The translations under genes were made by a program, and so were the position numbers. Source: Oleiharenicola lentus (GTDB lineage: Bacteria; Verrucomicrobiota; Verrucomicrobiia; Opitutales; Opitutaceae). From it: a DNA stretch of 64,000 bases. The stretch's first letter is position 1. Each line of letters begins with the position of its first letter. The DNA lies in the NCBI RefSeq assembly GCF_004118375.1, contig NZ_SDHX01000001.1, positions 310,001-374,000 on the forward strand, written 5' to 3'. Positions 1-64,000 of this stretch are shown here, piece by piece. Below the pieces are notes generated by a model. That model was not told the DNA's origin and made no database searches. It saw nothing but the letters and a program-made list of their open reading frames with translations.

Positions 1-328
1 CCTGGAGCAGCGCATCGATCTTTTCCTGAGCCGGCGGATTCTCCCTGATCGGACTGGATCCCATGGGCTTGTAACCCTCGCTATGCGCGACGTAATAGAC
101 CGGATGCTCGGGGGAGGGATCGCGCAGCGTGCGGCCATAGGCGGTTCGTTCGCTGTAAACGGTCATTTCAATCCGCGGGTTCGACGCGAAGGCCTTGGGC
201 AGCAGTTCCAGGTTGAATCCGCCCGGCTTTCTCAGGCGGGGTTGCCCGGATTCGGGGATCAGGTTCGGTTCGTCGGCTGGGAGAAACACCGCGGCGAGGC
301 AGTACAGGAGCAGGTGGGCAGTTTTCAT
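1..328 (-). CDS. Exported protein of unknown function (N-terminal part)
   Basis: The reading frame starts with ATG at 328 and is still open at the window edge, giving 109 residues. The first 18 or so residues (MKTAHLLLYCLAAVFLPA) look like a signal peptide, so the protein is probably exported. I do not recognise the remainder, which contains a YYVAHSEGYKPMGSS stretch. Its start overlaps the stop of the PL11 lyase gene by four bases (ATGA), so the two are likely translationally coupled and co-transcribed, which points to a role in rhamnogalacturonan use (inference). The C-terminus lies outside the window. Confidence 0.7.
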   Translation of the reverse strand, partial: MKTAHLLLYCLAAVFLPADEPNLIPESGQPRLRKPGGFNLELLPKAFASNPRIEMTVYSERTAYGRTLRDPSPEHPVYYVAHSEGYKPMGSSPIRENPPAQEKIDALLQ

Positions 329-2292
329 GGCACAGTTGGGGAGTGAGGGAACTCCACGACCGGCGGTGGCGGCAGCGGAAGGGATTCGTCGAGGGCGAAA
401 CTGGGATGTGGCGGCTGGTTGTAGGCGGTGTTCTGCCAGGCGATGGCGGCGCGGTATTGCGGGTCGTGCATGAGCGTCACGAGGCGGTGCTTGGTCGGGA
501 TCGTGCTGGTGTAGATGCGCAGCTCCTGCTTGTCGCGCGTAGCCCACACGACTTCCTCGCGCCAGTCGCCGAAGAGGTCGGCGCAGAGCGCGGGCGTGGC
601 CTTGGTGCCGTTGGCCGAGGTGCATTCGGGATCGGTGAGCAGCAGGTTGAGCGACTCCGTGTCCCAGTTCCATTTCACGATGCGGTTCTGGTCGAGGAGC
701 TCGTTGAGCAGGTCGCCGTCCCAGTAGATGCCGAAGTTCACCGGCATGCCGCGCGGACGTTTTTCCACGACTTTCCGGCCGGTGGCGTCGTGGATGCCGT
801 CCAGGCCTGCGCCGGCGGCCCAGGACTCGGCGCCGGGGAATCGCGGGTCGATGTTGAAGGTGTTGCCGCGGCCCGGGCCCTCGCCCTTGTCGCCGCCCTC
901 GGTGGCGGCCTGGACGGACGGGATGGTGAAGATCGGTTCGCCGGTGCGCGCGTCGCGCAGGCTCAGACCCTGGGCATCGAAACGTTCCTGGATGGCGCCG
1001 ATCTCGAGGCCAGGACGGTCGGGCACGAAGTCGCCCACGTGCAGCGCGTCGCCGTGGCCCCAGCCGGTCGAGTAAAGGCCGGTGCCGTCGTCGTCCACGA
1101 CCATGGCGCCGTAGATGATCTCCTGTTTGCCGTCGCCGTCCACGTCGGCGACGGAGAGCTGGTGGTTGCCCTGGCCGCGCCACTTGTTGGTGCGGTCGGG
1201 CGGGCCGACCTTGTCGCTGTCGAAAACCCAGCGCGAGGTGAGCTTGCCGCCGCGCCAATCCCACGCGGCGATGACGCTGCGCGTGTAGTAGCCGCGGCAC
1301 ATGACGAGGCTCGGCAGGCGGCCGTCGAGCCAGGCGACGCCGGCGAGGTAACGCTCGGAGCGGTTGGCATTCCCGTCGCCCCAGACGGCTTTCATCTGAT
1401 CGGGCGTGGGGTTCTGGGTCTCGGGATGACGACCGGGCAGGTAGTCCGTCGTGGCGAGCGCGGCGCCGGTGCGTCCGTCGAACACCGTGAGGAACTCCGG
1501 TCCGCGCACGATGTGGCCGCGCTCATCGCGGTGGTTGGCGGCCGGGTCGCCGATGATTTTGCCCCGGCCGTCCACGGTGCCGTCGGCGGTCTTGCCGGCG
1601 ACTTCGGCGCGGCCGTCTCCGTCGAGGTCCGCGACCATGAACTGCGTGTAATGCGCGCCCTCGCGGATGTTTTTGCCGAGGTTGATCGTCCAGAGGGGGG
1701 TGCCGTCGAAGCGATAGGCTTGGAGGAGCGTCTCGCCGGTGAGGCCGGGGCGGGAGTTGTCCTGCGGGTTCTGCTCCTGCTTCAGGATGATCTCGTAGTT
1801 GCCGTCGCCGTCGAGATCGCCCACGGAAGCGTCGCCGGGCGTGTAGCCGGCGGGGGTCTGGATGGGCACAGCATGATACGGGCGCGGATCGGAGAGCGCC
1901 GGCATAACAAACGGTTTGGACGGCTCGCCCTCGCGGCCGTTCACGACGACACGAACGAAGTAAGCGGTCTCGCGATCGAGTTGTGGCGCCGGGTCAAGCA
2001 GCCAGGTCGGACCGATGAGCGGCTCGGCATTGATCTTCGCCATGACCGGACCCCGCTCCTGATTGTTCGTTACTTGACCCGGAGCAGCGGGTCGGGCGGG
2101 ACCCGGGCCGGTGGTCCGATAGACGTTGAAGGCTGTGCCGGGCGTGTCGCTGGCCAGCAGGCGCCAACCCACGAAGACCTTGCCGTCCGGCTGCAGGATG
2201 CCGACGAGGCCGCGCTCGAGCCGCTCCACCACCGGGGCCGCGGAAAGCGAGGTGAGGGTGAACGTGAAAGCGAGGAGAGCGAGGAGGCGCAT
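325..2292 (-). CDS. Rhamnogalacturonan lyase, PL11 family (exported)
   Basis: Predicted polysaccharide lyase of family 11, which cleaves the rhamnose-galacturonate backbone of rhamnogalacturonan I by beta-elimination. The protein has 655 residues. A signal peptide (MRLLALLAFTFTLTSLSAAP) is followed by an N-terminal beta-sandwich beginning VERLERGLVGI and a long beta-propeller with calcium-binding DxDGDG repeats near residues 160, 222 and 383 and a late DLFGDWREE motif, all typical of YesW/YesX-type lyases. I chose the ATG at 2292 because the upstream in-frame residues come from an intergenic repeat. The gene ends in a four-base overlap with the next unknown exported gene and is the natural depolymerising enzyme of the cluster. 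Confidence 0.93.
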   Translation of the reverse strand: MRLLALLAFTFTLTSLSAAPVVERLERGLVGILQPDGKVFVGWRLLASDTPGTAFNVYRTTGPGPARPAAPGQVTNNQERGPVMAKINAEPLIGPTWLLDPAPQLDRETAYFVRVVVNGREGEPSKPFVMPALSDPRPYHAVPIQTPAGYTPGDASVGDLDGDGNYEIILKQEQNPQDNSRPGLTGETLLQAYRFDGTPLWTINLGKNIREGAHYTQFMVADLDGDGRAEVAGKTADGTVDGRGKIIGDPAANHRDERGHIVRGPEFLTVFDGRTGAALATTDYLPGRHPETQNPTPDQMKAVWGDGNANRSERYLAGVAWLDGRLPSLVMCRGYYTRSVIAAWDWRGGKLTSRWVFDSDKVGPPDRTNKWRGQGNHQLSVADVDGDGKQEIIYGAMVVDDDGTGLYSTGWGHGDALHVGDFVPDRPGLEIGAIQERFDAQGLSLRDARTGEPIFTIPSVQAATEGGDKGEGPGRGNTFNIDPRFPGAESWAAGAGLDGIHDATGRKVVEKRPRGMPVNFGIYWDGDLLNELLDQNRIVKWNWDTESLNLLLTDPECTSANGTKATPALCADLFGDWREEVVWATRDKQELRIYTSTIPTKHRLVTLMHDPQYRAAIAWQNTAYNQPPHPSFALDESLPLPPPPVVEFPHSPTVP

Positions 2293-2303
2293 GAAAGGAT
2301 GGT

Positions 2304-2363
2304 TGTAGGGTCGGCCCAAGGGCCGACCTCGCGGCCGAGGTCGTCGCCAGCGGCGACCCTACA
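2304..2363. repeat. Family A inverted repeat, copy 1
   Basis: A 60-bp element with perfect 10-bp ends (TGTAGGGTCG / CGACCCTACA) and internal hairpins such as TCGGCCCAAGGGCCGA. It fills the gap between the PL11 lyase and the esterase upstream of it. Other copies lie at 3257, 16152, 44403 and 61603. Confidence 0.9.
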
Positions 2364-2375
2364 GGGAATGGACAC

Positions 2376-3245
2376 TCATGGTTTGGCAGAGTTCAGCAGG
2401 TTGCGGCCGGCGAGCCAGTCGTGGAAGCGGTCGAGCCAGCCGGCGACGGGGCCTTTGTTGGTGGCGCGCTGGCCGAAGCCGTGGCCGACGCCGGAGTAGA
2501 GATGCAGTTCGGCGGGGACCCCGGCCTTCTTGAAACGCAGGTAAACCTCCGCCAGGCCCTCGCTGATGTCGGGCCGGTCCTCGTAGCCGGCCAGCAGGAA
2601 CGCCGGCGGATTTCCCGCCGCGGGTTCGATGTTTTGCGTGCGTCCGGGATAGATCAGGGCTTGGAAGGCGGGTTTCGAGGATTGGCGCTCAATGACGTCG
2701 GCCGCCCCGGGCTGTCCGTCGTCGAACTTGCGGCTGACGAGGCCGGCGACTTCGCCACCGGCGGAAAAGCCGAGGACGCCCACGCGTGCCGGATCGATCT
2801 GCCATTCCGCGGCACGGGCGCGCACATGGCGCAGCGCCCGCTGGGCGTCGGCCAACGCCTCGACCTCGACGCGGTAGGTCGAGCCTTCCTCGCGGGCGAG
2901 CCGGTATTTGAGGACGAAGGCGGCGATGCCGCGTCCGGCCAGCCAGCGCGCCACGGCGTGGCCTTCGTGGTCCACCCAGAGTTCGCGATGCCCGCCACCC
3001 GGAAACACGATCACGGCGGCGCCGTTGGCCGTACCCGGCGCGGGCAGATAGACGGTGAGATTGGGCTGATGCACGCCGGAGACGACGTGTTCACCGCTGT
3101 CGGTAATACGCACCTTCTCGGGCTCGGTGCGACCCGCGGAGCCGGGCGCCACGCCGGGCCAGAGCGGGACGACAGGTTCGGCGGCGAAGGAGCAGGCCGC
3201 GAACAGGCCGATGATCGCGGCTAAGAGGGGCAGGCGGGGTTTCAT
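2376..3245 (-). CDS. Exported alpha/beta-hydrolase, probable carbohydrate esterase
   Basis: A 289-residue alpha/beta-hydrolase with a signal peptide (residues 1-22), probably acting in the periplasm. The oxyanion motif FPGGG is near residue 81, the nucleophile is Ser161 in GFSAGG, the acid is likely one of the Asp residues in GYEDRPD near 222-226, and His255 lies in GVGHGFG. It resembles the xylan/pectin acetyl-esterase-like exported hydrolases often found beside glycoside hydrolases. Its position between the PL11 lyase and a second esterase suggests deacetylation of rhamnogalacturonan (inference). The exact substrate cannot be read from the sequence. Confidence 0.85.
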   Translation of the reverse strand: MKPRLPLLAAIIGLFAACSFAAEPVVPLWPGVAPGSAGRTEPEKVRITDSGEHVVSGVHQPNLTVYLPAPGTANGAAVIVFPGGGHRELWVDHEGHAVARWLAGRGIAAFVLKYRLAREEGSTYRVEVEALADAQRALRHVRARAAEWQIDPARVGVLGFSAGGEVAGLVSRKFDDGQPGAADVIERQSSKPAFQALIYPGRTQNIEPAAGNPPAFLLAGYEDRPDISEGLAEVYLRFKKAGVPAELHLYSGVGHGFGQRATNKGPVAGWLDRFHDWLAGRNLLNSAKP

Positions 3246-3256
3246 GGGGGATAGCG

Positions 3257-3288
3257 TTGTAGGATCGGCCCAAGCGACGACCCTACAA
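3257..3288. repeat. Family A inverted repeat, copy 2 (short form)
   Basis: A 32-bp deleted form of the same element (TTGTAGGATCG ... CGACCCTACAA). The outer arms are kept and most of the interior is lost. It lies between the two esterase genes. Confidence 0.8.
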
Positions 3289-3299
3289 GGAGGGGACGC

Positions 3300-4247
3300 T
3301 CATGGCTTGGCGGGGGTCAGCAGGCCGCGGACGCGGAGCCACTCGCGGGCGCGGTCGGGCCATTCGGAGGTCGTGCCGAGGCCGTCGCGGATGCCCATGC
3401 CGTGGCCGCCTTTCTCAAAGGCGTAGAACTCCGCAGGCACACCGGCCTTGGTGAGCGCCTGGAAGAAACGGATGCTGTTCTCGATGGGCACGGATTTGTC
3501 CTCCTGCGTGTGGATGAGAAGCGTCGGCGGCGTGGCGGCGGTGACGCGGTTCTCGAGCGAGAAGAAGGCCTCCTGTTCCGCCGTGCGCGACTTGCCGAGG
3601 AGGTTCTCGCGCGAGCCGTTGTGGGTGACGCCGTCGGCCATCGTGATGACCGGATACATCAGGATGATGAAATCGGGGCGGGCGTTCACGCTGTCGAGCG
3701 CGGCGCCGGTTTTGCCGTCGGCGTGGTCGAAGAGCGTGCCGGCGCTGGCGGCGAGGTGGCCGCCGGCAGAGCTGCCCATCATGCCGAGGCGGTCCGGATT
3801 GATCTTGAACTCGGCGGCGCGCGAGCGGACGACGCGCACGGCGCGGAGCACGTCCTGCAGCGGCGCGGGGTGGCCGTATTCCTTCAGGCGGCTCTTCAAG
3901 ATGAAGCTGGTGACGCCGAGGTGGCTGAGCCACTGGGCGTATTGGATGCCCTCGCGGTCGTGGGAGAGGATGCCGTAAGCGCCGCCGGGGCAGATGATGA
4001 CGGCCGTGCCGTTGGGCCGGTCCACGGCGGGCCAATAGACGGTGAGCGTGGGTTCGGAGATGTTGGAGAGACGTCCGCCCTCCTCGAGTTTCTCCGGTCC
4101 GAGCGGCCCCAGCGCGGCGGGGGCGTCGGGGCGCACGGCGGCGGGGACGCCCTCGGGCCAGAGCGGAATGACGGGGTGATCGGAGAAAGCGGCGTCGGCG
4201 ACGGAGGCGAGGAGGAACGAGGACATGAGGATGAGGGGGAATTTCAT
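3300..4247 (-). CDS. Exported alpha/beta-hydrolase, probable carbohydrate esterase (second)
   Basis: A 315-residue exported hydrolase related to its downstream neighbour, sharing the VIPLWPEGVP-type N-terminus after the signal peptide. The nucleophile is Ser160 in GSSAGGH, the acid is probably Asp250 in HTQEDKSVP, and the base is His282 in KGGHGMG. The ATG at 4247 is preferred because the 12 residues before it are encoded by the end of a family B repeat. Having two diverged esterases in one operon suggests different acyl positions or substrates, for example acetyl groups on galacturonate and on side chains (inference). Confidence 0.85.
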   Translation of the reverse strand: MKFPLILMSSFLLASVADAAFSDHPVIPLWPEGVPAAVRPDAPAALGPLGPEKLEEGGRLSNISEPTLTVYWPAVDRPNGTAVIICPGGAYGILSHDREGIQYAQWLSHLGVTSFILKSRLKEYGHPAPLQDVLRAVRVVRSRAAEFKINPDRLGMMGSSAGGHLAASAGTLFDHADGKTGAALDSVNARPDFIILMYPVITMADGVTHNGSRENLLGKSRTAEQEAFFSLENRVTAATPPTLLIHTQEDKSVPIENSIRFFQALTKAGVPAEFYAFEKGGHGMGIRDGLGTTSEWPDRAREWLRVRGLLTPAKP

Positions 4248-4265
4248 GGAAGAAGCATTCAGGGA

Positions 4266-4327
4266 GTAGCTGCGTTGGAGCACCGCGACAACGTGGCCAC
4301 GCTTTCGCTTCGCTTAAGCGCGGCTAC
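4266..4327. repeat. Family B inverted repeat, copy 1
   Basis: Starts GTAGCTGCGTTGGA, has the central GACAACGTGGCCACGCTTTCG block, and ends AAGCGCGGCTAC. The same pattern recurs at 10893, 20772 (inside rhaB) and 58281. Confidence 0.85.
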
Positions 4328-4355
4328 GAAAACAGGCAGCGAGGTGTGCGGAAAC

Positions 4356-5456
4356 TCATGGCGTGTTGGCTTTCACCGTCTTCCCGCGGGTCCAGCGATC
4401 GAAGACAGTGATCACGGGCAGGGCGTTGCCGTCGGCGTCGAACATGCCGCGGCTGGCGATACGGGTCTGCAGCGGGACGGCGGGCTCCCACCAGAACACG
4501 CCCTTGCCGAGGCCATGCGGCGTGGCAAGGACGGCGCGGTGCACTTCGTCGAGGAAGTCACGCTGGCCCTCGGGCGTTTCCGGGAAGGGCGCGGGCTCGC
4601 CGAGGTATTCGGTGGGCCGCCAGTTGTAGGCGACTTCGACGAGGTAGATGTCCTTGCGGTAGGTCTCGGCCATGAACGCGAGCGTGTCGCGCAGGTCGAG
4701 CAGCGAGCCGTGCCACCACGGATAATAGGACTGGCCGATGGCGTCGAACTCCACGCCGCGCTGCTTGAGGTGGTCGAAGAACCAGCGCGTGCGCTCGCGG
4801 TCGCCGCTCTTCTCGATGTGCAGCATGATGTGCGGGCGCGGGCCGTCGCCCCGGCCGGCCTCGACGCCGGCGATGCCGGCCTTCAGCAGCGCGGCAAAGG
4901 TGTCCCAGTTTTCCGGCAGCTTGCCGTGGGGCCAGAGCATGCCGGGCGTCACCTCGTTGCCGATCTGCACCATGTCGGGCAGCACGCCGGCCGCGCGGAA
5001 TGCGGCGATGGTGTCGCGGGTGTAGTCGTGCACCGCGGTGACGAGCGCGGCGGAGTCGAGCGTTGCCCAAGCTTTTGGCGGATACTGCTTCGCGGGGTCG
5101 GCCCAGGTGTCAGAGTAATGATAATTGAGCAGGAACTTCATGCCGCGCGCTTTCGCCTCCTGTGCGAGGGCGATGGTGTAGGCGAGATCGTTGGGCAGCG
5201 GACGCGGCTGGGTGGATGGCGTGTGAAACAACCGCAGTCGGATCCAGTTGTAGCCGTGGTCACGGAAAATCTGCAGGCCGGGTTTCACCACGCCGCCGTC
5301 CTTGAACTGCACGCCGCGTTCCTCGGCCTGCTTCAGGAACGACAGGTCGGCGCCGATGGCGTAATCGTGCGCGGCGGGGAGCGGTGCAAGCGCCAGCAGC
5401 AGCAAGCTCGCTCCTTGGGAGAACCGGACGAAAAAACTGGACCGGGACGGGATCAC
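4356..5456 (-). CDS. Endo-beta-1,4-galactanase, GH53 (exported)
   Basis: Predicted arabinogalactan endo-beta-1,4-galactanase of 366 residues, which cuts galactan side chains of rhamnogalacturonan I. An N-terminal hydrophobic segment (about residues 16-29) serves as signal peptide and is followed by the GH53 barrel beginning YAIGADLSFL. The acid/base is Glu168 in IGNEVTPG and the nucleophile is Glu274 in LVEVAYNW. Length fits a single-domain GH53. The ATG overlaps the stop of the preceding GH43-GH28 gene by four bases (ATGA), so the two are translationally coupled. Confidence 0.94.
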   Translation of the reverse strand: MIPSRSSFFVRFSQGASLLLLALAPLPAAHDYAIGADLSFLKQAEERGVQFKDGGVVKPGLQIFRDHGYNWIRLRLFHTPSTQPRPLPNDLAYTIALAQEAKARGMKFLLNYHYSDTWADPAKQYPPKAWATLDSAALVTAVHDYTRDTIAAFRAAGVLPDMVQIGNEVTPGMLWPHGKLPENWDTFAALLKAGIAGVEAGRGDGPRPHIMLHIEKSGDRERTRWFFDHLKQRGVEFDAIGQSYYPWWHGSLLDLRDTLAFMAETYRKDIYLVEVAYNWRPTEYLGEPAPFPETPEGQRDFLDEVHRAVLATPHGLGKGVFWWEPAVPLQTRIASRGMFDADGNALPVITVFDRWTRGKTVKANTP

Positions 5457-7663
5457 GGGGTGAAGGACCGGCCGTTGAGCGTGACGTTCGTCGCGGTGAA
5501 GTCGCGGACGGGGCCGCGCTCGAATTTGTCGTCGGCGAGCGTGAGGGTGACATTTTCCAGGCGGATCCCGCTGAGGTCATCGCCCTCGTTGCCGCGCAGG
5601 CGGCCAAGCGTGCCGTAGCGGCCGGTGACGTTGCGCAGCGTCACGCCCGCGACGGAGCGGGCGGGCGGCGGGTGGCCCTTGAGGTCGAAGAACTGCGTCC
5701 ACGGCGCCACGTCGAAGATCCGGCCGTCGCCGTCGAGCGTGATGTTCTCGAACACCAGGTTCTCGTAACGCTGCGGGGTGTCGGGGCGGAGCTTGAGGCG
5801 GACGAGGTTGTTCTTCCCGGCGACGGTGCAGTTGCGGACGGTGACGTTGCGCACGACCGTGGCCTCGCTGCCGCAGGTGACCACGCCGTGGCCGGCGCCG
5901 AAGGTGCAGTCCTCGACGAGGATGTTTTCGACGGGCGGGCTCGATTCGTCGCGGTCGGCGAGCGGGCCCTTGGTGCCCTTGAGGGCGATGCAGTCGTCGT
6001 CCACTGCAATCTTGCAGCGGCGGATGACGACATCGCGGCAGCTGTCGAGGTCGATGCCGTCGCTGCTGGGCGCGCGCACGGGTCCGGCCCTGGCTCCGGG
6101 CGAGAAGATGTCGAGCCCCTCGAGGAGCACGTCGCGGCAGCGGTAGAGGTGGATGTTCCAGAACCCGGAATCGCGGAGGACGACGCCGGTGATCCGCACG
6201 TCGGTGCAGGTGTCGAGGTGGACGAGGCGCGGGCGCTCGACCTCGAGGTTGGTGCACTGCGGGTTTTCCTTCCGGCGCTGCCAGAAGGCGGCCCAGAAGA
6301 GCGTGCCGTTGCCGTCGAGTTTGCCCGGGCCGGTGATGCGGACGCCGGTGAGGTTGGTGCCGTTGACGAGGGCGAGGCGCCACTCGGGGAAGTGGCCCTC
6401 GATGCGCGTGCGCTGCTTCGGGTAGTGCTCGATGTTGTTCGAGCCGAGCAGGACCGCACCCTCGGCGAGGTGGAGCTCGACGCCTGGTCGCAGGAAGATC
6501 GAGCCGCTCTTGAACGTGCCCTGGGGAATCACGACGCGCCCGCCGCCAGCCGCGTGGGCGGCGTCGAGGGCGGCCTGGATCTGGACGGTGTTGAGCGTGC
6601 GCGCGTCGCCGAGCGCGCCGTAGGCGGTGATCGGAAAATCACCGCCGGCGGCGACCGGGTCGTCGGGGCGCGGCACGCCGAAGTCGGGCGTGCCGTCGGC
6701 GCGCCAGCGCACCGCCTGCACGCGCGTGTGGCGGTTCGGGTCCTTCAGCGGGTCGCCCGCGACCTGCGGGTAGCTGCGGGCGTGATAGACGATGAGGTCG
6801 GTTACGCCGTCCTCGGCGACCGTGAAACAGTGGTGGCCCGGACCGTAGATCTTGTTTGCCTCGCTGGTGACGAAGACCGGCTCGGGCGACTTGGTCCACG
6901 ACTTGGGGTCGAGCAGGTCGGCGTCCTCGCTCGCGGTGAGCATCCCCACGCAATACTCCGGCCCCGTGCCGGCGGCGGAGTAGGTGAGGAAGAGGCGGCC
7001 GTTTTTGCGCAGCATCATCGGGCCCTCGTTCACGGCATAGCGGACCTGTTCCCAGGGGAACTCGGGTTTAGACAGCAGCACGGCCGGGCCGCCGAGGGTG
7101 GTGGGCGTGGCCAGGGGTGCGATGTAGAGGTTGGTGTTGCCCTTGATGCCCGGCTGCTGCTGCGCCCAGAGCAGGTAGCGCTGGCCGCGGTGCTCGAAGA
7201 CCGAAGCGTCGAGCGCGAAGGATTCCCAGCCGGTCTTGAGCTGTCCGCGCTCGATCCACTCGCCTTGGAACGGATCGGCGGAGGCGTTTTCGAGCACGTA
7301 GATACGGATGTTCCAGATCTTCTCCGCCTCGCCGGCGGCGAAATACACATACCACTTGCCGTCGAAGTGGTAAATCTCGGGCGCCCAGATGTGTGCGCCC
7401 ATGATGCCGGTGGCGTGCTTGCGCCAGATGACCTTTTCCTCGGCGGTGGCGAGGTCGGCGATGGTCGGCGCGCGGCGCAGGATGAGGCGGTCGTATTCCG
7501 GCACCGTGCCCATGAAGTAGTATTGCCCGTCCGTGTGCCGCAGGATGTGCGGGTCGGCGCGCTGGCGGACGAGCGGGTTGGGGTAGTCGGCGGCGCGGGC
7601 GACGGGGGTGGCCCACGGAACACACAGAATACACAGAACGAGGAAACAGGTCCGGGAAATCAT
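5453..7663 (-). CDS. GH43-GH28 fusion glycosidase (exported)
   Basis: A 736-residue fusion. After the signal peptide the N-terminal half (to about residue 330) is a GH43-type five-bladed propeller, with RADPHIL carrying the likely catalytic Asp and WAPEIYHFDGKWY typical of arabinanase/xylosidase folds. The C-terminal half, from about residue 345 (DFPITAYGALGD), is a GH28 polygalacturonase-like beta-helix with DGIDLDS, DDDCIALKG, GAGHG and VRLKL, so all four GH28 motifs are recognisable. It could strip a neutral side-chain sugar and hydrolyse a uronic-acid backbone. The start at 7663 puts an AAGGA Shine-Dalgarno just upstream. The hydrophobic core of the signal peptide (FLVLCILCVPWA) is encoded by a repeat arm. 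Confidence 0.88.
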   Translation of the reverse strand: MISRTCFLVLCILCVPWATPVARAADYPNPLVRQRADPHILRHTDGQYYFMGTVPEYDRLILRRAPTIADLATAEEKVIWRKHATGIMGAHIWAPEIYHFDGKWYVYFAAGEAEKIWNIRIYVLENASADPFQGEWIERGQLKTGWESFALDASVFEHRGQRYLLWAQQQPGIKGNTNLYIAPLATPTTLGGPAVLLSKPEFPWEQVRYAVNEGPMMLRKNGRLFLTYSAAGTGPEYCVGMLTASEDADLLDPKSWTKSPEPVFVTSEANKIYGPGHHCFTVAEDGVTDLIVYHARSYPQVAGDPLKDPNRHTRVQAVRWRADGTPDFGVPRPDDPVAAGGDFPITAYGALGDARTLNTVQIQAALDAAHAAGGGRVVIPQGTFKSGSIFLRPGVELHLAEGAVLLGSNNIEHYPKQRTRIEGHFPEWRLALVNGTNLTGVRITGPGKLDGNGTLFWAAFWQRRKENPQCTNLEVERPRLVHLDTCTDVRITGVVLRDSGFWNIHLYRCRDVLLEGLDIFSPGARAGPVRAPSSDGIDLDSCRDVVIRRCKIAVDDDCIALKGTKGPLADRDESSPPVENILVEDCTFGAGHGVVTCGSEATVVRNVTVRNCTVAGKNNLVRLKLRPDTPQRYENLVFENITLDGDGRIFDVAPWTQFFDLKGHPPPARSVAGVTLRNVTGRYGTLGRLRGNEGDDLSGIRLENVTLTLADDKFERGPVRDFTATNVTLNGRSFTP
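7611..7640. repeat. Family E repeat arm inside a signal-peptide coding region
   Basis: One arm of the family E element (GCCCACGGAACACACAGAA...), lying entirely within the GH43-GH28 gene. Read on the minus strand it encodes VLCILCVPWA. Complete elements with both arms are at 21316, 49509 and 59899. Confidence 0.8.
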
Positions 7664-7670
7664 TCCTTGG

Positions 7671-7738
7671 TGGGCGGTGAGCTTGCTCACGCCACGAATG
7701 ATGCGCGAGTTTCGTGGCGCCAGCAAGCTGGCCGCCCA
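7671..7738. repeat. Long imperfect inverted repeat (family K, one copy)
   Basis: Arms TGGGCGG...AGCTTGCT...CGCCACGAA pair with TTCGTGGCG...AGCAAGCT...CCGCCCA around a short centre. No second copy was noticed in this window. Confidence 0.75.
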
Positions 7739-7851
7739 CGGGGCAGGGTGGGTTCCCTCGTTCAGGCGGGGGTGGGGCATGGGCAGGAAGAATCAGACGA
7801 AACCTCCGCCGCGGCAAACGGTAACTCGTCTTACTGTCCGGCGGGTTTGAG

Positions 7852-7974
7852 GGTGGAGCGACCTGCTCCCCAGGGCGCTTTCCGCGAGCGGGTATTCTTG
7901 GCGCGTTGGGGAGCCGTTTCGGCAGGCTCAAGGCCCTGAGCTCGTCGAACGGGCAACGCGCGCCACCTTGGGCG
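7852..7974. repeat. Family J repeat, copy 1, interrupted by a family I element
   Basis: Begins GGTGGAGCGACCTGCTCC and continues GGCGCTTTC ... GCGTTGGGGAGC. It is then interrupted by a family I element at 7914-7953 and seems to resume as AACGCGCGCCACCTT. The intact relative is at 40042. Together with the inverted repeat at 7671 this fills the 313-bp gap 7664-7976, in which I see no gene. Confidence 0.7.
7914..7953. repeat. Family I repeat, copy 1
   Basis: Contains TTCGGCAGGCTCAAGGCC followed by CTGAGCTCGTCGAACGGG. A close relative is at 44447. Both copies sit inside another repeat. Confidence 0.7.
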
Positions 7975-7976
7975 CG

Positions 7977-9065
7977 CTATTTGGCCGGCGCCTCTGAAGG
8001 CAGCTCGGGCACGTTCGCCAGATCACGGTCGAGCGCGGCGCCGTCGAAGGGAATCACGATGACCTTGTTGCCGTGACGGTCGCCGCCCTTCTCCTCGTTC
8101 TTCGGGACGTCGAGCACCGCGAGGGTGACGGCGACGACGTGGCCGTTCTCGATGACAACGCCGGGGCGCTCGAGCTTGTCCCAGCGGTTCACGGTGCCGT
8201 CGGTGTAGCGCACGAAATCCACGCGCGGATCGTAGGCGAGGCCGCGCAGCGTCCAGCCGGTGATGCCGTCCTTGGACGTCAGGTGAAAGGCCTTCCGCTG
8301 GCTCCAGCTGTTGACGACGATATGGTAGCGGCCGCCGCTGAACCAGATGCAGGGATCCTCGAGGTCGCGCTGTTCGAGGCCCGCGATCTTCGGATAAACG
8401 CTCGGCCCCTGGGCGTGGTAGGGACCGAGGATGCCGGTTTTGCTGAGGAAGATCTGGCCGGAGCGCGGCACGATCATGAAGTCGCCGTCGGGCCGCACCA
8501 TGATGCTGTAGTTCGAGGCGCGCTTGCGCACGTCGCCGTGCGTGACGATGCCGCCGAGGTGCGTCCAGGGTCCGTCGGGTGAATCGGAGACGAACACATC
8601 GCCTTGGCGCGTCTCGCTGACGACGACCGCGTAACGTCCGTCGGGCAGGCGCAGCGCGGTGACGTTGTGGCCCTTGCCGCCCTGGTTGTCGGGCCACATC
8701 GGGCCGCGGTCCACGTAGGGCCCGAGCAGGTGATCGCTGAGCGAGCTCACGCCGATCGAATCCTTCCAACCGTCGTGGCCGCGGGCCTCGTCCCAGCGCG
8801 AGGCGTAGAGGCGGTATTTGCCGTCGTCGCCGCGGAGGATCTGGCCGTCCCAGTAACAATACTTGTTGGTCACATCCTCCAGGCCGTTGTGCACGTCGCG
8901 GGGCAGCGCGCCCGGAGCGCCCCAGGTTTCCGCCGTGAGCGGACCGCGGGCGGGAATGGGACGGAAGTAGTCGATGAACGATTTGGCCGGCGCGGCGGGC
9001 CCAGTCGTGTCGGCGTAGAGCGCGACGCCGAGCGTCGCGCCGAGGAGCACACGGATGATTTTCAT
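7977..9065 (-). CDS. Exported beta-propeller glycosidase-like protein
   Basis: A 362-residue protein with a short signal peptide (MKIIRVLLGATLGVALYA). The body has the repeated blade pattern of GH43/GH32-like five-bladed propellers: YCYWDGQILRGDDGKYRLYAS, GHNVTALRLPDGRYAVVVS and LEDPCIWFSGGRYHIVV. I cannot assign a named family. The catalytic acids are probably among the Asp/Glu in DGQILRGDDG and LEDPCIW (inference). Its ATG at 9065 overlaps the stop of the GH29 gene (ATGA), so it is coupled to that enzyme and probably acts on the same oligosaccharides. The open frame extends further upstream, but that part is a shadow of the GH29 gene. Confidence 0.72.
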   Translation of the reverse strand: MKIIRVLLGATLGVALYADTTGPAAPAKSFIDYFRPIPARGPLTAETWGAPGALPRDVHNGLEDVTNKYCYWDGQILRGDDGKYRLYASRWDEARGHDGWKDSIGVSSLSDHLLGPYVDRGPMWPDNQGGKGHNVTALRLPDGRYAVVVSETRQGDVFVSDSPDGPWTHLGGIVTHGDVRKRASNYSIMVRPDGDFMIVPRSGQIFLSKTGILGPYHAQGPSVYPKIAGLEQRDLEDPCIWFSGGRYHIVVNSWSQRKAFHLTSKDGITGWTLRGLAYDPRVDFVRYTDGTVNRWDKLERPGVVIENGHVVAVTLAVLDVPKNEEKGGDRHGNKVIVIPFDGAALDRDLANVPELPSEAPAK

Positions 9066-10747
9066 CGGAGCGAAACCTTGAACACCACGGGGCCGGCCGG
9101 GCCGGCGGGCGCGCCGGCGTCGAGCTTGAGGGCGGCGGCGGTTTGCGTCCACTTCACCGGCGCGGCGGAACCGAGGAGTTCCACGCTGGCGATGGCGCGG
9201 TCGAGGTGGCCGGCAGCGGTGCCGAGCGCGGCGACGGCCAGCGGCGCGGTGGGGCGGACGAGGCCGATGATGTAGAGCGTGCGACCGTCCTTGGACTGCG
9301 TGAAGCGCAGATCGTCGGCGGTGTAGGGTTTGCCCTTGCCCTCGTTGAAACCCTGGGCGCTGAGGGCGGCGCCGGCGGAGGCCGGGCCCTCGCCGAAGAT
9401 TTTCCACGGGCGCGTGGCGAAGATGGCCTCGCGGTTCACGTCCATCCACGTGGCGATGCCTTCGACCACGGCGAGACTGGCGTCGTCGGGCGTGCCGTCG
9501 CCGCGGAGCGGGATGTTGAGCAGGAGGTTGCCGTTCTTGCTGACGATGTCGGCCAGCATCTGGAGGACGGTGGCGGCACTCTTGTAGCGGTTTTCGTCGG
9601 CGATTTTCTTTTCGTAGTGCCAGCTGCCGATGCAGGTGCAGGTCTGCCAGGGGAGCGGCTGGATGTCATTGGGTGCGCCGCGCTCAACGTCCCACACGAG
9701 GGCGCGCTTCTGGTCGGCGGTGAGCACCTTGCCGAAGATGACGTTGTCGGCCCTGCCGCCGTTTCGCGCAGCGCCCTGGTTGTAATAATGCGCGGCGATC
9801 TTCAGGCCGGCGTCGCTCACGGGCCAGAGGGGTAGGGCGGTATCGTCGAAGTAAAGCAGGTCGGGCCTGAACGTGTTGATGAGATCCATCGTGCGGTGGT
9901 AGAACCGCTCACTGTAAGCTTGGTCGGGCGGGCTAACGCCGTTGCCCCAGTCCCAGCGTTCGTGGATCTTGAGCGGCTCCGCGAAGCCCTCGGCCGGCGC
10001 ATGGCGTTGCTCGTAGAGATCCTGCGGATCGAGGCCCTCCCACCACTGGCCCTTGCCGTCGGCGGCAGTGAGCCTGCCGTCGTAGGGCACGCCGGCGAGC
10101 GGGCCTTCCTTGTCCGCGCCCTGCGCGGGTTCATACCAGCTCCAGGCATGGGCGGCGTGGACGCTGACGCCGAACTTCAGGCCGTTGGCGCGCGCCGCCC
10201 GGGCCCAGCCGGCGATGAGATCTTTTTTCGGGCCGACGCGGACCGAATTCCACGGCTGGTATTTCGAGTCCCAGAGGTCGAGGTTGTCATTATGATTGGC
10301 GAGGGCGAAAAAATACTGGGCGCCCGCGCGCTTGTAGAGGGCGACGAGCTTGTCGGGATTCCAGTTCTCGGCCTTCCAGCGGTGGATGACGTCCTTGAAG
10401 CCGGCCTGCGAGGGGTGACCGTAGGTCTCGCGGTGAAAGGCCGTGACGTTGGGCCCCCACGCCGGGCCATTTTCGAAATACAGGTGGCGTGCATACCAGT
10501 CGCCCATGCCGGGTTCGCACTGGGGACCCCAGTGGGCCCAGATGCCAAACTTCGCGTCGCGAAACCATTCTGGCGCCTCGTAGCCGCGCAGCGATTCCCA
10601 GGTCGGCGCAAACGGGCCGGCGGCGACGGGCTCGCGTGCGGTGCTGACAATAACGGATGGCGTGGCGTTGCTCGGGATCGAGGCAAGGCCGGGGAGGGCG
10701 GATGCGACAAAGGACAGCGCCAGCAGTGTGGCAGCACGGGTATTCAT
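9062..10747 (-). CDS. Alpha-L-fucosidase-like glycoside hydrolase, GH29 (exported)
   Basis: A 561-residue GH29-type protein with signal peptide MNTRAATLLALSFVASALPGLAS. The family start WFRDAKFGIWAHWGP is clear, and the nucleophile Asp is expected in PDLLYFDDT, where many family members have PDxxWFDG. The usual K-H-H-D-G-F motif is N-H-N-D-N-L here, so one conserved substrate-binding His is Asn and specificity may be altered. A C-terminal beta-sandwich follows the barrel. It probably removes terminal L-fucose or a related sugar from pectic side chains, which fits the fucose catabolic genes at 43142-48364 (inference). Confidence 0.88.
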   Translation of the reverse strand: MNTRAATLLALSFVASALPGLASIPSNATPSVIVSTAREPVAAGPFAPTWESLRGYEAPEWFRDAKFGIWAHWGPQCEPGMGDWYARHLYFENGPAWGPNVTAFHRETYGHPSQAGFKDVIHRWKAENWNPDKLVALYKRAGAQYFFALANHNDNLDLWDSKYQPWNSVRVGPKKDLIAGWARAARANGLKFGVSVHAAHAWSWYEPAQGADKEGPLAGVPYDGRLTAADGKGQWWEGLDPQDLYEQRHAPAEGFAEPLKIHERWDWGNGVSPPDQAYSERFYHRTMDLINTFRPDLLYFDDTALPLWPVSDAGLKIAAHYYNQGAARNGGRADNVIFGKVLTADQKRALVWDVERGAPNDIQPLPWQTCTCIGSWHYEKKIADENRYKSAATVLQMLADIVSKNGNLLLNIPLRGDGTPDDASLAVVEGIATWMDVNREAIFATRPWKIFGEGPASAGAALSAQGFNEGKGKPYTADDLRFTQSKDGRTLYIIGLVRPTAPLAVAALGTAAGHLDRAIASVELLGSAAPVKWTQTAAALKLDAGAPAGPAGPVVFKVSLR

Positions 10748-10892
10748 GGGCGGTTGGGGGTTACCGACTACGCAAGGGGCTGGGGCCCACCCTGTAGATT
10801 CCGGGCGGCTGCGCCACTCCCGTCACATGGAGATAGCGGGCCCAATAATGGATAAGATGGGCGGAGGGTGATAGGGCAGTCTTAACCAAGAT

Positions 10893-10976
10893 GTAGCCGC
10901 GCTTGAGTCCCGCGTCTGCGGGACGAAAGCGTGGTCAGTGGACAACCACGTTGTCGCTACGCTCCAACGCGGCTAC
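10893..10976. repeat. Family B inverted repeat, copy 2
   Basis: An 84-bp element running GTAGCCGCGCTTGAGTCCCG ... CTCCAACGCGGCTAC. Its reverse complement matches the other family B copies nearly end to end. It lies upstream of the GH29 gene start and beyond the end of the next gene. Confidence 0.9.
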
Positions 10977-10994
10977 AGTTCAAATTGGTTCCGG

Positions 10995-12014
10995 CTACCG
11001 CGGCGCCCTCAGCATCACATGCGTTGGCGTGTTGCGGTCGCAGGAGAGCACGCCGTCCTTTTCGACGAGTTCGACGACCTGGATGGAGCTGCGGCGGAGA
11101 TCGAGCGATTCCTTGTCCTCGGGCCGGATCGTGCCGGCGCGGCCGGGGTGGGTGAAATAGAACACATAGGCGCGGTCGCCGCTGACCACGACGCCGGGGT
11201 GGCCGCCGTTCACGCCGTCGTCGGCGCCGGTGCCGGGCACGCCGAGCAGGTCGCCGCTTTGAGCGGTCCAGGTTTCGAGATCGGTGGAGCGATAAACGCC
11301 GAGGCCCTTCCACAGGTCCACGAGCATCCAATACGCGCCGCGCCAGCGAAAGACGTAGGGGCCTTCGCCCGGACGTTCGCCGACGCCGGTGCACTTGCCC
11401 TTGTCGGTCCACGTGAAGAGGTCGGGGCTGTCGGCGTAGTAGATGGATTTCCGGTCGCGCTCGTTGTTATACCACAGGCGCCAGCCACCGCCGGGCAGGG
11501 CGTGGACGCCGGCGTCGATCACGCGGTCGGACGCGAGCGTGAGGGCGGACTCGTATTTCCACTTCCGTAGGCCGGTGCTCGTGAGGTGGACGATGCGGCG
11601 CGGGTGCTGCCAGTTCTCGAACACTCCTGGCACAACGGTGAGGAACATGTGGTGCTTGCCATCCGGCGCAGTGATAACGTCCGGCGCCCAGTGCGTGGGC
11701 TCGGCGCCGCCGATCTCGGGCGGCAGCTCGATGTCGGCGGTGCCGAGGTAGGTCCACTTCGCACCGTCGGCCGACTCGGCGATGCCGATCTTGCAGCCGT
11801 GAACCCAGGCCACGCCGGAGAGGCCGGGCTGGTTGGCGCGGCGGTTGGTGTAGAACATCCACCAGCGTTCCGCCTTGGGATTCCAAATCACGACCGGATC
11901 GGCCGCGCCGTCGTAAACCGGATCGCGGAAGAGCGGCTTGGGGGCGACGGAATCCGCATGTAACCACGAAAAACACGAAAAACACGAAAGCAGAACCAGC
12001 ACCCGCAGCGTCAT
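10995..12014 (-). CDS. Exported GH43-like beta-propeller glycosidase
   Basis: A 339-residue five-bladed-propeller protein. The pattern YDGAADPVVIWNPKAERWWMF near the N-terminus, THWAPDVITAPDGKHHMFLT and GEGPYVFRWRGAYWML is that of GH43/GH117-like glycosidases, with likely catalytic residues in GAADP, WAPD and GEGP. The substrate is probably an arabinose- or galactose-type terminal sugar of pectin (inference). The ATG at 12014 lies inside a family C repeat, and the h-region of the signal peptide (VLLSCFSCFSWLHA) is encoded by a family H repeat arm. Without these repeats the gene would lack an export signal, so the start could also be an upstream or rare codon. Confidence 0.75.
   Translation of the reverse strand: MTLRVLVLLSCFSCFSWLHADSVAPKPLFRDPVYDGAADPVVIWNPKAERWWMFYTNRRANQPGLSGVAWVHGCKIGIAESADGAKWTYLGTADIELPPEIGGAEPTHWAPDVITAPDGKHHMFLTVVPGVFENWQHPRRIVHLTSTGLRKWKYESALTLASDRVIDAGVHALPGGGWRLWYNNERDRKSIYYADSPDLFTWTDKGKCTGVGERPGEGPYVFRWRGAYWMLVDLWKGLGVYRSTDLETWTAQSGDLLGVPGTGADDGVNGGHPGVVVSGDRAYVFYFTHPGRAGTIRPEDKESLDLRRSSIQVVELVEKDGVLSCDRNTPTHVMLRAPR
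11961..11990. repeat. Family H repeat arm inside a signal-peptide coding region
   Basis: TAACCACGAAAAACACGAAA plus a further AACACGAAAG. On the minus strand it encodes LSCFSCFSWL of the GH43-like enzyme. A related arm pair surrounds the repeat at 34539. Confidence 0.75.
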
Positions 12015-12103
12015 CCTGAGCCCAGCGAAGGATCCAAGGGAATCTTCGCAAACGAAATCATCCCCGTCGCTCCGGTTGCATCCTTTGCGCGGCTCAGGAT
12101 GAC
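12010..12103. repeat. Family C inverted repeat, copy 1
   Basis: Arms GTCATCCTGAGC...GCGAAGGATCCA and TGCATCCTTTGCGC..GGCTCAGGATGAC. The left end contains the start codon of the GH43-like gene. This is one of seven copies in the window. Confidence 0.88.
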
Positions 12104-12201
12104 AGACCAGGGGGATGGAATCAGAACAACGGGGTAGGGGCATGGGTGGAGATTAGCCGGCGGGCGCGCAGTGGCAAACGGCGGGTTGCCTTACAGTCAG
12201 G

Positions 12202-12253
12202 TGGAGGGCCGGCCTCCGCGCCGGCCGCGGTCGGTGCGGAGACCGACCCTCCA
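12202..12253. repeat. Hairpin element, first of three in a row
   Basis: Arms TGGAGGG and CCCTCCA enclose two inner hairpins, a layout like family A. It lies in the 331-bp gap between the GH43-like gene and the GH51 gene, which I see as non-coding. Confidence 0.75.
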
Positions 12254-12259
12254 GAGCAG

Positions 12260-12285
12260 ACCGGCCCGCAGAGTCGCGGGCCGGT
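12260..12285. repeat. Perfect 10-bp-stem hairpin
   Basis: ACCGGCCCGC / GCGGGCCGGT with a six-base loop. No U-run follows in the GH51 direction, so it is not a classical terminator, though it could stall or protect transcript ends. Confidence 0.7.
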
Positions 12286-12291
12286 TCAAAA

Positions 12292-12320
12292 GCAGGGGCG
12301 CGCATGAGGCGCGCCCCTGC
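12292..12320. repeat. Perfect 12-bp-stem hairpin downstream of GH51
   Basis: GCAGGGGCGCGC / GCGCGCCCCTGC with a five-base loop, about 25 bases past the GH51 stop. It is a plausible 3-prime-end structure for the GH51 transcript. Confidence 0.7.
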
Positions 12321-12345
12321 GGGAGAGACGGAGGTCAAAGGACGC

Positions 12346-13896
12346 TCACAGCTCCAGCACGACCACCGACTTGGCGGGGAGGGTGACGGTGAGCTGGCCG
12401 CCGGCGAGCTTCGCGCCGGTGAAGGCGACGGGCTTGACGGTCTCGGGCGCCTCGAAGGTGTTGCGCGCATCCATCGCGTCGGCGGTAAGAATGCGGCCGC
12501 TCACGGCGCCCGGCTTCACGCCCTCGAGCGTCGTGCTGACGGTGACGGCGTCGCTCGGGTGCAGGTTCACCAGCGAGAGATGGATCTTGCCGGCGGCGTT
12601 GCGTGAGGCGGAGGCGCTGACGACCGGGAGCTTCTCGGCGCCGAAGACGTAGTCGGGCGTCTTGAGGTCAAGCTTCAGGCTGGTGGCGCCCTGGTGGACC
12701 TTGAACATCTCGAAGACGTGGTAGGTCGGCGTGAGGATCATCTTCTCCTTGTCGGTGAGGATGACGGCCTGGAGCACGTTGATCATCTGCGCGATGTTGG
12801 CCATGGTCACACGGTCGGCGTGCTTCTGGAAGATGTGCAGGTTGAGGCCGGCGACGACGGCGTCGCGGATGGTGTTTTGCTGGCGGAGGAAGCCGGGGTT
12901 GGTGCCGGGCTCGACGTCATACCAGGTGCCCCATTCATCCACGACGAGGCCGACCTTCTTCTGCGGGTCGTATTTGTCCATGATCGCGCTGTGCTTGGTG
13001 ACGAGCGTCTCCATGATCAGGGTGTTGCGCATGGTGGTGAACCACTGGGTCTCGGGGAAACCGTAGGCCGCTCCCTTCGGGCCGCTCCAGCTGCCGCTGG
13101 GCAGCGTGTAGTGGTGGAGCGAGAGGCCGTTCATGTGGCGCGCGGCGCTGGCCATGAGTTCCTCGGTCCAGGCGTAGTTGTCGCCGTTGGGCCCGCAGGC
13201 GATGCGCTGGATGCGATACTCGCGGTCGTAGTTTTTGATGAACGTGTTGAAGTGCTTGTAAACGTCCGCGTAATACTCGGGGCGCATGTTGCCGCCGCAG
13301 CCCCAGGTCTCGTTGCCGACGCCGATGTATTTCACGCGCCAGGGCTTGTCGCGGCCGTTCGCGCGGCGCAGGTCGGCCATGGGTGACTTGGCGTCGCTGG
13401 TCATGTATTCGACCCACTGCTGGGTCTCCTGCACGGTGCCGCTGCCGACGTTGACGGACACGAAGGCCTCGCAGCCGAGCATCTCGACCAGATCGAGGAA
13501 CTCATGCGTGCCGAAATGGTTGTTCTCCACGACGCCACCCCAGTGGGAGTTGTAGATCGCAGGGCGCTTTTCGCGCGGACCGATGCCGTCCTTCCAATGG
13601 TATTCGTCGGCGAAGCAGCCGCCCGGCCAGCGGAGGACGGGGATCTGGAGGTTCTTGAGCGCGGCGACGACGTCGTTGCGGATGCCGCGGGTGTTGGGGA
13701 TGGACGAGTCGGGGCCGACCCAGAGGCCTTCGTAGATGCAGTGGCCGAGGTGCTCGGCGAAATGGCCGTAGATCTCGCGGCTGATGACGGCGCCGGGCTG
13801 GTCGGCGCGGAGAGTGAGGGTGGCGGACTGGTCGGCGCGCAGCATCGGGGCTGCCACGAGGGCTAACACGCCCAGCAGAGGGAGCAATCGTTTCAT
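12346..13896 (-). CDS. Alpha-L-arabinofuranosidase, GH51 (exported)
   Basis: A 516-residue GH51 enzyme that removes terminal arabinofuranose from arabinan and arabinogalactan side chains. Signal peptide [21 protein letters not shown]. The barrel motifs [11 protein letters not shown] and [13 protein letters not shown] are intact. The acid/base is Glu196 in GVGNETWG and the nucleophile is Glu321 in [11 protein letters not shown]-terminal beta-sandwich ([13 protein letters not shown]) completes the family layout. Many bacterial GH51 enzymes are cytoplasmic, so the signal peptide is worth noting. The start at 13896 is preceded by CTAACCCC rather than a Shine-Dalgarno. Confidence 0.94.
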
Positions 13897-14038
13897 GGGG
13901 TTAGGGGATAGGGGAACTTGGAGGTTTGGTGACCGGCGAACCACCGCAACGGGCCGGGGCCTTGACCGTCATGTGCCGGACAATCCGAAGCGACTGAATT
14001 TTGACGGGCCGGAGGTTGACTGACCCAATGGGGAGGCG

Positions 14039-14093
14039 CACACGAAGGAGCAAAGTAGCAAAGCCGGTCTTGGCTGCTTAGCTCCTTTGTGTG
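14039..14093. repeat. Family G inverted repeat, copy 1
   Basis: CACACGAAGGAGCAAAGTAG paired with GCTTAGCTCCTTTGTGTGA. Its right end supplies a GTG that extends the GH42 frame by seven codons, but the ATG at 14112 is the better start. Other copies are at 22734, 36111 and 41990. Confidence 0.85.
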
Positions 14094-14111
14094 AAATACC
14101 CGGCTCCCCCC

Positions 14112-16115
14112 ATGAACAAACTCCTCCACGGCACCTGTTACTACCCCGAGCTCTGGCCCGAGTCCGAGATTCCCCGCGACATCGCGGAAATGAAGAAACT
14201 CGGCCTGAACATGGTGCGCATCGGCGAGTTCACCTGGTCGAAGATGGAGCCCGACGAGGGCCGGGTGTCGGTGGACTTCTTCGTGCGTGTGCTCGACCAG
14301 CTGCACGCGGCGGGGATCGGCGTCGTCTATTGCACGCCCACGCCCACGCCGCCGGTGTGGCTGACGCACGGTCACCCCGACCGTTGCTTCGTGGACGCCG
14401 AGGGCCGCGTGATGAGTCACGGCGCGCGCCAGCACGCCAGCTACGAGCACCCCGTGGTGCGCGCGGCCTGCCTGCGCATCGTCGAGACCCTGGCGTCGGC
14501 CGTCGGCCGCCACCCGGCGATCATCGCCTGGCAGATCGACAATGAGTTCAAGTGCCACGTCGGTGAGGACTTCAACCCCCACGCCGTCGCCCACTGGCAC
14601 CGCTGGCTCGAGGCGCGGTTCGGCACGATTGAGAAGTTGAACGACGCCTGGGGCACCGAGATCTGGAGCGAACGCTACCAGCGCTTCGACCAGGTGCCCG
14701 CGCCAGTGCGCACGCCCTTCCTGCACAACGCCTCGCTCAGCACCGCCTACCGGATGTTCTGCCGCGAGAGCATCGCGGAGTTCATGGACGCGCAGTGCGC
14801 GGTCATCCGCCGCCACTCGGACAAGCCGATCACGCACAACACGGTGACGTTCTTCTCGGTCAACCAGGAGCGGCTGTTCGCCAACCTCGATTTCGCCTCC
14901 TTCGACGACTACCCGCCGCGCGACAACTGGCCGGCCATCGTCTTCGACAACGACCTCTGCCGCCCCGCCAAGCCCGGCCGCGCCCACTGGTTCATGGAGA
15001 CGAGCGTCGCGCACAACGGCTGGTTTGGGAACCACGAGGTCACGCATCCGCCGGGCTTCCTCGCGGCCGAGGCGGTCGTGTCCTTCGGGCTCGGCGCGCA
15101 GGCGATCAACTACTGGCTCTGGCGCCAGCAGCGCACCGGCTGCGAGCTGCCACACAGCGCGATTCTCAGCACCTGGTTCAAGCCCTCCGTCGGCTACACC
15201 GCCGTCGAGGCTGTCGAGGCCGCGCGTCGGCAGCTCGAGCCGCTCATGCTCGCGAGCAAGCCCGCGGTCGCCGAGGCCGCCGTCACCTGGTCCGATCTCG
15301 GTCGCGCCATGCTCCAGACCGAGCCGCTCGGCGGACGCCCCGGCTACGAGGTGGATTTCAACAAGGTCGTCGCCCAATGGCACGGTCTGCTCCTCGAGGC
15401 CGGCATCCACCGCGACGTCCGCTTCGAGGGCGCGGCGCTCGACGGCCTCAAGCTGCTCATCACGCCCGTGATGCCGTTTGTGTCGCCGGACTTCCTGAAG
15501 AAAGTGGAAAAATTCGTCCGCGCCGGCGGCGTGTGGATCTGCGCGCCGACCACTGGCACGCGCGGCGCCGAGCACACCGTGCCGACCGACGCTGGTCTCG
15601 GGCTCGTGGACGCCTTCGCGGGCGTCGAGACCGTGTTTTCGTTTCCCATCACCGGCACCGGCTCGACCGGCAAGGCCTTCGGCCTCACCGCACCCGTGGC
15701 CGGCTGGTGTTCCGCGCTGCGGCCCGCCACCTCCGACACGCGGGTGCTCGGCACGCTCAAGAGCGAGCAGGCCCCGGGTCTGGCCTTCCTCACCGAGCGT
15801 CGGATCGGCCAGGGCGCGGTCGTCGTCCTCGGCGCGCTGCCCGACGGGAAGACCGGCGCAAAGCTGCTGGCGAAGCTCGTCGCCCACTACGCGAAGCAGG
15901 CCGGTGTCACCCTCCGCTTTGACGCCACGCCCGGCACTGTCGTGTGCCCGCGCGCAACCGCCGACGGCGAAACGCTCTGGGTCGTGGTGAACCTGAACGG
16001 CAAGGGCGGCCGCGTCCGCGTGCCGAAGGGCGCGACCGACGCCCTCACCGGCAAGAAGCTCCCCGCCGGCCCCCTCAAGCTCGCCCGCTACGGCTGGCGG
16101 GTGGTGTGGATTTGA
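14112..16115 (+). CDS. Beta-galactosidase, GH42
   Basis: A 667-residue GH42 beta-galactosidase. HGTCYYPELWPESEIPRDIAEM opens the barrel, the acid/base is Glu145 in WQIDNEF and the nucleophile is Glu296 in FMETSV. The trimerisation/Rossmann-like domain and a small C-terminal sandwich follow, giving the usual family length. There is no signal peptide, so it likely finishes galacto-oligosaccharides from the GH53 galactanase inside the cell. It is divergent from the GH51 operon and lies just before the rhamnose regulator. The start is preceded by CTCCCCCC and has no Shine-Dalgarno. Confidence 0.95.
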   Translation: MNKLLHGTCYYPELWPESEIPRDIAEMKKLGLNMVRIGEFTWSKMEPDEGRVSVDFFVRVLDQLHAAGIGVVYCTPTPTPPVWLTHGHPDRCFVDAEGRVMSHGARQHASYEHPVVRAACLRIVETLASAVGRHPAIIAWQIDNEFKCHVGEDFNPHAVAHWHRWLEARFGTIEKLNDAWGTEIWSERYQRFDQVPAPVRTPFLHNASLSTAYRMFCRESIAEFMDAQCAVIRRHSDKPITHNTVTFFSVNQERLFANLDFASFDDYPPRDNWPAIVFDNDLCRPAKPGRAHWFMETSVAHNGWFGNHEVTHPPGFLAAEAVVSFGLGAQAINYWLWRQQRTGCELPHSAILSTWFKPSVGYTAVEAVEAARRQLEPLMLASKPAVAEAAVTWSDLGRAMLQTEPLGGRPGYEVDFNKVVAQWHGLLLEAGIHRDVRFEGAALDGLKLLITPVMPFVSPDFLKKVEKFVRAGGVWICAPTTGTRGAEHTVPTDAGLGLVDAFAGVETVFSFPITGTGSTGKAFGLTAPVAGWCSALRPATSDTRVLGTLKSEQAPGLAFLTERRIGQGAVVVLGALPDGKTGAKLLAKLVAHYAKQAGVTLRFDATPGTVVCPRATADGETLWVVVNLNGKGGRVRVPKGATDALTGKKLPAGPLKLARYGWRVVWI

Positions 16116-16151
16116 GGAAGGACCCACCTCGCGGCGGGCCGCTTGTCCTCT

Positions 16152-16211
16152 TGTAGGGTCGGCGCTTGCGCCGACCTCACGCACGAGGACGCCGCAAGCA
16201 GCGACCCTACA
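16152..16211. repeat. Family A inverted repeat, copy 3
   Basis: TGTAGGGTCGGCGCTTGCGC ... GCGACCCTACA, between the GH42 gene and the DeoR regulator. Confidence 0.88.
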
Positions 16212-16252
16212 TCCGGAAGCTGGGGCCGCGTTCACAGGCCTGTTTCGCCCCC

Positions 16253-16305
16253 TTCGGACGCTCCGAAATGTCCGAAAAGTTATATGATTGACTTCGCTCA
16301 TATAA
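16253..16305 (+). promoter_or_regulatory. Candidate operator region of the rhamnose DeoR-type regulator
   Basis: Two inverted repeats lie 25-80 bases before the regulator start. The first is TTCGGA at 16253, TCCGAA at 16262 and a further TCCGAA at 16271. The second is a perfect 8-bp pair, TTATATGA at 16280 and TCATATAA at 16298, spaced by ten bases that contain TTGAC. The AT-rich block stands out from the GC-rich surroundings. It is probably a promoter with autoregulatory binding sites (inference). Confidence 0.55.
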
Positions 16306-16329
16306 AATGAGCCCCTGCGCGTCCGCCCC

Positions 16330-17112
16330 ATGCGAGTTCCCCGCCACATCGTCGAAAGCCGCCACGAGCGCCTGCGCGCCCTGATCCGGACCGACGGCTT
16401 CCTGCCGGTGGCGGAGATCTGCCGGCGGCTGGGAGTGTCCGAGGCGACGGCGCGCCGCGACCTGTCGGAAGTCGCCGCCAACGGCCACATCACCCGCACG
16501 CGCGGTGGCGCTCTGGCCGATTACAACACCACCTTCGCCTCGCTCGGCGAACGCTCGGGCCGCGCCCGCACCGCCAAGGGCCGCATCGCCGCCGCCGCCC
16601 TCGAAAAATTTCCGCGCCGCGGCACGGTTTTCCTCGACGCCGGCACCACCGTGCAGGCCATCGCCCGCCAGCTCCTGCGCACGCGGCGCGACCTGACCGG
16701 CCTGAGCATCGTGACCAACAGCCTGCCCGTTGCGACCCTGCTCGGCGGGGCCCGCGGCCTCGACCTGCACGTGCTCGGCGGCACCTTCCTGCACCGCCAG
16801 GCCGTCCTGCTCGGCGCCGATGCCGTGCGCTCGCTCGCGGCCTGGGACTTCGACGCGGCCTTCCTCGGCGGCGAGGGTCTCGATGCCGAGGGCATCACCA
16901 ACTCCCACGCCGACGTCGCCGAGTTTCAGCAGGCCGTGTTGCGCCGCACCACCGCGCCGTTCTTCTGCCTCGACGCTTCCAAGCTCGGCCGCGCCACCCC
17001 GCACCGCGTCGCCGGCTGGGACCAGCTCGGCACGCTCGTCACCGACGCTTCGTCCACCCAGCTCGCCGCCGCCGGCGTGAAGCTGATTGCCGCGCGGCTG
17101 ATCAGCGCCTGA
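16330..17112 (+). CDS. DeoR-family transcriptional regulator, probably of rhamnose genes
   Basis: A 260-residue DeoR-type repressor. The N-terminal winged helix-turn-helix covers about residues 12-65 (VAEICRRLGVSEATARRDL is the recognition part). The C-terminal sugar-phosphate-sensing domain has VFLDAGTT near residue 97, VTNSLPVA and the late FFCLDASKLG motif. The genes directly downstream convert L-rhamnose to DHAP and lactate, so the effector is probably rhamnulose or rhamnulose phosphate (inference). It corresponds in role to DeoR-type RhaR regulators of other phyla, although sequence alone does not fix the effector. Confidence 0.88.
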   Translation: MRVPRHIVESRHERLRALIRTDGFLPVAEICRRLGVSEATARRDLSEVAANGHITRTRGGALADYNTTFASLGERSGRARTAKGRIAAAALEKFPRRGTVFLDAGTTVQAIARQLLRTRRDLTGLSIVTNSLPVATLLGGARGLDLHVLGGTFLHRQAVLLGADAVRSLAAWDFDAAFLGGEGLDAEGITNSHADVAEFQQAVLRRTTAPFFCLDASKLGRATPHRVAGWDQLGTLVTDASSTQLAAAGVKLIAARLISA

Positions 17113-17134
17113 AGCAAAACCAACAAACCTTCTG

Positions 17135-17312
17135 ACCACGGATTACACAGATGATCACGGATACAAACCCAACCCCCGCAACCTGTCATCCTGAACGCAG
17201 TGAAGGATCCAAGCGATTCGGGCGCCATGCCTCCTTGGATTCTTCGCACGGCTCAGAATGACGCAGCGCATATGATTCTTCCATCAGTGTCCATCCGTGC
17301 AATCCGTGGTTA
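17135..17312. repeat. Family D inverted repeat, copy 1, with a family C element inside
   Basis: Outer arms ACCACGGATTACACAGATG and CCGTGCAATCCGTGGTTAA are separated by the complete family C element 17185-17262. It ends 17 bases before the start of the bifunctional aldolase gene. Confidence 0.88.
17185..17262. repeat. Family C inverted repeat, copy 2 (nested in family D)
   Basis: GTCATCCTGAACGCAGTGAA paired with TTCTTCGCACGGCTCAGAAT and a final GAC. Confidence 0.88.
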
Positions 17313-17329
17313 ACCTCCCTTTTTCCAAC

Positions 17330-19522
17330 ATGAGCTCCTACCAATACGTCAACTTCGGCTGGGACGACGCCAAGGCCGCGTCCCTCGATCCCGTCGGCCG
17401 TCTCGTCTATCGCTCGAACCTCCTCGGAGGCGACCAGCGCATCACCAACACCGGCGGCGGCAACACCTCCTCCAAGATCATCGAAAAGGACCCGCTCACG
17501 GGCCAGCCCGTCGAGGTCCTCTGGGTCAAGGGCTCGGGCGGCGATCTCCGCACCAGCACGCGCGAGAACTTCTCCTCCCTCTACCAGCAGAAGCTGCTCG
17601 ACCTCCAGAAACTCTACGCCAGCCGCGCCGACAAGGGCCTCAAGTCGCAGGCCGAGGACGACATGGTCGGCATGTTCTCGCACGCCACGTTCAACCTGAA
17701 CCCGCGCGCCTCCTCGATCGACACCACGCTGCACTCCTTTCTGCCCGGCAAGCACGTCGATCACATGCACCCCAACGCGGTGATCGCCATCGCGGCCTCG
17801 GCCAACTGCGAGAAGCTCACCCAGGAAATCTTCGGCGGCCAGATGGCCTACGTGAAGTGGATGCGCCCGGGCTTCGAGCTCGGCCTCGCCATGCAGGAGA
17901 TCGCGAGGAAGAACCCGTCCACCAAGGCCATCATGATGGGCCAGCACGGCTTCATCTCCTGGGCCGACGACGACAAGGCCTGCTACACCTGGACCCTCGA
18001 CTGCATCGAAAAGGCTGCCCGCTACATCGAGGCGAAATACCAGGCCAAGGGCGGCGACGCCACGGCCTTCGGCGGCGCGAAATACCAGTCGCTCGACGAG
18101 GCGAAGCGGCAAGCCGTCTTCGCTGCCATTCTTCCCTGGCTCCGCGGCCAGGTCTCGAAGCAAAAGCGTTTCATCGGCACCGTGCAGGACGACGCCAAGA
18201 TCCTGCGCTTCGTGAACTCCAAGGACGCCGCCCGCCTCGCCGAACTCGGCACGAGCTGCCCCGATCACTTCCTGCGCACCAAGATCAAGCCGCTCTACGT
18301 GGACTGGAACCCGCAGGCCGAGGACACCGCCGCGCTGAAGGCCAAGCTCGCCGCCGGCCTCGAGGCCTACCGCAAGGACTACGCCGCCTACTACGCGGCC
18401 TGCAAACACGCCAACTCACCCGCCATGCGCGACCCGAACCCGACCGTCGTGCTCATCCCCGGCGTGGGCATGATCGCGTGGGGCAAGGACAAGTCCGAGT
18501 CGCGCGTCACCGCCGAGTTCTACAACTGCGCCGTCGAGGTCATGCGCGGCGCCGAGGCGATTGACCGCTACATCGCGCTCCCGCAGCAGGAGGCCTTCGA
18601 CATCGAGTATTGGCTCCTCGAGGAGGCCAAGCTGAAGCGCATGCCCGCCGAGAAGGAACTCGCCCGCCAGGTCATCGTCGTCATCGGCGCCGGCTCCGGC
18701 ATCGGCAAGGAAACCGCGCACCGCCTCGTGAAGGAAGGCGCGCACATCGTGTGCGTTGACCTCAATGCCGACGCGGCCGCCGCCACCGCCAAGGAGATCG
18801 AGGCCAAATACGGCGTCGGCATCGGCGTCGCCGGCACGGGGCTCTCCAACTGCGGCCCGGCCCTCGGCCTTGCCGCCAACATCACCGACCGCGCCAGCAT
18901 CCGCAAGATGCTCGACCAGGTCGCGCTCGCCTACGGCGGCTTCGACTCCATCTGCGTCACCGCCGGCATCTTCGTGCCGAGCGACACGACCGGGCACATC
19001 CCCGACGACAAGTGGGCGCTCACCTTCAACATCAACGTCACCGGCAGCTACCTCGTTGGCGACGAGGCGTTCAAGACGTGGAAGGAGCAGGGCCTCAAGG
19101 GCAACCTCGTGCTCACGACCTCGGCCAACGCCGCCGTCGCGAAGAAGGGTTCCGTGGCCTACGACACCTCCAAGGCGGCCGCCAACCACCTCACGCGCGA
19201 GCTCGCCATCGAGCTCTCGCCGCTGGTGCGCGTCAACGCCGTCGCCCCCGCCACCGTCGTGCAGGGCTCCGCGATGTTCCCGCGCGACCGCGTCATCGGC
19301 TCGCTCGCCAAATACAACATCCCCTACAAGGACGACGAGGCCACCGAGTCGCTCGTGACGAAGCTCGCGCAGTTCTACGCCGACCGCACGCTCACGAAGG
19401 CCCCGATCACGCCCGCCGACCAGGCCGAGGCGTATTTCCTCCTCGTCAGCTCCCGTCTCAGCAAAACCACCGGCCAGGTCATCACCGTGGACGGCGGACT
19501 GCATGAGGCGTTCCTGCGCTGA
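17330..19522 (+). CDS. rhaEW: Bifunctional rhamnulose-1-phosphate aldolase / L-lactaldehyde dehydrogenase
   Basis: A 730-residue two-domain enzyme. Residues 1 to about 420 form a class II aldolase with metal-ligand histidines 142, 145 and 147 in HVDHMHP, predicted to split L-rhamnulose-1-phosphate into DHAP and L-lactaldehyde. Residues from about 445 form a short-chain dehydrogenase with the nucleotide motif VIGAGSGIGKE at 451-461 and YDTSK near 617, predicted to oxidise lactaldehyde to lactate. This is the known fused arrangement of Bacillus YuxG-like proteins. The ATG at 17330 is used because the preceding frame lies in a repeat. It sits with the kinase and isomerase in pathway order. Confidence 0.93.
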   Translation: MSSYQYVNFGWDDAKAASLDPVGRLVYRSNLLGGDQRITNTGGGNTSSKIIEKDPLTGQPVEVLWVKGSGGDLRTSTRENFSSLYQQKLLDLQKLYASRADKGLKSQAEDDMVGMFSHATFNLNPRASSIDTTLHSFLPGKHVDHMHPNAVIAIAASANCEKLTQEIFGGQMAYVKWMRPGFELGLAMQEIARKNPSTKAIMMGQHGFISWADDDKACYTWTLDCIEKAARYIEAKYQAKGGDATAFGGAKYQSLDEAKRQAVFAAILPWLRGQVSKQKRFIGTVQDDAKILRFVNSKDAARLAELGTSCPDHFLRTKIKPLYVDWNPQAEDTAALKAKLAAGLEAYRKDYAAYYAACKHANSPAMRDPNPTVVLIPGVGMIAWGKDKSESRVTAEFYNCAVEVMRGAEAIDRYIALPQQEAFDIEYWLLEEAKLKRMPAEKELARQVIVVIGAGSGIGKETAHRLVKEGAHIVCVDLNADAAAATAKEIEAKYGVGIGVAGTGLSNCGPALGLAANITDRASIRKMLDQVALAYGGFDSICVTAGIFVPSDTTGHIPDDKWALTFNINVTGSYLVGDEAFKTWKEQGLKGNLVLTTSANAAVAKKGSVAYDTSKAAANHLTRELAIELSPLVRVNAVAPATVVQGSAMFPRDRVIGSLAKYNIPYKDDEATESLVTKLAQFYADRTLTKAPITPADQAEAYFLLVSSRLSKTTGQVITVDGGLHEAFLR

Positions 19523-19616
19523 CGCGCAGCAACGCCAAATCTCAAAAGTCCAAAGCGCCAAACGCCAAAGAAACCCGAAATCGGAAATACCGATTGTGAA
19601 CAAGAGCTCCGCTAGC

Positions 19617-19689
19617 GTCATTCTGAGCCGTGCGAAGAATCCAAGAGAAGTCACGCTCCACTTGGATCCTTCGTTTCACTCAGGATGAC
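19617..19689. repeat. Family C inverted repeat, copy 3
   Basis: GTCATTCTGAGCCGTGCGAA ... CTTGGATCCTTCG ... CTCAGGATGAC, between the aldolase and rhamnulokinase genes. The bases just before it (19540-19600) resemble a further AAACCCGAAATC-type repeat half. Confidence 0.88.
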
Positions 19690-19742
19690 GCTGAGTGGAT
19701 TTCCTCCTCCTCAATCTTCAACTTCCCACTTAAACTCAGAGT

Positions 19743-21281
19743 ATGGCGAAGCCATTTTATTGTGCTGCGATAGACTTGGGCGCGACGAGCGGCCGGGTCA
19801 TCCTCGGCACGTGGGCGAAGAACCGGCTCACGCTCCGCGAGGTCCACCGCTTCCCCAACGCGCTGCGCTCGGCCGGCGGTCACGACTACTGGGACATTCC
19901 CGGCCTGTGGCAGGAAGTGCAGACCGGCCTGCGCGCCGCGGTCGCCGCGCTCCCCAAGGGCGCGACGCTCGCGTCCGTCGGCGTGGACACCTGGGGCGTG
20001 GACTACGTGCTCACCAACGACGCGGGCCGCATCGTCTTCCCGACGCACGCCTACCGCGACGCCCGCACGCAGGCGCCGATGGAGCACCTGAAGAACACCC
20101 GCGCCGCCTACGACCGCATCTACGCGGCCACCGGCATCCCGGCCGTCTTCTACAACAGCTCGTTCCAGCTCGCGGAGACCGTCGCGTCCTGCCCGGCCAT
20201 CACCGACCTCGCCACGCGCTGCCTCTTCCTGCCCGATTACTTCAACTTCCTGCTCTCGGGCCAAATGGCCAACGGCCTCTCCATCGCCAGCACGACGCAG
20301 CTCCTCGACGTGAACGGCGACGACTGGTCCCGCCCCGCGCTCGACTACTTCCGCGTGCCGCCGGTCTGGCTTACCAAACCGGTGCGCAGTGGCCACAAAC
20401 TGGGCCGCCTGCGCACCGTCCTGAGTTCGGCGAAGGACCCAGCTCTACAAGACACCCAGGTCATCGCCGTCCCCGGCCATGACACCACCTGCGCCTACGA
20501 CGCCATGCCGGCCGCGGCCGACGGCGCCGACATCTTCCTTAGCTCCGGCACGTGGTCGCTCGTCGGTTTCGAGAGCAACCAGCCGCTCCTCGGTGCCGAG
20601 GCTCTCGCCGCCCGCGTGGCCAACGACCGCACCGGCCGCGGCGAATACCGCCCGCTCGTCAACGTCATCGGCCTCTGGCTCCTCGAGGGCACCTTGAAGG
20701 ACTTCGCCTCGCGGCCGAAGAACGATCGCGAATGGGCGGCGCTGATCAAGGCGGCCGCGAAGATTCCCAGTGTAGCCGCGTTGGATCCCGCGTCCGCGGG
20801 AGACAACGTGGCCGGAGCCACGCTTTCGTCCCGCCGCGGGACTCAAGCGCAGCTACGGAAAGACACCCTCCTCGACGTCACCGACCCCGCCTTCGCCAAC
20901 CCGCCGTCCATGAAGGCCGCCATCGACGCCCAGCTGAAGCGCCGCGGGCTCAAGGCTCCGCGCGACCTCGCCGGCTACGTGCGCCTCATCTGTGACTCCC
21001 TCGGCCGCGGCCACGCCGACGTCATCAAGACCTTCGAAAAACTCTCCGGCCGCACCTTCAAGCGCATCCTCATGGTCGGCGGCGGCTCGAAGAACACGCT
21101 CCTCTGCCAGGCCACCGCCGACGCCTCGGGCCTGCCCGTGCATTCCTTCGCCTTGGAGGGCTCTGTCGTCGGCAACCTCGCCAACCAGCTCATCGCGCTG
21201 AAAGCCGTGAAGAACCTCGCCGCCTTCCGCGCCCTCCACGCCGCCGACCTGAAACAGACGATCTACCAACCCAAGGTGTGA
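19743..21281 (+). CDS. rhaB: Rhamnulokinase (FGGY family) carrying an in-frame repeat
   Basis: A 512-residue kinase that phosphorylates L-rhamnulose. The N-terminal phosphate-1 motif AIDLGATSGRVIL, DTWGVDYVL, the SSGTWSLVG block and the late GGGSKNTLLCQATAD adenosine-binding motif identify it as a complete FGGY rhamnulokinase. Codons 344 to about 372 are a family B intergenic repeat read in frame, which inserts VAALDPASAGDNVAG... between KIPS and the conserved DVTDPAFANPPSM region. The insertion lengthens a probable surface loop, and the remaining motifs are intact, so the enzyme is presumably active (inference). Confidence 0.94.
   Translation: MAKPFYCAAIDLGATSGRVILGTWAKNRLTLREVHRFPNALRSAGGHDYWDIPGLWQEVQTGLRAAVAALPKGATLASVGVDTWGVDYVLTNDAGRIVFPTHAYRDARTQAPMEHLKNTRAAYDRIYAATGIPAVFYNSSFQLAETVASCPAITDLATRCLFLPDYFNFLLSGQMANGLSIASTTQLLDVNGDDWSRPALDYFRVPPVWLTKPVRSGHKLGRLRTVLSSAKDPALQDTQVIAVPGHDTTCAYDAMPAAADGADIFLSSGTWSLVGFESNQPLLGAEALAARVANDRTGRGEYRPLVNVIGLWLLEGTLKDFASRPKNDREWAALIKAAAKIPSVAALDPASAGDNVAGATLSSRRGTQAQLRKDTLLDVTDPAFANPPSMKAAIDAQLKRRGLKAPRDLAGYVRLICDSLGRGHADVIKTFEKLSGRTFKRILMVGGGSKNTLLCQATADASGLPVHSFALEGSVVGNLANQLIALKAVKNLAAFRALHAADLKQTIYQPKV
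20772..20856. repeat. Family B inverted repeat, copy 3, inside rhaB
   Basis: GTAGCCGCGTTGGATCCCGC ... GGGACTCAAGCGCAGCTAC, 85 bp, fully within the coding frame and free of stops in that frame. It matches the intergenic copies at 10893 and 58281. Confidence 0.92.
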
Positions 21282-21446
21282 CCACGGATAACACGGATCA
21301 TCACGGATTTTGACTGCCCACGGAATACACGGAACACACAGAAATTTGAACTCATGATCCCAATTCTGAATGCCTCTACTTCCGTGTATTCCGTGGGCAA
21401 CCTGGCTTTGGATCAATCGGTGTTCATCTGTGTAATCTGTGGTTAA
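21281..21446. repeat. Family D inverted repeat, copy 2, with a family E element inside
   Basis: Begins on the last base of the rhaB stop codon with ACCACGGATAACACGG and closes with GTGTAATCTGTGGTTAA, 13 bases before rhaA. The inner element is 21316-21398. Confidence 0.85.
21316..21398. repeat. Family E inverted repeat, copy 2 (nested)
   Basis: GCCCACGGAATACACGGAAC paired with TTCCGTGTATTCCGTGGGC. Confidence 0.9.
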
Positions 21447-21459
21447 AAATATTTCCCCC

Positions 21460-22734
21460 ATGCCCTCCTCCAAATCTATCTCCGCCGCCTACTCGCTTGC
21501 CCGCCAGCGTTACGCCGATCTCGGCGTGGACACCGAGGCCGCCATCCGCGCCGCACTCCGCATCCCGGTCTCCCTCCACTGCTGGCAGGCCGACGACGTG
21601 CGCGGCCTCGAGACACCCAAGGACGGCATCGCTGGCGGCGGCATCATGTCCACCGGCGGCTATCCCGGCCGCGCGCGCAACGGCGACGAGATGCGCGCCG
21701 ACCTCGACCAGGTGCTGAAACTTCTCCCCGGCAAGCAGCGCCTCAACCTCCACGCCTTCTACGCCGAGACCGGCGACCAGCACGTGGATCGCGACGAGCT
21801 CGAGCCGCAGCACTTCGCCCGCTGGCTCGGCTGGGCCAAGTCGCGCCGCGTCGGCCTCGACTTCAACCCGACCTACTTCGCCCACGAGCACGCCAACTCC
21901 GGCTACACGCTCTCCAGCGCCGACCCCGCCGTCCGCAAGTTCTGGATCCGTCACGGCAAAGCCTGCCGCCACATCGCCGAGAGCTTCGCCCAGAACCTCG
22001 GCTCGCCGAGCGTCATCAATCACTGGATCCCCGACGGCGCCAAGGATTGCCCCGCCGACCGCTTCGGCCCGCGCGAGCGCCTCGCCGCGGCCTACGACGC
22101 CATCTTCGCCGACAAGTCCGTGAACCGGAAGCTCTGCGTGGACGCCGTCGAAGGGAAACTCTTCGGCCTCGGCTCCGAGGAATACGTCGTCGGCTCGCAG
22201 GAGTTCTATTCCAACTACGCGCTCAGCCGCGGCCTCGTGCTCTGCCTCGACCTCGGCCACTATCACCCGACCGAGTCCGTGGCCGACAAGGTCTCGTCGC
22301 ACCTCGCCTTCCACGAGAAGCTCCTCCTCCACACCTCGCGCCCGATCCGTTGGGACAGCGACCACGTCGTCATCCTCGACGACGCCGTGCGCAACCTCCT
22401 CCTCGAGATCGCCCGCGGCGACGCCTGGGACCGCGTCTATGTGGCCCTCGATTTCTTCGACGCCTCGATCAACCGCATCGCGGCCTACGTCACCGGCACG
22501 CGCGCCACGCGCCAGGCCATCCTCTGCGGCCTGCTCGACCCGTCCGCCGCGATCCAGGCGGCCGACGCCGCCGGCAAGGGCCACGAGCGCCTCGCGCTGA
22601 TGGAGCTCACCCGCTCGCTCCCCTGGGGCGCGGTCTGGGACGAACTCTGCCGCCGCGAGGACGTCCCCGCCGGCGCCGACTGGCTCGCCGACGTCGCCCG
22701 CTATGAGCGTGACGTCACCTCCAAGCGGGCTTGA
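21460..22734 (+). CDS. rhaA: L-rhamnose isomerase
   Basis: A 424-residue isomerase converting L-rhamnose to L-rhamnulose in the cytoplasm, the first step before the kinase and aldolase encoded upstream. PVSLHCWQADDVRGLE near the N-terminus, LHAFYAE, LDFNPTYFAHEHA, GSQEFYSNYAL and CLDLGHYHPTE carry the expected metal- and sugar-binding residues, and length matches the family. The ATG at 21460 is preceded by TTTCCCCC. No rhamnose-specific transporter is visible nearby. Confidence 0.95.
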   Translation: MPSSKSISAAYSLARQRYADLGVDTEAAIRAALRIPVSLHCWQADDVRGLETPKDGIAGGGIMSTGGYPGRARNGDEMRADLDQVLKLLPGKQRLNLHAFYAETGDQHVDRDELEPQHFARWLGWAKSRRVGLDFNPTYFAHEHANSGYTLSSADPAVRKFWIRHGKACRHIAESFAQNLGSPSVINHWIPDGAKDCPADRFGPRERLAAAYDAIFADKSVNRKLCVDAVEGKLFGLGSEEYVVGSQEFYSNYALSRGLVLCLDLGHYHPTESVADKVSSHLAFHEKLLLHTSRPIRWDSDHVVILDDAVRNLLLEIARGDAWDRVYVALDFFDASINRIAAYVTGTRATRQAILCGLLDPSAAIQAADAAGKGHERLALMELTRSLPWGAVWDELCRREDVPAGADWLADVARYERDVTSKRA

Positions 22735-22790
22735 ACACCAAGGAGCCAAGCAGCCTAGGCCCCGATTTCGCTCCTTCGCTGCTTGGTGTA
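22734..22790. repeat. Family G inverted repeat, copy 2
   Basis: AACACCAAGGAGCCAAGCAG ... CTCCTTCGCTGCTTGGTGTA, starting on the rhaA stop codon. Confidence 0.85.
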
Positions 22791-22837
22791 AATCCCGCCT
22801 TGGGTCGAAAAAGCCACCAAACGCGCAGCCCTTCCTG

Positions 22838-22870
22838 AACCACTCATCTACACTAAGGCCTCACTAATCC
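22838..22870. repeat. Family F repeat, partial
   Basis: AACCACTCATCTACACTAAG followed by CTCACTAATCC, one arm only. The 342-bp gap 22735-23076 consists of this and the G and D/C repeats, and no gene is visible there. Confidence 0.6.
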
Positions 22871-22880
22871 TGAGACATTG

Positions 22881-23054
22881 ACCACGGATAACACAGATGA
22901 GCACGGATCAATCTCATTACTCTCGTTCCCGTCATCCTGAGCCGGGCGAAGGACCCATGCCGACGGATAGATTTCCTTGGATGCTTCGCACGGCTCAGCA
23001 TGACGCTACGGAGGTTTTGCCTCTATCGGTGCCCATCCGTGCAATCCGTGGCTA
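22881..23054. repeat. Family D inverted repeat, copy 3, with a family C element inside
   Basis: ACCACGGATAACACAGATGA ... CCGTGCAATCCGTGGCTAA around the family C element 22931-23004. Same D(C) order as at 17135 and 35927. Confidence 0.88.
22931..23004. repeat. Family C inverted repeat, copy 4 (nested in family D)
   Basis: GTCATCCTGAGCCGGGCGAA ... TTCGCACGGCTCAGCATGAC. Confidence 0.88.
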
Positions 23055-23076
23055 AAATGACTTGGTCGATCCCCTC

Positions 23077-24576
23077 ATGAACTCTCCCAGCTCCAACCCC
23101 GACGTCGTCCTCATCGGCAGCGGCGTCATGTCCGCCAATCTCGGCGCGCTGCTCAAGCGCCTCGATCCGTCGCTCTCGATCCAGTGCTTCGAGGCGGCCG
23201 ACGAGCTGGCCTACGAGAGCTCCAACGGCTGGAACAACGCCGGCACCGGCCACGCCGGCATCTGCGAGATCAGCTACACGCCGAAGCCTGACGACGGCAG
23301 CCCGGTCAAGGTCCAGAAGGTCATCGATATCTTCCAGGAGTTCGAGCAGACGCTCCAGTTCTGGGCGCACGCCGTCGGCACCGGCATGATCGAGGCGCCG
23401 AAGGACTTCATCAACCCGGTCCAGCACATCAGCTTTGTCCACGGCGGCGACCAGGTGGCATTCCTCAAGTCGCGCTACGCCGGCATGTCAGCGCACCACT
23501 TCTTCCGCGAGATGGAGTTCACCACCGACCCGAAGAAGATCGGTTCCTGGGCCCCGCTGCTCACCGAGGGCCGTGACCCCGCCGTGCCGATCGCCGCGAC
23601 CAAGATGGACGGCGGCACCGACATCAACTTCGGCGTCCTCTCCCGCAAGCTCCTCACCTGGCTCGCCGCGCAACCCGGCTGCTCCGTCACGGCGAGCAGC
23701 AAGGTCGTGGACCTGAAGAAGCAGCCCGACGGGCGCTGGGCCGTCACCGTCCATAACCGCAAGACCGGCGCCGAGCACACGGTCACCACCAAGTTTGTCT
23801 TCGTCGGCGCGGGCGGCGGCAGCCTCCCGCTGCTGCAGCTCGCCGGCCTGCCCGAGGCGAAGGGCCTCGGCGGCTTCCCCATCGGCGGCCACTGGCTCGT
23901 GTGCGACAAGCCCGAGATCGTCGCCCGCCACCAGGCCAAGGTTTACGGCCAGAACCTGCCCGAGGCGCCCACGATGGCCGTGCCGCACCTCGACACGCGC
24001 ATCCTCGACGGCAAGAAGACGCTCCTCTTCGGCCCCTTCGCCGCGTGGACCACGCGTTTCCTCCACCGCACCGGCAGCTGGACCGACCTCCCGCGCTCGA
24101 TCCGTCCGCACAACGTGATGACGCTGCTCAAGATCGCCGCCACCAACTTCCCGCTCGTGCGCTACCTCATGCAGCAGGGCACGCAGAGCATGGCCGACCG
24201 CATGCGCGTGATGCACATCTTCTACCCCAACGCCAAGCCCGAGGACTGGAAACTCGTGGACGGCGGCATCCGCGTGCAGGCGATCAAGAAGACCGACGGC
24301 GAAGCCGGCATCGTCCACTTCGGCACGGAGGTCCTCACGAGCGCCGACAAATCCATGTCCGCCCTCCTCGGCGCCAGCCCCGGCGCCAGCGTGTGCGTGA
24401 ACATCGTCACCGAGGTCATCCGGAAGAGCTTCCCGCACCTCACCGAGGGCGAGGCCGGCATCAAGCGCCTGCAGGAGTTCATCCCGACCTACGGTGTGGA
24501 CTACCGCGAACCGCAGCACGCCGCGAAGTTCAACGACCTCGCGATCGCCGCGAGAAAACAGCTGAAGTTGATCTGA
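23077..24576 (+). CDS. mqo: Malate:quinone oxidoreductase
   Basis: A 499-residue FAD-dependent, membrane-associated enzyme that oxidises malate to oxaloacetate and reduces quinone in the TCA cycle. The N-terminal dinucleotide motif VVLIGSGVMSANLGALL is intact, followed by the family-typical ESSNGWNNAGTGHAG segment, VGAGGGSLPLLQ and the C-terminal FIPTYGVDYREP. Length fits Mqo. The ATG at 23077 is chosen over the upstream TTG at 23062. It is a housekeeping gene rather than part of the rhamnose pathway. Confidence 0.93.
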   Translation: MNSPSSNPDVVLIGSGVMSANLGALLKRLDPSLSIQCFEAADELAYESSNGWNNAGTGHAGICEISYTPKPDDGSPVKVQKVIDIFQEFEQTLQFWAHAVGTGMIEAPKDFINPVQHISFVHGGDQVAFLKSRYAGMSAHHFFREMEFTTDPKKIGSWAPLLTEGRDPAVPIAATKMDGGTDINFGVLSRKLLTWLAAQPGCSVTASSKVVDLKKQPDGRWAVTVHNRKTGAEHTVTTKFVFVGAGGGSLPLLQLAGLPEAKGLGGFPIGGHWLVCDKPEIVARHQAKVYGQNLPEAPTMAVPHLDTRILDGKKTLLFGPFAAWTTRFLHRTGSWTDLPRSIRPHNVMTLLKIAATNFPLVRYLMQQGTQSMADRMRVMHIFYPNAKPEDWKLVDGGIRVQAIKKTDGEAGIVHFGTEVLTSADKSMSALLGASPGASVCVNIVTEVIRKSFPHLTEGEAGIKRLQEFIPTYGVDYREPQHAAKFNDLAIAARKQLKLI

Positions 24577-24911
24577 CGGAGAAACCTGAAAGCGGAAACC
24601 TGAAACCTGAGGGTTCGATCCGATGGAGGGCCCACGCCCTGCCAGCCATAGGCTTGGCGACGGCTGGTCCCGCTAGGCCGTGCCTTGAGATGGAACCCGC
24701 GCTCCGCGCGAGTTGGCTCGGGACGGGTTTAACCACGGATCTCACAGATAAACCCGGATCGACCTAAGGTGGAACCGGGCCTCTGGACGGGTTGGTTCGA
24801 CCCAATCCTTTGGGCCACACGGATCGCAACTCGCGAGAGGTCGCAAAAATGGAGCCAGGACGCCCTCGTCCCGGGCTTGATTCCGGAGCCGGCTTGAGCA
24901 TCGTGCCCCGT
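24577..24911. other. Gap of 335 bp with repeat fragments, no gene seen
   Basis: It holds an AAACCTGA-type fragment (also near 28219, 34840 and 35800) and a GC-rich hairpin around CCAGCCATAGGCTTGGCGAC. A single family D arm ACCACGGATCTCACAG lies at 24732. A segment at 24681-24716 (CTTGAGATGGAACCCGCGCT and onward) resembles 25410-25443 on the other side of the toxin-antitoxin pair. I see no supported gene. Confidence 0.6.
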
Positions 24912-25127
24912 ATGAGCGTCGCCGAGCTGCAAAAGACCATCCGCGGGCTGAGTGCCGAGGATCGGAAGGTGCTGGCGGCGATTGCGACGAGGATGAAGCA
25001 GCGGCATACTCCCGCCCGTAGGCGGAAGCTAACCGCGGCCATGCGCGCCATGGACGCGGGTGAAAAATTCACCTGGGATGAGGTCAAACAAGCACGGGCC
25101 GAACGCCGCAAGGCTTCGGACGGATGA
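24912..25127 (+). CDS. Antitoxin-like small protein
   Basis: A 71-residue protein, MSVAELQKTIRGLSAEDRKV, with a helical N-terminus and a basic middle (ARRRKL), ending KQARAERRKASDG. Its stop overlaps the start of the RelE/ParE-like gene (ATGA), the usual antitoxin-toxin order and coupling. The short helical antitoxins that precede RelE-type toxins look like this. An upstream in-frame extension exists but lies in repeat-rich sequence, so the ATG at 24912 is preferred. The function is assigned by context. Confidence 0.7.
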   Translation: MSVAELQKTIRGLSAEDRKVLAAIATRMKQRHTPARRRKLTAAMRAMDAGEKFTWDEVKQARAERRKASDG

Positions 25128-25384
25128 GGCCTTACCGGACTGTATTTACTCGCCAGGCTTTGGATTTCGTCGCCGATGCGGACGAAGACACCTATGAGGA
25201 GATCGAACAGTGGGTGAACCGGATTGAACGCAGTCCCTTCATAACCGGCGACTATACGGAGCAAGACGAGGATCACCGGGAATTGCAGGTTTTGGTTCTG
25301 GGTCGGGTGGCAGTCTCCTACTGGATTGACCACGCCATGAGGGAAGTCCGCGTTGCGCGAATCGAAGCGAGCGGAGGCAGGTAA
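25124..25384 (+). CDS. RelE/ParE-superfamily toxin-like protein
   Basis: An 86-residue protein with the RelE/ParE fold pattern: an N-terminal strand and helix (YRTVFTRQALDFVADADEDTY), then a three-strand sheet REFQ-like segment (RELQVLVLGRVAVSYWID) and a final strand REVRVARIEASGGR. It would act as an mRNA interferase or gyrase inhibitor neutralised by the preceding protein (inference). The acidic central part (DADEDTYEEIEQW) is unusual for a toxin that binds ribosomes, so an inactive or divergent member is possible. Confidence 0.7.
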   Translation: MRPYRTVFTRQALDFVADADEDTYEEIEQWVNRIERSPFITGDYTEQDEDHRELQVLVLGRVAVSYWIDHAMREVRVARIEASGGR

Positions 25385-25489
25385 CTGCATGGCGCACCGC
25401 TGGGCCGCGACTTGAGATGCACTCCGTTCTCCGTTCGGGTTGGTTTGGTCGTTCTCCGCGCCTACGCGTGAGCCCCCTTCGGCCGCCCC

Positions 25490-27967
25490 TCAGTCCGCCC
25501 GCAGCGCGATGATCGGGTCCACCGTGGCGGCGCGGCGCGCGGGCAGCCAGCTCGCCAGACCGGCGACGACGAGGAGGGTTGCGCTCACCGCGAGGTAGGA
25601 CAGCGGATCGGAGGCGGTGATGTCGAACAACAGCGCCTGCAGCGAACGCGTGAGAAACCAGGAACCGAGCAGGCCCGCGCCCAGGCCGCACGCGGTTTTC
25701 CAGAGGCTCTGGTTCAGGACGAGGCTGACGATCTGCGCGCGCGTCGCGCCCAGGGCGCCGCGAATCCCGATCTCCCGGGTGCGTTGCGTGACATCGTAGG
25801 CGAGCACCCCGTAGAGGCCGATGGCGGCGAGCAGCAGCGCAAACCCGGAAAACACCGCCAGCAGCAGCATGATGCCGCGCCGGGGCAGCAGCATGCTGTC
25901 GATGCCTTCCTGCAGCGATCCCGTGGCATAGAGCGGCAGCGTGGGATCGATGGCGCGCAGCTTGGTCCGGATGTCCCGCAGGATGTCGGCTGTCGGCCGC
26001 GCCGATCGCACGATCACGTTGAAGCCCGGTGTCTGCCCTCCGTTGGTCGGCAGGAAAATGAACGGCAGGCTGTCGCGCTGCTCCAAGCCGCGGAGGTTGG
26101 CGCGGTTCACCACGCCCACCACCCGGGGCCAGACGTAGTTCGCCGGGCGCTCCCCCGCGCCGGGGCCGAGTTCACGGCCGAGGACAAGCCGGTCGGCGGA
26201 GTAGCGTTCGACAAAGGTCTGGTCCACCACGACCACGGGTTCCTTGGCCAGGTCGTCGGCCTCGGTGAAGCCCCGACCCTCCAGCACCCGCATGCCCATG
26301 GCTGCGAAATACTCCGGAGAGACGAAATAGATGTAGGCGAGGGGCGGGGTCTCACCGGCCCCGCGCGGGTCGTCGCGGATGACAAACGGCACGCCCGTGA
26401 TGTTCGGCACCAGCACGAAGCCACCGACCTGGGCCGCGTTTTCCACCCCGGGAATTTCCCGCAGGGCCGCCTGGATCCGGCGCTGGACATCGAGGTTGGC
26501 CTCCTTCTCGCGGTAACGCGGCGGCAGTGCGATCCGCCCCTGCACGATGCGGGCCGCATCGAAACCGGGATCCACGGCGAGCACCTTGGCAAAACTGCGG
26601 ATCATCAGCCCCGCGCCCACCAGGAGGACCGTCGCCACCGCCACCTGCGTGACCACGAGCAGGCTGCTCGCCGTCCGGCCCCCGCTGCCGGTCGTGGCCG
26701 CGCGGTTGTCGCCGAGGCGCAGGCCGGTCCGCCACAGCAGCAGGTGGGGGAGCAGGCCGATGACGACGGAGACCAGCGCGGCCGCCGCGATCACCGCCGC
26801 GACCACGGACCACGGCAGGGTCACGGGCGGCGCCATGCGCGAGATAAGCGGCAGGTAGAGGTTAAACATTTGGATCGCCCCCGCCGCGAAGCCCAGGCCC
26901 GCGATCGTCGCCGCCCCCGTCAGGAGGGCGCTTTCCATCAGCACCTGGCGCAGCAGTGTCAACTGTCCGGCCCCGAGCGCCACGCGGATGGCGAGTTCGG
27001 CGCGCTTGGCGTTCAGGCGCGCCAGGAAGAGGTTCACCACGTTGACGCCGCCGATCAGGAGCACAAGGAGCGCGCCGCCCTGCAGCAGCCACAGGAGCTT
27101 CATGTCGCCGACCACCTCGCCGGGCCCGAGCGGCGTTGCGGCGAGGCGGTAGCCCCCGGCCTCGAGAAAGGTGCGCAGTTGCGGGCCGGCCTGTTCGTCG
27201 CGGAAGCGGCGCTCGAGCGCCGTGAGCTGCTCGAGCCCGGCCGAGAGCGCGACCCCCGGCCGCAGGCGGGCATACAGGATGCAATCGCGGCTGTAGCGAG
27301 CCTCGGGCCGCAACCGGTGGGGCGGGGGCGCGTAGGGCTGGAAGAAGCAGGTGGGCTTGGACAGGACCGCCAGGCTGGGCGGTGCCACCCCCACGATCGT
27401 GTAGTCGAGTCCTCCGGCATGGAGCACGCGGCCGATGACCCCCGGGTCGCCCTGATAGTGGCTTTGCCAAAAATCATGGGAGAGCACCAGCACGCGGTCG
27501 CGGCCGGGCGTCTCCTCCTCGGGCGTGAAGAACCGCCCGAGCAGCGGCTTGACCCCGAGCAGGTCAAAGTAGTCGGCCGACACCCAGTCATTGGGGATGC
27601 GGATCGGCACCTCCTCGTTGTCGAGGGTGATGTTCTGGTGCTGGATCACGGCGAACCCCGCGAACAGGTCCGCGTGTTCCTTGAAGTCGCGATATTGCGG
27701 CATGCTGCCCTGCGCGACCTGGCCAGCGTTCTTGTCGGCCACGTTCGAGATGATGTGGAGGCTGCCGGGGTCGGGGAAGGGCAGCGGCTTCAGCACCAGC
27801 GCGTGGAGGGCGGAGAGGATCGCGGTGTTGGGCCCGATGCAGACGAGCAGCGTGCAGCCCACCGCCAGGCTGAAACCCGGCGCCCGGCGCAGGGAGCGCA
27901 GCGAGAAACGCAGGTCGCTCCGCCAGGCATCCAGCCAGCGCCCGAGCGAGGTGGGGTTTGAGGGCAT
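25490..27967 (-). CDS. Orphan ABC-type permease, MacB/FtsX (ADOP-like)
   Basis: An 825-residue inner-membrane protein with two FtsX-type permease units, each preceded by a MacB-like periplasmic domain. The N-terminus SDLRFSLRSLRRAPGFSLA followed by GPNTAILSALHALVLKPLPF is the hallmark of Acidobacteria-type duplicated orphan permeases. The C-terminus SWLPARRAATVDPIIALRAD is the usual ending. No ATPase gene is adjacent. The frame is open further upstream through a 7-bp tandem repeat, but the ATG at 27967 starts the conserved part. The substrate is unknown. Confidence 0.85.
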   Translation of the reverse strand: MPSNPTSLGRWLDAWRSDLRFSLRSLRRAPGFSLAVGCTLLVCIGPNTAILSALHALVLKPLPFPDPGSLHIISNVADKNAGQVAQGSMPQYRDFKEHADLFAGFAVIQHQNITLDNEEVPIRIPNDWVSADYFDLLGVKPLLGRFFTPEEETPGRDRVLVLSHDFWQSHYQGDPGVIGRVLHAGGLDYTIVGVAPPSLAVLSKPTCFFQPYAPPPHRLRPEARYSRDCILYARLRPGVALSAGLEQLTALERRFRDEQAGPQLRTFLEAGGYRLAATPLGPGEVVGDMKLLWLLQGGALLVLLIGGVNVVNLFLARLNAKRAELAIRVALGAGQLTLLRQVLMESALLTGAATIAGLGFAAGAIQMFNLYLPLISRMAPPVTLPWSVVAAVIAAAALVSVVIGLLPHLLLWRTGLRLGDNRAATTGSGGRTASSLLVVTQVAVATVLLVGAGLMIRSFAKVLAVDPGFDAARIVQGRIALPPRYREKEANLDVQRRIQAALREIPGVENAAQVGGFVLVPNITGVPFVIRDDPRGAGETPPLAYIYFVSPEYFAAMGMRVLEGRGFTEADDLAKEPVVVVDQTFVERYSADRLVLGRELGPGAGERPANYVWPRVVGVVNRANLRGLEQRDSLPFIFLPTNGGQTPGFNVIVRSARPTADILRDIRTKLRAIDPTLPLYATGSLQEGIDSMLLPRRGIMLLLAVFSGFALLLAAIGLYGVLAYDVTQRTREIGIRGALGATRAQIVSLVLNQSLWKTACGLGAGLLGSWFLTRSLQALLFDITASDPLSYLAVSATLLVVAGLASWLPARRAATVDPIIALRAD

Positions 27968-28086
27968 GCGGCGTCCGCAGAGATGACCGGGTCCCACTCC
28001 CGGTGCAACCCTGGAGGGAATTTTCCACAGGAGGTAACGAAGGGAACGGAGAGAGTGGACGACAGGCCAAGGACCAGGGACTATCT

Positions 28087-28148
28087 GACCACAGACCACA
28101 GACCACAGACCACAGACCACAGACCACAGACCACAGACCACAGACCAC
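28087..28148. repeat. 7-bp tandem repeat GACCACA, nearly nine units
   Basis: Eight complete GACCACA units plus GACCAC, located between the divergent permease and hydrolase genes. The unit length is not a multiple of three. The flanking sequence is also repetitive (CTGACCCCTGACTTCTGACA, and AGGTTTCACACCCTCACACC). Confidence 0.95.
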
Positions 28149-28249
28149 GGATCACCGACATCTGACCCCTGACTTCTGACATCTGGCTTCCCCCTCCCGC
28201 CTTCCTCCCTCTTCCTTCAGGTTTCACACCCTCACACCCTCAGGTTTCC

Positions 28250-28798
28250 ATGTCGTCCCGACTCCTCACCATCGTCCCGCCGATGCCCGGCGCTGAGCGC
28301 CGCTTCCAGCCGTTTGTCGATTTTGTGCACACCTGCGGGTGGGAGACGCAATTCGTGCGCCTGGAATTCGGCGGGCGGCGTCCGCCCTTCGGGGACAATG
28401 CGATCTTTCCGCAGGTGGACGCGCAGACCGCCGGCAAGGTCGTGCTGGGTTTCTCCCTCGGCGCGCTCTACGCCCACCTCGGCGCCCTGCGCGCGAAGCA
28501 CCTGATCCTCGGCTCCATCTCGCCCTTCTTCCTCGAAGATGACGACGAACCCGCGCGCTGGATGCTCTCCTACACCGCCGGCAACCCCGCCACCCCCGCC
28601 GACATCCTCGTCGGCGCCCTCGAAGACGCCCAGATGCACCGCCGCGCCGAGGCCATCCGCGACTTCTACCGCCAGCACAGCTACACGGTCGTTCAGGAGG
28701 CCGAGCACGAACTCTGGCACCCGAACTACCTGCAGGCGATCAAGCGGGCTCTGGATCGGCTGCCTGCGCAATCAGCTCGGGCAGGAATCAACACCTGA
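28250..28798 (+). CDS. Small alpha/beta-hydrolase-like protein
   Basis: A 182-residue cytoplasmic protein. LLTIVPPMPG begins a central strand, VVLGFSLGALYAHLG has the nucleophile elbow (Ser in GFSLG near residue 70), and the last histidines in EHELWHPNYL near residue 160 could supply the catalytic base. It lacks an obvious lid domain and is short for the superfamily. No substrate can be named. It is divergent from the permease and separated from it by the 7-bp tandem repeat. Confidence 0.7.
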   Translation: MSSRLLTIVPPMPGAERRFQPFVDFVHTCGWETQFVRLEFGGRRPPFGDNAIFPQVDAQTAGKVVLGFSLGALYAHLGALRAKHLILGSISPFFLEDDDEPARWMLSYTAGNPATPADILVGALEDAQMHRRAEAIRDFYRQHSYTVVQEAEHELWHPNYLQAIKRALDRLPAQSARAGINT

Positions 28799-28835
28799 CC
28801 TCCTGCATTCGGCCCGCGGCCAATAGCCGTGGGGG

Positions 28836-30305
28836 TCAGGGTGTCTTCGGCGAATTCTCCAGCAGCGCTCCCAGCCGCAGGACTTCGGCGAGGAAAAGAT
28901 CGATGTCGGCCTGGACGGTGCGGTGATGGTTGAAGGCGACCCGCAACGAGTAGCGCCCGCGCACCGTCGTGTCTGTCGGCAGGGCGAGGCCGGATTCCTG
29001 GATGCGCAACATGAGCTCGGTGTTCAGTGCCTTGATGGCGGCCTCGTCGGCCCCGGCGGGGCGATAGCGGAAGCACACGATGTTGATTGCGGTCGGCGCC
29101 ATGAGCTCGAGTTTCGGTTCGACTTCGATGCGCCGGGTCAGGTAAGCCCCCTGGGCAATGTTCTGATCGATCAGGCGGCCGAACTTCTCGACGCCCTGCT
29201 CCTTGAGGGACATCCAGATCTTGAGGGCCTTGAACCCGCGGGACAGCTCGAAGCTGTAGTCCGCCAGAAACTCGCCCGCAGCGAGCCCGCGCGGCTTCTC
29301 CTCCAGATACTCGCCGTGGAGCGCGAAGGCGTTGCGGTGCTTTTTGGCGTCGCGGACCAGCGCGCAGCCCGCCTCGAACGGCGTGTGCATCCACTTGTGC
29401 GGATCGAGGGCCAGAGAATCGGCCCGTTCCAGTCCGGCCACGAGCGTCCGGTTGACCGGCGCGATCCGGACGAGCGCCCCGATGCAGCCGTCGATGTGAA
29501 ACCACAGGCCCTCGCGTTGGCAGAGGGCGCCGATGGCCGGCAGATCATCGATCGAACCGGTGTTGGTCGTGCCTGCGGTGGCGATCACGCACGCCGGCTT
29601 CCGGCCGGCGGCACGATCCTCGGCAATGGCCGCGGTCAAGGCGGCGACATCCATGCGGAACGCCTTGTCGCTCGGGATTAGGCGGAGGGACTTGCTGCCC
29701 AGGCCCAGGACTTCCAAGGCCTTTTGGTGGGCGGTGTGCGCCTGGTCGGACGTGTAGAAACACAGCGCCTGCGGCAACGCCGTGATGCCCTCGGCCCGGA
29801 CATCGACGCCCGCCATCGTGTTGCGGGCGACCATGAGACCCACCATGTTCGCCATCGAACCGCCCGAGGTCAGCGTGCCGCTGGCGGTGGCCGGGAAGTC
29901 CATCATATCCCGGAGCCAGGCCACCACCTGCCGGTCCGTCGCCGCCGCGGCGGTATCGCCTCCGCCCAGGTTCGAGCCATCGATGGCGGCCAGAAAATCA
30001 CCCAGGGCACCGGTGAAATTGCTGGCGCCCATATACCAGCCCCAGAAACGCGGATGCACATTGCCCATCGCATAGGGCAGCAGGTTGCGCCGCATCTCCT
30101 CATAAACCTGGTCCAACGGTGTCGGTCCCAGCGGCAGGGGTGCCTTGAAACTCGCCCGCACGGCCTCCGGCATCTGCTGCCAGACCGGCCGCTCGCGCAG
30201 CGTACTGAGGTGCGTCACGGCGTCATCAATTATCCGGTGCGCCAAGGCCCGGGTGGGCGCCCAATCGAGCGGATCCAGGGATTCTTCGTGGTCGCTGCTT
30301 TTCAT
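28836..30305 (-). CDS. PLP-dependent group II amino-acid decarboxylase
   Basis: A 489-residue enzyme of the aromatic-amino-acid / glutamate decarboxylase fold type I family. HPRFWGWYMGASNFTGALGD near residue 84, TSGGSMANMVGL at 146, the cofactor Asp272 in FHIDG and the Schiff-base Lys304 in DPHKW are all present. It would decarboxylate an amino acid, probably aromatic, to an amine, but the substrate is not decided by the sequence. The ATG at 30305 is used since the upstream residues lack similarity to the family. It is convergent with the small hydrolase gene. Confidence 0.88.
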   Translation of the reverse strand: MKSSDHEESLDPLDWAPTRALAHRIIDDAVTHLSTLRERPVWQQMPEAVRASFKAPLPLGPTPLDQVYEEMRRNLLPYAMGNVHPRFWGWYMGASNFTGALGDFLAAIDGSNLGGGDTAAAATDRQVVAWLRDMMDFPATASGTLTSGGSMANMVGLMVARNTMAGVDVRAEGITALPQALCFYTSDQAHTAHQKALEVLGLGSKSLRLIPSDKAFRMDVAALTAAIAEDRAAGRKPACVIATAGTTNTGSIDDLPAIGALCQREGLWFHIDGCIGALVRIAPVNRTLVAGLERADSLALDPHKWMHTPFEAGCALVRDAKKHRNAFALHGEYLEEKPRGLAAGEFLADYSFELSRGFKALKIWMSLKEQGVEKFGRLIDQNIAQGAYLTRRIEVEPKLELMAPTAINIVCFRYRPAGADEAAIKALNTELMLRIQESGLALPTDTTVRGRYSLRVAFNHHRTVQADIDLFLAEVLRLGALLENSPKTP

Positions 30306-30509
30306 GCTGTTAACTGTCACCAGCGGTTCCGGGACGCGAGTCCTTAGTCGGCTCCACCGACGTTGCCCGGCACGAAGCGCGAGCTCTGACACCCCAACAA
30401 CCCGGAGGCGATCAACACGACTATGGCTCGGCCTCTTGCTCTCAGACTTTGGCACGCTTTGGGTGCGAGTTGAATACCTTCACGGGGCTGCCCAAGCGTG
30501 CTTTGGTGG

Positions 30510-31514
30510 TCAGTCCTTCACCGGCACGTAGTCATCGGGGCTGAAGGCGGGGGTGCTGACGGCGTAGAACTCGAGGGGGCTGTCGGGGGCGGCGGTGATT
30601 GAGTGGCGGACGGTCGGAGCGAGGAAGACGATCGTGCCGGGCTCGACGGGCGCGGTGACGTCGCCGACCACCACCGTGCCGCGGCCCTTCGTCACGAGGA
30701 AATACTCCTCGCCGGTTTTCATGTAGCTCAGCCCCGTGGTCTTGCCGGGCGCGAGGGCGAAGTGCGCGACGCTCGTGCGCGTGGTCTTGGCGTAGCCGAC
30801 CAGACCCACGAGTTCGCGCAGCTCCACGCCGGGGCTCACCGTGATCGGGGCCACGGCTGTCGGGAGAAAGACGGTCGGCTGGGTGGGCGCCGGCGTCATG
30901 GGCGCGGATTCAGCGGGCGGCGCGATGAACTCGTTGCGGGTCAGCGCGCCGATGAGCGCGGCCTGGGCGGGGAACTGTTTCTGCAGCGGCTCGCGGTAAC
31001 CGGGCTCGTAGTCGGCGTAGTCGAACCCCGGCGCCATCGTGCAGCCGAAGAGCGCATAGGCCTCGGGCGTGGCCTTGGCCGGGCGGGCGCCCATCCAGGT
31101 GCCGGCCTTCACCGTGTATTGCGGCTGCTGCCCGGCGAGCGGGTCGGACCCGAGCGTGACGACCTCGCCGCGGCCGTCGGGATGGAGCAGGAGCAGTTCG
31201 ATCGGGTCGCCTTGGTAGAAGTGCCAGATCTCGTCGGTCTTCAGCCGATGCATCGCCGAGAAATCCTCGCGCGTGATCAGCGCGTAGATCGACGTGCCCA
31301 CGAGGCGCGGCGTGCCGTAGCGCGGCGGCAGGGCCGCGGCGGGGATCCGCTCGGCGCTGTTGTAGGTCACTTTGAACCACGCGCCCTCGCCCGGGATCAG
31401 CTCCATGCCGAAGTGCGCGATCAGTTTCGCCGCCGGCCCGACCGGCGCCGCGGGCAGCGGGACAAACGAGACGGCGGCGAGCAGCGTGGCGAAGAGGGCG
31501 GGGCGGAGGGGCAT
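30510..31514 (-). CDS. Exported bicupin (DUF985-like plus cupin_2)
   Basis: A 334-residue protein with signal peptide MPLRPALFATLLAAVSFVPLPAA. The first domain, about residues 28-190, is of the cupin_5/DUF985 type (MELIPGEGAWFKVTYNS, EIWHFYQGDPIELLLLHPDG). The second, about 235-330, is a cupin_2 barrel (GEEYFLVTKGRGTVVVGD, EPGTIVFLAPTVRHSI), where His and Glu can bind a metal. DUF985 proteins are normally short and cytoplasmic, so the exported two-domain form is unusual. The ligand is unknown. Confidence 0.8.
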   Translation of the reverse strand: MPLRPALFATLLAAVSFVPLPAAPVGPAAKLIAHFGMELIPGEGAWFKVTYNSAERIPAAALPPRYGTPRLVGTSIYALITREDFSAMHRLKTDEIWHFYQGDPIELLLLHPDGRGEVVTLGSDPLAGQQPQYTVKAGTWMGARPAKATPEAYALFGCTMAPGFDYADYEPGYREPLQKQFPAQAALIGALTRNEFIAPPAESAPMTPAPTQPTVFLPTAVAPITVSPGVELRELVGLVGYAKTTRTSVAHFALAPGKTTGLSYMKTGEEYFLVTKGRGTVVVGDVTAPVEPGTIVFLAPTVRHSITAAPDSPLEFYAVSTPAFSPDDYVPVKD

Positions 31515-31718
31515 GGGGGGAGGAGCGGAGGAGAAGGGAGAAAGGAGAAGGGAGAAAGGAAGGAGGCGGAGGACGGAGGTCAGAAATCAGGTTTCAGCCC
31601 AGTGGCGGGTCAGCAAGCCATGTGCCATGGGGGCTCAGTGATATGCGCGTGGGCCGGGGCGCTTGACCGGACGAAGCCCGTGCGCTACCGAATCCTCGCG
31701 CGTTTCCCGGCGCGTTCC

Positions 31719-32462
31719 ATGCCTCCTTCCTCGTCCGACGGCTCTGCCGTTCGCCCGGTCTTCTTTGCCCGCACCGCCTGGATCATGCTCGTCATGGTCC
31801 TCAGCGCGTTTCCGCTCTCGTATTTTTCGCCTCTGGTCACCGGGTCGCGGCCCTTTCACCTGACGCACCACATCCACGCGGCGCTCTATTTTGCCTGGAT
31901 CGGGCTCTACGCCTGGCAGACGCATCTCGTTGTCACCGGGCGCACCGGACGGCACCGCGAGCTGGGCCTGGCCGGCATTGCGATTTCCGCCCTGCTGTTG
32001 CCGCTGGGCGTGGACACCACGCTCCTCGCCATCCAACGCCGGATCGAGGCCGGCCACGCCCATCCCTTCGACTACGCTTGGTATAACCTCGGCGACCTGG
32101 CCAGCTTTACGATCCTGATGACCGCCAGCATTACCGCCGTCACCCGCCACTTGCCGTGGCATCGGCGCCTGACTTATGGCGCGGCCATCAGCCTGGTTGG
32201 GCCGGCCATCTCCCGTTGGTATTTCGGGCCTTGGTTCGTGAAGGTGCCGGAACCGGGGCTGTTTACCGAAATGGCGCCGAACCTCACCGCCCAGATTTTC
32301 CTCATCGTCCTCGCCATCTATGACCGGCGCACACTTGGACGCGTCCATCCGGCAACGTGGTGGTTGATTGGCACAATGGTGCCGCTGACCGTGATCAGCC
32401 CGTTCGTCGCCTACAGTGAATGGTGGCGCTCGCTTGCGCCGCTGGTTCTGAAGGTCAACTGA
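31719..32462 (+). CDS. Multi-pass membrane protein of unknown function
   Basis: A 247-residue protein with about six or seven hydrophobic segments, for example IMLVMVLSAFPLSYF, HAALYFAWIGLYAW, LAGIAISALLLPLGV and the last LIGTMVPLTVISPFVAY. Histidines in FHLTHHIHAALYF near residue 47 could bind a metal or haem. I do not recognise a named family. The ATG at 31719 is preceded by GCGCGTTCC, without a Shine-Dalgarno. Confidence 0.75.
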   Translation: MPPSSSDGSAVRPVFFARTAWIMLVMVLSAFPLSYFSPLVTGSRPFHLTHHIHAALYFAWIGLYAWQTHLVVTGRTGRHRELGLAGIAISALLLPLGVDTTLLAIQRRIEAGHAHPFDYAWYNLGDLASFTILMTASITAVTRHLPWHRRLTYGAAISLVGPAISRWYFGPWFVKVPEPGLFTEMAPNLTAQIFLIVLAIYDRRTLGRVHPATWWLIGTMVPLTVISPFVAYSEWWRSLAPLVLKVN

Positions 32463-32540
32463 CCGGCCTCACTTTCCTTCCGGCGGGCGAAACCAAAGAC
32501 GTCAGGTCTCGAGAGCGTGTTGCCCAAATCGGGTTCGTGA

Positions 32541-32849
32541 TTGAACACCACACGAGGTGCGGCGTCTGACTTCAGCAATATCTGGCTGCAGGCCGGCGCG
32601 ATCGACGCGGCGTTGGCCGGGAAGGGGTTGCCCGGCCTTGCGGAAATGGAGGCGCAGTTGAACCGCGCCGAGGCCAGGATGCTGAAGCGGGGGACGATCC
32701 AGACGACCGAGGAGTTCTACCTGGCAATGAACCTGCTCAACAACCTGGAGTCGGGTTTGACCAAGAAACAGAGGGTCAAGCTCGAGGGCATGGTCGGCGC
32801 ATTCGAAAAGAAAGAGGCAGAGGGCAAATCAAACACGCAGGACGGTTAG
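32541..32849 (+). CDS. Small hypothetical protein, possibly a truncated gene
   Basis: Up to 102 residues from a TTG at 32541, directly after an in-frame stop. An ATG at 32646 would give 67 residues. The composition looks protein-like (WLQAGAIDAALAGKGLPGL, then an amphipathic helix LNRAEARMLKRG and TEEFYLAMNLLNNLESGL). The lack of a good start next to an upstream stop suggests the 5-prime end of a longer gene has been lost. Its stop overlaps a decayed gene fragment on the other strand. Confidence 0.45.
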   Translation: MNTTRGAASDFSNIWLQAGAIDAALAGKGLPGLAEMEAQLNRAEARMLKRGTIQTTEEFYLAMNLLNNLESGLTKKQRVKLEGMVGAFEKKEAEGKSNTQDG

Positions 32850-32908
32850 CCCGCCTTCACGGCGCGTTCCCCTGCGCACTCCGGCGAGCCGCGGGCAAGG
32901 TCGCGCAC
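32846..32908 (-). pseudogene. Decayed C-terminal fragment of a YkgJ-type cysteine-cluster protein
   Basis: On the minus strand this reads VRDLARGSPECAGERAVKAG then stop, nearly identical to the C-terminus of the complete gene at 34100 (RDLARGSPECAGERTVKAT). The rest of the copy is gone. It is therefore a remnant of a duplicated or deleted paralogue 1.2 kb away. Confidence 0.8.
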
Positions 32909-32976
32909 ATGTCACCTATTAAGTGACGTCTGGATGAGGCTTGTCTTTGGATAAAACGTTACGTAACTATAAAACC

Positions 32977-33525
32977 ATGCCTTACGAGCCTCTCAACCGA
33001 AAACGCCTCGCCCAAGCGCTGCGTCGCCTGGGTGAGCTGGCGCACGGGCAGAAGGTGACGTTGGAGGTGTCCCTCTACGGCGGGGCGGTTTTCACCCTGG
33101 TCTATGGCGCGCGGGAGGCGACCAAGGACGTGGATGCGGTTGTGCGCCAGAGTGCGGTGGCGCAGAAGCTCGCCCGGCAGGTGGCCAAGGAGCTTGGGCT
33201 GCCGGAGGATTGGCTCAACGACGATGTGAAGCAGTTTCTTGCCGAGAAGGAGGCCAAGCGGCAGTTGATCGAAGTGGACTTCGGACCCGGTCTCCGGGTG
33301 TCGGTGCCGACGGCGGCCTACCTGCTGGCCATGAAGCTGCGGGCCTGTCGTCCGCCCTTGCCGGGTTACGCCGGGGATTACGGCGACATCCGGTTTCTCG
33401 TGAAGAAAATGGCGCTCGGCTCGGTGCGGGAAGCCGAGGCCGTCCATGACAAATTCTTTCCGCACGATGAACTTTCGGAAACCGCCCGGGAAGTCGTGAA
33501 GAGCGCTCTTCCGGCCAAGTCATGA
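32977..33525 (+). CDS. Nucleotidyltransferase-like protein (DUF6036 / AbiEii-like)
   Basis: A 182-residue protein with the start of a nucleotidyltransferase fold: VSLYGGAVFTLVYGAREATKDVDAVV holds the G-G motif and the D-x-D metal pair near residues 35-58, and LIEVDFGP may hold the third acid. The LLAMKLRACRP segment and the following helix resemble AbiEii/DUF6036 proteins, often the toxin side of toxin-antitoxin or abortive-infection modules. Its stop overlaps the start of the next gene by four bases, so the two are made together. The function is inferred from fold motifs and pairing. Confidence 0.72.
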   Translation: MPYEPLNRKRLAQALRRLGELAHGQKVTLEVSLYGGAVFTLVYGAREATKDVDAVVRQSAVAQKLARQVAKELGLPEDWLNDDVKQFLAEKEAKRQLIEVDFGPGLRVSVPTAAYLLAMKLRACRPPLPGYAGDYGDIRFLVKKMALGSVREAEAVHDKFFPHDELSETAREVVKSALPAKS

Positions 33526-34064
33526 ACCCCCGGCCCAAAACCCTGAAGGAAGTCGCCGCGCAGTCGGCGTCGCTGGCGGAGTTCGGCCTGCATCTGCGCG
33601 ACTGGCTGCACGAGCTGCGGCGGGCTTCGTCGCGTCCGCAAGCCGCGGCGGCCGTGGCGGAGGAGCCGCCGCGTTTGGCCGGGAAATTTTCGCAGGGAGA
33701 GGTGGCGGATGCCTGGCTGGGTGCCTACGCCGAGCATCTGGCGGGCAAACTCGGCGTCGCGGCACCGGCGTGGGCGTTTGCCCCGGAGCGCAGCGCGGCG
33801 GAACCGCTCTTTGACGAAGGTGGCGACACCCCGGCGCTGCGGGCCTTGGCGTTGGCGCGGTCGCCGTTGGCCTTCAAGCGGCGCAACATCTTCACGCCCG
33901 CGGTGGATCTGCCGCTGCGGCTGCGGGCCGGGCGGCCGGCGAAGTCGCCAGAGGAAAAGCGCCGGGTCAACGCCGAGCGGCAGCGCCGTTTCCGGAAAGC
34001 GCGGCAACGCGAGCTGATCGCGTTGCGCAAATTCGCCCGCAAGCACGGCAAGCCGCCGCCCTGA
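33522..34064 (+). CDS. Unknown partner of the nucleotidyltransferase
   Basis: A 180-residue protein translationally coupled (ATGA) to the nucleotidyltransferase. The N-terminal part (AAQSASLAEFGLHLRDWLHELRR) is helical, the middle is alanine- and proline-rich, and the C-terminus is strongly basic (GRPAKSPEEKRRVNAERQRR and onward), suggesting nucleic-acid binding. I recognise no family. It may be an antitoxin, a substrate-presenting subunit or a DNA-binding partner (inference). Confidence 0.68.
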   Translation: MNPRPKTLKEVAAQSASLAEFGLHLRDWLHELRRASSRPQAAAAVAEEPPRLAGKFSQGEVADAWLGAYAEHLAGKLGVAAPAWAFAPERSAAEPLFDEGGDTPALRALALARSPLAFKRRNIFTPAVDLPLRLRAGRPAKSPEEKRRVNAERQRRFRKARQRELIALRKFARKHGKPPP

Positions 34065-34099
34065 TCGGTTTCATCTCCGCGCTCTCCGCGTCCTTCGCG

Positions 34100-34432
34100 T
34101 CAAATCGTTCGGGCGCAGGTTGCCTTCACGGTCCGTTCGCCGGCGCACTCGGGTGAGCCGCGGGCGAGGTCTCTACAGATTTGCGGGCGGCGGTCGTAGA
34201 GCGTGCAGAAATATTCCGGCGCGCCGTCGTCCGTGGGGCGGATCTCGAGGGCGATGCAGTGGCCGGCCGTCATCTTCATGTAGGCTTCGTGGCCCCGGCC
34301 GATGAAATGCGCGACGCGCTCCGCGGCGTCGCCGAGGCGCGCCCAGTCGGCTCCGGTTACCCGCACGAAACGCTCCGCCGGCGAGTGGCAACAGGCCCCG
34401 CAGCGCAGGCAATCCGGTGGTGGATCGGACAT
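34100..34432 (-). CDS. YkgJ-family cysteine-cluster protein
   Basis: A 110-residue protein with the CxxCxxCC cluster in CLRCGACCHSP near residue 8, a C in YFCTLYDRRPQICRDL and a C in SPECAG, the usual zinc or iron-sulfur cluster ligands of the YkgJ/CxxCxxCC family. The biological role of the family is not well defined. The ATG at 34432 gives the compact form. A degraded second copy of its end lies at 32846. Confidence 0.85.
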   Translation of the reverse strand: MSDPPPDCLRCGACCHSPAERFVRVTGADWARLGDAAERVAHFIGRGHEAYMKMTAGHCIALEIRPTDDGAPEYFCTLYDRRPQICRDLARGSPECAGERTVKATCARTI

Positions 34433-34863
34433 GCCCACACTGCCTAAACGGGAACTCACCGGAAAGCAGCTCCCGATTCCGGGCCATGGTCACCACTAAA
34501 TACACAAGACACACGAAAGCGTCGGACCAAGACGGAGTTTAACCACTAGTCTTCACTAATCGGGCACCAATCAGGAGACGGGTTTTGCCGGGTTCATCAA
34601 GTAACTGTGGTGATTCGTTAGAAAGTGATCGATGGCTCTGAGATTAGTGTGCCATTAGGGTCGATTAGTGGTGCCAAACGGCTCGGAAACAGGATCGGAG
34701 TTTCGTGTATTCCGTGGCCAAAATCGCCCGGTGTTTTTCCTGTGCCTTCGGGCCTCCGTGGTTAATGTTGCAGCCATGCCCAAGATCGCCCCCATCGTCG
34801 CTGAGTGCACAAGGCGACACGAAACAGAGAAACCTGAGGGCTGAACCTGAGACCTGAAAGCAT
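34433..34863. other. Gap of 431 bp filled by nested repeats
   Basis: Outer arms CACTAAATACACAAGACACA near 34494 and TTTCGTGTATTCCGTGGCC near 34700 enclose the family F element 34539-34672. A single arm CCTTCGGGCCTCCGTGGTTA and an AAACCTGAGGGCTGAACCTG fragment lead up to the DUF1801 start. No gene is seen. Confidence 0.65.
34539..34672. repeat. Family F inverted repeat, copy 1 (nested)
   Basis: TTAACCACTAGTCTTCACTA paired with TTAGTGTGCCATTAGGGTCG and ATTAGTGGT, with a longer diverged centre. Confidence 0.7.
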
Positions 34864-35292
34864 ATGCCTAAATCAGCTACACCTCCCACCGTCGCAGAGT
34901 TTCTCGCCTCCCTGCCGGCTGACCGCCGGGCCACGATCACGGCGGTGCACCAGGCCATCAAGAAAACCGTGCCGAAGCAGAAGCCATTCGTGGCGGCGGG
35001 CATGGGACTGGGCCTGATCGGCTACGGCAAATACCGCTACAAGTCGGCCAGCGGGCGGGAAGGGGAGTGGTTCCTCATCGGCCTGGCCGCAGGCAAGGCC
35101 TACTACAGCCTCCACATCTGCTCGGGCGGCAGCGAGGGCTACTCAGTCGAGAAGAACGCCAAGAAACTCGGCAAGGTGAAGTGCGGCCGCAGCTGCATCA
35201 ACTTCAAGAAGCTGGAAGACCTGAACCTCGATGTCGCCATGAGCTTGGTCAAGCAGGCCGAGAAGGATGGTGGCATCAATGCCGTGACGTGA
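34864..35292 (+). CDS. DUF1801 family protein
   Basis: A 142-residue cytoplasmic protein of the DUF1801 (YdhG-like) family. The N-terminal TVAEFLASLPADRRATITAV and the core GYGKYRYKSASGREGEWFLIGLA are typical, as is GRSCINFKKLEDLNLDV. The fold is steroid-binding-like in distant relatives, but no biochemical role is established. It is followed by a repeat and the DUF2200 gene, with no evident pathway. Confidence 0.85.
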   Translation: MPKSATPPTVAEFLASLPADRRATITAVHQAIKKTVPKQKPFVAAGMGLGLIGYGKYRYKSASGREGEWFLIGLAAGKAYYSLHICSGGSEGYSVEKNAKKLGKVKCGRSCINFKKLEDLNLDVAMSLVKQAEKDGGINAVT

Positions 35293-35302
35293 CCAAGCCG
35301 TG

Positions 35303-35370
35303 GTCACCACTCATTTTCACTGATGAAGCACTAATGATTAGTGAGGGTTTAGTGTAGATTAGTGGTTTAA
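35303..35370. repeat. Family F inverted repeat, copy 2
   Basis: GTCACCACTCATTTTCACTG ... AGTGTAGATTAGTGGTTTAA. A family G half (CTTTGCTCCTTCGCTCCTTT) follows at 35401. Confidence 0.7.
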
Positions 35371-35437
35371 GAACGGCTCGGTGGTTAACCCCGTTCAGGC
35401 CTTTGCTCCTTCGCTCCTTTGTGTTCAACTCGGGCCC

Positions 35438-35806
35438 ATGCCGAAGCCCACGACGACCAAGCACCGCATCTTCACCATGCCCTTTGCCAACGTCTATCCC
35501 TTCCTCGTGGCCAAGGCCGAGAAGAAGGGGCGCACGCAGGCCGAGGTGGACGAGATCATCCGCTGGCTGACGGGTTACACGGCCAAGGGCCTGGAGAAAG
35601 TGCTCAAGGCCCAGACCGACTTCGAAACCTTCTTCGCCGACGCGCCGAAGAAGAACCCGAAGCGCAAGCTCATCACCGGCCTCATCTGCGGCTACCGCGT
35701 GGAGGAGATCGAGGACCCGCTCATGCGGGAAATCCGCTACCTGGACAAGATGATCGACGAACTGGCCAAGGGGAAGGCGATGGAGAAGATCTTCAGAGAA
35801 ACCTGA
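35438..35806 (+). CDS. DUF2200 family protein
   Basis: A 122-residue protein matching the DUF2200 pattern: [25 protein letters not shown] at the N-terminus, then IIRWLTGYT and a C-terminal [22 protein letters not shown]. The family is small and uncharacterised, and its members are cytoplasmic. The ATG at 35438 begins the conserved block, and the residues upstream derive from a family G repeat. Confidence 0.85.
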
Positions 35807-35926
35807 CGGAGCGCGGCAGCGCGAAGATGGCATGGCGAAGCCATGGCCGGAGGCCGACTGAGTCGGGCGCCCTGTGGGCAGGCGAAGGAGCAAACCTGAG
35901 GGCTGAGGACGGCAGGCGGCTGCTTG

Positions 35927-36099
35927 ACCACGGAATACACGGTTGGGCACGGATAGAGGAATAATTTGTGGCGCGTCATGCTGAGCCGGGCGAAGCATCC
36001 AAGGGAATCTGCACATCGGCTTGGATCCTTCGCACGCTCAGGATGACGGAGCAAAAGTGACTGGTTGATCTGTGACCATCTGTGTCATCCGTGGCCAAA
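35927..36099. repeat. Family D inverted repeat, copy 4, with a family C element inside
   Basis: ACCACGGAATACACGG ... CCATCTGTGTCATCCGTGGCC around family C copy 35975-36047. With the family G copy and a GNAT fragment it makes up the 504-bp gap 35807-36310. Confidence 0.82.
35975..36047. repeat. Family C inverted repeat, copy 5 (nested in family D)
   Basis: GTCATGCTGAGCCGGGCGAA ... GGATCCTTCGCACGCTCAGG then ATGAC. Confidence 0.88.
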
Positions 36100-36110
36100 G
36101 TTGGGCGATC

Positions 36111-36170
36111 ACACACAAAGGAGCGAAGCAGCAAAGTTCGGACTTAGCTCCTTAGCTGCTTCGTGTTCAA
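36111..36170. repeat. Family G inverted repeat, copy 3
   Basis: ACACACAAAGGAGCGAAGCA ... CTTAGCTGCTTCGTGTTCAA. Confidence 0.85.
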
Positions 36171-36174
36171 AATC

Positions 36175-36300
36175 TCAAGCCAGCGGCTTAGTCAGGAAGA
36201 TCGCTTCGCCGACGCTGGCCTACGTAGCAATACGCAGGCGGGAATTTGAGCCGGCGTTTGACCTCACGGTGCACGGGCCGAATCTGGCAGGGCGACCTAC
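36175..36300 (-). pseudogene. Decayed C-terminal fragment of a GNAT acetyltransferase
   Basis: On the minus strand the last codons read ASVGEAIFLTKPLA then stop, matching PGAGEAIFLTKPLA at the end of the complete GNAT gene at 40139. An in-frame TAG interrupts it just upstream, and the remaining similarity at the DNA level fades towards 36300. It lies immediately before the start of the large exported protein. Confidence 0.75.
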
Positions 36301-36310
36301 GATCATTTTC

Positions 36311-38635
36311 ATGCGCCATTTCTTCCTCCTTCTGCTTCTGCTCAGTCTCGGAATCCTGCCGGCGCTGAGCGCGGACCCGGTCCCGGGCACGCCGCCCGCT
36401 CCGTGGTTTGACCGGGTCCAGAATGCGGTCGCACTCGGCGAGCGCGAGGAGCTGGCGGAGTTGCTCAAGGGAGAAATCCCGCCTGTGCCCGCCGGGGTCA
36501 CGCCCTACGACTATCAAACCCGGCTCGCGCTCGCGGCCCTCGACGCGGGTGATACGGCGGCGACCATCCGTTTCATGGAGCAGGCAGACGAGCACGCTCC
36601 GGTGGAGGGCAACCTGGTGTGGATCGCGGGGGTGGCCTGGCTTTTTCAAGGGGAGCGCGATCAGGCCCTGAGATTGGTCAAAGGTTATCAACGCCGGGAT
36701 ATTGACCATCCCGCGGCGCATTACCTTCTGGCGCTCGACGCTTTCATCCAGTGGCGCCAACTCGGGCCCCTGCACCCCGACGCGGAAAAACTGTTCGCCA
36801 CCGCCCGGCGGGAGATCGAGGCCGCCACGAACCGGGCGGCGCAAGGTCGGCCGGGCTATCACCGCCGTTTTTTGGTTCTCGCCTGCTCCATCGGCGAATT
36901 CTACGACGGCGAAGATGAATACCGGGCGGCGGTCATCCAACGGCATTTGGAACACCAGCGGAACCGCCCGTTCCTGCGCGCCCTTTTCGCCTTCGGCGCC
37001 CCACGGGATGAACATACCTTGCTCCGAGACACGCAGCATGCGCGTCTTTCCGACGACGAGATTGCCGTCTGGCGACGTGCGTCAGAGCTGCCGTCCGTCG
37101 GATCCGACAGTTCGCCAAGCAATGTGGCGGCGCACCTCGCCGTGCTGCCCGACCGACCGGAATTCGACGAAGCCCGGCTGATCATCCTGCGGCAGGGCCT
37201 GCTCGCTTCCCGGCGGCGTCTCGCGGAGTGGCGGAAACAATTCGCGGCCGACGGCGGCCCGGGCCTGTCGCCCGAGGGGCGCGCGGCGCTCGCCGAAATT
37301 TCCGACGGGCTTGGCGACAACTATCCGGAACGGTTGCAAACCTACGCCCGGCTCGCGGTGAAATTCGGCAAAACCGGTGACGCCTATCATGCCCTGCGCC
37401 TGATCGACGCCGTGCGCGCCCTGGACGAGACGCAGCGCATCGCCGACGCCGAGCTGGAGATCCCGCTGGCCAAGCTTGCGGGCGATCCGCGGCGCGCCCT
37501 CCCGCTGGTGCTGGCGCAGGCGCCCGCTCACGCGCAGGACGAGGCGTGGCTCCGGATCAACGGGGCGCTGGTGCAGCATTTTGCCGAACTGCCCGTGGCT
37601 CTGGCCTATATCACGCACCTCGCCCGGATGGCCCCGGACGACCTGCGGATCCAGTTCAGTCTCGCCAGCCTGGCCGACCGGCCGGTTAGCGAGGAACAGC
37701 GCCGGGCCGACCACGCTTATCTGGCCAAAATCACCCGCGCGCGCGTGGGCTACACGCCGGAGCAGCTCGCCGCCGATCCCGACAACGTGCTCAACAGCGA
37801 CCGCGAGCGGCTCAACCTCTACGCCCAGCTCTTTGCGCGGGTGCCGGCCGACCACGTGCCGGAAGCGCGGCATTGGCAGGCTTACGAGGCTCTGCTGGAG
37901 CGCAACGTCTTCCAGGAAGCCTTTCTTGACGGGCTCACCGAGGCGGAGGTCAAGGGCCGCACCTTCCGCGCCTTGGTCGAGCGTTGCCGACGCGAGGCCC
38001 CGCAGAATCGCGTGATCGCGGCGCAACAAGGCCGGCTGCTGGCCTGCGACGCCACCGTCCTTGCGCAACAGGCGGAAAAAGCGCCGGCCGCCGAGGCGCC
38101 CGCGCTTTGGGAGAAGGTGGGCGCCACGGTAAAAACCGCGGCGGAAGCCGGGGCCACCCCCGCCCAGCTCGAGCCGGCGCGACAACTCATCTCCAACCAC
38201 GAACGCGCCCAGCGGCTGGCGCGGGAACGCCAGGCCGCCGCCGAGGCGGACGCGAAAGCCCGCCGGATCGCCGAGGAGCGCATCTTCGCGCGCCAGCGCC
38301 GCGAAAGCGAACTCGCCGACCAGGCCCGGGAGCGCATCCGCTATCTGCAGAGCCTGGGCGTCGCGCGCGATGAGATCGTGCGGGAAGGCTCCGCCGCCCG
38401 TCGTCCCTATTACACCACGCGTCAGGCGGCCAACGCTGCGAATGCCGCCTCGCTCAGCAAGGTTCTCGAATCCCTCTGCGAGACCTGCAACGGCCTCGGG
38501 CTCAACTCGGCCGGCAAGGGCATGGTGCGCGCCTGCACGTTCTGCGGCGGTTCCGGGCTGCAATATTGGGCCAAGCAAAAGGGCATGCCTGGCGCCCGGT
38601 TCGAGGGCGTGGATCCGTTTCCCTTTGACCTCTAG
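36311..38635 (+). CDS. Large exported helical-repeat protein with C-terminal zinc-finger-like motif
   Basis: A 774-residue protein with signal peptide MRHFFLLLLLLSLGILPALSA. Most of the chain is helical and rich in A, E, R and L, with TPR-like pairs in the first half (YDYQTRLALAALDAGDTAATIRFMEQA; VWIAGVAWLFQGERDQALRLV). A long coiled coil of about 60 residues rich in R, A and E precedes the end. The C-terminus has two CxxCxG motifs (CETCNGLGL and CTFCGGSG), like half of a DnaJ zinc finger. Function is unknown. An envelope scaffold or chaperone role is possible (inference). Confidence 0.8.
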   Translation: MRHFFLLLLLLSLGILPALSADPVPGTPPAPWFDRVQNAVALGEREELAELLKGEIPPVPAGVTPYDYQTRLALAALDAGDTAATIRFMEQADEHAPVEGNLVWIAGVAWLFQGERDQALRLVKGYQRRDIDHPAAHYLLALDAFIQWRQLGPLHPDAEKLFATARREIEAATNRAAQGRPGYHRRFLVLACSIGEFYDGEDEYRAAVIQRHLEHQRNRPFLRALFAFGAPRDEHTLLRDTQHARLSDDEIAVWRRASELPSVGSDSSPSNVAAHLAVLPDRPEFDEARLIILRQGLLASRRRLAEWRKQFAADGGPGLSPEGRAALAEISDGLGDNYPERLQTYARLAVKFGKTGDAYHALRLIDAVRALDETQRIADAELEIPLAKLAGDPRRALPLVLAQAPAHAQDEAWLRINGALVQHFAELPVALAYITHLARMAPDDLRIQFSLASLADRPVSEEQRRADHAYLAKITRARVGYTPEQLAADPDNVLNSDRERLNLYAQLFARVPADHVPEARHWQAYEALLERNVFQEAFLDGLTEAEVKGRTFRALVERCRREAPQNRVIAAQQGRLLACDATVLAQQAEKAPAAEAPALWEKVGATVKTAAEAGATPAQLEPARQLISNHERAQRLARERQAAAEADAKARRIAEERIFARQRRESELADQARERIRYLQSLGVARDEIVREGSAARRPYYTTRQAANAANAASLSKVLESLCETCNGLGLNSAGKGMVRACTFCGGSGLQYWAKQKGMPGARFEGVDPFPFDL

Positions 38636-38753
38636 GTCGCGCCGGTTCGCCTGACGCCCGCGCGCCCGCGGCAAAGAATCCGGCGGCGGGATGAAATTTC
38701 ACCCGCTTTTTTGCGGCCAAGGCGGGCCGGCGTGTTTTCCTCGGCACACCCCG

Positions 38754-40013
38754 ATGCTCTTTCGCCGCCGCTCGCCGACCTGCCCCGATCCCGCCCTCGA
38801 CGCCCTGCTGGTGGCGCCCGCCATGATGGTCGATCCCTATCCGACCTACCGCCGCCTGCGCGAGGAGCAGCCGGTGTTCTGGAGCGACCGCTGGAACGCC
38901 TGGGTCGTCAGTCGCTTCGCCGACGTGGCCGCCTCGCTCAAGGACAAGGAGAACCTCTCCAACGAAAACCGGCAGGCCCTGCTCTTCGCCGGGCTGACCG
39001 ACGACGAGCGGCAGAGCCTTTGTCCGCTGCGGCACTACTTCGCGCAGAAGGACGTGATCGGCTCCGACCCGCCGGACCACACGCGCATGCGCGCCCTCGT
39101 GCAGAAGGCCTTCAGCCCGCGGACCATCGCCGCGCTGGAGCCGCGCATCCGCGAGCTGGCCGAAAACCTGATCGGCCCCGCCGTGCGCACCGGGCGTTTC
39201 GACTTCATCCACGAGGTCGCGCACCCGCTGCCGGTCGTGCTCATCGCGGAGATGCTCGGCGCGCCGGTGGCGGACCGGCACCTGTTCAAGCGCTGGTCGG
39301 CCGACATCCTTGGGTTTCAGGGCACGGGGCAGACGACGTTCGGACCGGCAATGGTTTCGCAAAAGAGCCTGGTCGAGATGTTCGCCTACATGAACGCGTT
39401 GATCGACGACCGCCGCCGCACGCCCCGCGACGACCTGATCACCGCCCTCGCGCTGGCGGAGGAAGGCGGACAGGGCTTCAGTCGCGACGAATTGCTCGCC
39501 ACCTGCAACACGATCCTGACCGCCGGGCACGAGACGACCACCAACCTGATCGGCAACCTCGTGCATCTGCTCCTGCTGCACCCCGCACAGTGGGCCGCGT
39601 TGCGCGACGATTCCACCTTGATCGCGCCGGCCATCGAGGAGGCGTTGCGCTACGAGGCGCCCAAGCAGCGAAATTTCCGGCGCGTGAAAAAGGCCCACAC
39701 CTTCGCCGGCGTGGAGTTCGCCGAGAACCAGATGGTCTTCCAGGTGATCGGCGCCGCCAACCGCGACCCGACCAACATGGCGGAGCCCGAGGTGTTCAAC
39801 CTCCACCGTCCGAAAATCGAGCATCTCTCCTTCGGCCACGGTATCCATTTCTGCCTCGGCGCGGCGCTGGCGCGGATGGAGGCGCGCATCGTGCTCGAGA
39901 CCCTGCTCGCGCACCTGCCGCGCGCGCGCCTGGTCCCCGGCTCGATGCAATGGCAGGAACGCGTCCAGTTCCGCGGCCCCGGAAGGCTGCTCCTCGAAAG
40001 CGAGGAGAGCTGA
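38754..40013 (+). CDS. Cytochrome P450
   Basis: A 419-residue soluble bacterial P450 (CYP102/107-like class I length). The I-helix motif is AGHETTTN, the K-helix ExxR is in EEALRYEAPKQRNFRR, and the haem ligand Cys367 is in FGHGIHFCLG. It would need a separate ferredoxin and reductase, and none is encoded nearby. The start MLFRRRSPTCPDP at 38754 is preferred, since the earlier in-frame codons have unlikely composition. The substrate cannot be inferred. Confidence 0.92.
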   Translation: MLFRRRSPTCPDPALDALLVAPAMMVDPYPTYRRLREEQPVFWSDRWNAWVVSRFADVAASLKDKENLSNENRQALLFAGLTDDERQSLCPLRHYFAQKDVIGSDPPDHTRMRALVQKAFSPRTIAALEPRIRELAENLIGPAVRTGRFDFIHEVAHPLPVVLIAEMLGAPVADRHLFKRWSADILGFQGTGQTTFGPAMVSQKSLVEMFAYMNALIDDRRRTPRDDLITALALAEEGGQGFSRDELLATCNTILTAGHETTTNLIGNLVHLLLLHPAQWAALRDDSTLIAPAIEEALRYEAPKQRNFRRVKKAHTFAGVEFAENQMVFQVIGAANRDPTNMAEPEVFNLHRPKIEHLSFGHGIHFCLGAALARMEARIVLETLLAHLPRARLVPGSMQWQERVQFRGPGRLLLESEES

Positions 40014-40041
40014 AGGCGCCGCGGCCGGAAGCAGGCAAACG

Positions 40042-40120
40042 AGGTGGAGCGACTTGCTCCTCAAGGCGCTTTCTGTTCCCCGGCTACAAACCAGCGCGCT
40101 GGGGAGCAGCGCGCTTAACC
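40042..40120. repeat. Family J repeat, copy 2
   Basis: AGGTGGAGCGACTTGCTCCT ... GCGCGCTGGGGAGCAGCGCG. It is the uninterrupted form of the element at 7852. Confidence 0.75.
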
Positions 40121-40138
40121 TGGAGGAAAGGTTTCATC

Positions 40139-40642
40139 TCACGCCAACGGTTTCGTCAGAAAGATCGCCTCACCGGCGCCGGGCTGGAGGGAGTAGCGCT
40201 TGAAGCCGGCGGCGGTGTAGGTCTTCAGCGCGTGATGGTTCTGGTCGAGGACCTCGAGCGTGAGCTTGCAGCAGCCGAGTGCGCGGGCCCTGGCCTCGAC
40301 GGCGGCGAGCAGGCCGCGCCCGATGCCGCGGCAGCGGTGCGTGGACACGATGCAGACGTCGTGCAGGTTCACGAGCGGCTTGGCCGCGAAGGTCGAGAAG
40401 CCGAGGAAGCTTACGGCCACGCCGACGGGCGTGTCGCCGTCGTAGGCAAGGAAGACGAGGGTGGTCGGGTGTGCGCGCAGGCCGGGAATGAGGCGCTCGC
40501 GGGCCTCGGCCGAGAGCGGCGCGCCGTCGCCCATCGGGTCGCGCGAGTAGGCGTCCACCATCGCCAGCACCGCGGCTTGGTGGTCGGGGCGTTCAAGGTC
40601 GGCCTGCAGGAAGCGGATCGCGGAAGCGGCGGGGGTCGTCAT
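40139..40642 (-). CDS. GNAT-family N-acetyltransferase
   Basis: A 167-residue acetyl-CoA-dependent acetyltransferase. The acetyl-CoA loop motif is in STHRCRGIGRGLLAAVEARA (Q/RxxGxG/A pattern), followed by KLTLEVLDQNHHALKTYTAAGF, the classical motif B. The acceptor substrate is unknown. A decayed copy of its last codons is found at 36175, so the region has seen duplication. Confidence 0.9.
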   Translation of the reverse strand: MTTPAASAIRFLQADLERPDHQAAVLAMVDAYSRDPMGDGAPLSAEARERLIPGLRAHPTTLVFLAYDGDTPVGVAVSFLGFSTFAAKPLVNLHDVCIVSTHRCRGIGRGLLAAVEARARALGCCKLTLEVLDQNHHALKTYTAAGFKRYSLQPGAGEAIFLTKPLA

Positions 40643-40786
40643 GCCCGGCAGTCAACCGCAGGCCGGGCGACGCGTCCACGCTGAAGCCGGGGCAGTCCGC
40701 GCAGTCCGCATGTTTTGCCGGCAGGACAGCGCGGAGGACCTGGGACAAGGGACGAACGACCATGGACTACTGCGCTTCATGAGAGT

Positions 40787-40838
40787 CGCAGCTGCGCTTA
40801 AGTCCCCGCAGCCGCGGGACGAAGCGTGGTCAGGTGAC
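40787..40838. repeat. Family B inverted repeat, partial copy
   Basis: GCAGCTGCGCTTAAGTCCCC ... CGGGACGAAGCGTGGTCAG, about half an element with the other end missing, in the 278-bp gap before the zinc alcohol dehydrogenase. The rest of that gap holds only short CCTTGTCCC-like repeats. Confidence 0.7.
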
Positions 40839-40920
40839 GGACCGGAGCCATGCAGAATGCTGGCGGTCGTATTCGGTCCTTTTTCCCTAGTCCTTGGTCC
40901 CTTGTCCTTCCTCCGTGCGC

Positions 40921-41937
40921 TCAGCCGACTTCGATCATCGCCTTCAGCACGGCCGGGTTGCCGGCGATGTCGCGGGGAAACACCGTCGGCGTCTCCGCGA
41001 GCTTGAAGCGGTGGGTGATCCACGGACGCGTGTCCACCTGGCCCTCCTCGACGAGGCGGATGACCTCGCGGAAGGTGCCGGGCAGGGCGTTGCGGCTGCC
41101 CATGACGGTGAGTTCGCGACGGTGGAAGTTCGGGTCGTTGAACGTGACGTCGCCCGGGAAGAGGCCGACGAAGACGATGCGTCCGCCGTGCGCCGGCAGG
41201 TCGAAACAACCCATCATGGACGCGGGGTTGCCCGTCGCGTCGATCACGCAGGTCGGCAGGTCGCCGCCGCCGATCTTCTTGAGTTCCTCGACGGCGGTGG
41301 CGCCGGGCTTGAGCGTGTGCTGGACGCCGAGCTGTTTCCGGCAGAACTCGAGGCGCTGGTCGCTCACGTCCATGACGGCGAGCGTGGCACCGGTGACCTT
41401 GGCGAACTGGATCACGCTGAGGCCGATCGGACCGGCGCCGATGACGAGGATGAAGTCGTCCTTCGTCGGCGCGGCGCGCTCGACGGCGTGGGCGCCGATG
41501 CCGAGCGTCTCGACGAGGGCGAGCTGGTCGTAGTCGAGCTTGGTGGACTTGTGCAGCTTGCGCGCGGGTACGCGGAACTGCGGGCGCATGCCGCCATCGG
41601 TGTGCACACCGAGCACCTGGAGGCCGGTGCAGCAGTTGGGTTTGCCGCGGCGGCAGGCGATGCAGGTGCCGCAGTTCAGGTAGGGCTCGACCGAGCAGCG
41701 GTCGCCGGCGCGCAGGCCGTGGGGCTCGTCGCCCGGGTCAATCACCTCGACGCCGAGCTCGTGACCGAGCACGCGCGGGTAGGTGAAGAAAGGCTGCTTG
41801 CCCGCGAAGGCGTGCAGGTCGGTCCCGCAGACGCCGATGCGGTGCACGCGCACGAGGGCGGTGCCGGGCGCGGCGGCGGGCTCGGGGCGGTCGGCGGCGG
41901 TGAACTGGCCGGGTTTCTCAAGGACGATGGTGAGCAT
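40921..41937 (-). CDS. Zinc-dependent alcohol dehydrogenase (MDR family)
   Basis: A 338-residue medium-chain dehydrogenase. The catalytic zinc site uses Cys37 in GVCGTDLHAF and His in GHELGVE, the structural zinc site is CGTCIACRRGKPNC, and the NAD-binding motif is VIGAGPIGLS near residue 166. It adjoins the AraC regulator of the L-fucose locus and may oxidise a sugar, a sugar acid or lactaldehyde of that pathway (inference). Sorbitol- or galactonate-dehydrogenase-like enzymes have this layout. Its start is separated from the regulator by a family G repeat. Confidence 0.88.
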   Translation of the reverse strand: MLTIVLEKPGQFTAADRPEPAAAPGTALVRVHRIGVCGTDLHAFAGKQPFFTYPRVLGHELGVEVIDPGDEPHGLRAGDRCSVEPYLNCGTCIACRRGKPNCCTGLQVLGVHTDGGMRPQFRVPARKLHKSTKLDYDQLALVETLGIGAHAVERAAPTKDDFILVIGAGPIGLSVIQFAKVTGATLAVMDVSDQRLEFCRKQLGVQHTLKPGATAVEELKKIGGGDLPTCVIDATGNPASMMGCFDLPAHGGRIVFVGLFPGDVTFNDPNFHRRELTVMGSRNALPGTFREVIRLVEEGQVDTRPWITHRFKLAETPTVFPRDIAGNPAVLKAMIEVG

Positions 41938-41989
41938 GGATTCAGAAGTCAGAGTTCAGAAGTCAGAGGGCGAAGTCGGAGTGAGAACT

Positions 41990-42049
41990 GACACGAAGCA
42001 GCCAAGCAGCAAAGCCAGACCCTTGGTTGCTTGGCTCCTTTGTGTTCAA
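41990..42049. repeat. Family G inverted repeat, copy 4
   Basis: GACACGAAGCAGCCAAGCAG ... TGCTTGGCTCCTTTGTGTTC. A CAGAAGTCAGAG doublet lies just before it at 41943-41969. Confidence 0.85.
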
Positions 42050-42067
42050 GGTCATTGGTCCAATCGC

Positions 42068-42943
42068 TCAAACGTGCTTGAGTGACCGCTGGAAATCCTT
42101 CGGGGCGACGCGGTGGACCTGCTTGAAGCAGCGGGAGAAGTGGTAGGGGTCGGCGAAACCGACCTGCGCGGCGGCTTCCTTCACGAGCGTGGCGGGGTTC
42201 ATAAGCAGCTCGGCGGCGAGCGTCATCTTGCGGTGGAGCAGGAACTGGTAAGGGCTCAGGCCTTGGTAGCGACGGAAGAGCCGGCTGAGGCGGGTGGGGC
42301 CGACGCCGACGGCGCGGGTGATGTCGGCCAGCGTGCCGAGCGTGGCGGCCTGGGTCTCGATCACGCTCTTGCAGCGCAGGAAACTCTCCTCCGCCGCCTG
42401 TCCGGGCGAGACGGAGAGCCCGGCCAGTTCCTCGATCTTGAGCAGCAGCACCTCGGTGAGCGCGGCGCAGAGGCGACCGGCGGTCGGCCGGTGGTGGCCG
42501 CCTTCGCGGATGAGATCGTCCCACAGGCGCTGAACCTCGGTGAACATGGCGAGCTGCACCAACCCGGCCGGCCTGAGCCCGGCCGCGCGCAGGCGGGCGC
42601 GGGCGCGGGCGCCGGTGAGGCACAGGAAATACTTCGCCATCGGGCTCGCCGGATCGGTGCGGATTTCGAGGCGCGTGGTTTGGTCGTAGTGAAACAGGCT
42701 GCCGGCGCGGAGCGGGTGGGTGGTGCCGTTGAGCTGCGCCGTGCCCTCTCCGGCCACGACGAACTCCAGCGAGCAGAAGGCGAAGTGCTCGCGCTGGACC
42801 ACGTAGTCCGGATCACACTGCTCGAAGCCGCCATAGGCGGGCAGCACCCCCGCCTTGCTCGTGCCCGTCAGCCCGAGGAAGAAATAGCGCGAACCCGAGA
42901 CCTGGGTCGAGAGGACGGCGTCGCTGGGGGTGGGGCGGGGCAC
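42068..42943 (-). CDS. AraC-family transcriptional regulator, probably of L-fucose genes
   Basis: About 291 residues from the GTG at 42943. An N-terminal cupin-like effector domain (LEFVVAGEGTAQLNGTTHPL) and two C-terminal helix-turn-helix motifs (DITRAVGVGPTRLSRLFRRY and AAAQVGFADPYHFSRCFKQV) define an AraC/XylS protein. A TTG at 42979 would add 12 residues, but it lies inside the tandem 10-bp repeat taken here as the operator, so the shorter form is preferred. It is divergent from the fucose dehydrogenase-like SDR and is the likely activator of the operon in response to fucose (inference). Confidence 0.87.
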   Translation of the reverse strand: MPRPTPSDAVLSTQVSGSRYFFLGLTGTSKAGVLPAYGGFEQCDPDYVVQREHFAFCSLEFVVAGEGTAQLNGTTHPLRAGSLFHYDQTTRLEIRTDPASPMAKYFLCLTGARARARLRAAGLRPAGLVQLAMFTEVQRLWDDLIREGGHHRPTAGRLCAALTEVLLLKIEELAGLSVSPGQAAEESFLRCKSVIETQAATLGTLADITRAVGVGPTRLSRLFRRYQGLSPYQFLLHRKMTLAAELLMNPATLVKEAAAQVGFADPYHFSRCFKQVHRVAPKDFQRSLKHV

Positions 42944-42971
42944 GCCAATGGGGTAGGCCGGTCGCCCGGGT

Positions 42972-42991
42972 CTTGGCAAGACTTGGCAAGA
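42972..42991. promoter_or_regulatory. Tandem 10-bp direct repeat, candidate AraC-type operator
   Basis: CTTGGCAAGA occurs twice with no spacing, one helical turn each, 29 bases before the GTG of the regulator and about 150 bases before the SDR start. Tandem direct repeats are the usual sites of AraC-family proteins. Confidence 0.6.
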
Positions 42992-43141
42992 ATATCCATC
43001 CCATAGCCCGCTATATACATTGGGAAGGGGTGGAAGCCGGGCTCTGATTCGTCATCCTGACTCCTCCGGCCGTTCGCGGCCGCCGCCCCCGCCATCACCC
43101 CCAGGTCCTAGACCCAGACCCTGGATCCAACTCATTTCCCC

Positions 43142-43936
43142 ATGAACCTCGGACTCGAACACAAAGTTGCCATCATCACCGGCGGTGCCAAGGGCATCGG
43201 CGCCGCCATCACGCGGGCCTTCGCGGCCGAGGGCGCCGTCGCCTGCATTTTCGGACGCAATCGCGAGGAGGCCGCCGCGCTCGTCGCCGAGATCGCGGCC
43301 CAGGGCGGCAAAGCCGACAGCTTCCATTGCGAAATGACCGACGAGCCGGCCGTGCGCGCCGCCGTCGCCGCCGTGCAGCAGAAATACGGGCGTATCGACA
43401 GCGTGGTGAACAATGCCGGCGTGAACGACGGCGTGGGCCTGCGCAGCCCGGTCGCCGATTTCCGCGCCTCGCTGGAGAAGAACATCATCCAGTGCTTCGT
43501 GCTCGTGCAGGCCTCCCTCGACGCGCTCATCGCGAGCAAGGGCACGATCATCAACATCGGTTCGAAGTGCGCCGTGACCGGGCAGGGCGGCACCAGCGGC
43601 TACGTCGCCGCCAAGGGCGCGATGAACGGCCTCACCCGCGAGTGGGCCCTCGACCTCGCCAAGCACGGCATCCGCGTGAACGCCGTGCTGCCCGCCGAGG
43701 TCATGACGCCGCTCTACGAGCGCTGGTTGTCCACCCGGCCCGATCCGGCTGCGTCGCTCGCCGCGATCAAGGCCACGATCCCGCTCGAGCGCCGCATGAC
43801 CACCTCGGAGGAAATCGCCGACACCGTTGTGTTCGTGGCGAGCCCGCGCTCGTCACACACCACCGGCCAGATCCTCTACGTGGACGGCGGCTACGTGCAC
43901 TTCGACCGCGCCTGCACGACCAAGGCCAGCACCTGA
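43142..43936 (+). CDS. SDR-family oxidoreductase, probable L-fucose dehydrogenase
   Basis: A 264-residue short-chain dehydrogenase. The cofactor motif is TGGAKGIGAAI near residue 14, NNAG at about 92, the catalytic Ser in INIGSKCA, and Y-x-x-x-K in GYVAAKGA near residue 158. It resembles the SDR-type L-fucose dehydrogenases, which oxidise L-fucose to L-fuconolactone with NAD(P). It is first in the operon, ahead of mutarotase, lactonase and dehydratase, which supports that step. The start is preceded by ATTTCCCC. Confidence 0.85.
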   Translation: MNLGLEHKVAIITGGAKGIGAAITRAFAAEGAVACIFGRNREEAAALVAEIAAQGGKADSFHCEMTDEPAVRAAVAAVQQKYGRIDSVVNNAGVNDGVGLRSPVADFRASLEKNIIQCFVLVQASLDALIASKGTIINIGSKCAVTGQGGTSGYVAAKGAMNGLTREWALDLAKHGIRVNAVLPAEVMTPLYERWLSTRPDPAASLAAIKATIPLERRMTTSEEIADTVVFVASPRSSHTTGQILYVDGGYVHFDRACTTKAST

Positions 43937-44033
43937 GCCAACCCGTTGCACAGGAGCTAACGGAGATATCAGAGAGCCTCGGCACAAAACCCTCTTGGTT
44001 TCCTCCGGTGAAATTTACGCCACTTCTTTCCGA

Positions 44034-44372
44034 ATGAATTCCAAGAAACCCGTCCGCTACGGCATGACCCTCCGCGTGCGCCCGGAGCGGTTCGAGGAAT
44101 ACAAGCGGCACCACGCCGCCGTCTGGCCGGGTGTGCTCGCCATGATCACCGCCTGCCACATCCGCGACTACACGATCTACCACCGCGACGGCGTGCTGTT
44201 CTCGCACTTCGAGTATTGGGGCGACGACTTCGCCGCCGACATGAAACGGATGGCCGCCGATCCGACCACGCAGAAGTGGTGGGCGCTGATGGAGCCGATG
44301 CAGGAGCCCTATCCCGACCGCGCCTCCGGCGAATGGTGGTCGCGGATGGAAGAGGTGTTTCACCAGGATTGA
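44034..44372 (+). CDS. Sugar mutarotase of the RhaM (DUF718) family, probably for L-fucose
   Basis: A 112-residue protein with the RhaM pattern: YGMTLRVRPERFEEYKRHHAAVWPGV, NYTIY-like DYTIYHRDGVLFSHFEYWG, and a tryptophan-rich end (QKWWALMEPMQEP). RhaM enzymes interconvert the alpha and beta anomers of L-rhamnose. Here the gene sits among L-fucose genes and 25 kb from the rhamnose genes, so L-fucose is the more likely substrate, as known for related mutarotases in fucose operons. Confidence 0.85.
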   Translation: MNSKKPVRYGMTLRVRPERFEEYKRHHAAVWPGVLAMITACHIRDYTIYHRDGVLFSHFEYWGDDFAADMKRMAADPTTQKWWALMEPMQEPYPDRASGEWWSRMEEVFHQD

Positions 44373-44402
44373 GCGATGAACGGCGTGTGCCAGCTCCGTG
44401 AA

Positions 44403-44501
44403 TGTAGGGTCGGCGCTTGCGCCGACCTTGCGCACGAGGTCGCCGCCCCTCGACTGGCTCGGGGCCCTGAGCACGTCGAACGGGCAAGCGGCGACCCTAC
44501 A
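44403..44501. repeat. Family A inverted repeat, copy 4, interrupted by a family I element
   Basis: TGTAGGGTCGGCGCTTGCGC ... GCGGCGACCCTACA with a family I element at 44447-44485 inside the right half. It ends 17 bases before the lactonase start. Confidence 0.85.
44447..44485. repeat. Family I repeat, copy 2 (nested in family A)
   Basis: CCTCGACTGGCTCGGGGCCC then TGAGCACGTCGAACGGGC. Similar to the element at 7914. Confidence 0.7.
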
Positions 44502-44518
44502 AAAGACCATCTCGTCCC

Positions 44519-45361
44519 ATGAGCTTCGCCTACATCGACACCCACGTCCACTTCTGGGACCGCGGCCACCTGCCCTATCCGTGGCTCGACGAGGTGCCGG
44601 CCATCGCCGGGCCGCACCGGCCGGCGGAACTGCAGGCCGAGGCAGGCGGACGTTTTCCCGAGAAGATCGTCTTCGTCGAATGCGGTGCGCCCTGGCTCGA
44701 CGAGGTGAAGTGGGTGGAACAACTCGCCGCGGCCGAGCCGCGCATCGCGGGCATAGTGGCCAAGTGCATGGTCAACGAAGGCGCGACGACGGTGGCCAAC
44801 CTGGCCGAGCTGAAAAAGCACCCGCTCGTGCGCGGCGTGCGCCATCTGGTGCAACACGAGCCCGATGCGGATTTCGCGGCGCGCCCCGAATTCATCGCCG
44901 GCGTGCGCGCGGTGGGCGCGGCGGGCCTGAGCTTCGATCTCTGCTGTTTTCACCACCAGCTGCCGGCCGTCGTCCGCCTCGTGCAGGCCTGTCCGGACAC
45001 GCGTTTCATCCTCGATCACTTCGGCAAGCCCGGCATCCGTGCCAAGCTCCTTGATCCGTGGCGCGCGCACTTCGCCGAGCTGGCCGCGTTGCCCAATGTG
45101 GACTGCAAGCTCTCCGGCCTCATCACCGAGGCCGACCACCAGGCGTGGACGCCGGCGGATCTGAAGCTCTACGTGGACCACGCGCTGGCCACCTTCGGAC
45201 CCGGACGCCTGCTCTTCGGCGGTGACTGGCCGGTGGCCAAGCTCGCCGGCGCCTACCCGCGCTGGCTCGACACGGCCCGCTCCCTGGTGTCGCATCTGCC
45301 CATCGCCGACCAGGACGCCATTTTCCGGCGCAACGCGCTCCGGGTTTACCTCCTCGCCTGA
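44519..45361 (+). CDS. Amidohydrolase-family lactonase, probable L-fuconolactonase
   Basis: A 280-residue metal-dependent hydrolase of the COG3618 type. The N-terminal metal motif is IDTHVHFWD (residues 6-14), and ILDHFGKPG near 162 and LLFGGDWPVAK near 238 supply further ligands. These enzymes open sugar lactones. In this operon it would convert L-fucono-1,5-lactone to L-fuconate. No signal peptide is present. Confidence 0.88.
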   Translation: MSFAYIDTHVHFWDRGHLPYPWLDEVPAIAGPHRPAELQAEAGGRFPEKIVFVECGAPWLDEVKWVEQLAAAEPRIAGIVAKCMVNEGATTVANLAELKKHPLVRGVRHLVQHEPDADFAARPEFIAGVRAVGAAGLSFDLCCFHHQLPAVVRLVQACPDTRFILDHFGKPGIRAKLLDPWRAHFAELAALPNVDCKLSGLITEADHQAWTPADLKLYVDHALATFGPGRLLFGGDWPVAKLAGAYPRWLDTARSLVSHLPIADQDAIFRRNALRVYLLA

Positions 45362-45368
45362 TTTTCCC

Positions 45369-46124
45369 ATGTTCTCCCTCGCCTCCAAAACCGCCCTCGT
45401 GACCGGAGCCGGCTCCGGCATCGGTCGCGCCATCGCGCTGCTCTTCGCCCGCCAGGGTGCCTTCGTCTGGATTGCGGACCGCGATCCCAAGGCCGGCCCC
45501 GCCGTCGTCGCCGAGATCCGCGCCGCCGGCGGCCAGGCCGACTACGCCGAGCTCGACGTCAGCGACCCCGTCGCCGTTGACGCGCTCGCGAAGCGCCTGC
45601 CGGCGCTCGATCTCCTCGTGAACAACGCGGGCATCGGCCACGTGGGCAGCCTGCTCAACACCGCCGCCGCCGACCTCGACCGGTTGCACGCCGTGAACGT
45701 TCGCGGCCCGTTCAACCTCTGCAAGGCCTTCGTCCCCGCCATGCTCGAGCGCAAGCGCGGCAGCGTCATCAACCTCGCCTCCATCGGCGGCGTCGTCGCC
45801 GTGCGCGACCGCCTCGCCTACACGGTCACGAAGCACGCCGTGGTCGGCCTGACCAAGGCGCTGGCCCTCGACCATTCGCACACGGGAGTGCGTTTCAACG
45901 CCATCTGCCCCGGGCGCGTGGAGACGCCGTTCGTGAAGTCGCGCCTCGCCGAGTATCCCGACCCGGAGAAGGCCTACCGCGAGATGGCCTCGACCCAGCT
46001 GAACGGCCGCATGGCCCAACCCGACGAGATCGCCGCCGCCGCGCTCTACCTCGCCGCCGACGAGTCGTCCATGGTCACCGGCTCCAACCTCCTCATTGAC
46101 GGCGGCTGGTCCGCCGGGAAATGA
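45369..46124 (+). CDS. SDR-family oxidoreductase, probable 2-keto-3-deoxy-L-fuconate dehydrogenase
   Basis: A 251-residue classical SDR: TGAGSGIGRAI near residue 12, NNAG at about 87, Ser in INLASIGG and Y-x-x-x-K in AYTVTKHA near residue 155. In the known pathway a dehydrogenase of this type oxidises 2-keto-3-deoxy-L-fuconate to the 2,4-diketo acid, and its place between lactonase and dehydratase fits. The assignments of the two SDRs could be exchanged. It starts seven bases after the lactonase stop. Confidence 0.85.
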   Translation: MFSLASKTALVTGAGSGIGRAIALLFARQGAFVWIADRDPKAGPAVVAEIRAAGGQADYAELDVSDPVAVDALAKRLPALDLLVNNAGIGHVGSLLNTAAADLDRLHAVNVRGPFNLCKAFVPAMLERKRGSVINLASIGGVVAVRDRLAYTVTKHAVVGLTKALALDHSHTGVRFNAICPGRVETPFVKSRLAEYPDPEKAYREMASTQLNGRMAQPDEIAAAALYLAADESSMVTGSNLLIDGGWSAGK

Positions 46125-46140
46125 GCCTGAGCAAACCTGT

Positions 46141-46217
46141 TTAACCACTAATCTCCACTAAGATCCCACTAATCTATCAGTCCATTAGTGTCCCATGAGT
46201 GTTCATTAGTGGTTAAC
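46141..46217. repeat. Family F inverted repeat, copy 3
   Basis: TTAACCACTAATCTCCACTA ... GTTCATTAGTGGTTAAC. This is the cleanest member. It supplies a GTG that extends the dehydratase frame, but conserved sequence begins only after it. Confidence 0.88.
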
Positions 46218-46229
46218 CGTCTTTCACTC

Positions 46230-47558
46230 TTGAATCACCCTGGCAAAATCACCGGTCTGCGCGTCCTCGACGTGCGTTTCCCCACCTCGCTGTCGCTCGA
46301 TGGTTCCGACGCGATGAACCCCGACCCGGATTACTCCGCGGCCTACGTCGTGCTCACGACGGATCGCGGTGACGGCGTCGAGGGCCACGGCCTCACGTTC
46401 ACCATCGGTCGCGGCAACGACATCATCGCCGTGGCGATCGAGGCGCTGAAACCGCTGGTCGTCGGCCAGTCCATCGCGGCGTTCACGTCGGCGCCGGGCG
46501 CGTTCTGGAAACACCTCACCGGCGACTCGCAGTTGCGCTGGATCGGACCCGAGAAGGGCGTGATCCACCTCGCCACGGCCGCGGTCGTCAACGCGCTCTG
46601 GGATCTCTGGGCCAAGCTGGAAAAGAAGCCGCTGTGGAAACTCCTCAGCGACCTCTCGCCCGCGCAGATCGTGGAGATGGTGGACTGGCGCTACCTCACC
46701 GACGCGCTGACGCCGGCCGAGGCGCAGGCGATGCTGGAGAAGCTCGCCCCGACGCGCGCCGCCCGCGAGGCCGAGATGCTGCGCGACGGTTATCCCGCCT
46801 ACACGACCTCCGCCGGGTGGCTCGGTTACTCCGACGAGAAGATCCGCCGCCTCTGCCGCGAGGGCATCGCGGAGGGTTTCACGCATTTCAAGATGAAGGT
46901 CGGCGCCGACCGCGCCGACGACCTGCGCCGCGCCGCCATTTTCCGCGAGGTGCTCGGCTACGACCGCGGTTTCATGATCGACGCCAACCAGCGCTGGGAC
47001 GTCGGCATGTCCATCGAATGGACCAAGGCGCTCGCGCCGTTCAAGCCGCTCTGGATCGAGGAACCGACCTCACCCGACGACGTGCTCGGCCACGCGGCCA
47101 TTGCTCGCGCGCTCGAGCCGCTCGGCATCGGCGTGGCCACCGGCGAGCACTGCCAGAACCGCGTCATGTTCAAGCAGCTCCTCCAGGCGCGCGCCATCGC
47201 CTACTGCCAGATCGATTCCTGCCGCCTCGGCGGCGTGAACGAAGTCGTGGCCGTTCTATTGCTCGCGGCCAAATTCGGCGTGCCGGTCTGCCCGCACGCG
47301 GGCGGCGTCGGCCTCTGCGAATACGTGCAGCACGAGTCCATCTTCGACTACATCTGCGTGAGCGGCTCGCTGAAGGGGCGTATTACCGAGTTTGTGGACC
47401 ACCTGCACGAACACTTCCTTGACCCCTGTGTCGTGAAGGGCGGACGCTACCAGACGCCCCGCGCCCCCGGCACCAGCATCACCATGAAACCCGCCTCGCT
47501 CGCCGACCACACCTACCCGCACGGCGCCGTCTGGCAGAAACTCCTTTCCCAAAAATGA
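46230..47558 (+). CDS. L-fuconate dehydratase (enolase superfamily)
   Basis: A 442-residue protein that closely follows L-fuconate dehydratases, beginning KITGLRVLDVRFPTSLSLDG. The K-x-K motif is in HFKMKVGAD, metal ligands are Asp in IDANQRW, Glu in IEEPTSPDD and Glu in ATGEHCQ, and the late His in VCPHAGGVG is the general base. It dehydrates L-fuconate to 2-keto-3-deoxy-L-fuconate. The start is uncertain. TTG at 46230 lies right before the conserved block, and GTG at 46188 would read through a repeat. The stop overlaps the next gene by four bases. Confidence 0.92.
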   Translation: MNHPGKITGLRVLDVRFPTSLSLDGSDAMNPDPDYSAAYVVLTTDRGDGVEGHGLTFTIGRGNDIIAVAIEALKPLVVGQSIAAFTSAPGAFWKHLTGDSQLRWIGPEKGVIHLATAAVVNALWDLWAKLEKKPLWKLLSDLSPAQIVEMVDWRYLTDALTPAEAQAMLEKLAPTRAAREAEMLRDGYPAYTTSAGWLGYSDEKIRRLCREGIAEGFTHFKMKVGADRADDLRRAAIFREVLGYDRGFMIDANQRWDVGMSIEWTKALAPFKPLWIEEPTSPDDVLGHAAIARALEPLGIGVATGEHCQNRVMFKQLLQARAIAYCQIDSCRLGGVNEVVAVLLLAAKFGVPVCPHAGGVGLCEYVQHESIFDYICVSGSLKGRITEFVDHLHEHFLDPCVVKGGRYQTPRAPGTSITMKPASLADHTYPHGAVWQKLLSQK

Positions 47559-48364
47559 AGATCATCCGCTACCTCGACTCCGCCGGCCGCGCCCACTTCG
47601 GCAGCGAACAACCCGACGGCTCCGCCCTCCGCATCGAGGGTGATATCTACGGTGCGCATCGCGTCACCACCGAGCGCGCCGACCTGCGCAAGCTCCTCGC
47701 TCCGGTCGTGCCCGCCCAGATCCTCTGCATCGGCCTCAACTACCGGCAGCACGCCGAGGAGACCAAGGCGAAGATCCCCGAGCGGCCAATCCTCTTCGTG
47801 AAGGGCATCAACACCCTCGCCCATCCCGGCGACCCGATCCTCATCCCGCAGAAGTTGCGCAGCGACGAAGTGGATTACGAATGCGAGCTGGCCGTCGTCA
47901 TCGGCAAGCCGGCGAAGAATGTCACCCGCGCTAATGCATTGAGCCATGTGCTCGGCTACACCTGCGCCAACGACGTCTCCGCCCGCGACCACCAGATCAA
48001 GCTCGGCGGCGGCCAGTGGTGCCGCGGCAAGTTCTTCGACACCTTCGCCCCGCTCGGACCGCGGCTGATCACGGCCGACGAGATTCCGAATCCCAACGCC
48101 CTCGCCATCTCCACCACGCTGAACGGCGAACGCGTGCAGGGCTCCAACACTTCGGACATGATCTTCGACGTGCCGGCCATCATCGAGTATCTGAGCGGCA
48201 GCACCACGCTCGTGCCCGGCACCGTGATCCTCACCGGCACCCCGCAGGGCGTCGGCATGGCCCGCAAGCCGGAGCCCCGCTGGCTCCGCCCCGGCGACTC
48301 CGTCACCATCGAGATCGAAAAGATCGGCGCCCTCACGAACTCCGTGGCGCTGGAGCCGGTCTAG
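47555..48364 (+). CDS. FAH-family hydrolase, probable 2,4-diketo-3-deoxy-L-fuconate hydrolase
   Basis: A 269-residue fumarylacetoacetate-hydrolase-type protein. GLNYRQHAEE, VDYECELAVVIGK (metal-binding Glu pair), YTCANDVSARDHQ, SNTSDMIF and LTGTPQGVG are all present. It is translationally coupled to the dehydratase. As last step of the route it would split the diketo acid into pyruvate and L-lactate. No aldolase of the alternative branch is encoded in the operon, which supports this variant. Confidence 0.9.
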   Translation: MKIIRYLDSAGRAHFGSEQPDGSALRIEGDIYGAHRVTTERADLRKLLAPVVPAQILCIGLNYRQHAEETKAKIPERPILFVKGINTLAHPGDPILIPQKLRSDEVDYECELAVVIGKPAKNVTRANALSHVLGYTCANDVSARDHQIKLGGGQWCRGKFFDTFAPLGPRLITADEIPNPNALAISTTLNGERVQGSNTSDMIFDVPAIIEYLSGSTTLVPGTVILTGTPQGVGMARKPEPRWLRPGDSVTIEIEKIGALTNSVALEPV

Positions 48365-48448
48365 TCTAACCCTTCGACATCTCTCTGTTTGCGCCGTGTT
48401 CGCGAAACCGGGAAAAACCAGCAAACTTCCCCGTCACCTCCACCCCCT

Positions 48449-48520
48449 GTCATTCTGAACACAGCGAAGAATCCAGACGCGCACCTATCACGCTGGATCC
48501 TTCGCTGCGCTCAGGATGAC
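48449..48520. repeat. Family C inverted repeat, copy 6
   Basis: GTCATTCTGAACACAGCGAA ... CTTCGCTGCGCTCAGGATGAC, between the catabolic genes and the ABC importer. Confidence 0.88.
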
Positions 48521-48557
48521 AAATGGTAATGCCTTACTCCCCCCAAAACTCCCCACG

Positions 48558-49493
48558 ATGAAACTCCTCCGTTGCCTGCCCCTCGCCCTCGCTCCCCTCA
48601 TTGCTTTTGCCGCCGGCGAAAAAATCGCCGTGATCCCCAAAGGCACGACCCACAGCTTCTGGAAATCCGTCGAGTCCGGCGCCAAGCAGGCCGGCGCCGA
48701 GCTCGGGGCCGAGATCATCTGGAAGGGTCCGCTCAAGGAGGACGACCGCGCCCAGCAGATCGCCGTGGTCCAGCAGTTCGTTTCTTCTGGCGTGAATGCC
48801 ATCGTGCTGGCCCCGCTCGACGACACCGCGCTGCGCGGGCCGGTGAAGAGCGCCGCCGAGCGCAACATCCCGGTCGTGATCTTCGACTCGGCCCTGAAGG
48901 GCGAGCCCGGCAAGGACTTCCTCAGCTACGTTGCGACCAACAACACGCGCGGCGGCGAGATCGGCGGCGAAGAGCTCGCCCGGTTGCTCGGCGGCAAGGG
49001 TAAGGTGGTGCTCCTCCGCTACGCCGAAGGTTCGGCCAGCACCGGGGAGCGCGAGGCCGGCTTCATGTCCGTCATGAAGAAGCACCCGGGCATCACCGTG
49101 ATTGTGGACAACCGCTACGCCGGGCCGACGATCAGCTCGGCGCAGGACGCCTCCATGAACCTCATCGACAAGGTCCGCGAGGCCGACGGCATCTTCTGCC
49201 CCAACGAGTCCTCCACCCAGGGCATGATCCTCGCTCTCCGCCAGACCGGTTTGGCCGGGAAGAAGAAATTCGTCGGCTTCGACACTTCGGCCTTCCTGCT
49301 CGGTGCCCTCGCCAAGGGCGACGTGCAGGGTCTGGTTGCCCAGAATCCCGTCCGCATGGGTTACCTCGGCGTTGTCACCGCCGTGAAGCACCTGCGCGGC
49401 GAAAAGGTCGAGACCGTCGTGGACACCGGGTGCGTGCTCGTGACCAAGGAAAACCGCCACACCCCCGAGGTCGAAGCCGTGATCGGGAAATGA
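48558..49493 (+). CDS. ABC importer substrate-binding protein (RbsB-like)
   Basis: A 311-residue periplasmic protein with signal peptide MKLLRCLPLALAPLIAFA. The mature part starts KIAVIPKGTTHSFW, the standard opening of periplasmic-binding-protein type 1 sugar receptors, and has VIFDSALKG and FCPNESSTQG in the hinge and ligand region. With the ATPase and permease that follow it forms a carbohydrate-uptake (CUT2) transporter, most probably for L-fucose given the adjacent pathway (inference). Confidence 0.9.
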   Translation: MKLLRCLPLALAPLIAFAAGEKIAVIPKGTTHSFWKSVESGAKQAGAELGAEIIWKGPLKEDDRAQQIAVVQQFVSSGVNAIVLAPLDDTALRGPVKSAAERNIPVVIFDSALKGEPGKDFLSYVATNNTRGGEIGGEELARLLGGKGKVVLLRYAEGSASTGEREAGFMSVMKKHPGITVIVDNRYAGPTISSAQDASMNLIDKVREADGIFCPNESSTQGMILALRQTGLAGKKKFVGFDTSAFLLGALAKGDVQGLVAQNPVRMGYLGVVTAVKHLRGEKVETVVDTGCVLVTKENRHTPEVEAVIGK

Positions 49494-49508
49494 TTTAATC
49501 TTAGGAGA

Positions 49509-49587
49509 GCCCACGGAACACACAGAACACACGGAATGCCGATCCATCGGCGCGGTCCAAGGACAGTTTTCCGTGTGTTCCGTGGGC
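49509..49587. repeat. Family E inverted repeat, copy 3
   Basis: GCCCACGGAACACACAGAAC ... TTTTCCGTGTGTTCCGTGGGC, ending nine bases before the ATPase start. Confidence 0.92.
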
Positions 49588-49595
49588 AATCGTTC

Positions 49596-51080
49596 ATGAA
49601 CGCCATCCTCCAGCTCACCGACATCCGCAAGCGCTTCGGCGCGACGGTGGCGCTGGATGGCGTGAGCTTCGAGGTCGCGCCCGGCGAAGTCCATGCGCTC
49701 GTCGGCGAAAACGGCGCGGGCAAGAGCACGCTCATGAAGGTCCTCTCCGGCGCGCATGCGGCCGACTCCGGCTCCATGACGCTGGCCGGCGCCGCTTATG
49801 CACCGGAGGGTCCGCTCCAGGCGCGCCGCGCCGGGGTGGTGATGGTCAACCAGGAGCTGGCCATCGCACCGCACCTGAGCGTGGCGGAAAACATCGTGCT
49901 CGGCGCCGAGCCCGGCCGCGGCGGCCTCGTGAAACACGCCGAGTCGCGCCGCATCGCCGGAGCCGCGCTGACCGAACTCGGCCGGCCCGACATCCCGCTG
50001 CACGTGCCGGCGGGCACGCTGAGCATCGCGGAGCAGCAGCTCGTGGAGATCGCCCGCGCCCTCGCGCTGGGTTGTCGCGTGCTCGTGCTCGACGAGCCGA
50101 CCAGCAGCCTCACGCAGGCGGACGTGCAGAAGCTCTTCGCCCTCGTCCGTCGCCTGCGGGAGCAGGGCAAGTCCGTTATCTACATCTCGCACTTCCTCGA
50201 GGAGGTGTCGGCGCTTTCCGACCGCTACACCGTGTTGCGCGACGGCCGGAGCGTGGCCACGGGCCGCACCGCCGACATCACGATGGACAAGATCGCCCAG
50301 CTCATGGTCGGGCGGACGGTAGACGAGCTTTATGTGCGCCACGCCCGCACGCCCGGCGAGCCGCTCCTGACCGTGGACAACCTCGCCGGCCCCGTGAAGC
50401 CGGCCTCCGCGTCGTTGCAGCTGCGGCGCGGCGAGGTGCTCGGCCTGGCCGGCCTGGTCGGCGCGGGCCGCAGCGAATTGCTGCGCGCGATCTTCGCGCT
50501 CGACGAGGTACGCGCCGGTTCCGTGCGCGTGGGTGTGCACGCCGGTCCGGCCTCGCCGCTGCTGCGCTGGAAACAGGGCCTCGGCATACTCAGCGAGGAC
50601 CGCAAGACCGAGGGCCTCGCGCTCAACCTGAGCCTGGAGAACAATCTCACGCTCCCGCGCCTCGACCCTTTTATCCGACCGGCCGCTCTGGCGGCGGAGA
50701 CGGCCTCCTGGATCACGAAGCTCGGCGTGCGTTGCGCCGGTCCCGGTCAGCCAATCGGCGCGTTGTCCGGCGGCAACCAGCAGAAGATCGCCCTCGGCCG
50801 CCTCCTGCGCAACGGCGCCGACGTGCTCCTGCTCGACGAACCCACGCGCGGCGTGGACATCGGCGCGAAGCAGAACATCTACCGTCTGATCGACGAGCTC
50901 GCCGGCTCCGGCAAGGCCGTGCTCATGGTCAGCAGCTACCTGCCCGAGCTCCTCGGCACCTGCGATCGCATCGCCGTGATGTGCCGCGGCGTGCTCGGCC
51001 CCGCCCGCCCGGTGGGAGAGTGGACCGAACACGGCATCATGCTCGCGGCAACGGGGACGGCCGCCGGAGCGGAGAACTGA
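49596..51080 (+). CDS. ABC importer ATPase with two nucleotide-binding domains (RbsA-like)
   Basis: A 494-residue CUT2 ATPase. The first domain has Walker A GENGAGKST near residue 37 and Walker B VLVLDEPTSSL near 163. The second has a degenerate P-loop (GLVGAGRSELL near 287), as is usual for this family, signature LSGGNQQK and Walker B VLLLDEPTRGVD. It works with the binding protein upstream and the permease downstream. The start at 49596 directly follows a family E repeat. Confidence 0.94.
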   Translation: MNAILQLTDIRKRFGATVALDGVSFEVAPGEVHALVGENGAGKSTLMKVLSGAHAADSGSMTLAGAAYAPEGPLQARRAGVVMVNQELAIAPHLSVAENIVLGAEPGRGGLVKHAESRRIAGAALTELGRPDIPLHVPAGTLSIAEQQLVEIARALALGCRVLVLDEPTSSLTQADVQKLFALVRRLREQGKSVIYISHFLEEVSALSDRYTVLRDGRSVATGRTADITMDKIAQLMVGRTVDELYVRHARTPGEPLLTVDNLAGPVKPASASLQLRRGEVLGLAGLVGAGRSELLRAIFALDEVRAGSVRVGVHAGPASPLLRWKQGLGILSEDRKTEGLALNLSLENNLTLPRLDPFIRPAALAAETASWITKLGVRCAGPGQPIGALSGGNQQKIALGRLLRNGADVLLLDEPTRGVDIGAKQNIYRLIDELAGSGKAVLMVSSYLPELLGTCDRIAVMCRGVLGPARPVGEWTEHGIMLAATGTAAGAEN

Positions 51081-51139
51081 GGACGCTGAACCGAAAATTG
51101 AAGACCCGGCTCCAGAACATCCCATGACTTCCATAACCT

Positions 51140-51213
51140 GTCATTCTGAGCGCAGCGAAGAATCCAGTGGGACTCGCGCATCCTGCTGGATCCTTCGCTT
51201 CGCTCAGGATGAC
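51140..51213. repeat. Family C inverted repeat, copy 7
   Basis: GTCATTCTGAGCGCAGCGAA ... CCTTCGCTTCGCTCAGGATG then AC, between ATPase and permease genes. Confidence 0.9.
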
Positions 51214-51283
51214 ACGCCATGTGGGACATCTGTTTTTGGCTCTACACCTTCCGTTCTCCAGCTTCTGTCCTCCGTCATTTCCG

Positions 51284-52252
51284 ATGTCTGACCCCACCCC
51301 CAAAACCTCTTGGCTGCGCCACGCGCTCACCGCCTTCGGGCCGCTCATCGGGCTTGCGGCCGTGTGCGTGCTCTTCGCCGCGCTGCGCTTCGAGACCTTT
51401 GTCACGCGCGACAACTTCGCCATCATCCTCCAGCAGACGGCCGTCATCGGCGTGACGGCGCTGGGCATGACGCTCATCATCGTCGCCGGTGGCATCGATC
51501 TCTCCGTTGGATCCATCATCGCGCTCGGCACGGTGGTCATTGCACTGCTGCTCCAGCAGGGGGCTTCACCTTTGGTCGCCGCGTTGGGTGGCATCGGGGT
51601 GTCGGCTTTGTGCGGTGCCATTTCCGGTCTGCTTATCACCCGCCTGCGCCTGCTGCCCTTCGTGGTCACGCTCGGGATGATGGGCGCCCTGCGCGGCGCG
51701 GCCAAAGGCGTGGCCAACGAGCAGCCGGTGTATCCCGACGAGACCTGGCTCAACGGTCTCATGCAGCTCGGCGGCGTCGGCGGCCTGCCGGGCGGCGTCT
51801 GGCTGATGCTGGTGCTGGCGGTGCTGGTGGCGCTGGCCATGCGCTACACGCGCTTCGGCCGTCATGTTTTTGCCGTCGGCTCCAACGAACTCACCGCCCG
51901 TCTCTGCGGCGTGCCGGTCGAGCGGGTGAAGGTCCTCGTTTATCTCCTCGGCGGCGTCTTTGCCGGCCTGGGTGCCGTGCTGCAGTTTGCATATCTCACG
52001 GGCGGCGACCCCACGACGGCCGTTGGACTTGAGCTCAACATCATCGCCGCGGTCGTCATCGGCGGCGCCAGCCTCGCTGGCGGGCAGGGGACGATCACCG
52101 GCACGCTGGTCGGTGCGCTCATCATGAGCGTCGTGGCCAACGGCTGCACGAAGCTTGGTCTCTCCAACTGGGTGCAGGAGATCGTGACCGGCGGCATCAT
52201 CATCGCCGCCGTCCTCCTCGACTACCTGCGCCGGCGCACGGAGCAGAAGTAA
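51284..52252 (+). CDS. ABC importer permease (RbsC-like)
   Basis: A 322-residue inner-membrane protein with about eight to ten hydrophobic segments. The family motif GGIDLSVGSIIALGTV is near residue 68, and AVVIGGASLAGGQGTITGTLVGALIM near 255 is the usual coupling region. It is the third part of the CUT2 sugar transporter with the two preceding genes. Only one permease is encoded, so it probably forms a homodimer. Confidence 0.93.
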   Translation: MSDPTPKTSWLRHALTAFGPLIGLAAVCVLFAALRFETFVTRDNFAIILQQTAVIGVTALGMTLIIVAGGIDLSVGSIIALGTVVIALLLQQGASPLVAALGGIGVSALCGAISGLLITRLRLLPFVVTLGMMGALRGAAKGVANEQPVYPDETWLNGLMQLGGVGGLPGGVWLMLVLAVLVALAMRYTRFGRHVFAVGSNELTARLCGVPVERVKVLVYLLGGVFAGLGAVLQFAYLTGGDPTTAVGLELNIIAAVVIGGASLAGGQGTITGTLVGALIMSVVANGCTKLGLSNWVQEIVTGGIIIAAVLLDYLRRRTEQK

Positions 52253-52346
52253 GCCGCGGGGGGCGGACGATCCGCGGCGCGGTGAATTTTCGCAGTCTTG
52301 CGTGAAGCGTCCTCGTGGCCCCAGATAGTCGGAAGTCATCTGCCCC

Positions 52347-53588
52347 ATGAAAACACCCCGACTGGTCTTCCTGTTTCTCTCCCTGCTTTGGCTCGCCCGC
52401 GCCGCCGACCCGGCCGCGCTGGGATTTGATCCCGTCCGCCTGCAGCGGCTCGACCAGGTCATCGAGCGTGACATCGCCGCCGGGCAGCTCGCCGGCGCGG
52501 TGATGATCGTGAAGCGCGACGGGCAGGATGCCGTGCTCAAGGCCTACGGGGCGAACGACGTGGAAAACAAGGTGCCGATGCGCACCGACGCGATCTTCCG
52601 CATCGCCTCGATGAGCAAGGCCGTGACGACCGTCGCCGCGCTCATGCTCTACGAGGAGGGCCGTTTCCTGCTCAACGACCCGGTCGGCAAGTTCATCCCG
52701 GAATTTTCGAAATCCGTGGTCGCCGTCCCGCCGCCGCCGGGCTCGCCCGCCGACCTCAAATACGTGACGGTGCCCGCCAAGCGCGCGATCACCATCCGCG
52801 ATCTCATGACCCACACCGCCGGCCTCGGCTACGGCTGGGGGCTGGTGGCCGACGACTACAAGAAGGCCAACCTGCAGGGCTGGTATCTCATGGGCCACGA
52901 CGAGACGCTCGCCTCCGCGATGAAGCGGCTCGCCACGCTGCCGCTGAGCGCCCAACCGGGCGAGGCCTTCGAATACGGCTACGGCACCGACTTGCTCGGC
53001 CACCTCGTCGAGGTGGTGTCGGGCATGCCGCTCGACCGGTTTGTGCAGGAGCGCATCCTGGGCCCGCTGCGGATGCCGGACACCGGTTTCTTTTTGCCGA
53101 AGGAGAAGGCCGCACGCCTCGCGGTGCTCTACGGGCTCGAGGGCGGCAAGCTGGTGCGCAAAGAGGACGCCACGCGCAGCGATTTCATTGACGGCCCGCG
53201 CAAACTTTTCAGCGGCGGAGCCGGGCTCTATTCCACGGCGTCGGACTACGGCCGTTTTCTCCAGATGCTGCTCAACGGCGGCGAACTCGACGGCGTGCGC
53301 CTGCTCAGCCCGCGCACGGTGGCGCTGATGCACGAGAACCACACGCGCGACCTGTTCAAGTGGGACACCAAGGCCTTCGGCCTCGGTTTCTGGGTGAACC
53401 AGGATCCCGGCGCGCAGGGCGAGCTGATGGGCGAGGGCGCCTACGGCTGGGGCAGCGCGTATTTCCCGCAGTATTTCGTGGACCCGAAGGAGCGTCTGAT
53501 CGGCCTGCTCATGTGCCAGCTCAATCCCGACGGCGGCAACAAGCTCAACCAGCGTTTCAAGGTCACGATCTACCAGGCGTTGAAGTAG
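52347..53588 (+). CDS. Exported serine hydrolase, class C beta-lactamase-like
   Basis: A 413-residue protein with signal peptide MKTPRLVFLFLSLLWLARA. The nucleophile and general base are Ser88 and Lys91 in ASMSKAVTTV, and the Tyr motif is in FEYGYGTDLLG near residue 213. Members of this class hydrolyse esters or D-amino-acid peptides more often than beta-lactams, and there is no sign of a role in antibiotic resistance. The gene follows the ABC permease by 94 bases and ends before a strong terminator, so it could belong to that transcript. Confidence 0.88.
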   Translation: MKTPRLVFLFLSLLWLARAADPAALGFDPVRLQRLDQVIERDIAAGQLAGAVMIVKRDGQDAVLKAYGANDVENKVPMRTDAIFRIASMSKAVTTVAALMLYEEGRFLLNDPVGKFIPEFSKSVVAVPPPPGSPADLKYVTVPAKRAITIRDLMTHTAGLGYGWGLVADDYKKANLQGWYLMGHDETLASAMKRLATLPLSAQPGEAFEYGYGTDLLGHLVEVVSGMPLDRFVQERILGPLRMPDTGFFLPKEKAARLAVLYGLEGGKLVRKEDATRSDFIDGPRKLFSGGAGLYSTASDYGRFLQMLLNGGELDGVRLLSPRTVALMHENHTRDLFKWDTKAFGLGFWVNQDPGAQGELMGEGAYGWGSAYFPQYFVDPKERLIGLLMCQLNPDGGNKLNQRFKVTIYQALK

Positions 53589-53624
53589 CCCCGCTTGGTT
53601 GCCGAAAGTCCGACCTGGACAAGG

Positions 53625-53654
53625 AAAAGGCCGCTCACCCCTGAGCGGCCTTTT
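53625..53654 (+). terminator. Intrinsic terminator
   Basis: AAAAGGCCGCTCA and TGAGCGGCCTTTT form a perfect 13-bp stem with a four-base loop, ending in a T-run. It is 36 bases after the hydrolase stop and can also act for the opposite strand behind the tRNA. This is the clearest terminator in the window. Confidence 0.9.
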
Positions 53655-53762
53655 GATTTCTAACACACACTGAATTTACCCTAACACCAAAATGAACGAT
53701 TGAACGTAGTGTAAGACGCGGGGGGTGGGGAAACGTTCGAGAATTTCTCAAAATTCTCATTT

Positions 53763-53838
<76 letters not shown>

Positions 53839-53929
53839 CTGTCTAGCCAGAAATGTGCGACCCGGTTGCGGGGGCGCGAGCCAATTTACCTTCCGAAAAA
53901 CAAAGCCCGGCCTGCGGCCGGCGGTCATT

Positions 53930-54988
53930 TCAAACGCCGCCCGGCTTCGCGATCGTCTCGCCGGCGACGAGCTCGGCCTCGACGAGAATCTTGCGGCGCG
54001 GGGCCGTGGGGTGCTGGATGCGGTTCACCAGGCGCGTGACCGCGGCGGAGCCGATCTGCTCGTGCGGCACGCGCATCGAGGTGATGCGCTTCTGGCCCGT
54101 GGCGGGGTCGAGGCCGTCGAAGCCGGTGATCGAGACATCCTCGGGCACGCGCAGGCCGCGCAGCGGCAGGTCGATCGCGAGCTGGTAGGCCTGGTGGTCG
54201 GCGGCGCAGACCCAGGCGGTGACCTGGTTTTCGCGCACGATGCGCGCCACGGCGTCGGCCGTCTGCGCGGGCGACAGGCGCGGCGTGTTCTTGTCCACGT
54301 TGAGCACCCACTCGGGGCGGAAGGGCAGGCCTTGCAGGAAGAGCGCCTCGACGTAGCCGCTGAAGCGTCGCGCCACCCAGTGGCCTCCGATCGGGTAGTC
54401 CCAGGAGAGAAAGCCGATGCGTTTGTGTCCGGCATCGGCGAGCCGCTCGACGAGCGCGACCATGGCCGAGGCGTCGTCGGTGTCGATGATGTCGATGCCC
54501 GGCTGGTTGTAGCTCTCGAGCACGGCGACCGTGCAGAGCCGTTGGGAGATCATTTCCACGGCTTTTTCAGCGAAGGGGTAGATCAGGATCACGCCGCGCC
54601 AGTTGCCCTGGCGCATGTTGCGGATCACGGGCTGGCGGCCGGTCTCAGGGTGAAAATCCACGGGAGCCTGGTAGCAGACGTCGATCGTGACATGCTCAAT
54701 CTCCGCGCGGTCCCGGATGCCCTTCAAAATATAGGGGAAGGTGGCCATCACGACGTTGCCCGCGGGGACGCCGATGAGCACGCCGACGGTGAGGGCACGG
54801 GAATTGCGGCCGCGGCGCCCCATGCGACCGGGTGTCTGCTGGTAACCGAGCTTCTCCGCCAGCTCCTGCACGCGTTGCCGGGTTTCTGCACTGATGGCGG
54901 GATGATTGGCGAGGCTGCGCGAGACGGTGGCGCGCGAGAGATTCAGCCGTTGTGCGATGAGTTCCTGGTTAACGCGTGACATGCTCAT
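53930..54988 (-). CDS. LacI-family transcriptional regulator
   Basis: A 352-residue LacI/GalR repressor. The N-terminal helix-turn-helix is in NQELIAQRLNLSRATVSRSL (residues 7-26), the hinge follows at about 55, and the sugar-sensing domain contains ISQRLCTVAVLESYNQPG and the late SITGFDGLDPATG. An alternative start is the Met at residue 3. It is divergent from the TonB receptor and probably represses the downstream polysaccharide genes from the AT-rich region between them (inference). Confidence 0.92.
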   Translation of the reverse strand: MSMSRVNQELIAQRLNLSRATVSRSLANHPAISAETRQRVQELAEKLGYQQTPGRMGRRGRNSRALTVGVLIGVPAGNVVMATFPYILKGIRDRAEIEHVTIDVCYQAPVDFHPETGRQPVIRNMRQGNWRGVILIYPFAEKAVEMISQRLCTVAVLESYNQPGIDIIDTDDASAMVALVERLADAGHKRIGFLSWDYPIGGHWVARRFSGYVEALFLQGLPFRPEWVLNVDKNTPRLSPAQTADAVARIVRENQVTAWVCAADHQAYQLAIDLPLRGLRVPEDVSITGFDGLDPATGQKRITSMRVPHEQIGSAAVTRLVNRIQHPTAPRRKILVEAELVAGETIAKPGGV

Positions 54989-55371
54989 GGGAGCGCCCGA
55001 GGGGGGCGCGTTGAGGGTTCGCGGAGTAGGGCAGGGGCTTCAATGTCGGAAAGCACAGTCGCTCGGAAAAGTTGTGCAACAAAATAAACACAATTGCTTA
55101 GAAATGTACGCATAGAATTACTTAAATAACTTTAAGTATATTGTAAGTTAGTAACTTAAAGTATGCTCTAGTATAAAAACAGTAATGCAACAAACTATGC
55201 ACATAAAATTTGACAGATGTGCACATCGGGCGCTCCCTTTTAGGCAGATATTCGGTCCCCTCCGAATGCAATCCTCCCCAACCCCAACCCTCTCGGTCTG
55301 CTGACGTGCGTTTGTTTCCGTCGTTGGAAATCGTCGCCGTGAGTTGCTCCGAGTTCACCAAACCACCCCCC
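54989..55371. promoter_or_regulatory. AT-rich divergent control region with several palindromes
   Basis: A 383-bp gap whose centre (about 55050-55215) is much richer in A and T than anything else in the window. It has TACTTAAA / TTTAAGTA at 55119-55138, AAGTTA-G-TAACTT at 55145-55157, and TGCACAT / ATGTGCA flanking TTGACA at 55210. These are candidate LacI-type operators and promoter parts for the repressor and the TonB receptor. No gene is seen. Confidence 0.55.
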
Positions 55372-58266
55372 ATGAACCTCAAACAGCGTTCCGCCTACTA
55401 CGCGGGATTAATGATTGGCGCGGCCGCGCTTTCGACGTGGCCGCTCGTGGCTTCCGCCCAGCAGGCGGCCACATCTTCGACTCCGACCAAGGAGGAAGAG
55501 GAAAAAGTCGTGCACCTGTCCCCCTTCGTCGTCACCACGACCAAGGACAAGGGCTACCTCGCCACCAACTCCATCTCCGGCACGCGCCTCGACACGGCGA
55601 TCAAGGAGCTGCCGATGCCCATTGAGGTCATCACCGAGCAGTTCCTGCGCGACACCGGTTCCACCGACCTGCGCCAGAGCCTCCGCTACAGCGCCGGCAT
55701 CATCCTGCAGTCGCAAAACGACCAGGGTTCCAATGCCTTCTCGGGTGCGGGCGGCGTCCACAACCCCGAGGGCGTCACGGCCAACAAGACCCAGTCGTCC
55801 TACAAGATTCGCGGCTACATTTCCGACGTGGTTCTGCGCGACGGCTACCGCCGCCAGAGCGCGACCGATTCGATCAACATCGGCCGCGTGGAGGTCATCC
55901 GCGGACCGGCCGCGCTGCTTTACGGCATCGGCAACTTCGGCGGCATTGTGAACTACCTGCCGAAGACCCCGCAATCCAAGCAGCACACGGACCTCGGCCT
56001 CGTCTATGGCAGCCATGACTTCAAGCGCGCCTGGCTCGACACCACCGGCCCCCTCATGGGCGACGGCAAGGCCGCCTACCGGGTCACCGCCGCCTGGCAG
56101 GACGGCGGCGACCACACCGAGCTCTTCAACGAGAATCACTGGTTCATCTCCCCCAGCGTCAACTTCAAGCCCTTCCCCAAGACCGACATCACGGTCGACT
56201 TCGAGGCGGGCGAACAGGAAATGACCGGTCTCGGCTTCCTGAGCGTGCGCGCCCGGTCCGACATCGACGGCATCGGCCAGGCCGACCGCCTCCAGAGCTC
56301 CGGCTTCGTCGAGTTTGCCGGCAAGGACAACCGCACCTTCCGCTGGTCCGGTCCCGACACCTTCCGCCGCTCCTATTCGGACAATCTCCGGATCCAGCTC
56401 ACGCAGGAGCTCGTGCCGGGCCTGAACCTGCTCGCCGGTTACAACCGCTCCAACGTGGATTTCTACGTGCGGGACGTGAACGGCTCCATGCGGCAGAACA
56501 TCGGCCCCGTCGCCCTCCGCGACACCATCACCGTGATCCCGATCGACGTGGCCAACGGCAGCAGCGAGTTCTCCCGCTCGCAGGCGCCCAACACGATCTT
56601 CGAATACCTCTGGTCGCACAACAAGGAGGAGAACACCCGTGAGCAGGCCCGCGTCGAACTCAACTGGGCGTTCAAGCTGTTTGAGGACCGCAAGTGGCTC
56701 AAGATCGACAACAGCTTCCTCGTGGGCCGTTCCGTCGAGAAGGCCGACCGCATGACCCGGCTGAATCGCAACCCGAACAGCCTCTTCAACTACAAGAAGC
56801 CCACGGACACCTCCTACATCCGCTACGGCAAGCAGGGCGACGGCACGCCCGATGTGGGCACGCTGGACATCAACCGCATCAACGCCATGGCGGAAAACAC
56901 CGGCGACTACGCGATTTATCAGGGCAAATTCCTCGATGATCGCCTGGTGCTCGTAGCCGGCCTCCGCCGCGACAAGAATGACAACACCGTGGACACCGCG
57001 GTCTTCCACCCGACGCCCAGCACCAGCTCGGTCAGCCGGCCTTCCCAGAGCGAGGACACCAAGCAGTTCGGCGTGACCTTCCGGATCACCCCGCGCATCA
57101 GTGTTTACGCGCTCCAAGCCGAGGGCCTGCAGCCCAACTTCGACGGCCTCCGTGATCCCGCGGGCGATCCCCTCGGGCCCACGATCGCCAAGAGCAAGGA
57201 GGTCGGCATGAAGGTTGATTTCTTCGAGGGCCGCATTTCCGGCACGATCAGCAAGTTCAAGATCGAGCGCTCCGGCGTGCCCTTCGGCCAGTGGTGGATG
57301 CCCACGTTGAAGAACACCTTCGACGCGAACCGCCCCATCATCTACAACGTCGGCAACTTCAGCCCCGGCAGCGTGCCCGGCGGCAGCAACGGCGGCAACG
57401 GCGCCGCCGACGCCGCCCTCCCGCAATGGAACGCCGGCGTCACGGCGGGCGCCATCTACCAGAAAAACGGCCAATGGTATGTCAACGCCTCCCAGACCAC
57501 CGGCGCGGCGTATCTCGACCGCGTGTTCAACCTGACCAAGACCACCAACCCCGGCTGGCCGGGCTGGCTCTACATCGCGGACGCCGAGACCAACAACAGC
57601 TGGGAAGACCGCGGTGACGGCAACGGCTACCAGTCCTATGTGCAGCAGCAGGACGAATCCGACGGTTGGGACGCCCAGCTGATGTTCACGCCCAACGACA
57701 ACATCCAGGTGGTGCTGAGCTACGCCCACACCAAGCGCACCATCACCAACCCGGGCAAGTTCATCAAGTATCCGCATCCCGAGAACCGCTGGGCCATCTG
57801 GTATTTCCCGGACAGCAACTGGGGCCTCACCGGCTACTCCCTGGACGAGGTCTACACCGACCCGGCTGACACCTCCACCTGGACCGGCATCGGCTGGGGC
57901 GCGGGCCAGAGCCGCGACGACACGCCGAAGCACTCGGTCAGCGGCTGGGCCAGCTACCGCTTCACCGAGGGCAGGCTCAACGGCCTGACCTTTGGCATCG
58001 GCGGCCAGTGGGAATCCGAGCGCGAGTATTTCTCGGGCATCACGGTCGCGGGTCAGAAGCAGACCAACGGCAAGGGCGAGCTCACCATCCTCAAGCACAA
58101 GGCCCGCCTCAACACCGACCTCATGGTCCGCTATCCGTTCAAGATCAGCGACCGCGACGCGTTCGTGCAGCTCAACGTCAACAACATCGCGGACGACAAG
58201 GACCTCTACGGCCTGATCTACGCCCCCGGGCGCAACATCAAGGTCGAGTTCGGCTACAGCTTCTAA
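55372..58266 (+). CDS. TonB-dependent outer-membrane receptor
   Basis: A 964-residue receptor. The signal peptide ends around SAQQA (residue 30). VVHLSPFVVTTTKDKGYLATN takes the place of a TonB box, and the plug starts with SGTRLDTAIKELPMPIEVIT. VIRGPAALLYGIGNFGGIVNYLPK is the classical plug end, and the barrel finishes with FGYSF, an aromatic C-terminus. The LSPFVV start is common in Opitutaceae receptors. It would import oligosaccharides across the outer membrane for the GH16 and beta-helix enzymes downstream, probably beta-glucan-derived (inference). Confidence 0.94.
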   Translation: MNLKQRSAYYAGLMIGAAALSTWPLVASAQQAATSSTPTKEEEEKVVHLSPFVVTTTKDKGYLATNSISGTRLDTAIKELPMPIEVITEQFLRDTGSTDLRQSLRYSAGIILQSQNDQGSNAFSGAGGVHNPEGVTANKTQSSYKIRGYISDVVLRDGYRRQSATDSINIGRVEVIRGPAALLYGIGNFGGIVNYLPKTPQSKQHTDLGLVYGSHDFKRAWLDTTGPLMGDGKAAYRVTAAWQDGGDHTELFNENHWFISPSVNFKPFPKTDITVDFEAGEQEMTGLGFLSVRARSDIDGIGQADRLQSSGFVEFAGKDNRTFRWSGPDTFRRSYSDNLRIQLTQELVPGLNLLAGYNRSNVDFYVRDVNGSMRQNIGPVALRDTITVIPIDVANGSSEFSRSQAPNTIFEYLWSHNKEENTREQARVELNWAFKLFEDRKWLKIDNSFLVGRSVEKADRMTRLNRNPNSLFNYKKPTDTSYIRYGKQGDGTPDVGTLDINRINAMAENTGDYAIYQGKFLDDRLVLVAGLRRDKNDNTVDTAVFHPTPSTSSVSRPSQSEDTKQFGVTFRITPRISVYALQAEGLQPNFDGLRDPAGDPLGPTIAKSKEVGMKVDFFEGRISGTISKFKIERSGVPFGQWWMPTLKNTFDANRPIIYNVGNFSPGSVPGGSNGGNGAADAALPQWNAGVTAGAIYQKNGQWYVNASQTTGAAYLDRVFNLTKTTNPGWPGWLYIADAETNNSWEDRGDGNGYQSYVQQQDESDGWDAQLMFTPNDNIQVVLSYAHTKRTITNPGKFIKYPHPENRWAIWYFPDSNWGLTGYSLDEVYTDPADTSTWTGIGWGAGQSRDDTPKHSVSGWASYRFTEGRLNGLTFGIGGQWESEREYFSGITVAGQKQTNGKGELTILKHKARLNTDLMVRYPFKISDRDAFVQLNVNNIADDKDLYGLIYAPGRNIKVEFGYSF

Positions 58267-58280
58267 GGTTCTTATGAAAT

Positions 58281-58355
58281 GTAGCCGCGTTGAGGCGGAG
58301 CGACAACGTGGGGTCCGTCCGACCACGCTTTCGTTTTCGCCTCCAGCGCGGCTAC
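58281..58355. repeat. Family B inverted repeat, copy 5
   Basis: GTAGCCGCGTTGAGGCGGAG ... CGCCTCCAGCGCGGCTAC, between receptor and symporter genes. Confidence 0.9.
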
Positions 58356-58521
58356 CCCGCCAACAAGTCTAAGGTCAAACTGGGTTAACGGGCGCGCACC
58401 GGCATTGGGTCCGGTGCGCGCCACTCCCCGCCGGCTTTTCCACTTCCGATGCCCGCCCAGCGGGCGCATCGTCGGGTCCGGGCGGTGGCCGCGCCACCGT
58501 CCTTCCCACCCCATCCCCCTC

Positions 58522-59892
58522 GTGACCACCACTCCCCCCGCCCGTCTCTCCTTCCGGGAAAAGTTCGCCTACGGCCTCGGCGACACCGCCTGCAATTTTT
58601 GCTTCCAGGCGATCAACATCTTCCTGGCGATCTACTACACGGACACCTTCGGGCTCGATGCCGCCGCCGCCGGCACGCTCATGTTCGTCGTCCCGCTCGT
58701 CGTCGCCTTTCTCAATCCGGTCATCGGCGCGCTCGCCGACCGCACCGAGACCCGCTGGGGCAAGTTCCGGCCTTATATTCTTTGGGGCGCACTGCCCCTC
58801 GGGGTGCTGGCCTGGGTGCTCTTCGCCAGCCCTTCGCTCAGCCCGGGCGGCCGGCTGGCCTACGCCTACGTCACTTACACGCTCATCCTGGTGGTGTATG
58901 CGGTCGTGAACACGCCCTACGGCGCGCTGATGGGTGTGATGTCGCCCTCCTCCGATGACCGCACCTCGCTCAATTCCTACCGCTTTGCCTGCGCCTTTCT
59001 CGGCGCCTTCCTGATCGGCGGCTTCGTGCCCGACCTGAAGGCGGCGCTCACGCCCGCCGGCGGCTCGGCGGCCGACGGGTACCGCAACACCATGGCGATC
59101 TTCGCCGTGCTTTCGGTTGCCATGCTCCTGTTCACCTTCTGGAACACGCGGGAGCGCGTGGTGAACCCGCCCGAGCAGAAAAGCTCGCTGCGCGAGGACC
59201 TCGGCGACCTGAAGTCAAACTGGCCGTGGATGGTCCTCTTTTTCGTCGGCTTCCTGAATCTCGCCAACGTCGGCCTGCGCAGCGGCGCCGGCGCCTACTA
59301 CTTCAAGTATGTCCACGGCAACGAGGCGGCCATGGGCAATTTCAACAAGGTCGGCTTCCTTTGCTTCATCGCGGGCGCGCTGGCGACGAAGCTCTTCACC
59401 GCGCGCTGGTCGCGCCGCTCGCTCCTGATCGTGCTGACCCTGGTCAACGGGGGCGGCATGTTCGCCTGCTACTTCGTGGATCCGCAGAACCTGCCGCTCC
59501 TCTACGCCTGCAACATCATCGCAAGCTTCGCGGCCGGCCCGACCCCCGCCATCGTGTGGTCGCTCTACGCCGACACCGCCGACTATGGCGAATGGAAGTT
59601 CCGCCGTCGCGCCACCGGTCTGCTTATCTCGGCCATGGTGCTCGCCCACAAGATGAGCATGGCGCTCGGCGGCGCCATGATCGGCTGGCTCCTGGCCTAC
59701 TACGGCTTCGTCGCCAACCTCGATCAAACCCCGCGGGTGCTGCACGGCATATCCCTCATTTTCAACGTGCTCCCCGGGATCCTCGCGCTGGGCGCCGGTC
59801 TCGTCTCGATCCTCTACCCGCTCGATGAGGCCAAGATGAAGGAGATCGAGCGCGAACTCGCCGCCCGCAAGGGCGTGCCCGCCCCGGCCTGA
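58522..59892 (+). CDS. Sugar:cation symporter, GPH family
   Basis: A 456-residue major-facilitator-type protein of the glycoside-pentoside-hexuronide family with about 12 hydrophobic segments. LADRTETRWGKFRPYILWGALP is the family signature between helices 2 and 3, and WSLYADTADYGEW is the second one. It starts at a GTG (58522) after ATCCCCCTC. It would bring sugars released in the periplasm into the cell, downstream of the TonB receptor. Confidence 0.92.
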   Translation: MTTTPPARLSFREKFAYGLGDTACNFCFQAINIFLAIYYTDTFGLDAAAAGTLMFVVPLVVAFLNPVIGALADRTETRWGKFRPYILWGALPLGVLAWVLFASPSLSPGGRLAYAYVTYTLILVVYAVVNTPYGALMGVMSPSSDDRTSLNSYRFACAFLGAFLIGGFVPDLKAALTPAGGSAADGYRNTMAIFAVLSVAMLLFTFWNTRERVVNPPEQKSSLREDLGDLKSNWPWMVLFFVGFLNLANVGLRSGAGAYYFKYVHGNEAAMGNFNKVGFLCFIAGALATKLFTARWSRRSLLIVLTLVNGGGMFACYFVDPQNLPLLYACNIIASFAAGPTPAIVWSLYADTADYGEWKFRRRATGLLISAMVLAHKMSMALGGAMIGWLLAYYGFVANLDQTPRVLHGISLIFNVLPGILALGAGLVSILYPLDEAKMKEIERELAARKGVPAPA

Positions 59893-59898
59893 GTCATG

Positions 59899-60044
59899 GC
59901 CCACGGAACACACGGAACACACAGTATGAAACCCCACCGGATCTTCACCGCCCGCTCCTCCCGTAGCTTCGCCCGCGTTCTCCAACGCGTTTGGGCCGAT
60001 GCAATTCCCTGCGCGAAACGGCTTCTTCCGTGTGTTCTGTGGGC
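59899..60044. repeat. Family E inverted repeat, copy 4, inside the 5-prime end of the GH16 gene
   Basis: GCCCACGGAACACACGGAAC ... CTTCCGTGTGTTCTGTGGGC with an unusually long centre that contains GTAGCTTCGCCC. The right arm encodes PCVLWA of the signal peptide. Confidence 0.85.
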
Positions 60045-60809
60045 ACTTCTGCTGCCTTCCCTCTCCGCCGCCCCCTCCGGCTGGGACCTCGTCTGGTCCG
60101 ACGAATTTGACTCTGGCACGCAGCCCGATCCCGCCAAGTGGAGCTACGACGTAGGCGGCAAGGGCTGGGGCAACCGCGAGAAACAGTTCTACACCGACGC
60201 CCGCTCGGAAAACGCCCGCATCGAAAAAGGCCATCTCATCCTCGAGGCGCGCCGCGAGAAGTGGGAAGGCAACGACTACACCTCCGCGCGCCTCGTCACG
60301 AAGAACAAGGGCGACTGGACCTACGGCCGCTTCGAGATCCGCGCGAAGGTCCCGCTCGGCCGCGGCACCTGGCCCGCCATCTGGATGCTCCCGACCAAAT
60401 GGGACCTCGGCAACGGCGACTGGCCCGACGTGGGTGAGATCGACATCATGGAACACGTCGGCTACGACCCCGGCGTCGTCCATGCCTCGACGCATTCGCA
60501 GAAGCACCAGTGGCGCATCAACACCCAGCGCACGGCCAAAATCGAGGTGCCCGATGCCGGCGAGGCCTTTCACACCTACACACTGGAATGGGACGAGGAC
60601 GAAATCCGCATGTTCGTGGACGACCGTCACTACTTCACCTCGCGCAAGGAGGGCGGCGACTGGACCTCGTGGCCGTTTTTCCGTCCGTTCCACCTCGTGC
60701 TCAACGTCGCCGTCGGCGGCGATTGGGGCGGCGCCCAGGGCATCGACGAGACCATCTGGCCGCGCCGGATGGAAGTGGACTATGTGCGCGTTTACCGGAG
60801 GAAAGTCCC

Positions 60810-60813
<4 letters not shown>
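59926..60813 (+). CDS. GH16 beta-glucanase, laminarinase-like (exported)
   Basis: A 295-residue GH16 enzyme. The catalytic motif is GEIDIMEH near residue 180 (E-x-D-x-x-E). WDLVWSDEFDSG at the start and MEVDYVRVY at the end delimit the single jelly-roll domain. It most resembles endo-beta-1,3-glucanases. The signal peptide has an overly long N-region (about 30 residues), and its core RLLPCVLWALLLPSLSAA is partly encoded by a family E repeat. An earlier ATG at 59896 is also possible. The gene ends in the CCCCTGA junction with the second GH16 frame. Confidence 0.9.
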
Positions 60814-61595
<782 letters not shown>

Positions 61596-61602
61596 CTTCC
61601 GC

Positions 61603-61662
61603 TGTGGGGGCGGCGCTTGCGCCGACCTCGCGTGAAAGGTCGCCGCCAGTAGCGACCCTACA
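61603..61662. repeat. Family A inverted repeat, copy 5
   Basis: TGTGGGGGCGGCGCTTGCGC ... GTAGCGACCCTACA. The left end is slightly diverged. It lies between the second GH16 and the beta-helix gene. Confidence 0.82.
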
Positions 61663-61694
61663 TGCAGGAAACGTGATCAAGAATTCCTTTCCCC

Positions 61695-64000
61695 ATGATC
61701 CGTCGCCTCCTGCTCCTCGCGGCGCTGGCGCCCGCGCTCTTCGCCGGGCCCTCCGTCTTCACCCATCGCCCCGACGATCCCGCCGCGGTATACGTCACGG
61801 CGGAGAACTTTGCGGTGAAAGCTGACGGCATGGGCGACGACACCGCTGCGTTGCAGGCCGCCATCAACCGCGTGCAGGAGACGACGCGGCGCGGCATCGT
61901 GTTCATCCCTTCGGGCCGCTACCGGCTCACGTCGGCGTTGCTCGTCTGGAGCGGCATCCGCCTCATCGGCTACGGACCGACCCGCCCCGTGTTCGTGCTC
62001 GGCGAAAACACGCCCGGCTACCAGGAGGGCGAGCGGAAGTATCTCGTGCACTTCGTCAGCGAGCGGCCGGCCTCGCCCGACCAACCGGTGCGCGACGCCA
62101 ACCCCGGCACGTTCTATTCGGCGATGAGCAACCTAGACATCGAGATCCGCGACGGCAATCCGGCCGCCGTGGGCGTACGTTCGCATTTCGCCCAGCACGG
62201 TTTCCTCTCCCACATGGATTTCCACATCGGGCAGGGCCGCGCCGGCGTGGAGGAGGTGGGCAACGAGTTTTCGCACCTGCGGTTCTTCGGCGGCGAGTTC
62301 GGCATCACCACGCACAAGCCGTCGCCGAGCTGGCCCTTTGTCCTGCTCGACACGCATTTCGAGGGCCAGCGCCGTGCCGCCATCGAGACCGAAGAGGGCG
62401 GGCTCACGCTCATCCGGCTCTCCGTGAAGAACACGCCGACCGCCCTTCTCGTCCGCCCTGATCGCTGCGAGGAACTCTGGCTGGAGGATTCGCGCTTCGA
62501 GAACCTCTCCGGTCCCGCGCTGGTCATCAGCGACGAGACCAGCGCGCGCACCTGGATCAATGTCCGCAACCTCTCCTGCGTGAACGTGCCGGAGTTTGCG
62601 CATTTCCGCGAGAGCGGCCGGCGCGTGGAAGGGAAGGGGACACGCTACGTGGTGAAGGAATTTTCCCACGGCCTGCACCTCGACGACCTCGGGGCGAATC
62701 CGGCCATCCGCACGACTTGGGACGCCACGGCCGTCGCCGCCGTGCCCGCGCCGGTGCCCAGCGATCTCATCCCGCTCCCGCCGATGGCGGAGTGGGTGAA
62801 CCTCCGCACGCTCGGGGCGAAGGGCGACGGCGAGATCGACGACACCGCCGCGTTGCGCTCCGCCATCGCCCAGCACCGCGTGATCTATCTGCCGACTGGC
62901 CGCTATCGCGTCACCGACACGATCACGCTCCGCCCCGACACCGTGCTCATCGGGCTCAACCCGATCACCACGCAGATCCTGATCCACGATTACACCCCGG
63001 CCTTCCAAAGTCCCGACGCCCCGCCCGGTCCGCCCGCCCCGCCGACGAATCCGCGCTGGGGCATCCCGCCGTCGTTCCCCGGCACCGCTGCTCCCATGGC
63101 CTTGATCGAGGCCCCGGCTGGCGGGTTGAACCTCGTCAACGGACTGGGTCTCGACACCGGTGGCGTGAACAACCGCGCGGTCGGCCTCAAGTGGATGGCC
63201 GGAGAAAAATCCAACGTGAACGACGTGCGTTTCCTCGGCGGCCACGGCACCTACGGCCCCGATGGCGTTTATCTGCGCATCTACAACGACACTCGCAGTG
63301 GCGATCCCGATTCGCGCCGCCGCTGGGACTCACAGCATGCGAGCCTGTGGGTGACGGCGGGAGGCGGTGGCGTGTTCAAGGGCATCTGGACGCCGAGCCC
63401 GTATTCGTCAGCCGGTTTATTTGTCTCCGACACCGCCACGCGGGGGCGCGTCTATGCGCTGTCGAGCGAGCATCACGTCCGCACCGAGGTGAAGCTCCGC
63501 AACGTGGCGAACTGGTCGTTCTACGCGCTCCAGACCGAGGCCGAGCGTCACGAGAGTCCGCGCATGCTGCCGCTGGAGATCGAGTCCTCGTCCGATCTGC
63601 TCTTCGCCAATTTCTTCATCTACCGCGTGGACACGCCGATCCCGTATGAGACCGGCATCCGCCTCGCCGACTCCCGCCGGTTGCAGTTCCGCGGCGTACA
63701 CGTCTACAGCCCCGGCAAGCTCAGCTACGACAACACGCTCGTGGACCGCACCACTGGAGCGGTTGTCCGTGCCCGTGAGATCGCTCGGCTCGATGTGTCG
63801 GGAAATGCCTCAGCCTGGAGGGCCCAGTTCCCGCTGGACCGCGGCACATCAGGAGAAGTGCCCTCCAACGATCCCCAAGCGGAGCTCACCCAAGTCGCCA
63901 CCGGTTTCACGAACGCCGACGGTCTCGTGACCGACGCGGCCGGGGTCGCGTGGTTCGTGGATCAAGCTGAAGGGCGTATCTTCCGCTGGTCGGCGGACAA
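61695..64000 (+). CDS. Double beta-helix protein (GH55-like) with SMP-30-like start, partial
   Basis: The frame opens at ATG 61695 and stays open to the window end, 768 codons. After the signal peptide (MIRRLLLLAALAPALFAG) two pectate-lyase-3-type helix starts occur: YVTAENFAVKADGMGDDTAAL near residue 35 and WVNLRTLGAKGDGEIDDTAAL near 370. This twin layout is typical of GH55 exo-beta-1,3-glucanases. The last residues (TGFTNADGLVTDAAGVAWFV) begin an SMP-30/gluconolactonase-like propeller. With two GH16 enzymes upstream, beta-1,3-glucan is the likely substrate (inference). Its C-terminus lies beyond the window. Confidence 0.8.
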   Translation, partial: MIRRLLLLAALAPALFAGPSVFTHRPDDPAAVYVTAENFAVKADGMGDDTAALQAAINRVQETTRRGIVFIPSGRYRLTSALLVWSGIRLIGYGPTRPVFVLGENTPGYQEGERKYLVHFVSERPASPDQPVRDANPGTFYSAMSNLDIEIRDGNPAAVGVRSHFAQHGFLSHMDFHIGQGRAGVEEVGNEFSHLRFFGGEFGITTHKPSPSWPFVLLDTHFEGQRRAAIETEEGGLTLIRLSVKNTPTALLVRPDRCEELWLEDSRFENLSGPALVISDETSARTWINVRNLSCVNVPEFAHFRESGRRVEGKGTRYVVKEFSHGLHLDDLGANPAIRTTWDATAVAAVPAPVPSDLIPLPPMAEWVNLRTLGAKGDGEIDDTAALRSAIAQHRVIYLPTGRYRVTDTITLRPDTVLIGLNPITTQILIHDYTPAFQSPDAPPGPPAPPTNPRWGIPPSFPGTAAPMALIEAPAGGLNLVNGLGLDTGGVNNRAVGLKWMAGEKSNVNDVRFLGGHGTYGPDGVYLRIYNDTRSGDPDSRRRWDSQHASLWVTAGGGGVFKGIWTPSPYSSAGLFVSDTATRGRVYALSSEHHVRTEVKLRNVANWSFYALQTEAERHESPRMLPLEIESSSDLLFANFFIYRVDTPIPYETGIRLADSRRLQFRGVHVYSPGKLSYDNTLVDRTTGAVVRAREIARLDVSGNASAWRAQFPLDRGTSGEVPSNDPQAELTQVATGFTNADGLVTDAAGVAWFVDQAEGRIFRWSAD

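What the first reader, a model, noticed from the sequence alone, without database searches (positions are those of the whole stretch)
7611..60044. Intergenic repeat arms encode signal-peptide cores of three glycosidases
In three unrelated exported enzymes the hydrophobic core of the signal peptide is encoded by an arm of an intergenic repeat: GH43-GH28 (7611-7640, VLCILCVPWA), GH43-like (11961-11990, LSCFSCFSWL) and GH16 (59899-60044, PCVLWA). All three use the same phase of the arm, with the repeat word GTGG read as xxG TGG, giving Cys, Val/Phe and Trp. In the GH43-like gene the start codon also comes from a neighbouring family C repeat. This looks like repeated capture of a mobile palindrome as a ready-made export signal.
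Basis: partly seen in the sequence, partly recalled or inferred. Interest (0 to 1): 0.78.

Follow-up and report, generated by a model that had tools for sequence, protein, structure and literature searches.

The report
Repeat arms reused as signal peptides
In this bacterium, ends of a scattered palindromic DNA repeat have repeatedly become the start of genes for exported proteins and now spell out part of the export tag, so junk-like DNA appears to have been recycled as a working protein address label.

Summary
In the three window genes (GH43-GH28, GH43-like, GH16) a 20-30 nt arm of a dispersed palindromic repeat is read in frame in the hydrophobic core of the signal peptide (SP). After the arm the next possible start codon lies inside the conserved part of the protein, or is absent from the first 90 codons, so the arm must be translated. 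Same-genus orthologues (79-81% identical) lack the arm and have other, ordinary SPs. The genome holds three more cases: g4 (no Pfam family), g5 (GDSL hydrolase), g6 (SBP_bac_5 lipoprotein). For g4, 9 of 35 sequences, own included, carry an arm in the SP; the tree needs at least 5 changes. At g2, g4, g5 and g6 a second repeat (family C) upstream supplies an in-frame ATG. "Same phase" is not general: g4 and g5 use the other hydrophobic phase. New context: such arms are the inverted ends of GxxExxY (PF13366) nuclease genes, each copy with its own matched left/right 9-mer wording. Precedent: Yersinia RU-2 forms part of the YPO1552 SP (Delihas 2007). Insertion, mobility and export are inferred. New variant of a known kind.

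The parts
5453..7663 (-). g1, GH43-GH28 enzyme; SP MISRTCFLVLCILCVPWATPVARA|AD
   Evidence: Pfam PF04616 and PF00295; orthologue without arm L006
7611..7638 (-). arm (TTCTGTGTATTCTGTGTGTTCCGTGGGC on the - strand) encoding LCILCVPWA
   Evidence: (family D8); two differences from the right arm of this genome's GxxExxY element
7670..7740 (.). another palindromic repeat directly upstream of the g1 start codon
   Evidence: Seen directly; not studied further
10995..12014 (-). g2, GH43-like enzyme; SP MTLRVLVLLSCFSCFSWLHA|DS
   Evidence: PF04616; orthologue without arm L036 and orthologue with a differently worded arm L038
11961..11990 (-). arm (CTTTCGTGTTTTTCGTGTTTTTCGTGGTTA on the - strand) encoding LSCFSCFSWL
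12006..12104 (.). family C hairpin; its right arm CTCAGGATGAC contains the g2 start codon (12014-12012)
   Evidence: D2, D5
59926..60813 (+). g3, GH16 enzyme (alternative start 59896); SP ends RLLPCVLWALLLPSLSA|APS
   Evidence: PF00722; syntenic orthologue without hairpin L066
59899..59925 (+). left arm of the hairpin at the start of g3
   Evidence: (D8, I17)
60025..60044 (+). right arm of the same hairpin, encoding PCVLWA

Best explanation
A dispersed palindromic element (arm of about three 9-mers, loop, inverted arm) lies in intergenic DNA of this genome, probably of the Opitutaceae. When it lands or survives across the 5' end of a gene for an exported protein, its T-rich right arm can be read in frame. 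In the wordings found at these genes (TTCCGTGTG, TTTCGTGTG and kin) two of the three frames are uncharged and give about nine mostly hydrophobic residues, enough for the core of a signal peptide. The start codon comes from the loop or from a family C hairpin upstream (an in-frame ATG at g2, g4, g5, g6), and the cleavage site or lipobox from the old gene. The original SP is thereby replaced and export kept. Because the unit is 9 bp, gain or loss of a unit keeps the frame. Arms of this kind flank GxxExxY (PF13366) PD-(D/E)XK nuclease genes, so the hairpins are most likely gene-less relatives of a GxxExxY element. Shown: in-frame arms, no later start before the conserved part (g1-g3), orthologues without arms, further cases, arms recurring at g4, arms at GxxExxY genes. 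Inferred: insertion, mobilisation by GxxExxY, translation and export.
For: In-frame arms; after the arm the next start codon is codon 51 in g1 (inside GH43), 42 in g2 (inside the part that orthologues share), none within 90 codons in g3. G113 orthologues without arms and with other SPs for g1, g2, g3, g4. Own-genome census of 134 of 153 arms by script: g4 and g5, g6. The g2 orthologue of G003 has LCVLCVLCV from another arm wording. g4: 9 of 35 sequences (own included) with an arm in the SP, at least 5 changes on the tree against 8.2 in shuffles; JAUPWC has three codons fewer there and keeps the frame. Best 9-mer hydropathy of the 16 arm-type SPs scored 2.3-3.6, of the four G113 SPs 2.4-3.0. 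GxxExxY: 52 of 61 family genomes, 20 of 21 genus genomes. The two flanks of one copy match: mean score 19.9 against 9.6 between copies, 25 of 30 loci above the highest of 49 GH control flanks (11.5); 19.2 against 8.7, 26 of 29 above 11.5. The own copy has a 30-bp perfect inverted repeat of the g1/g3 wording.
Against: No proteomics and no SP predictor. Arm in the SP by regex in 0 of 11 g1, 1 of 25 g2, 0 of 25 g3 and 0 of 29 g5 orthologue loci (for g1 and g2 I left out 18 and 4 loci, nearly all because they do not cover the N-terminus), so capture is rare per gene. In the 30 loci, ATG-plus-arm matches were mostly hairpin loops, not genes. Hydrophobic frames: 21 of 41 T-rich arm strands, but shuffled strands reach 58% (a first, cruder run gave 41% against 50%). 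No target-site duplication in 31 arm pairs. g4 and g5 have in-frame GTG codons in the arm, so translation could begin inside it. In the G147 sulfatase the most hydrophobic stretch lies after the arm. Flank test: only 15 of 30 loci exceed the 99th percentile of cross pairs, since copies share wordings. The G113 copy of g5 keeps a left-arm-like sequence upstream although its SP is not arm-encoded, so that element may be older than the split.
Confidence: 0.8

Rival explanations
1. The arms are untranslated 5' DNA and the true starts lie downstream; the frames are open by chance.
For: Many arms in this genome lie just upstream of an ATG and look non-coding, e.g. C1:1461545 and C1:1679469. Arms are rich in GTG codons.
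Against: In g1, g2 and g3 no ATG, GTG or TTG lies between the arm and the conserved part of the protein, and without the arm there is no SP. Nine g4 sequences keep the same frame.
Confidence: 0.08
2. The SP codons came first and only resemble the repeat (convergence of T-rich hydrophobic codons).
For: T-rich sequence of the same composition is as hydrophobic as the arms.
Against: Stretches of 20-30 nt in the wording of arms; matching left arms upstream at g3, g5, G037, G066, G025 and the G147 sulfatase; no such match in the G113 SPs.
Confidence: 0.04
3. A variant inside the main explanation: captured arms are neutral passengers. SPs tolerate almost any hydrophobic sequence, so the insertions survived without benefit.
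For: SP sequences are known to be permissive (general knowledge). Two phases are used. Arms also appear to supply GTG starts to cytoplasmic RecD2-like and HAD/SerB-like genes.
Against: Recurrence of arms in sister species at g4 suggests maintained use, but does not show a benefit.
Confidence: 0.55

Closest known systems
Yersinia RU-2 / YPAL element in YPO1552 (Delihas 2007, PMC2759123 and PMC2229807; passages seen)
   Same: A small palindromic repeat forms part of a predicted SP, and homologues have unrelated signal sequences.
   Different: There mainly one putative exported protein of 144 aa and a few other loci. Here six genes, several of them conserved enzymes, in one genome; an arm rather than the whole element gives the core; arms recur with changed wording at one gene across species.
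Rickettsia palindromic elements (Ogata 2000, as told in PMC2229807; passage seen)
   Same: Palindromic repeats translated in frame inside conserved proteins.
   Different: Those are reported as insertions within reading frames of proteins; these arms rewrite N-termini of exported proteins.
REP/RAYT system (recalled; related titles and abstracts in the listing)
   Same: Short dispersed extragenic palindromes.
   Different: None of the 4 Y1_Tnp loci found here has an arm nearby; arms flank PF13366 genes instead.
Bacterial MITEs (review PMC2229807; passages seen)
   Same: Short inverted-repeat elements without a gene, with a gene-bearing counterpart.
   Different: No target-site duplication found; the gene is a PD-(D/E)XK family protein, not a known transposase.

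Membership tests
MITE | terminal inverted repeats | tested here: met
   31 own arm pairs, a few of which share or overlap arms
MITE | target-site duplication | tested here: not met
   0 of 31 with 3 bp or more
MITE | mobilised by a cognate transposase | not testable with these tools
   A gene-bearing counterpart with such arms exists; its activity is unknown
REP/RAYT | palindromes flank a RAYT (Y1_Tnp) gene | tested here: not met
   0 of 4 Y1_Tnp loci with a strict-pattern arm within about 1.5 kb
Repeat-derived signal peptide (as RU-2 in YPO1552) | repeat in frame at the N-terminus, hydrophobic core, homologues with unrelated SP | tested here: met
   g1-g4 with G113 orthologues; by hydropathy and A-X-A rule, no SP predictor
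Repeat-derived signal peptide (as RU-2 in YPO1552) | SP function shown by experiment | not testable with these tools
   No proteomics
GxxExxY / PDDEXK_3 (PF13366) | profile match and PD-(D/E)XK residues | tested here: met
   Own gene E 1.3e-40; G20, E23, D63, E73, K75 among the invariant columns of 46 sequences; model pLDDT 95.9; best Foldseek matches SSO0001 (E 3.4e-4), then LHK-Exo and lambda exonuclease (E 1.7e-3 and weaker)

The most novel reading that the evidence does not exclude
GxxExxY nuclease genes are the core of a widespread selfish element whose inverted arms exist in copy-specific 9-mer wordings that are rewritten in place. Its gene-less hairpins act as a standing supply of start codons and signal-peptide cores, so that SPs of conserved exported proteins in this family are repeatedly captured, kept and re-worded as the arm wording changes (sister pairs G071/G037, G066/G025, G096/JANYCF at one gene).
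Probability: 0.35. Interest if true: 0.85.

Novelty: new variant of a known kind. Interest (0 to 1): 0.62.

Why it matters
It gives a natural, repeatable route by which exported proteins renew their signal peptides from repeat DNA, testable by orthologue comparison at single genes. It also links a common class of intergenic repeats in these bacteria to a nuclease family (GxxExxY) whose name a full-text search found in only two papers (listing only).

Tried and rejected
RAYT origin of the arms: rejected. Finding more captures by an ATG-arm pattern over 252 family genomes: 63 genomes match. Of the 30 loci returned, only g1 (517 aa read) and L117 (280 aa, a chance match without a full arm) had an ORF over 102 aa from that ATG. 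Of 97 further matches copied from the list I chose 20 by eye and fetched them; none gave a clear SP capture. The G147 sulfatase turned up on the other strand of one locus. Period-9 hydrophobicity bonus: rejected. A candidate at C2:118414 looked non-coding by codon-position GC. Left undecided: L270, L271, L273 (possibly decayed arms, counted as no arm), L130, L226. L054 is a chance regex match. L344 and L360 (g5) have arms upstream of the start, not in the SP. 19 of the 153 own arms were not read. Papers: searches showed no report of arms at GxxExxY genes, and none of SP capture besides Delihas 2007; two searches listed only 12 of 2,383 and 8 of 4,880 matching papers, and only openly licensed PMC text is held, so this absence is weak.
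Full report
CHECK. After the arm the next ATG, GTG or TTG is codon 51 in g1 (Pfam GH43 begins at residue 27), codon 42 in g2 (orthologues align from about residue 23), and none within 90 codons in g3. Pfam: g1 GH43+GH28, g2 GH43, g3 GH16. The genome (4.71 Mb, two contigs) has 153 matches of YGTGNNNTYYGTGG against 11 of the reversed pattern; 19 lie in the 64-kb window.

ORTHOLOGUES. The same-genus genome G113 has g1, g2, g3 and g4 at 79-81% identity. Its copies have no arm in the SP and other N-termini: MLASFALGCLLCLPLCAHA, MKSLLLPVLLALLAAPGLSPAFA, MKFLPALACFLSAFACATA and MKFPFRSPTAPALALFALLGVTLPA. The g3 site is syntenic: the upstream gene ends alike in both. In G113 the g2 gene has a family C half-repeat upstream but starts at its own ATG. 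Its g5 copy (75%) keeps a left-arm-like sequence upstream, with an SP that is not arm-encoded. So at g1-g4 the two lineages differ by repeat sequence in the SP; that the arm was gained here and not lost there is inferred. Arms in the SP were found by regex in 0 of 11 (g1), 1 of 25 (g2: L038 of G003, LCVLCVLCV, another wording), 0 of 25 (g3) and 0 of 29 (g5) orthologue loci. L054 in that list is a chance match, and L344 and L360 have arms upstream of the start. For g1 and g2 I left out 18 of 29 and 4 of 29 loci, nearly all because they do not cover the N-terminus.

MORE CASES. A script screened 134 of the 153 arms of this genome for reading frames through them, and I read the candidates. Besides g1-g3 there are g4 (C1:2318083 +, 751 aa, no Pfam family), MFLRPNPPFVYFVCFVVTCLGLRA|D; g5 (C1:305524 -, 438 aa, GDSL hydrolase)...SHLFALLVFFVAIPALAPA|E; and g6 (C2:578256 +, 536 aa, SBP_bac_5), MTRYGILCLSCFLWPFLAS|C, a lipoprotein-type SP. 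At g2, g4, g5 and g6 a family C hairpin lies upstream and its CTCAxxATGAC supplies an in-frame ATG; in g4 a second ATG follows 24 nt later and may be the true start. In 1.58 Mb, one search finds ten places where a family C right arm is followed by an A arm, three of them g2, g4 and g5; g6 differs slightly from that regex. A sulfatase of G147 has a complete hairpin inside its N-terminus, but its most hydrophobic stretch lies just after the arm. Arms also appear to supply GTG starts to a RecD2-like helicase (C1:586291 -) and a HAD/SerB-like hydrolase (C1:3017502 -), so the effect is on gene starts in general and not on SPs alone.

RECURRENCE AT g4. Of 35 distinct g4 sequences with a readable 5' end (own included), 9 have an arm in the SP: own, JAUPWC (L337), G037 (L338 shows the same sequence), G071, G096, JANYCF (L339), G066, G025, G062. 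I assigned these by eye; the regex finds 7 of the 9, misses G096 and G066, whose right arms are degenerate, and also marks L270, which I counted as no arm. On a quick tree of the mature parts the label needs at least 5 changes; shuffles average 8.2, with 3 to 4 of 500 as low. So arms recur in sister species and were gained or lost several times; the count cannot tell gain from loss. Within the pairs G071/G037, G066/G025 and G096/JANYCF the wording differs although the phase is the same. JAUPWC (91% identical to g4) has three codons fewer in the SP, as for one 9-mer unit, and keeps the frame.

WHAT THE ARMS ARE. GxxExxY genes (PF13366) occur in 52 of 61 sampled family genomes and 20 of 21 genus genomes. 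Their flanks form inverted repeats of the same period-9 kind. In 30 family loci the score of a copy's own two flanks averages 19.9 against 9.6 between copies; 25 of 30 exceed 11.5, the highest of 49 GH control flanks, but only 15 of 30 exceed the 99th percentile of cross pairs, since copies share wordings (recount). In 29 genus loci the means are 19.2 and 8.7, with 26 of 29 above 11.5. The own copy (C1:1846134-1846511) has a perfect 30-bp inverted repeat of the wording seen at g1 and g3. The protein has G20, E23, D63, E73 and K75 invariant in 46 sequences; its model (pLDDT 95.9) matches SSO0001 best and then lambda-type exonucleases (that SSO0001 is a Cas4 protein is recalled). No solved structure matches the profile by sequence at E 0.01. 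The hairpins lack target-site duplications (0 of 31 arm pairs), so I do not file them as MITEs.

MECHANISM AND LIMITS. The right arm read on its T-rich strand gives up to about nine uncharged, mostly hydrophobic residues; the loop or a family C arm gives the start; the host gene gives the cleavage site. Best 9-mer scores of 2.3-3.6 for arm-type SPs compare with 2.4-3.0 for the four G113 SPs; in g2 the best 9-mer lies half upstream of the arm. The property follows from composition: 21 of 41 T-rich arm strands of GxxExxY elements and 0 of 41 A-rich strands have a hydrophobic uncharged frame, but shuffled T-rich strands do so as often (58%; one search was a cruder run). Whether capture is adaptive or merely tolerated is open. 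Insertion, translation and export are inferred.

KNOWN. RU-2 in Yersinia YPO1552 is a published repeat-derived SP with homologues of unrelated signal sequence (PMC2759123, PMC2229807; passages seen). So the kind is known; what looks new is its recurrence in one genome, use in conserved enzymes, recurrence with changed wording at one gene, and the tie to GxxExxY. The searches showed no report of these, within open PMC text and partly capped lists.

Noticed in passing
L185-L214, L235-L263 (59 GxxExxY loci): GxxExxY genes sit at recurrent places: 13 of 59 upstream of a gatB-like gene and 7 upstream of an FtsX-like permease gene (own copy included), with different arm wordings at the same place (gene names from recalled motifs). 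By eye more loci precede a hemL-like gene than the regex counted.
   Followed up: partly
L200, L256, L251, L242, L243, L244, L259: Within one genus, at the same site upstream of the permease, the GxxExxY arms come in three wordings (CCACGAAAC, CCCACGGAAC, CCCGCGAAT), both arms changed together.
   Followed up: partly
own C1:586291 (-) and C1:3017502 (-): GTG codons of an arm appear to be the start codons of a RecD2-like helicase and a HAD/SerB-like hydrolase.
   Followed up: partly
window 17133-17313, 22879-23055, 35925-36098: Nested composite: a family C hairpin inside the loop of an A-type hairpin, three times.
   Followed up: partly
window 1-64000: 19 of the genome's 153 arm matches lie in this 64-kb window, 1.4% of the genome.
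   Followed up: no
window 28087-28142: Tandem GACCACA repeat near the start of the ORF 25490-28141.
   Followed up: no
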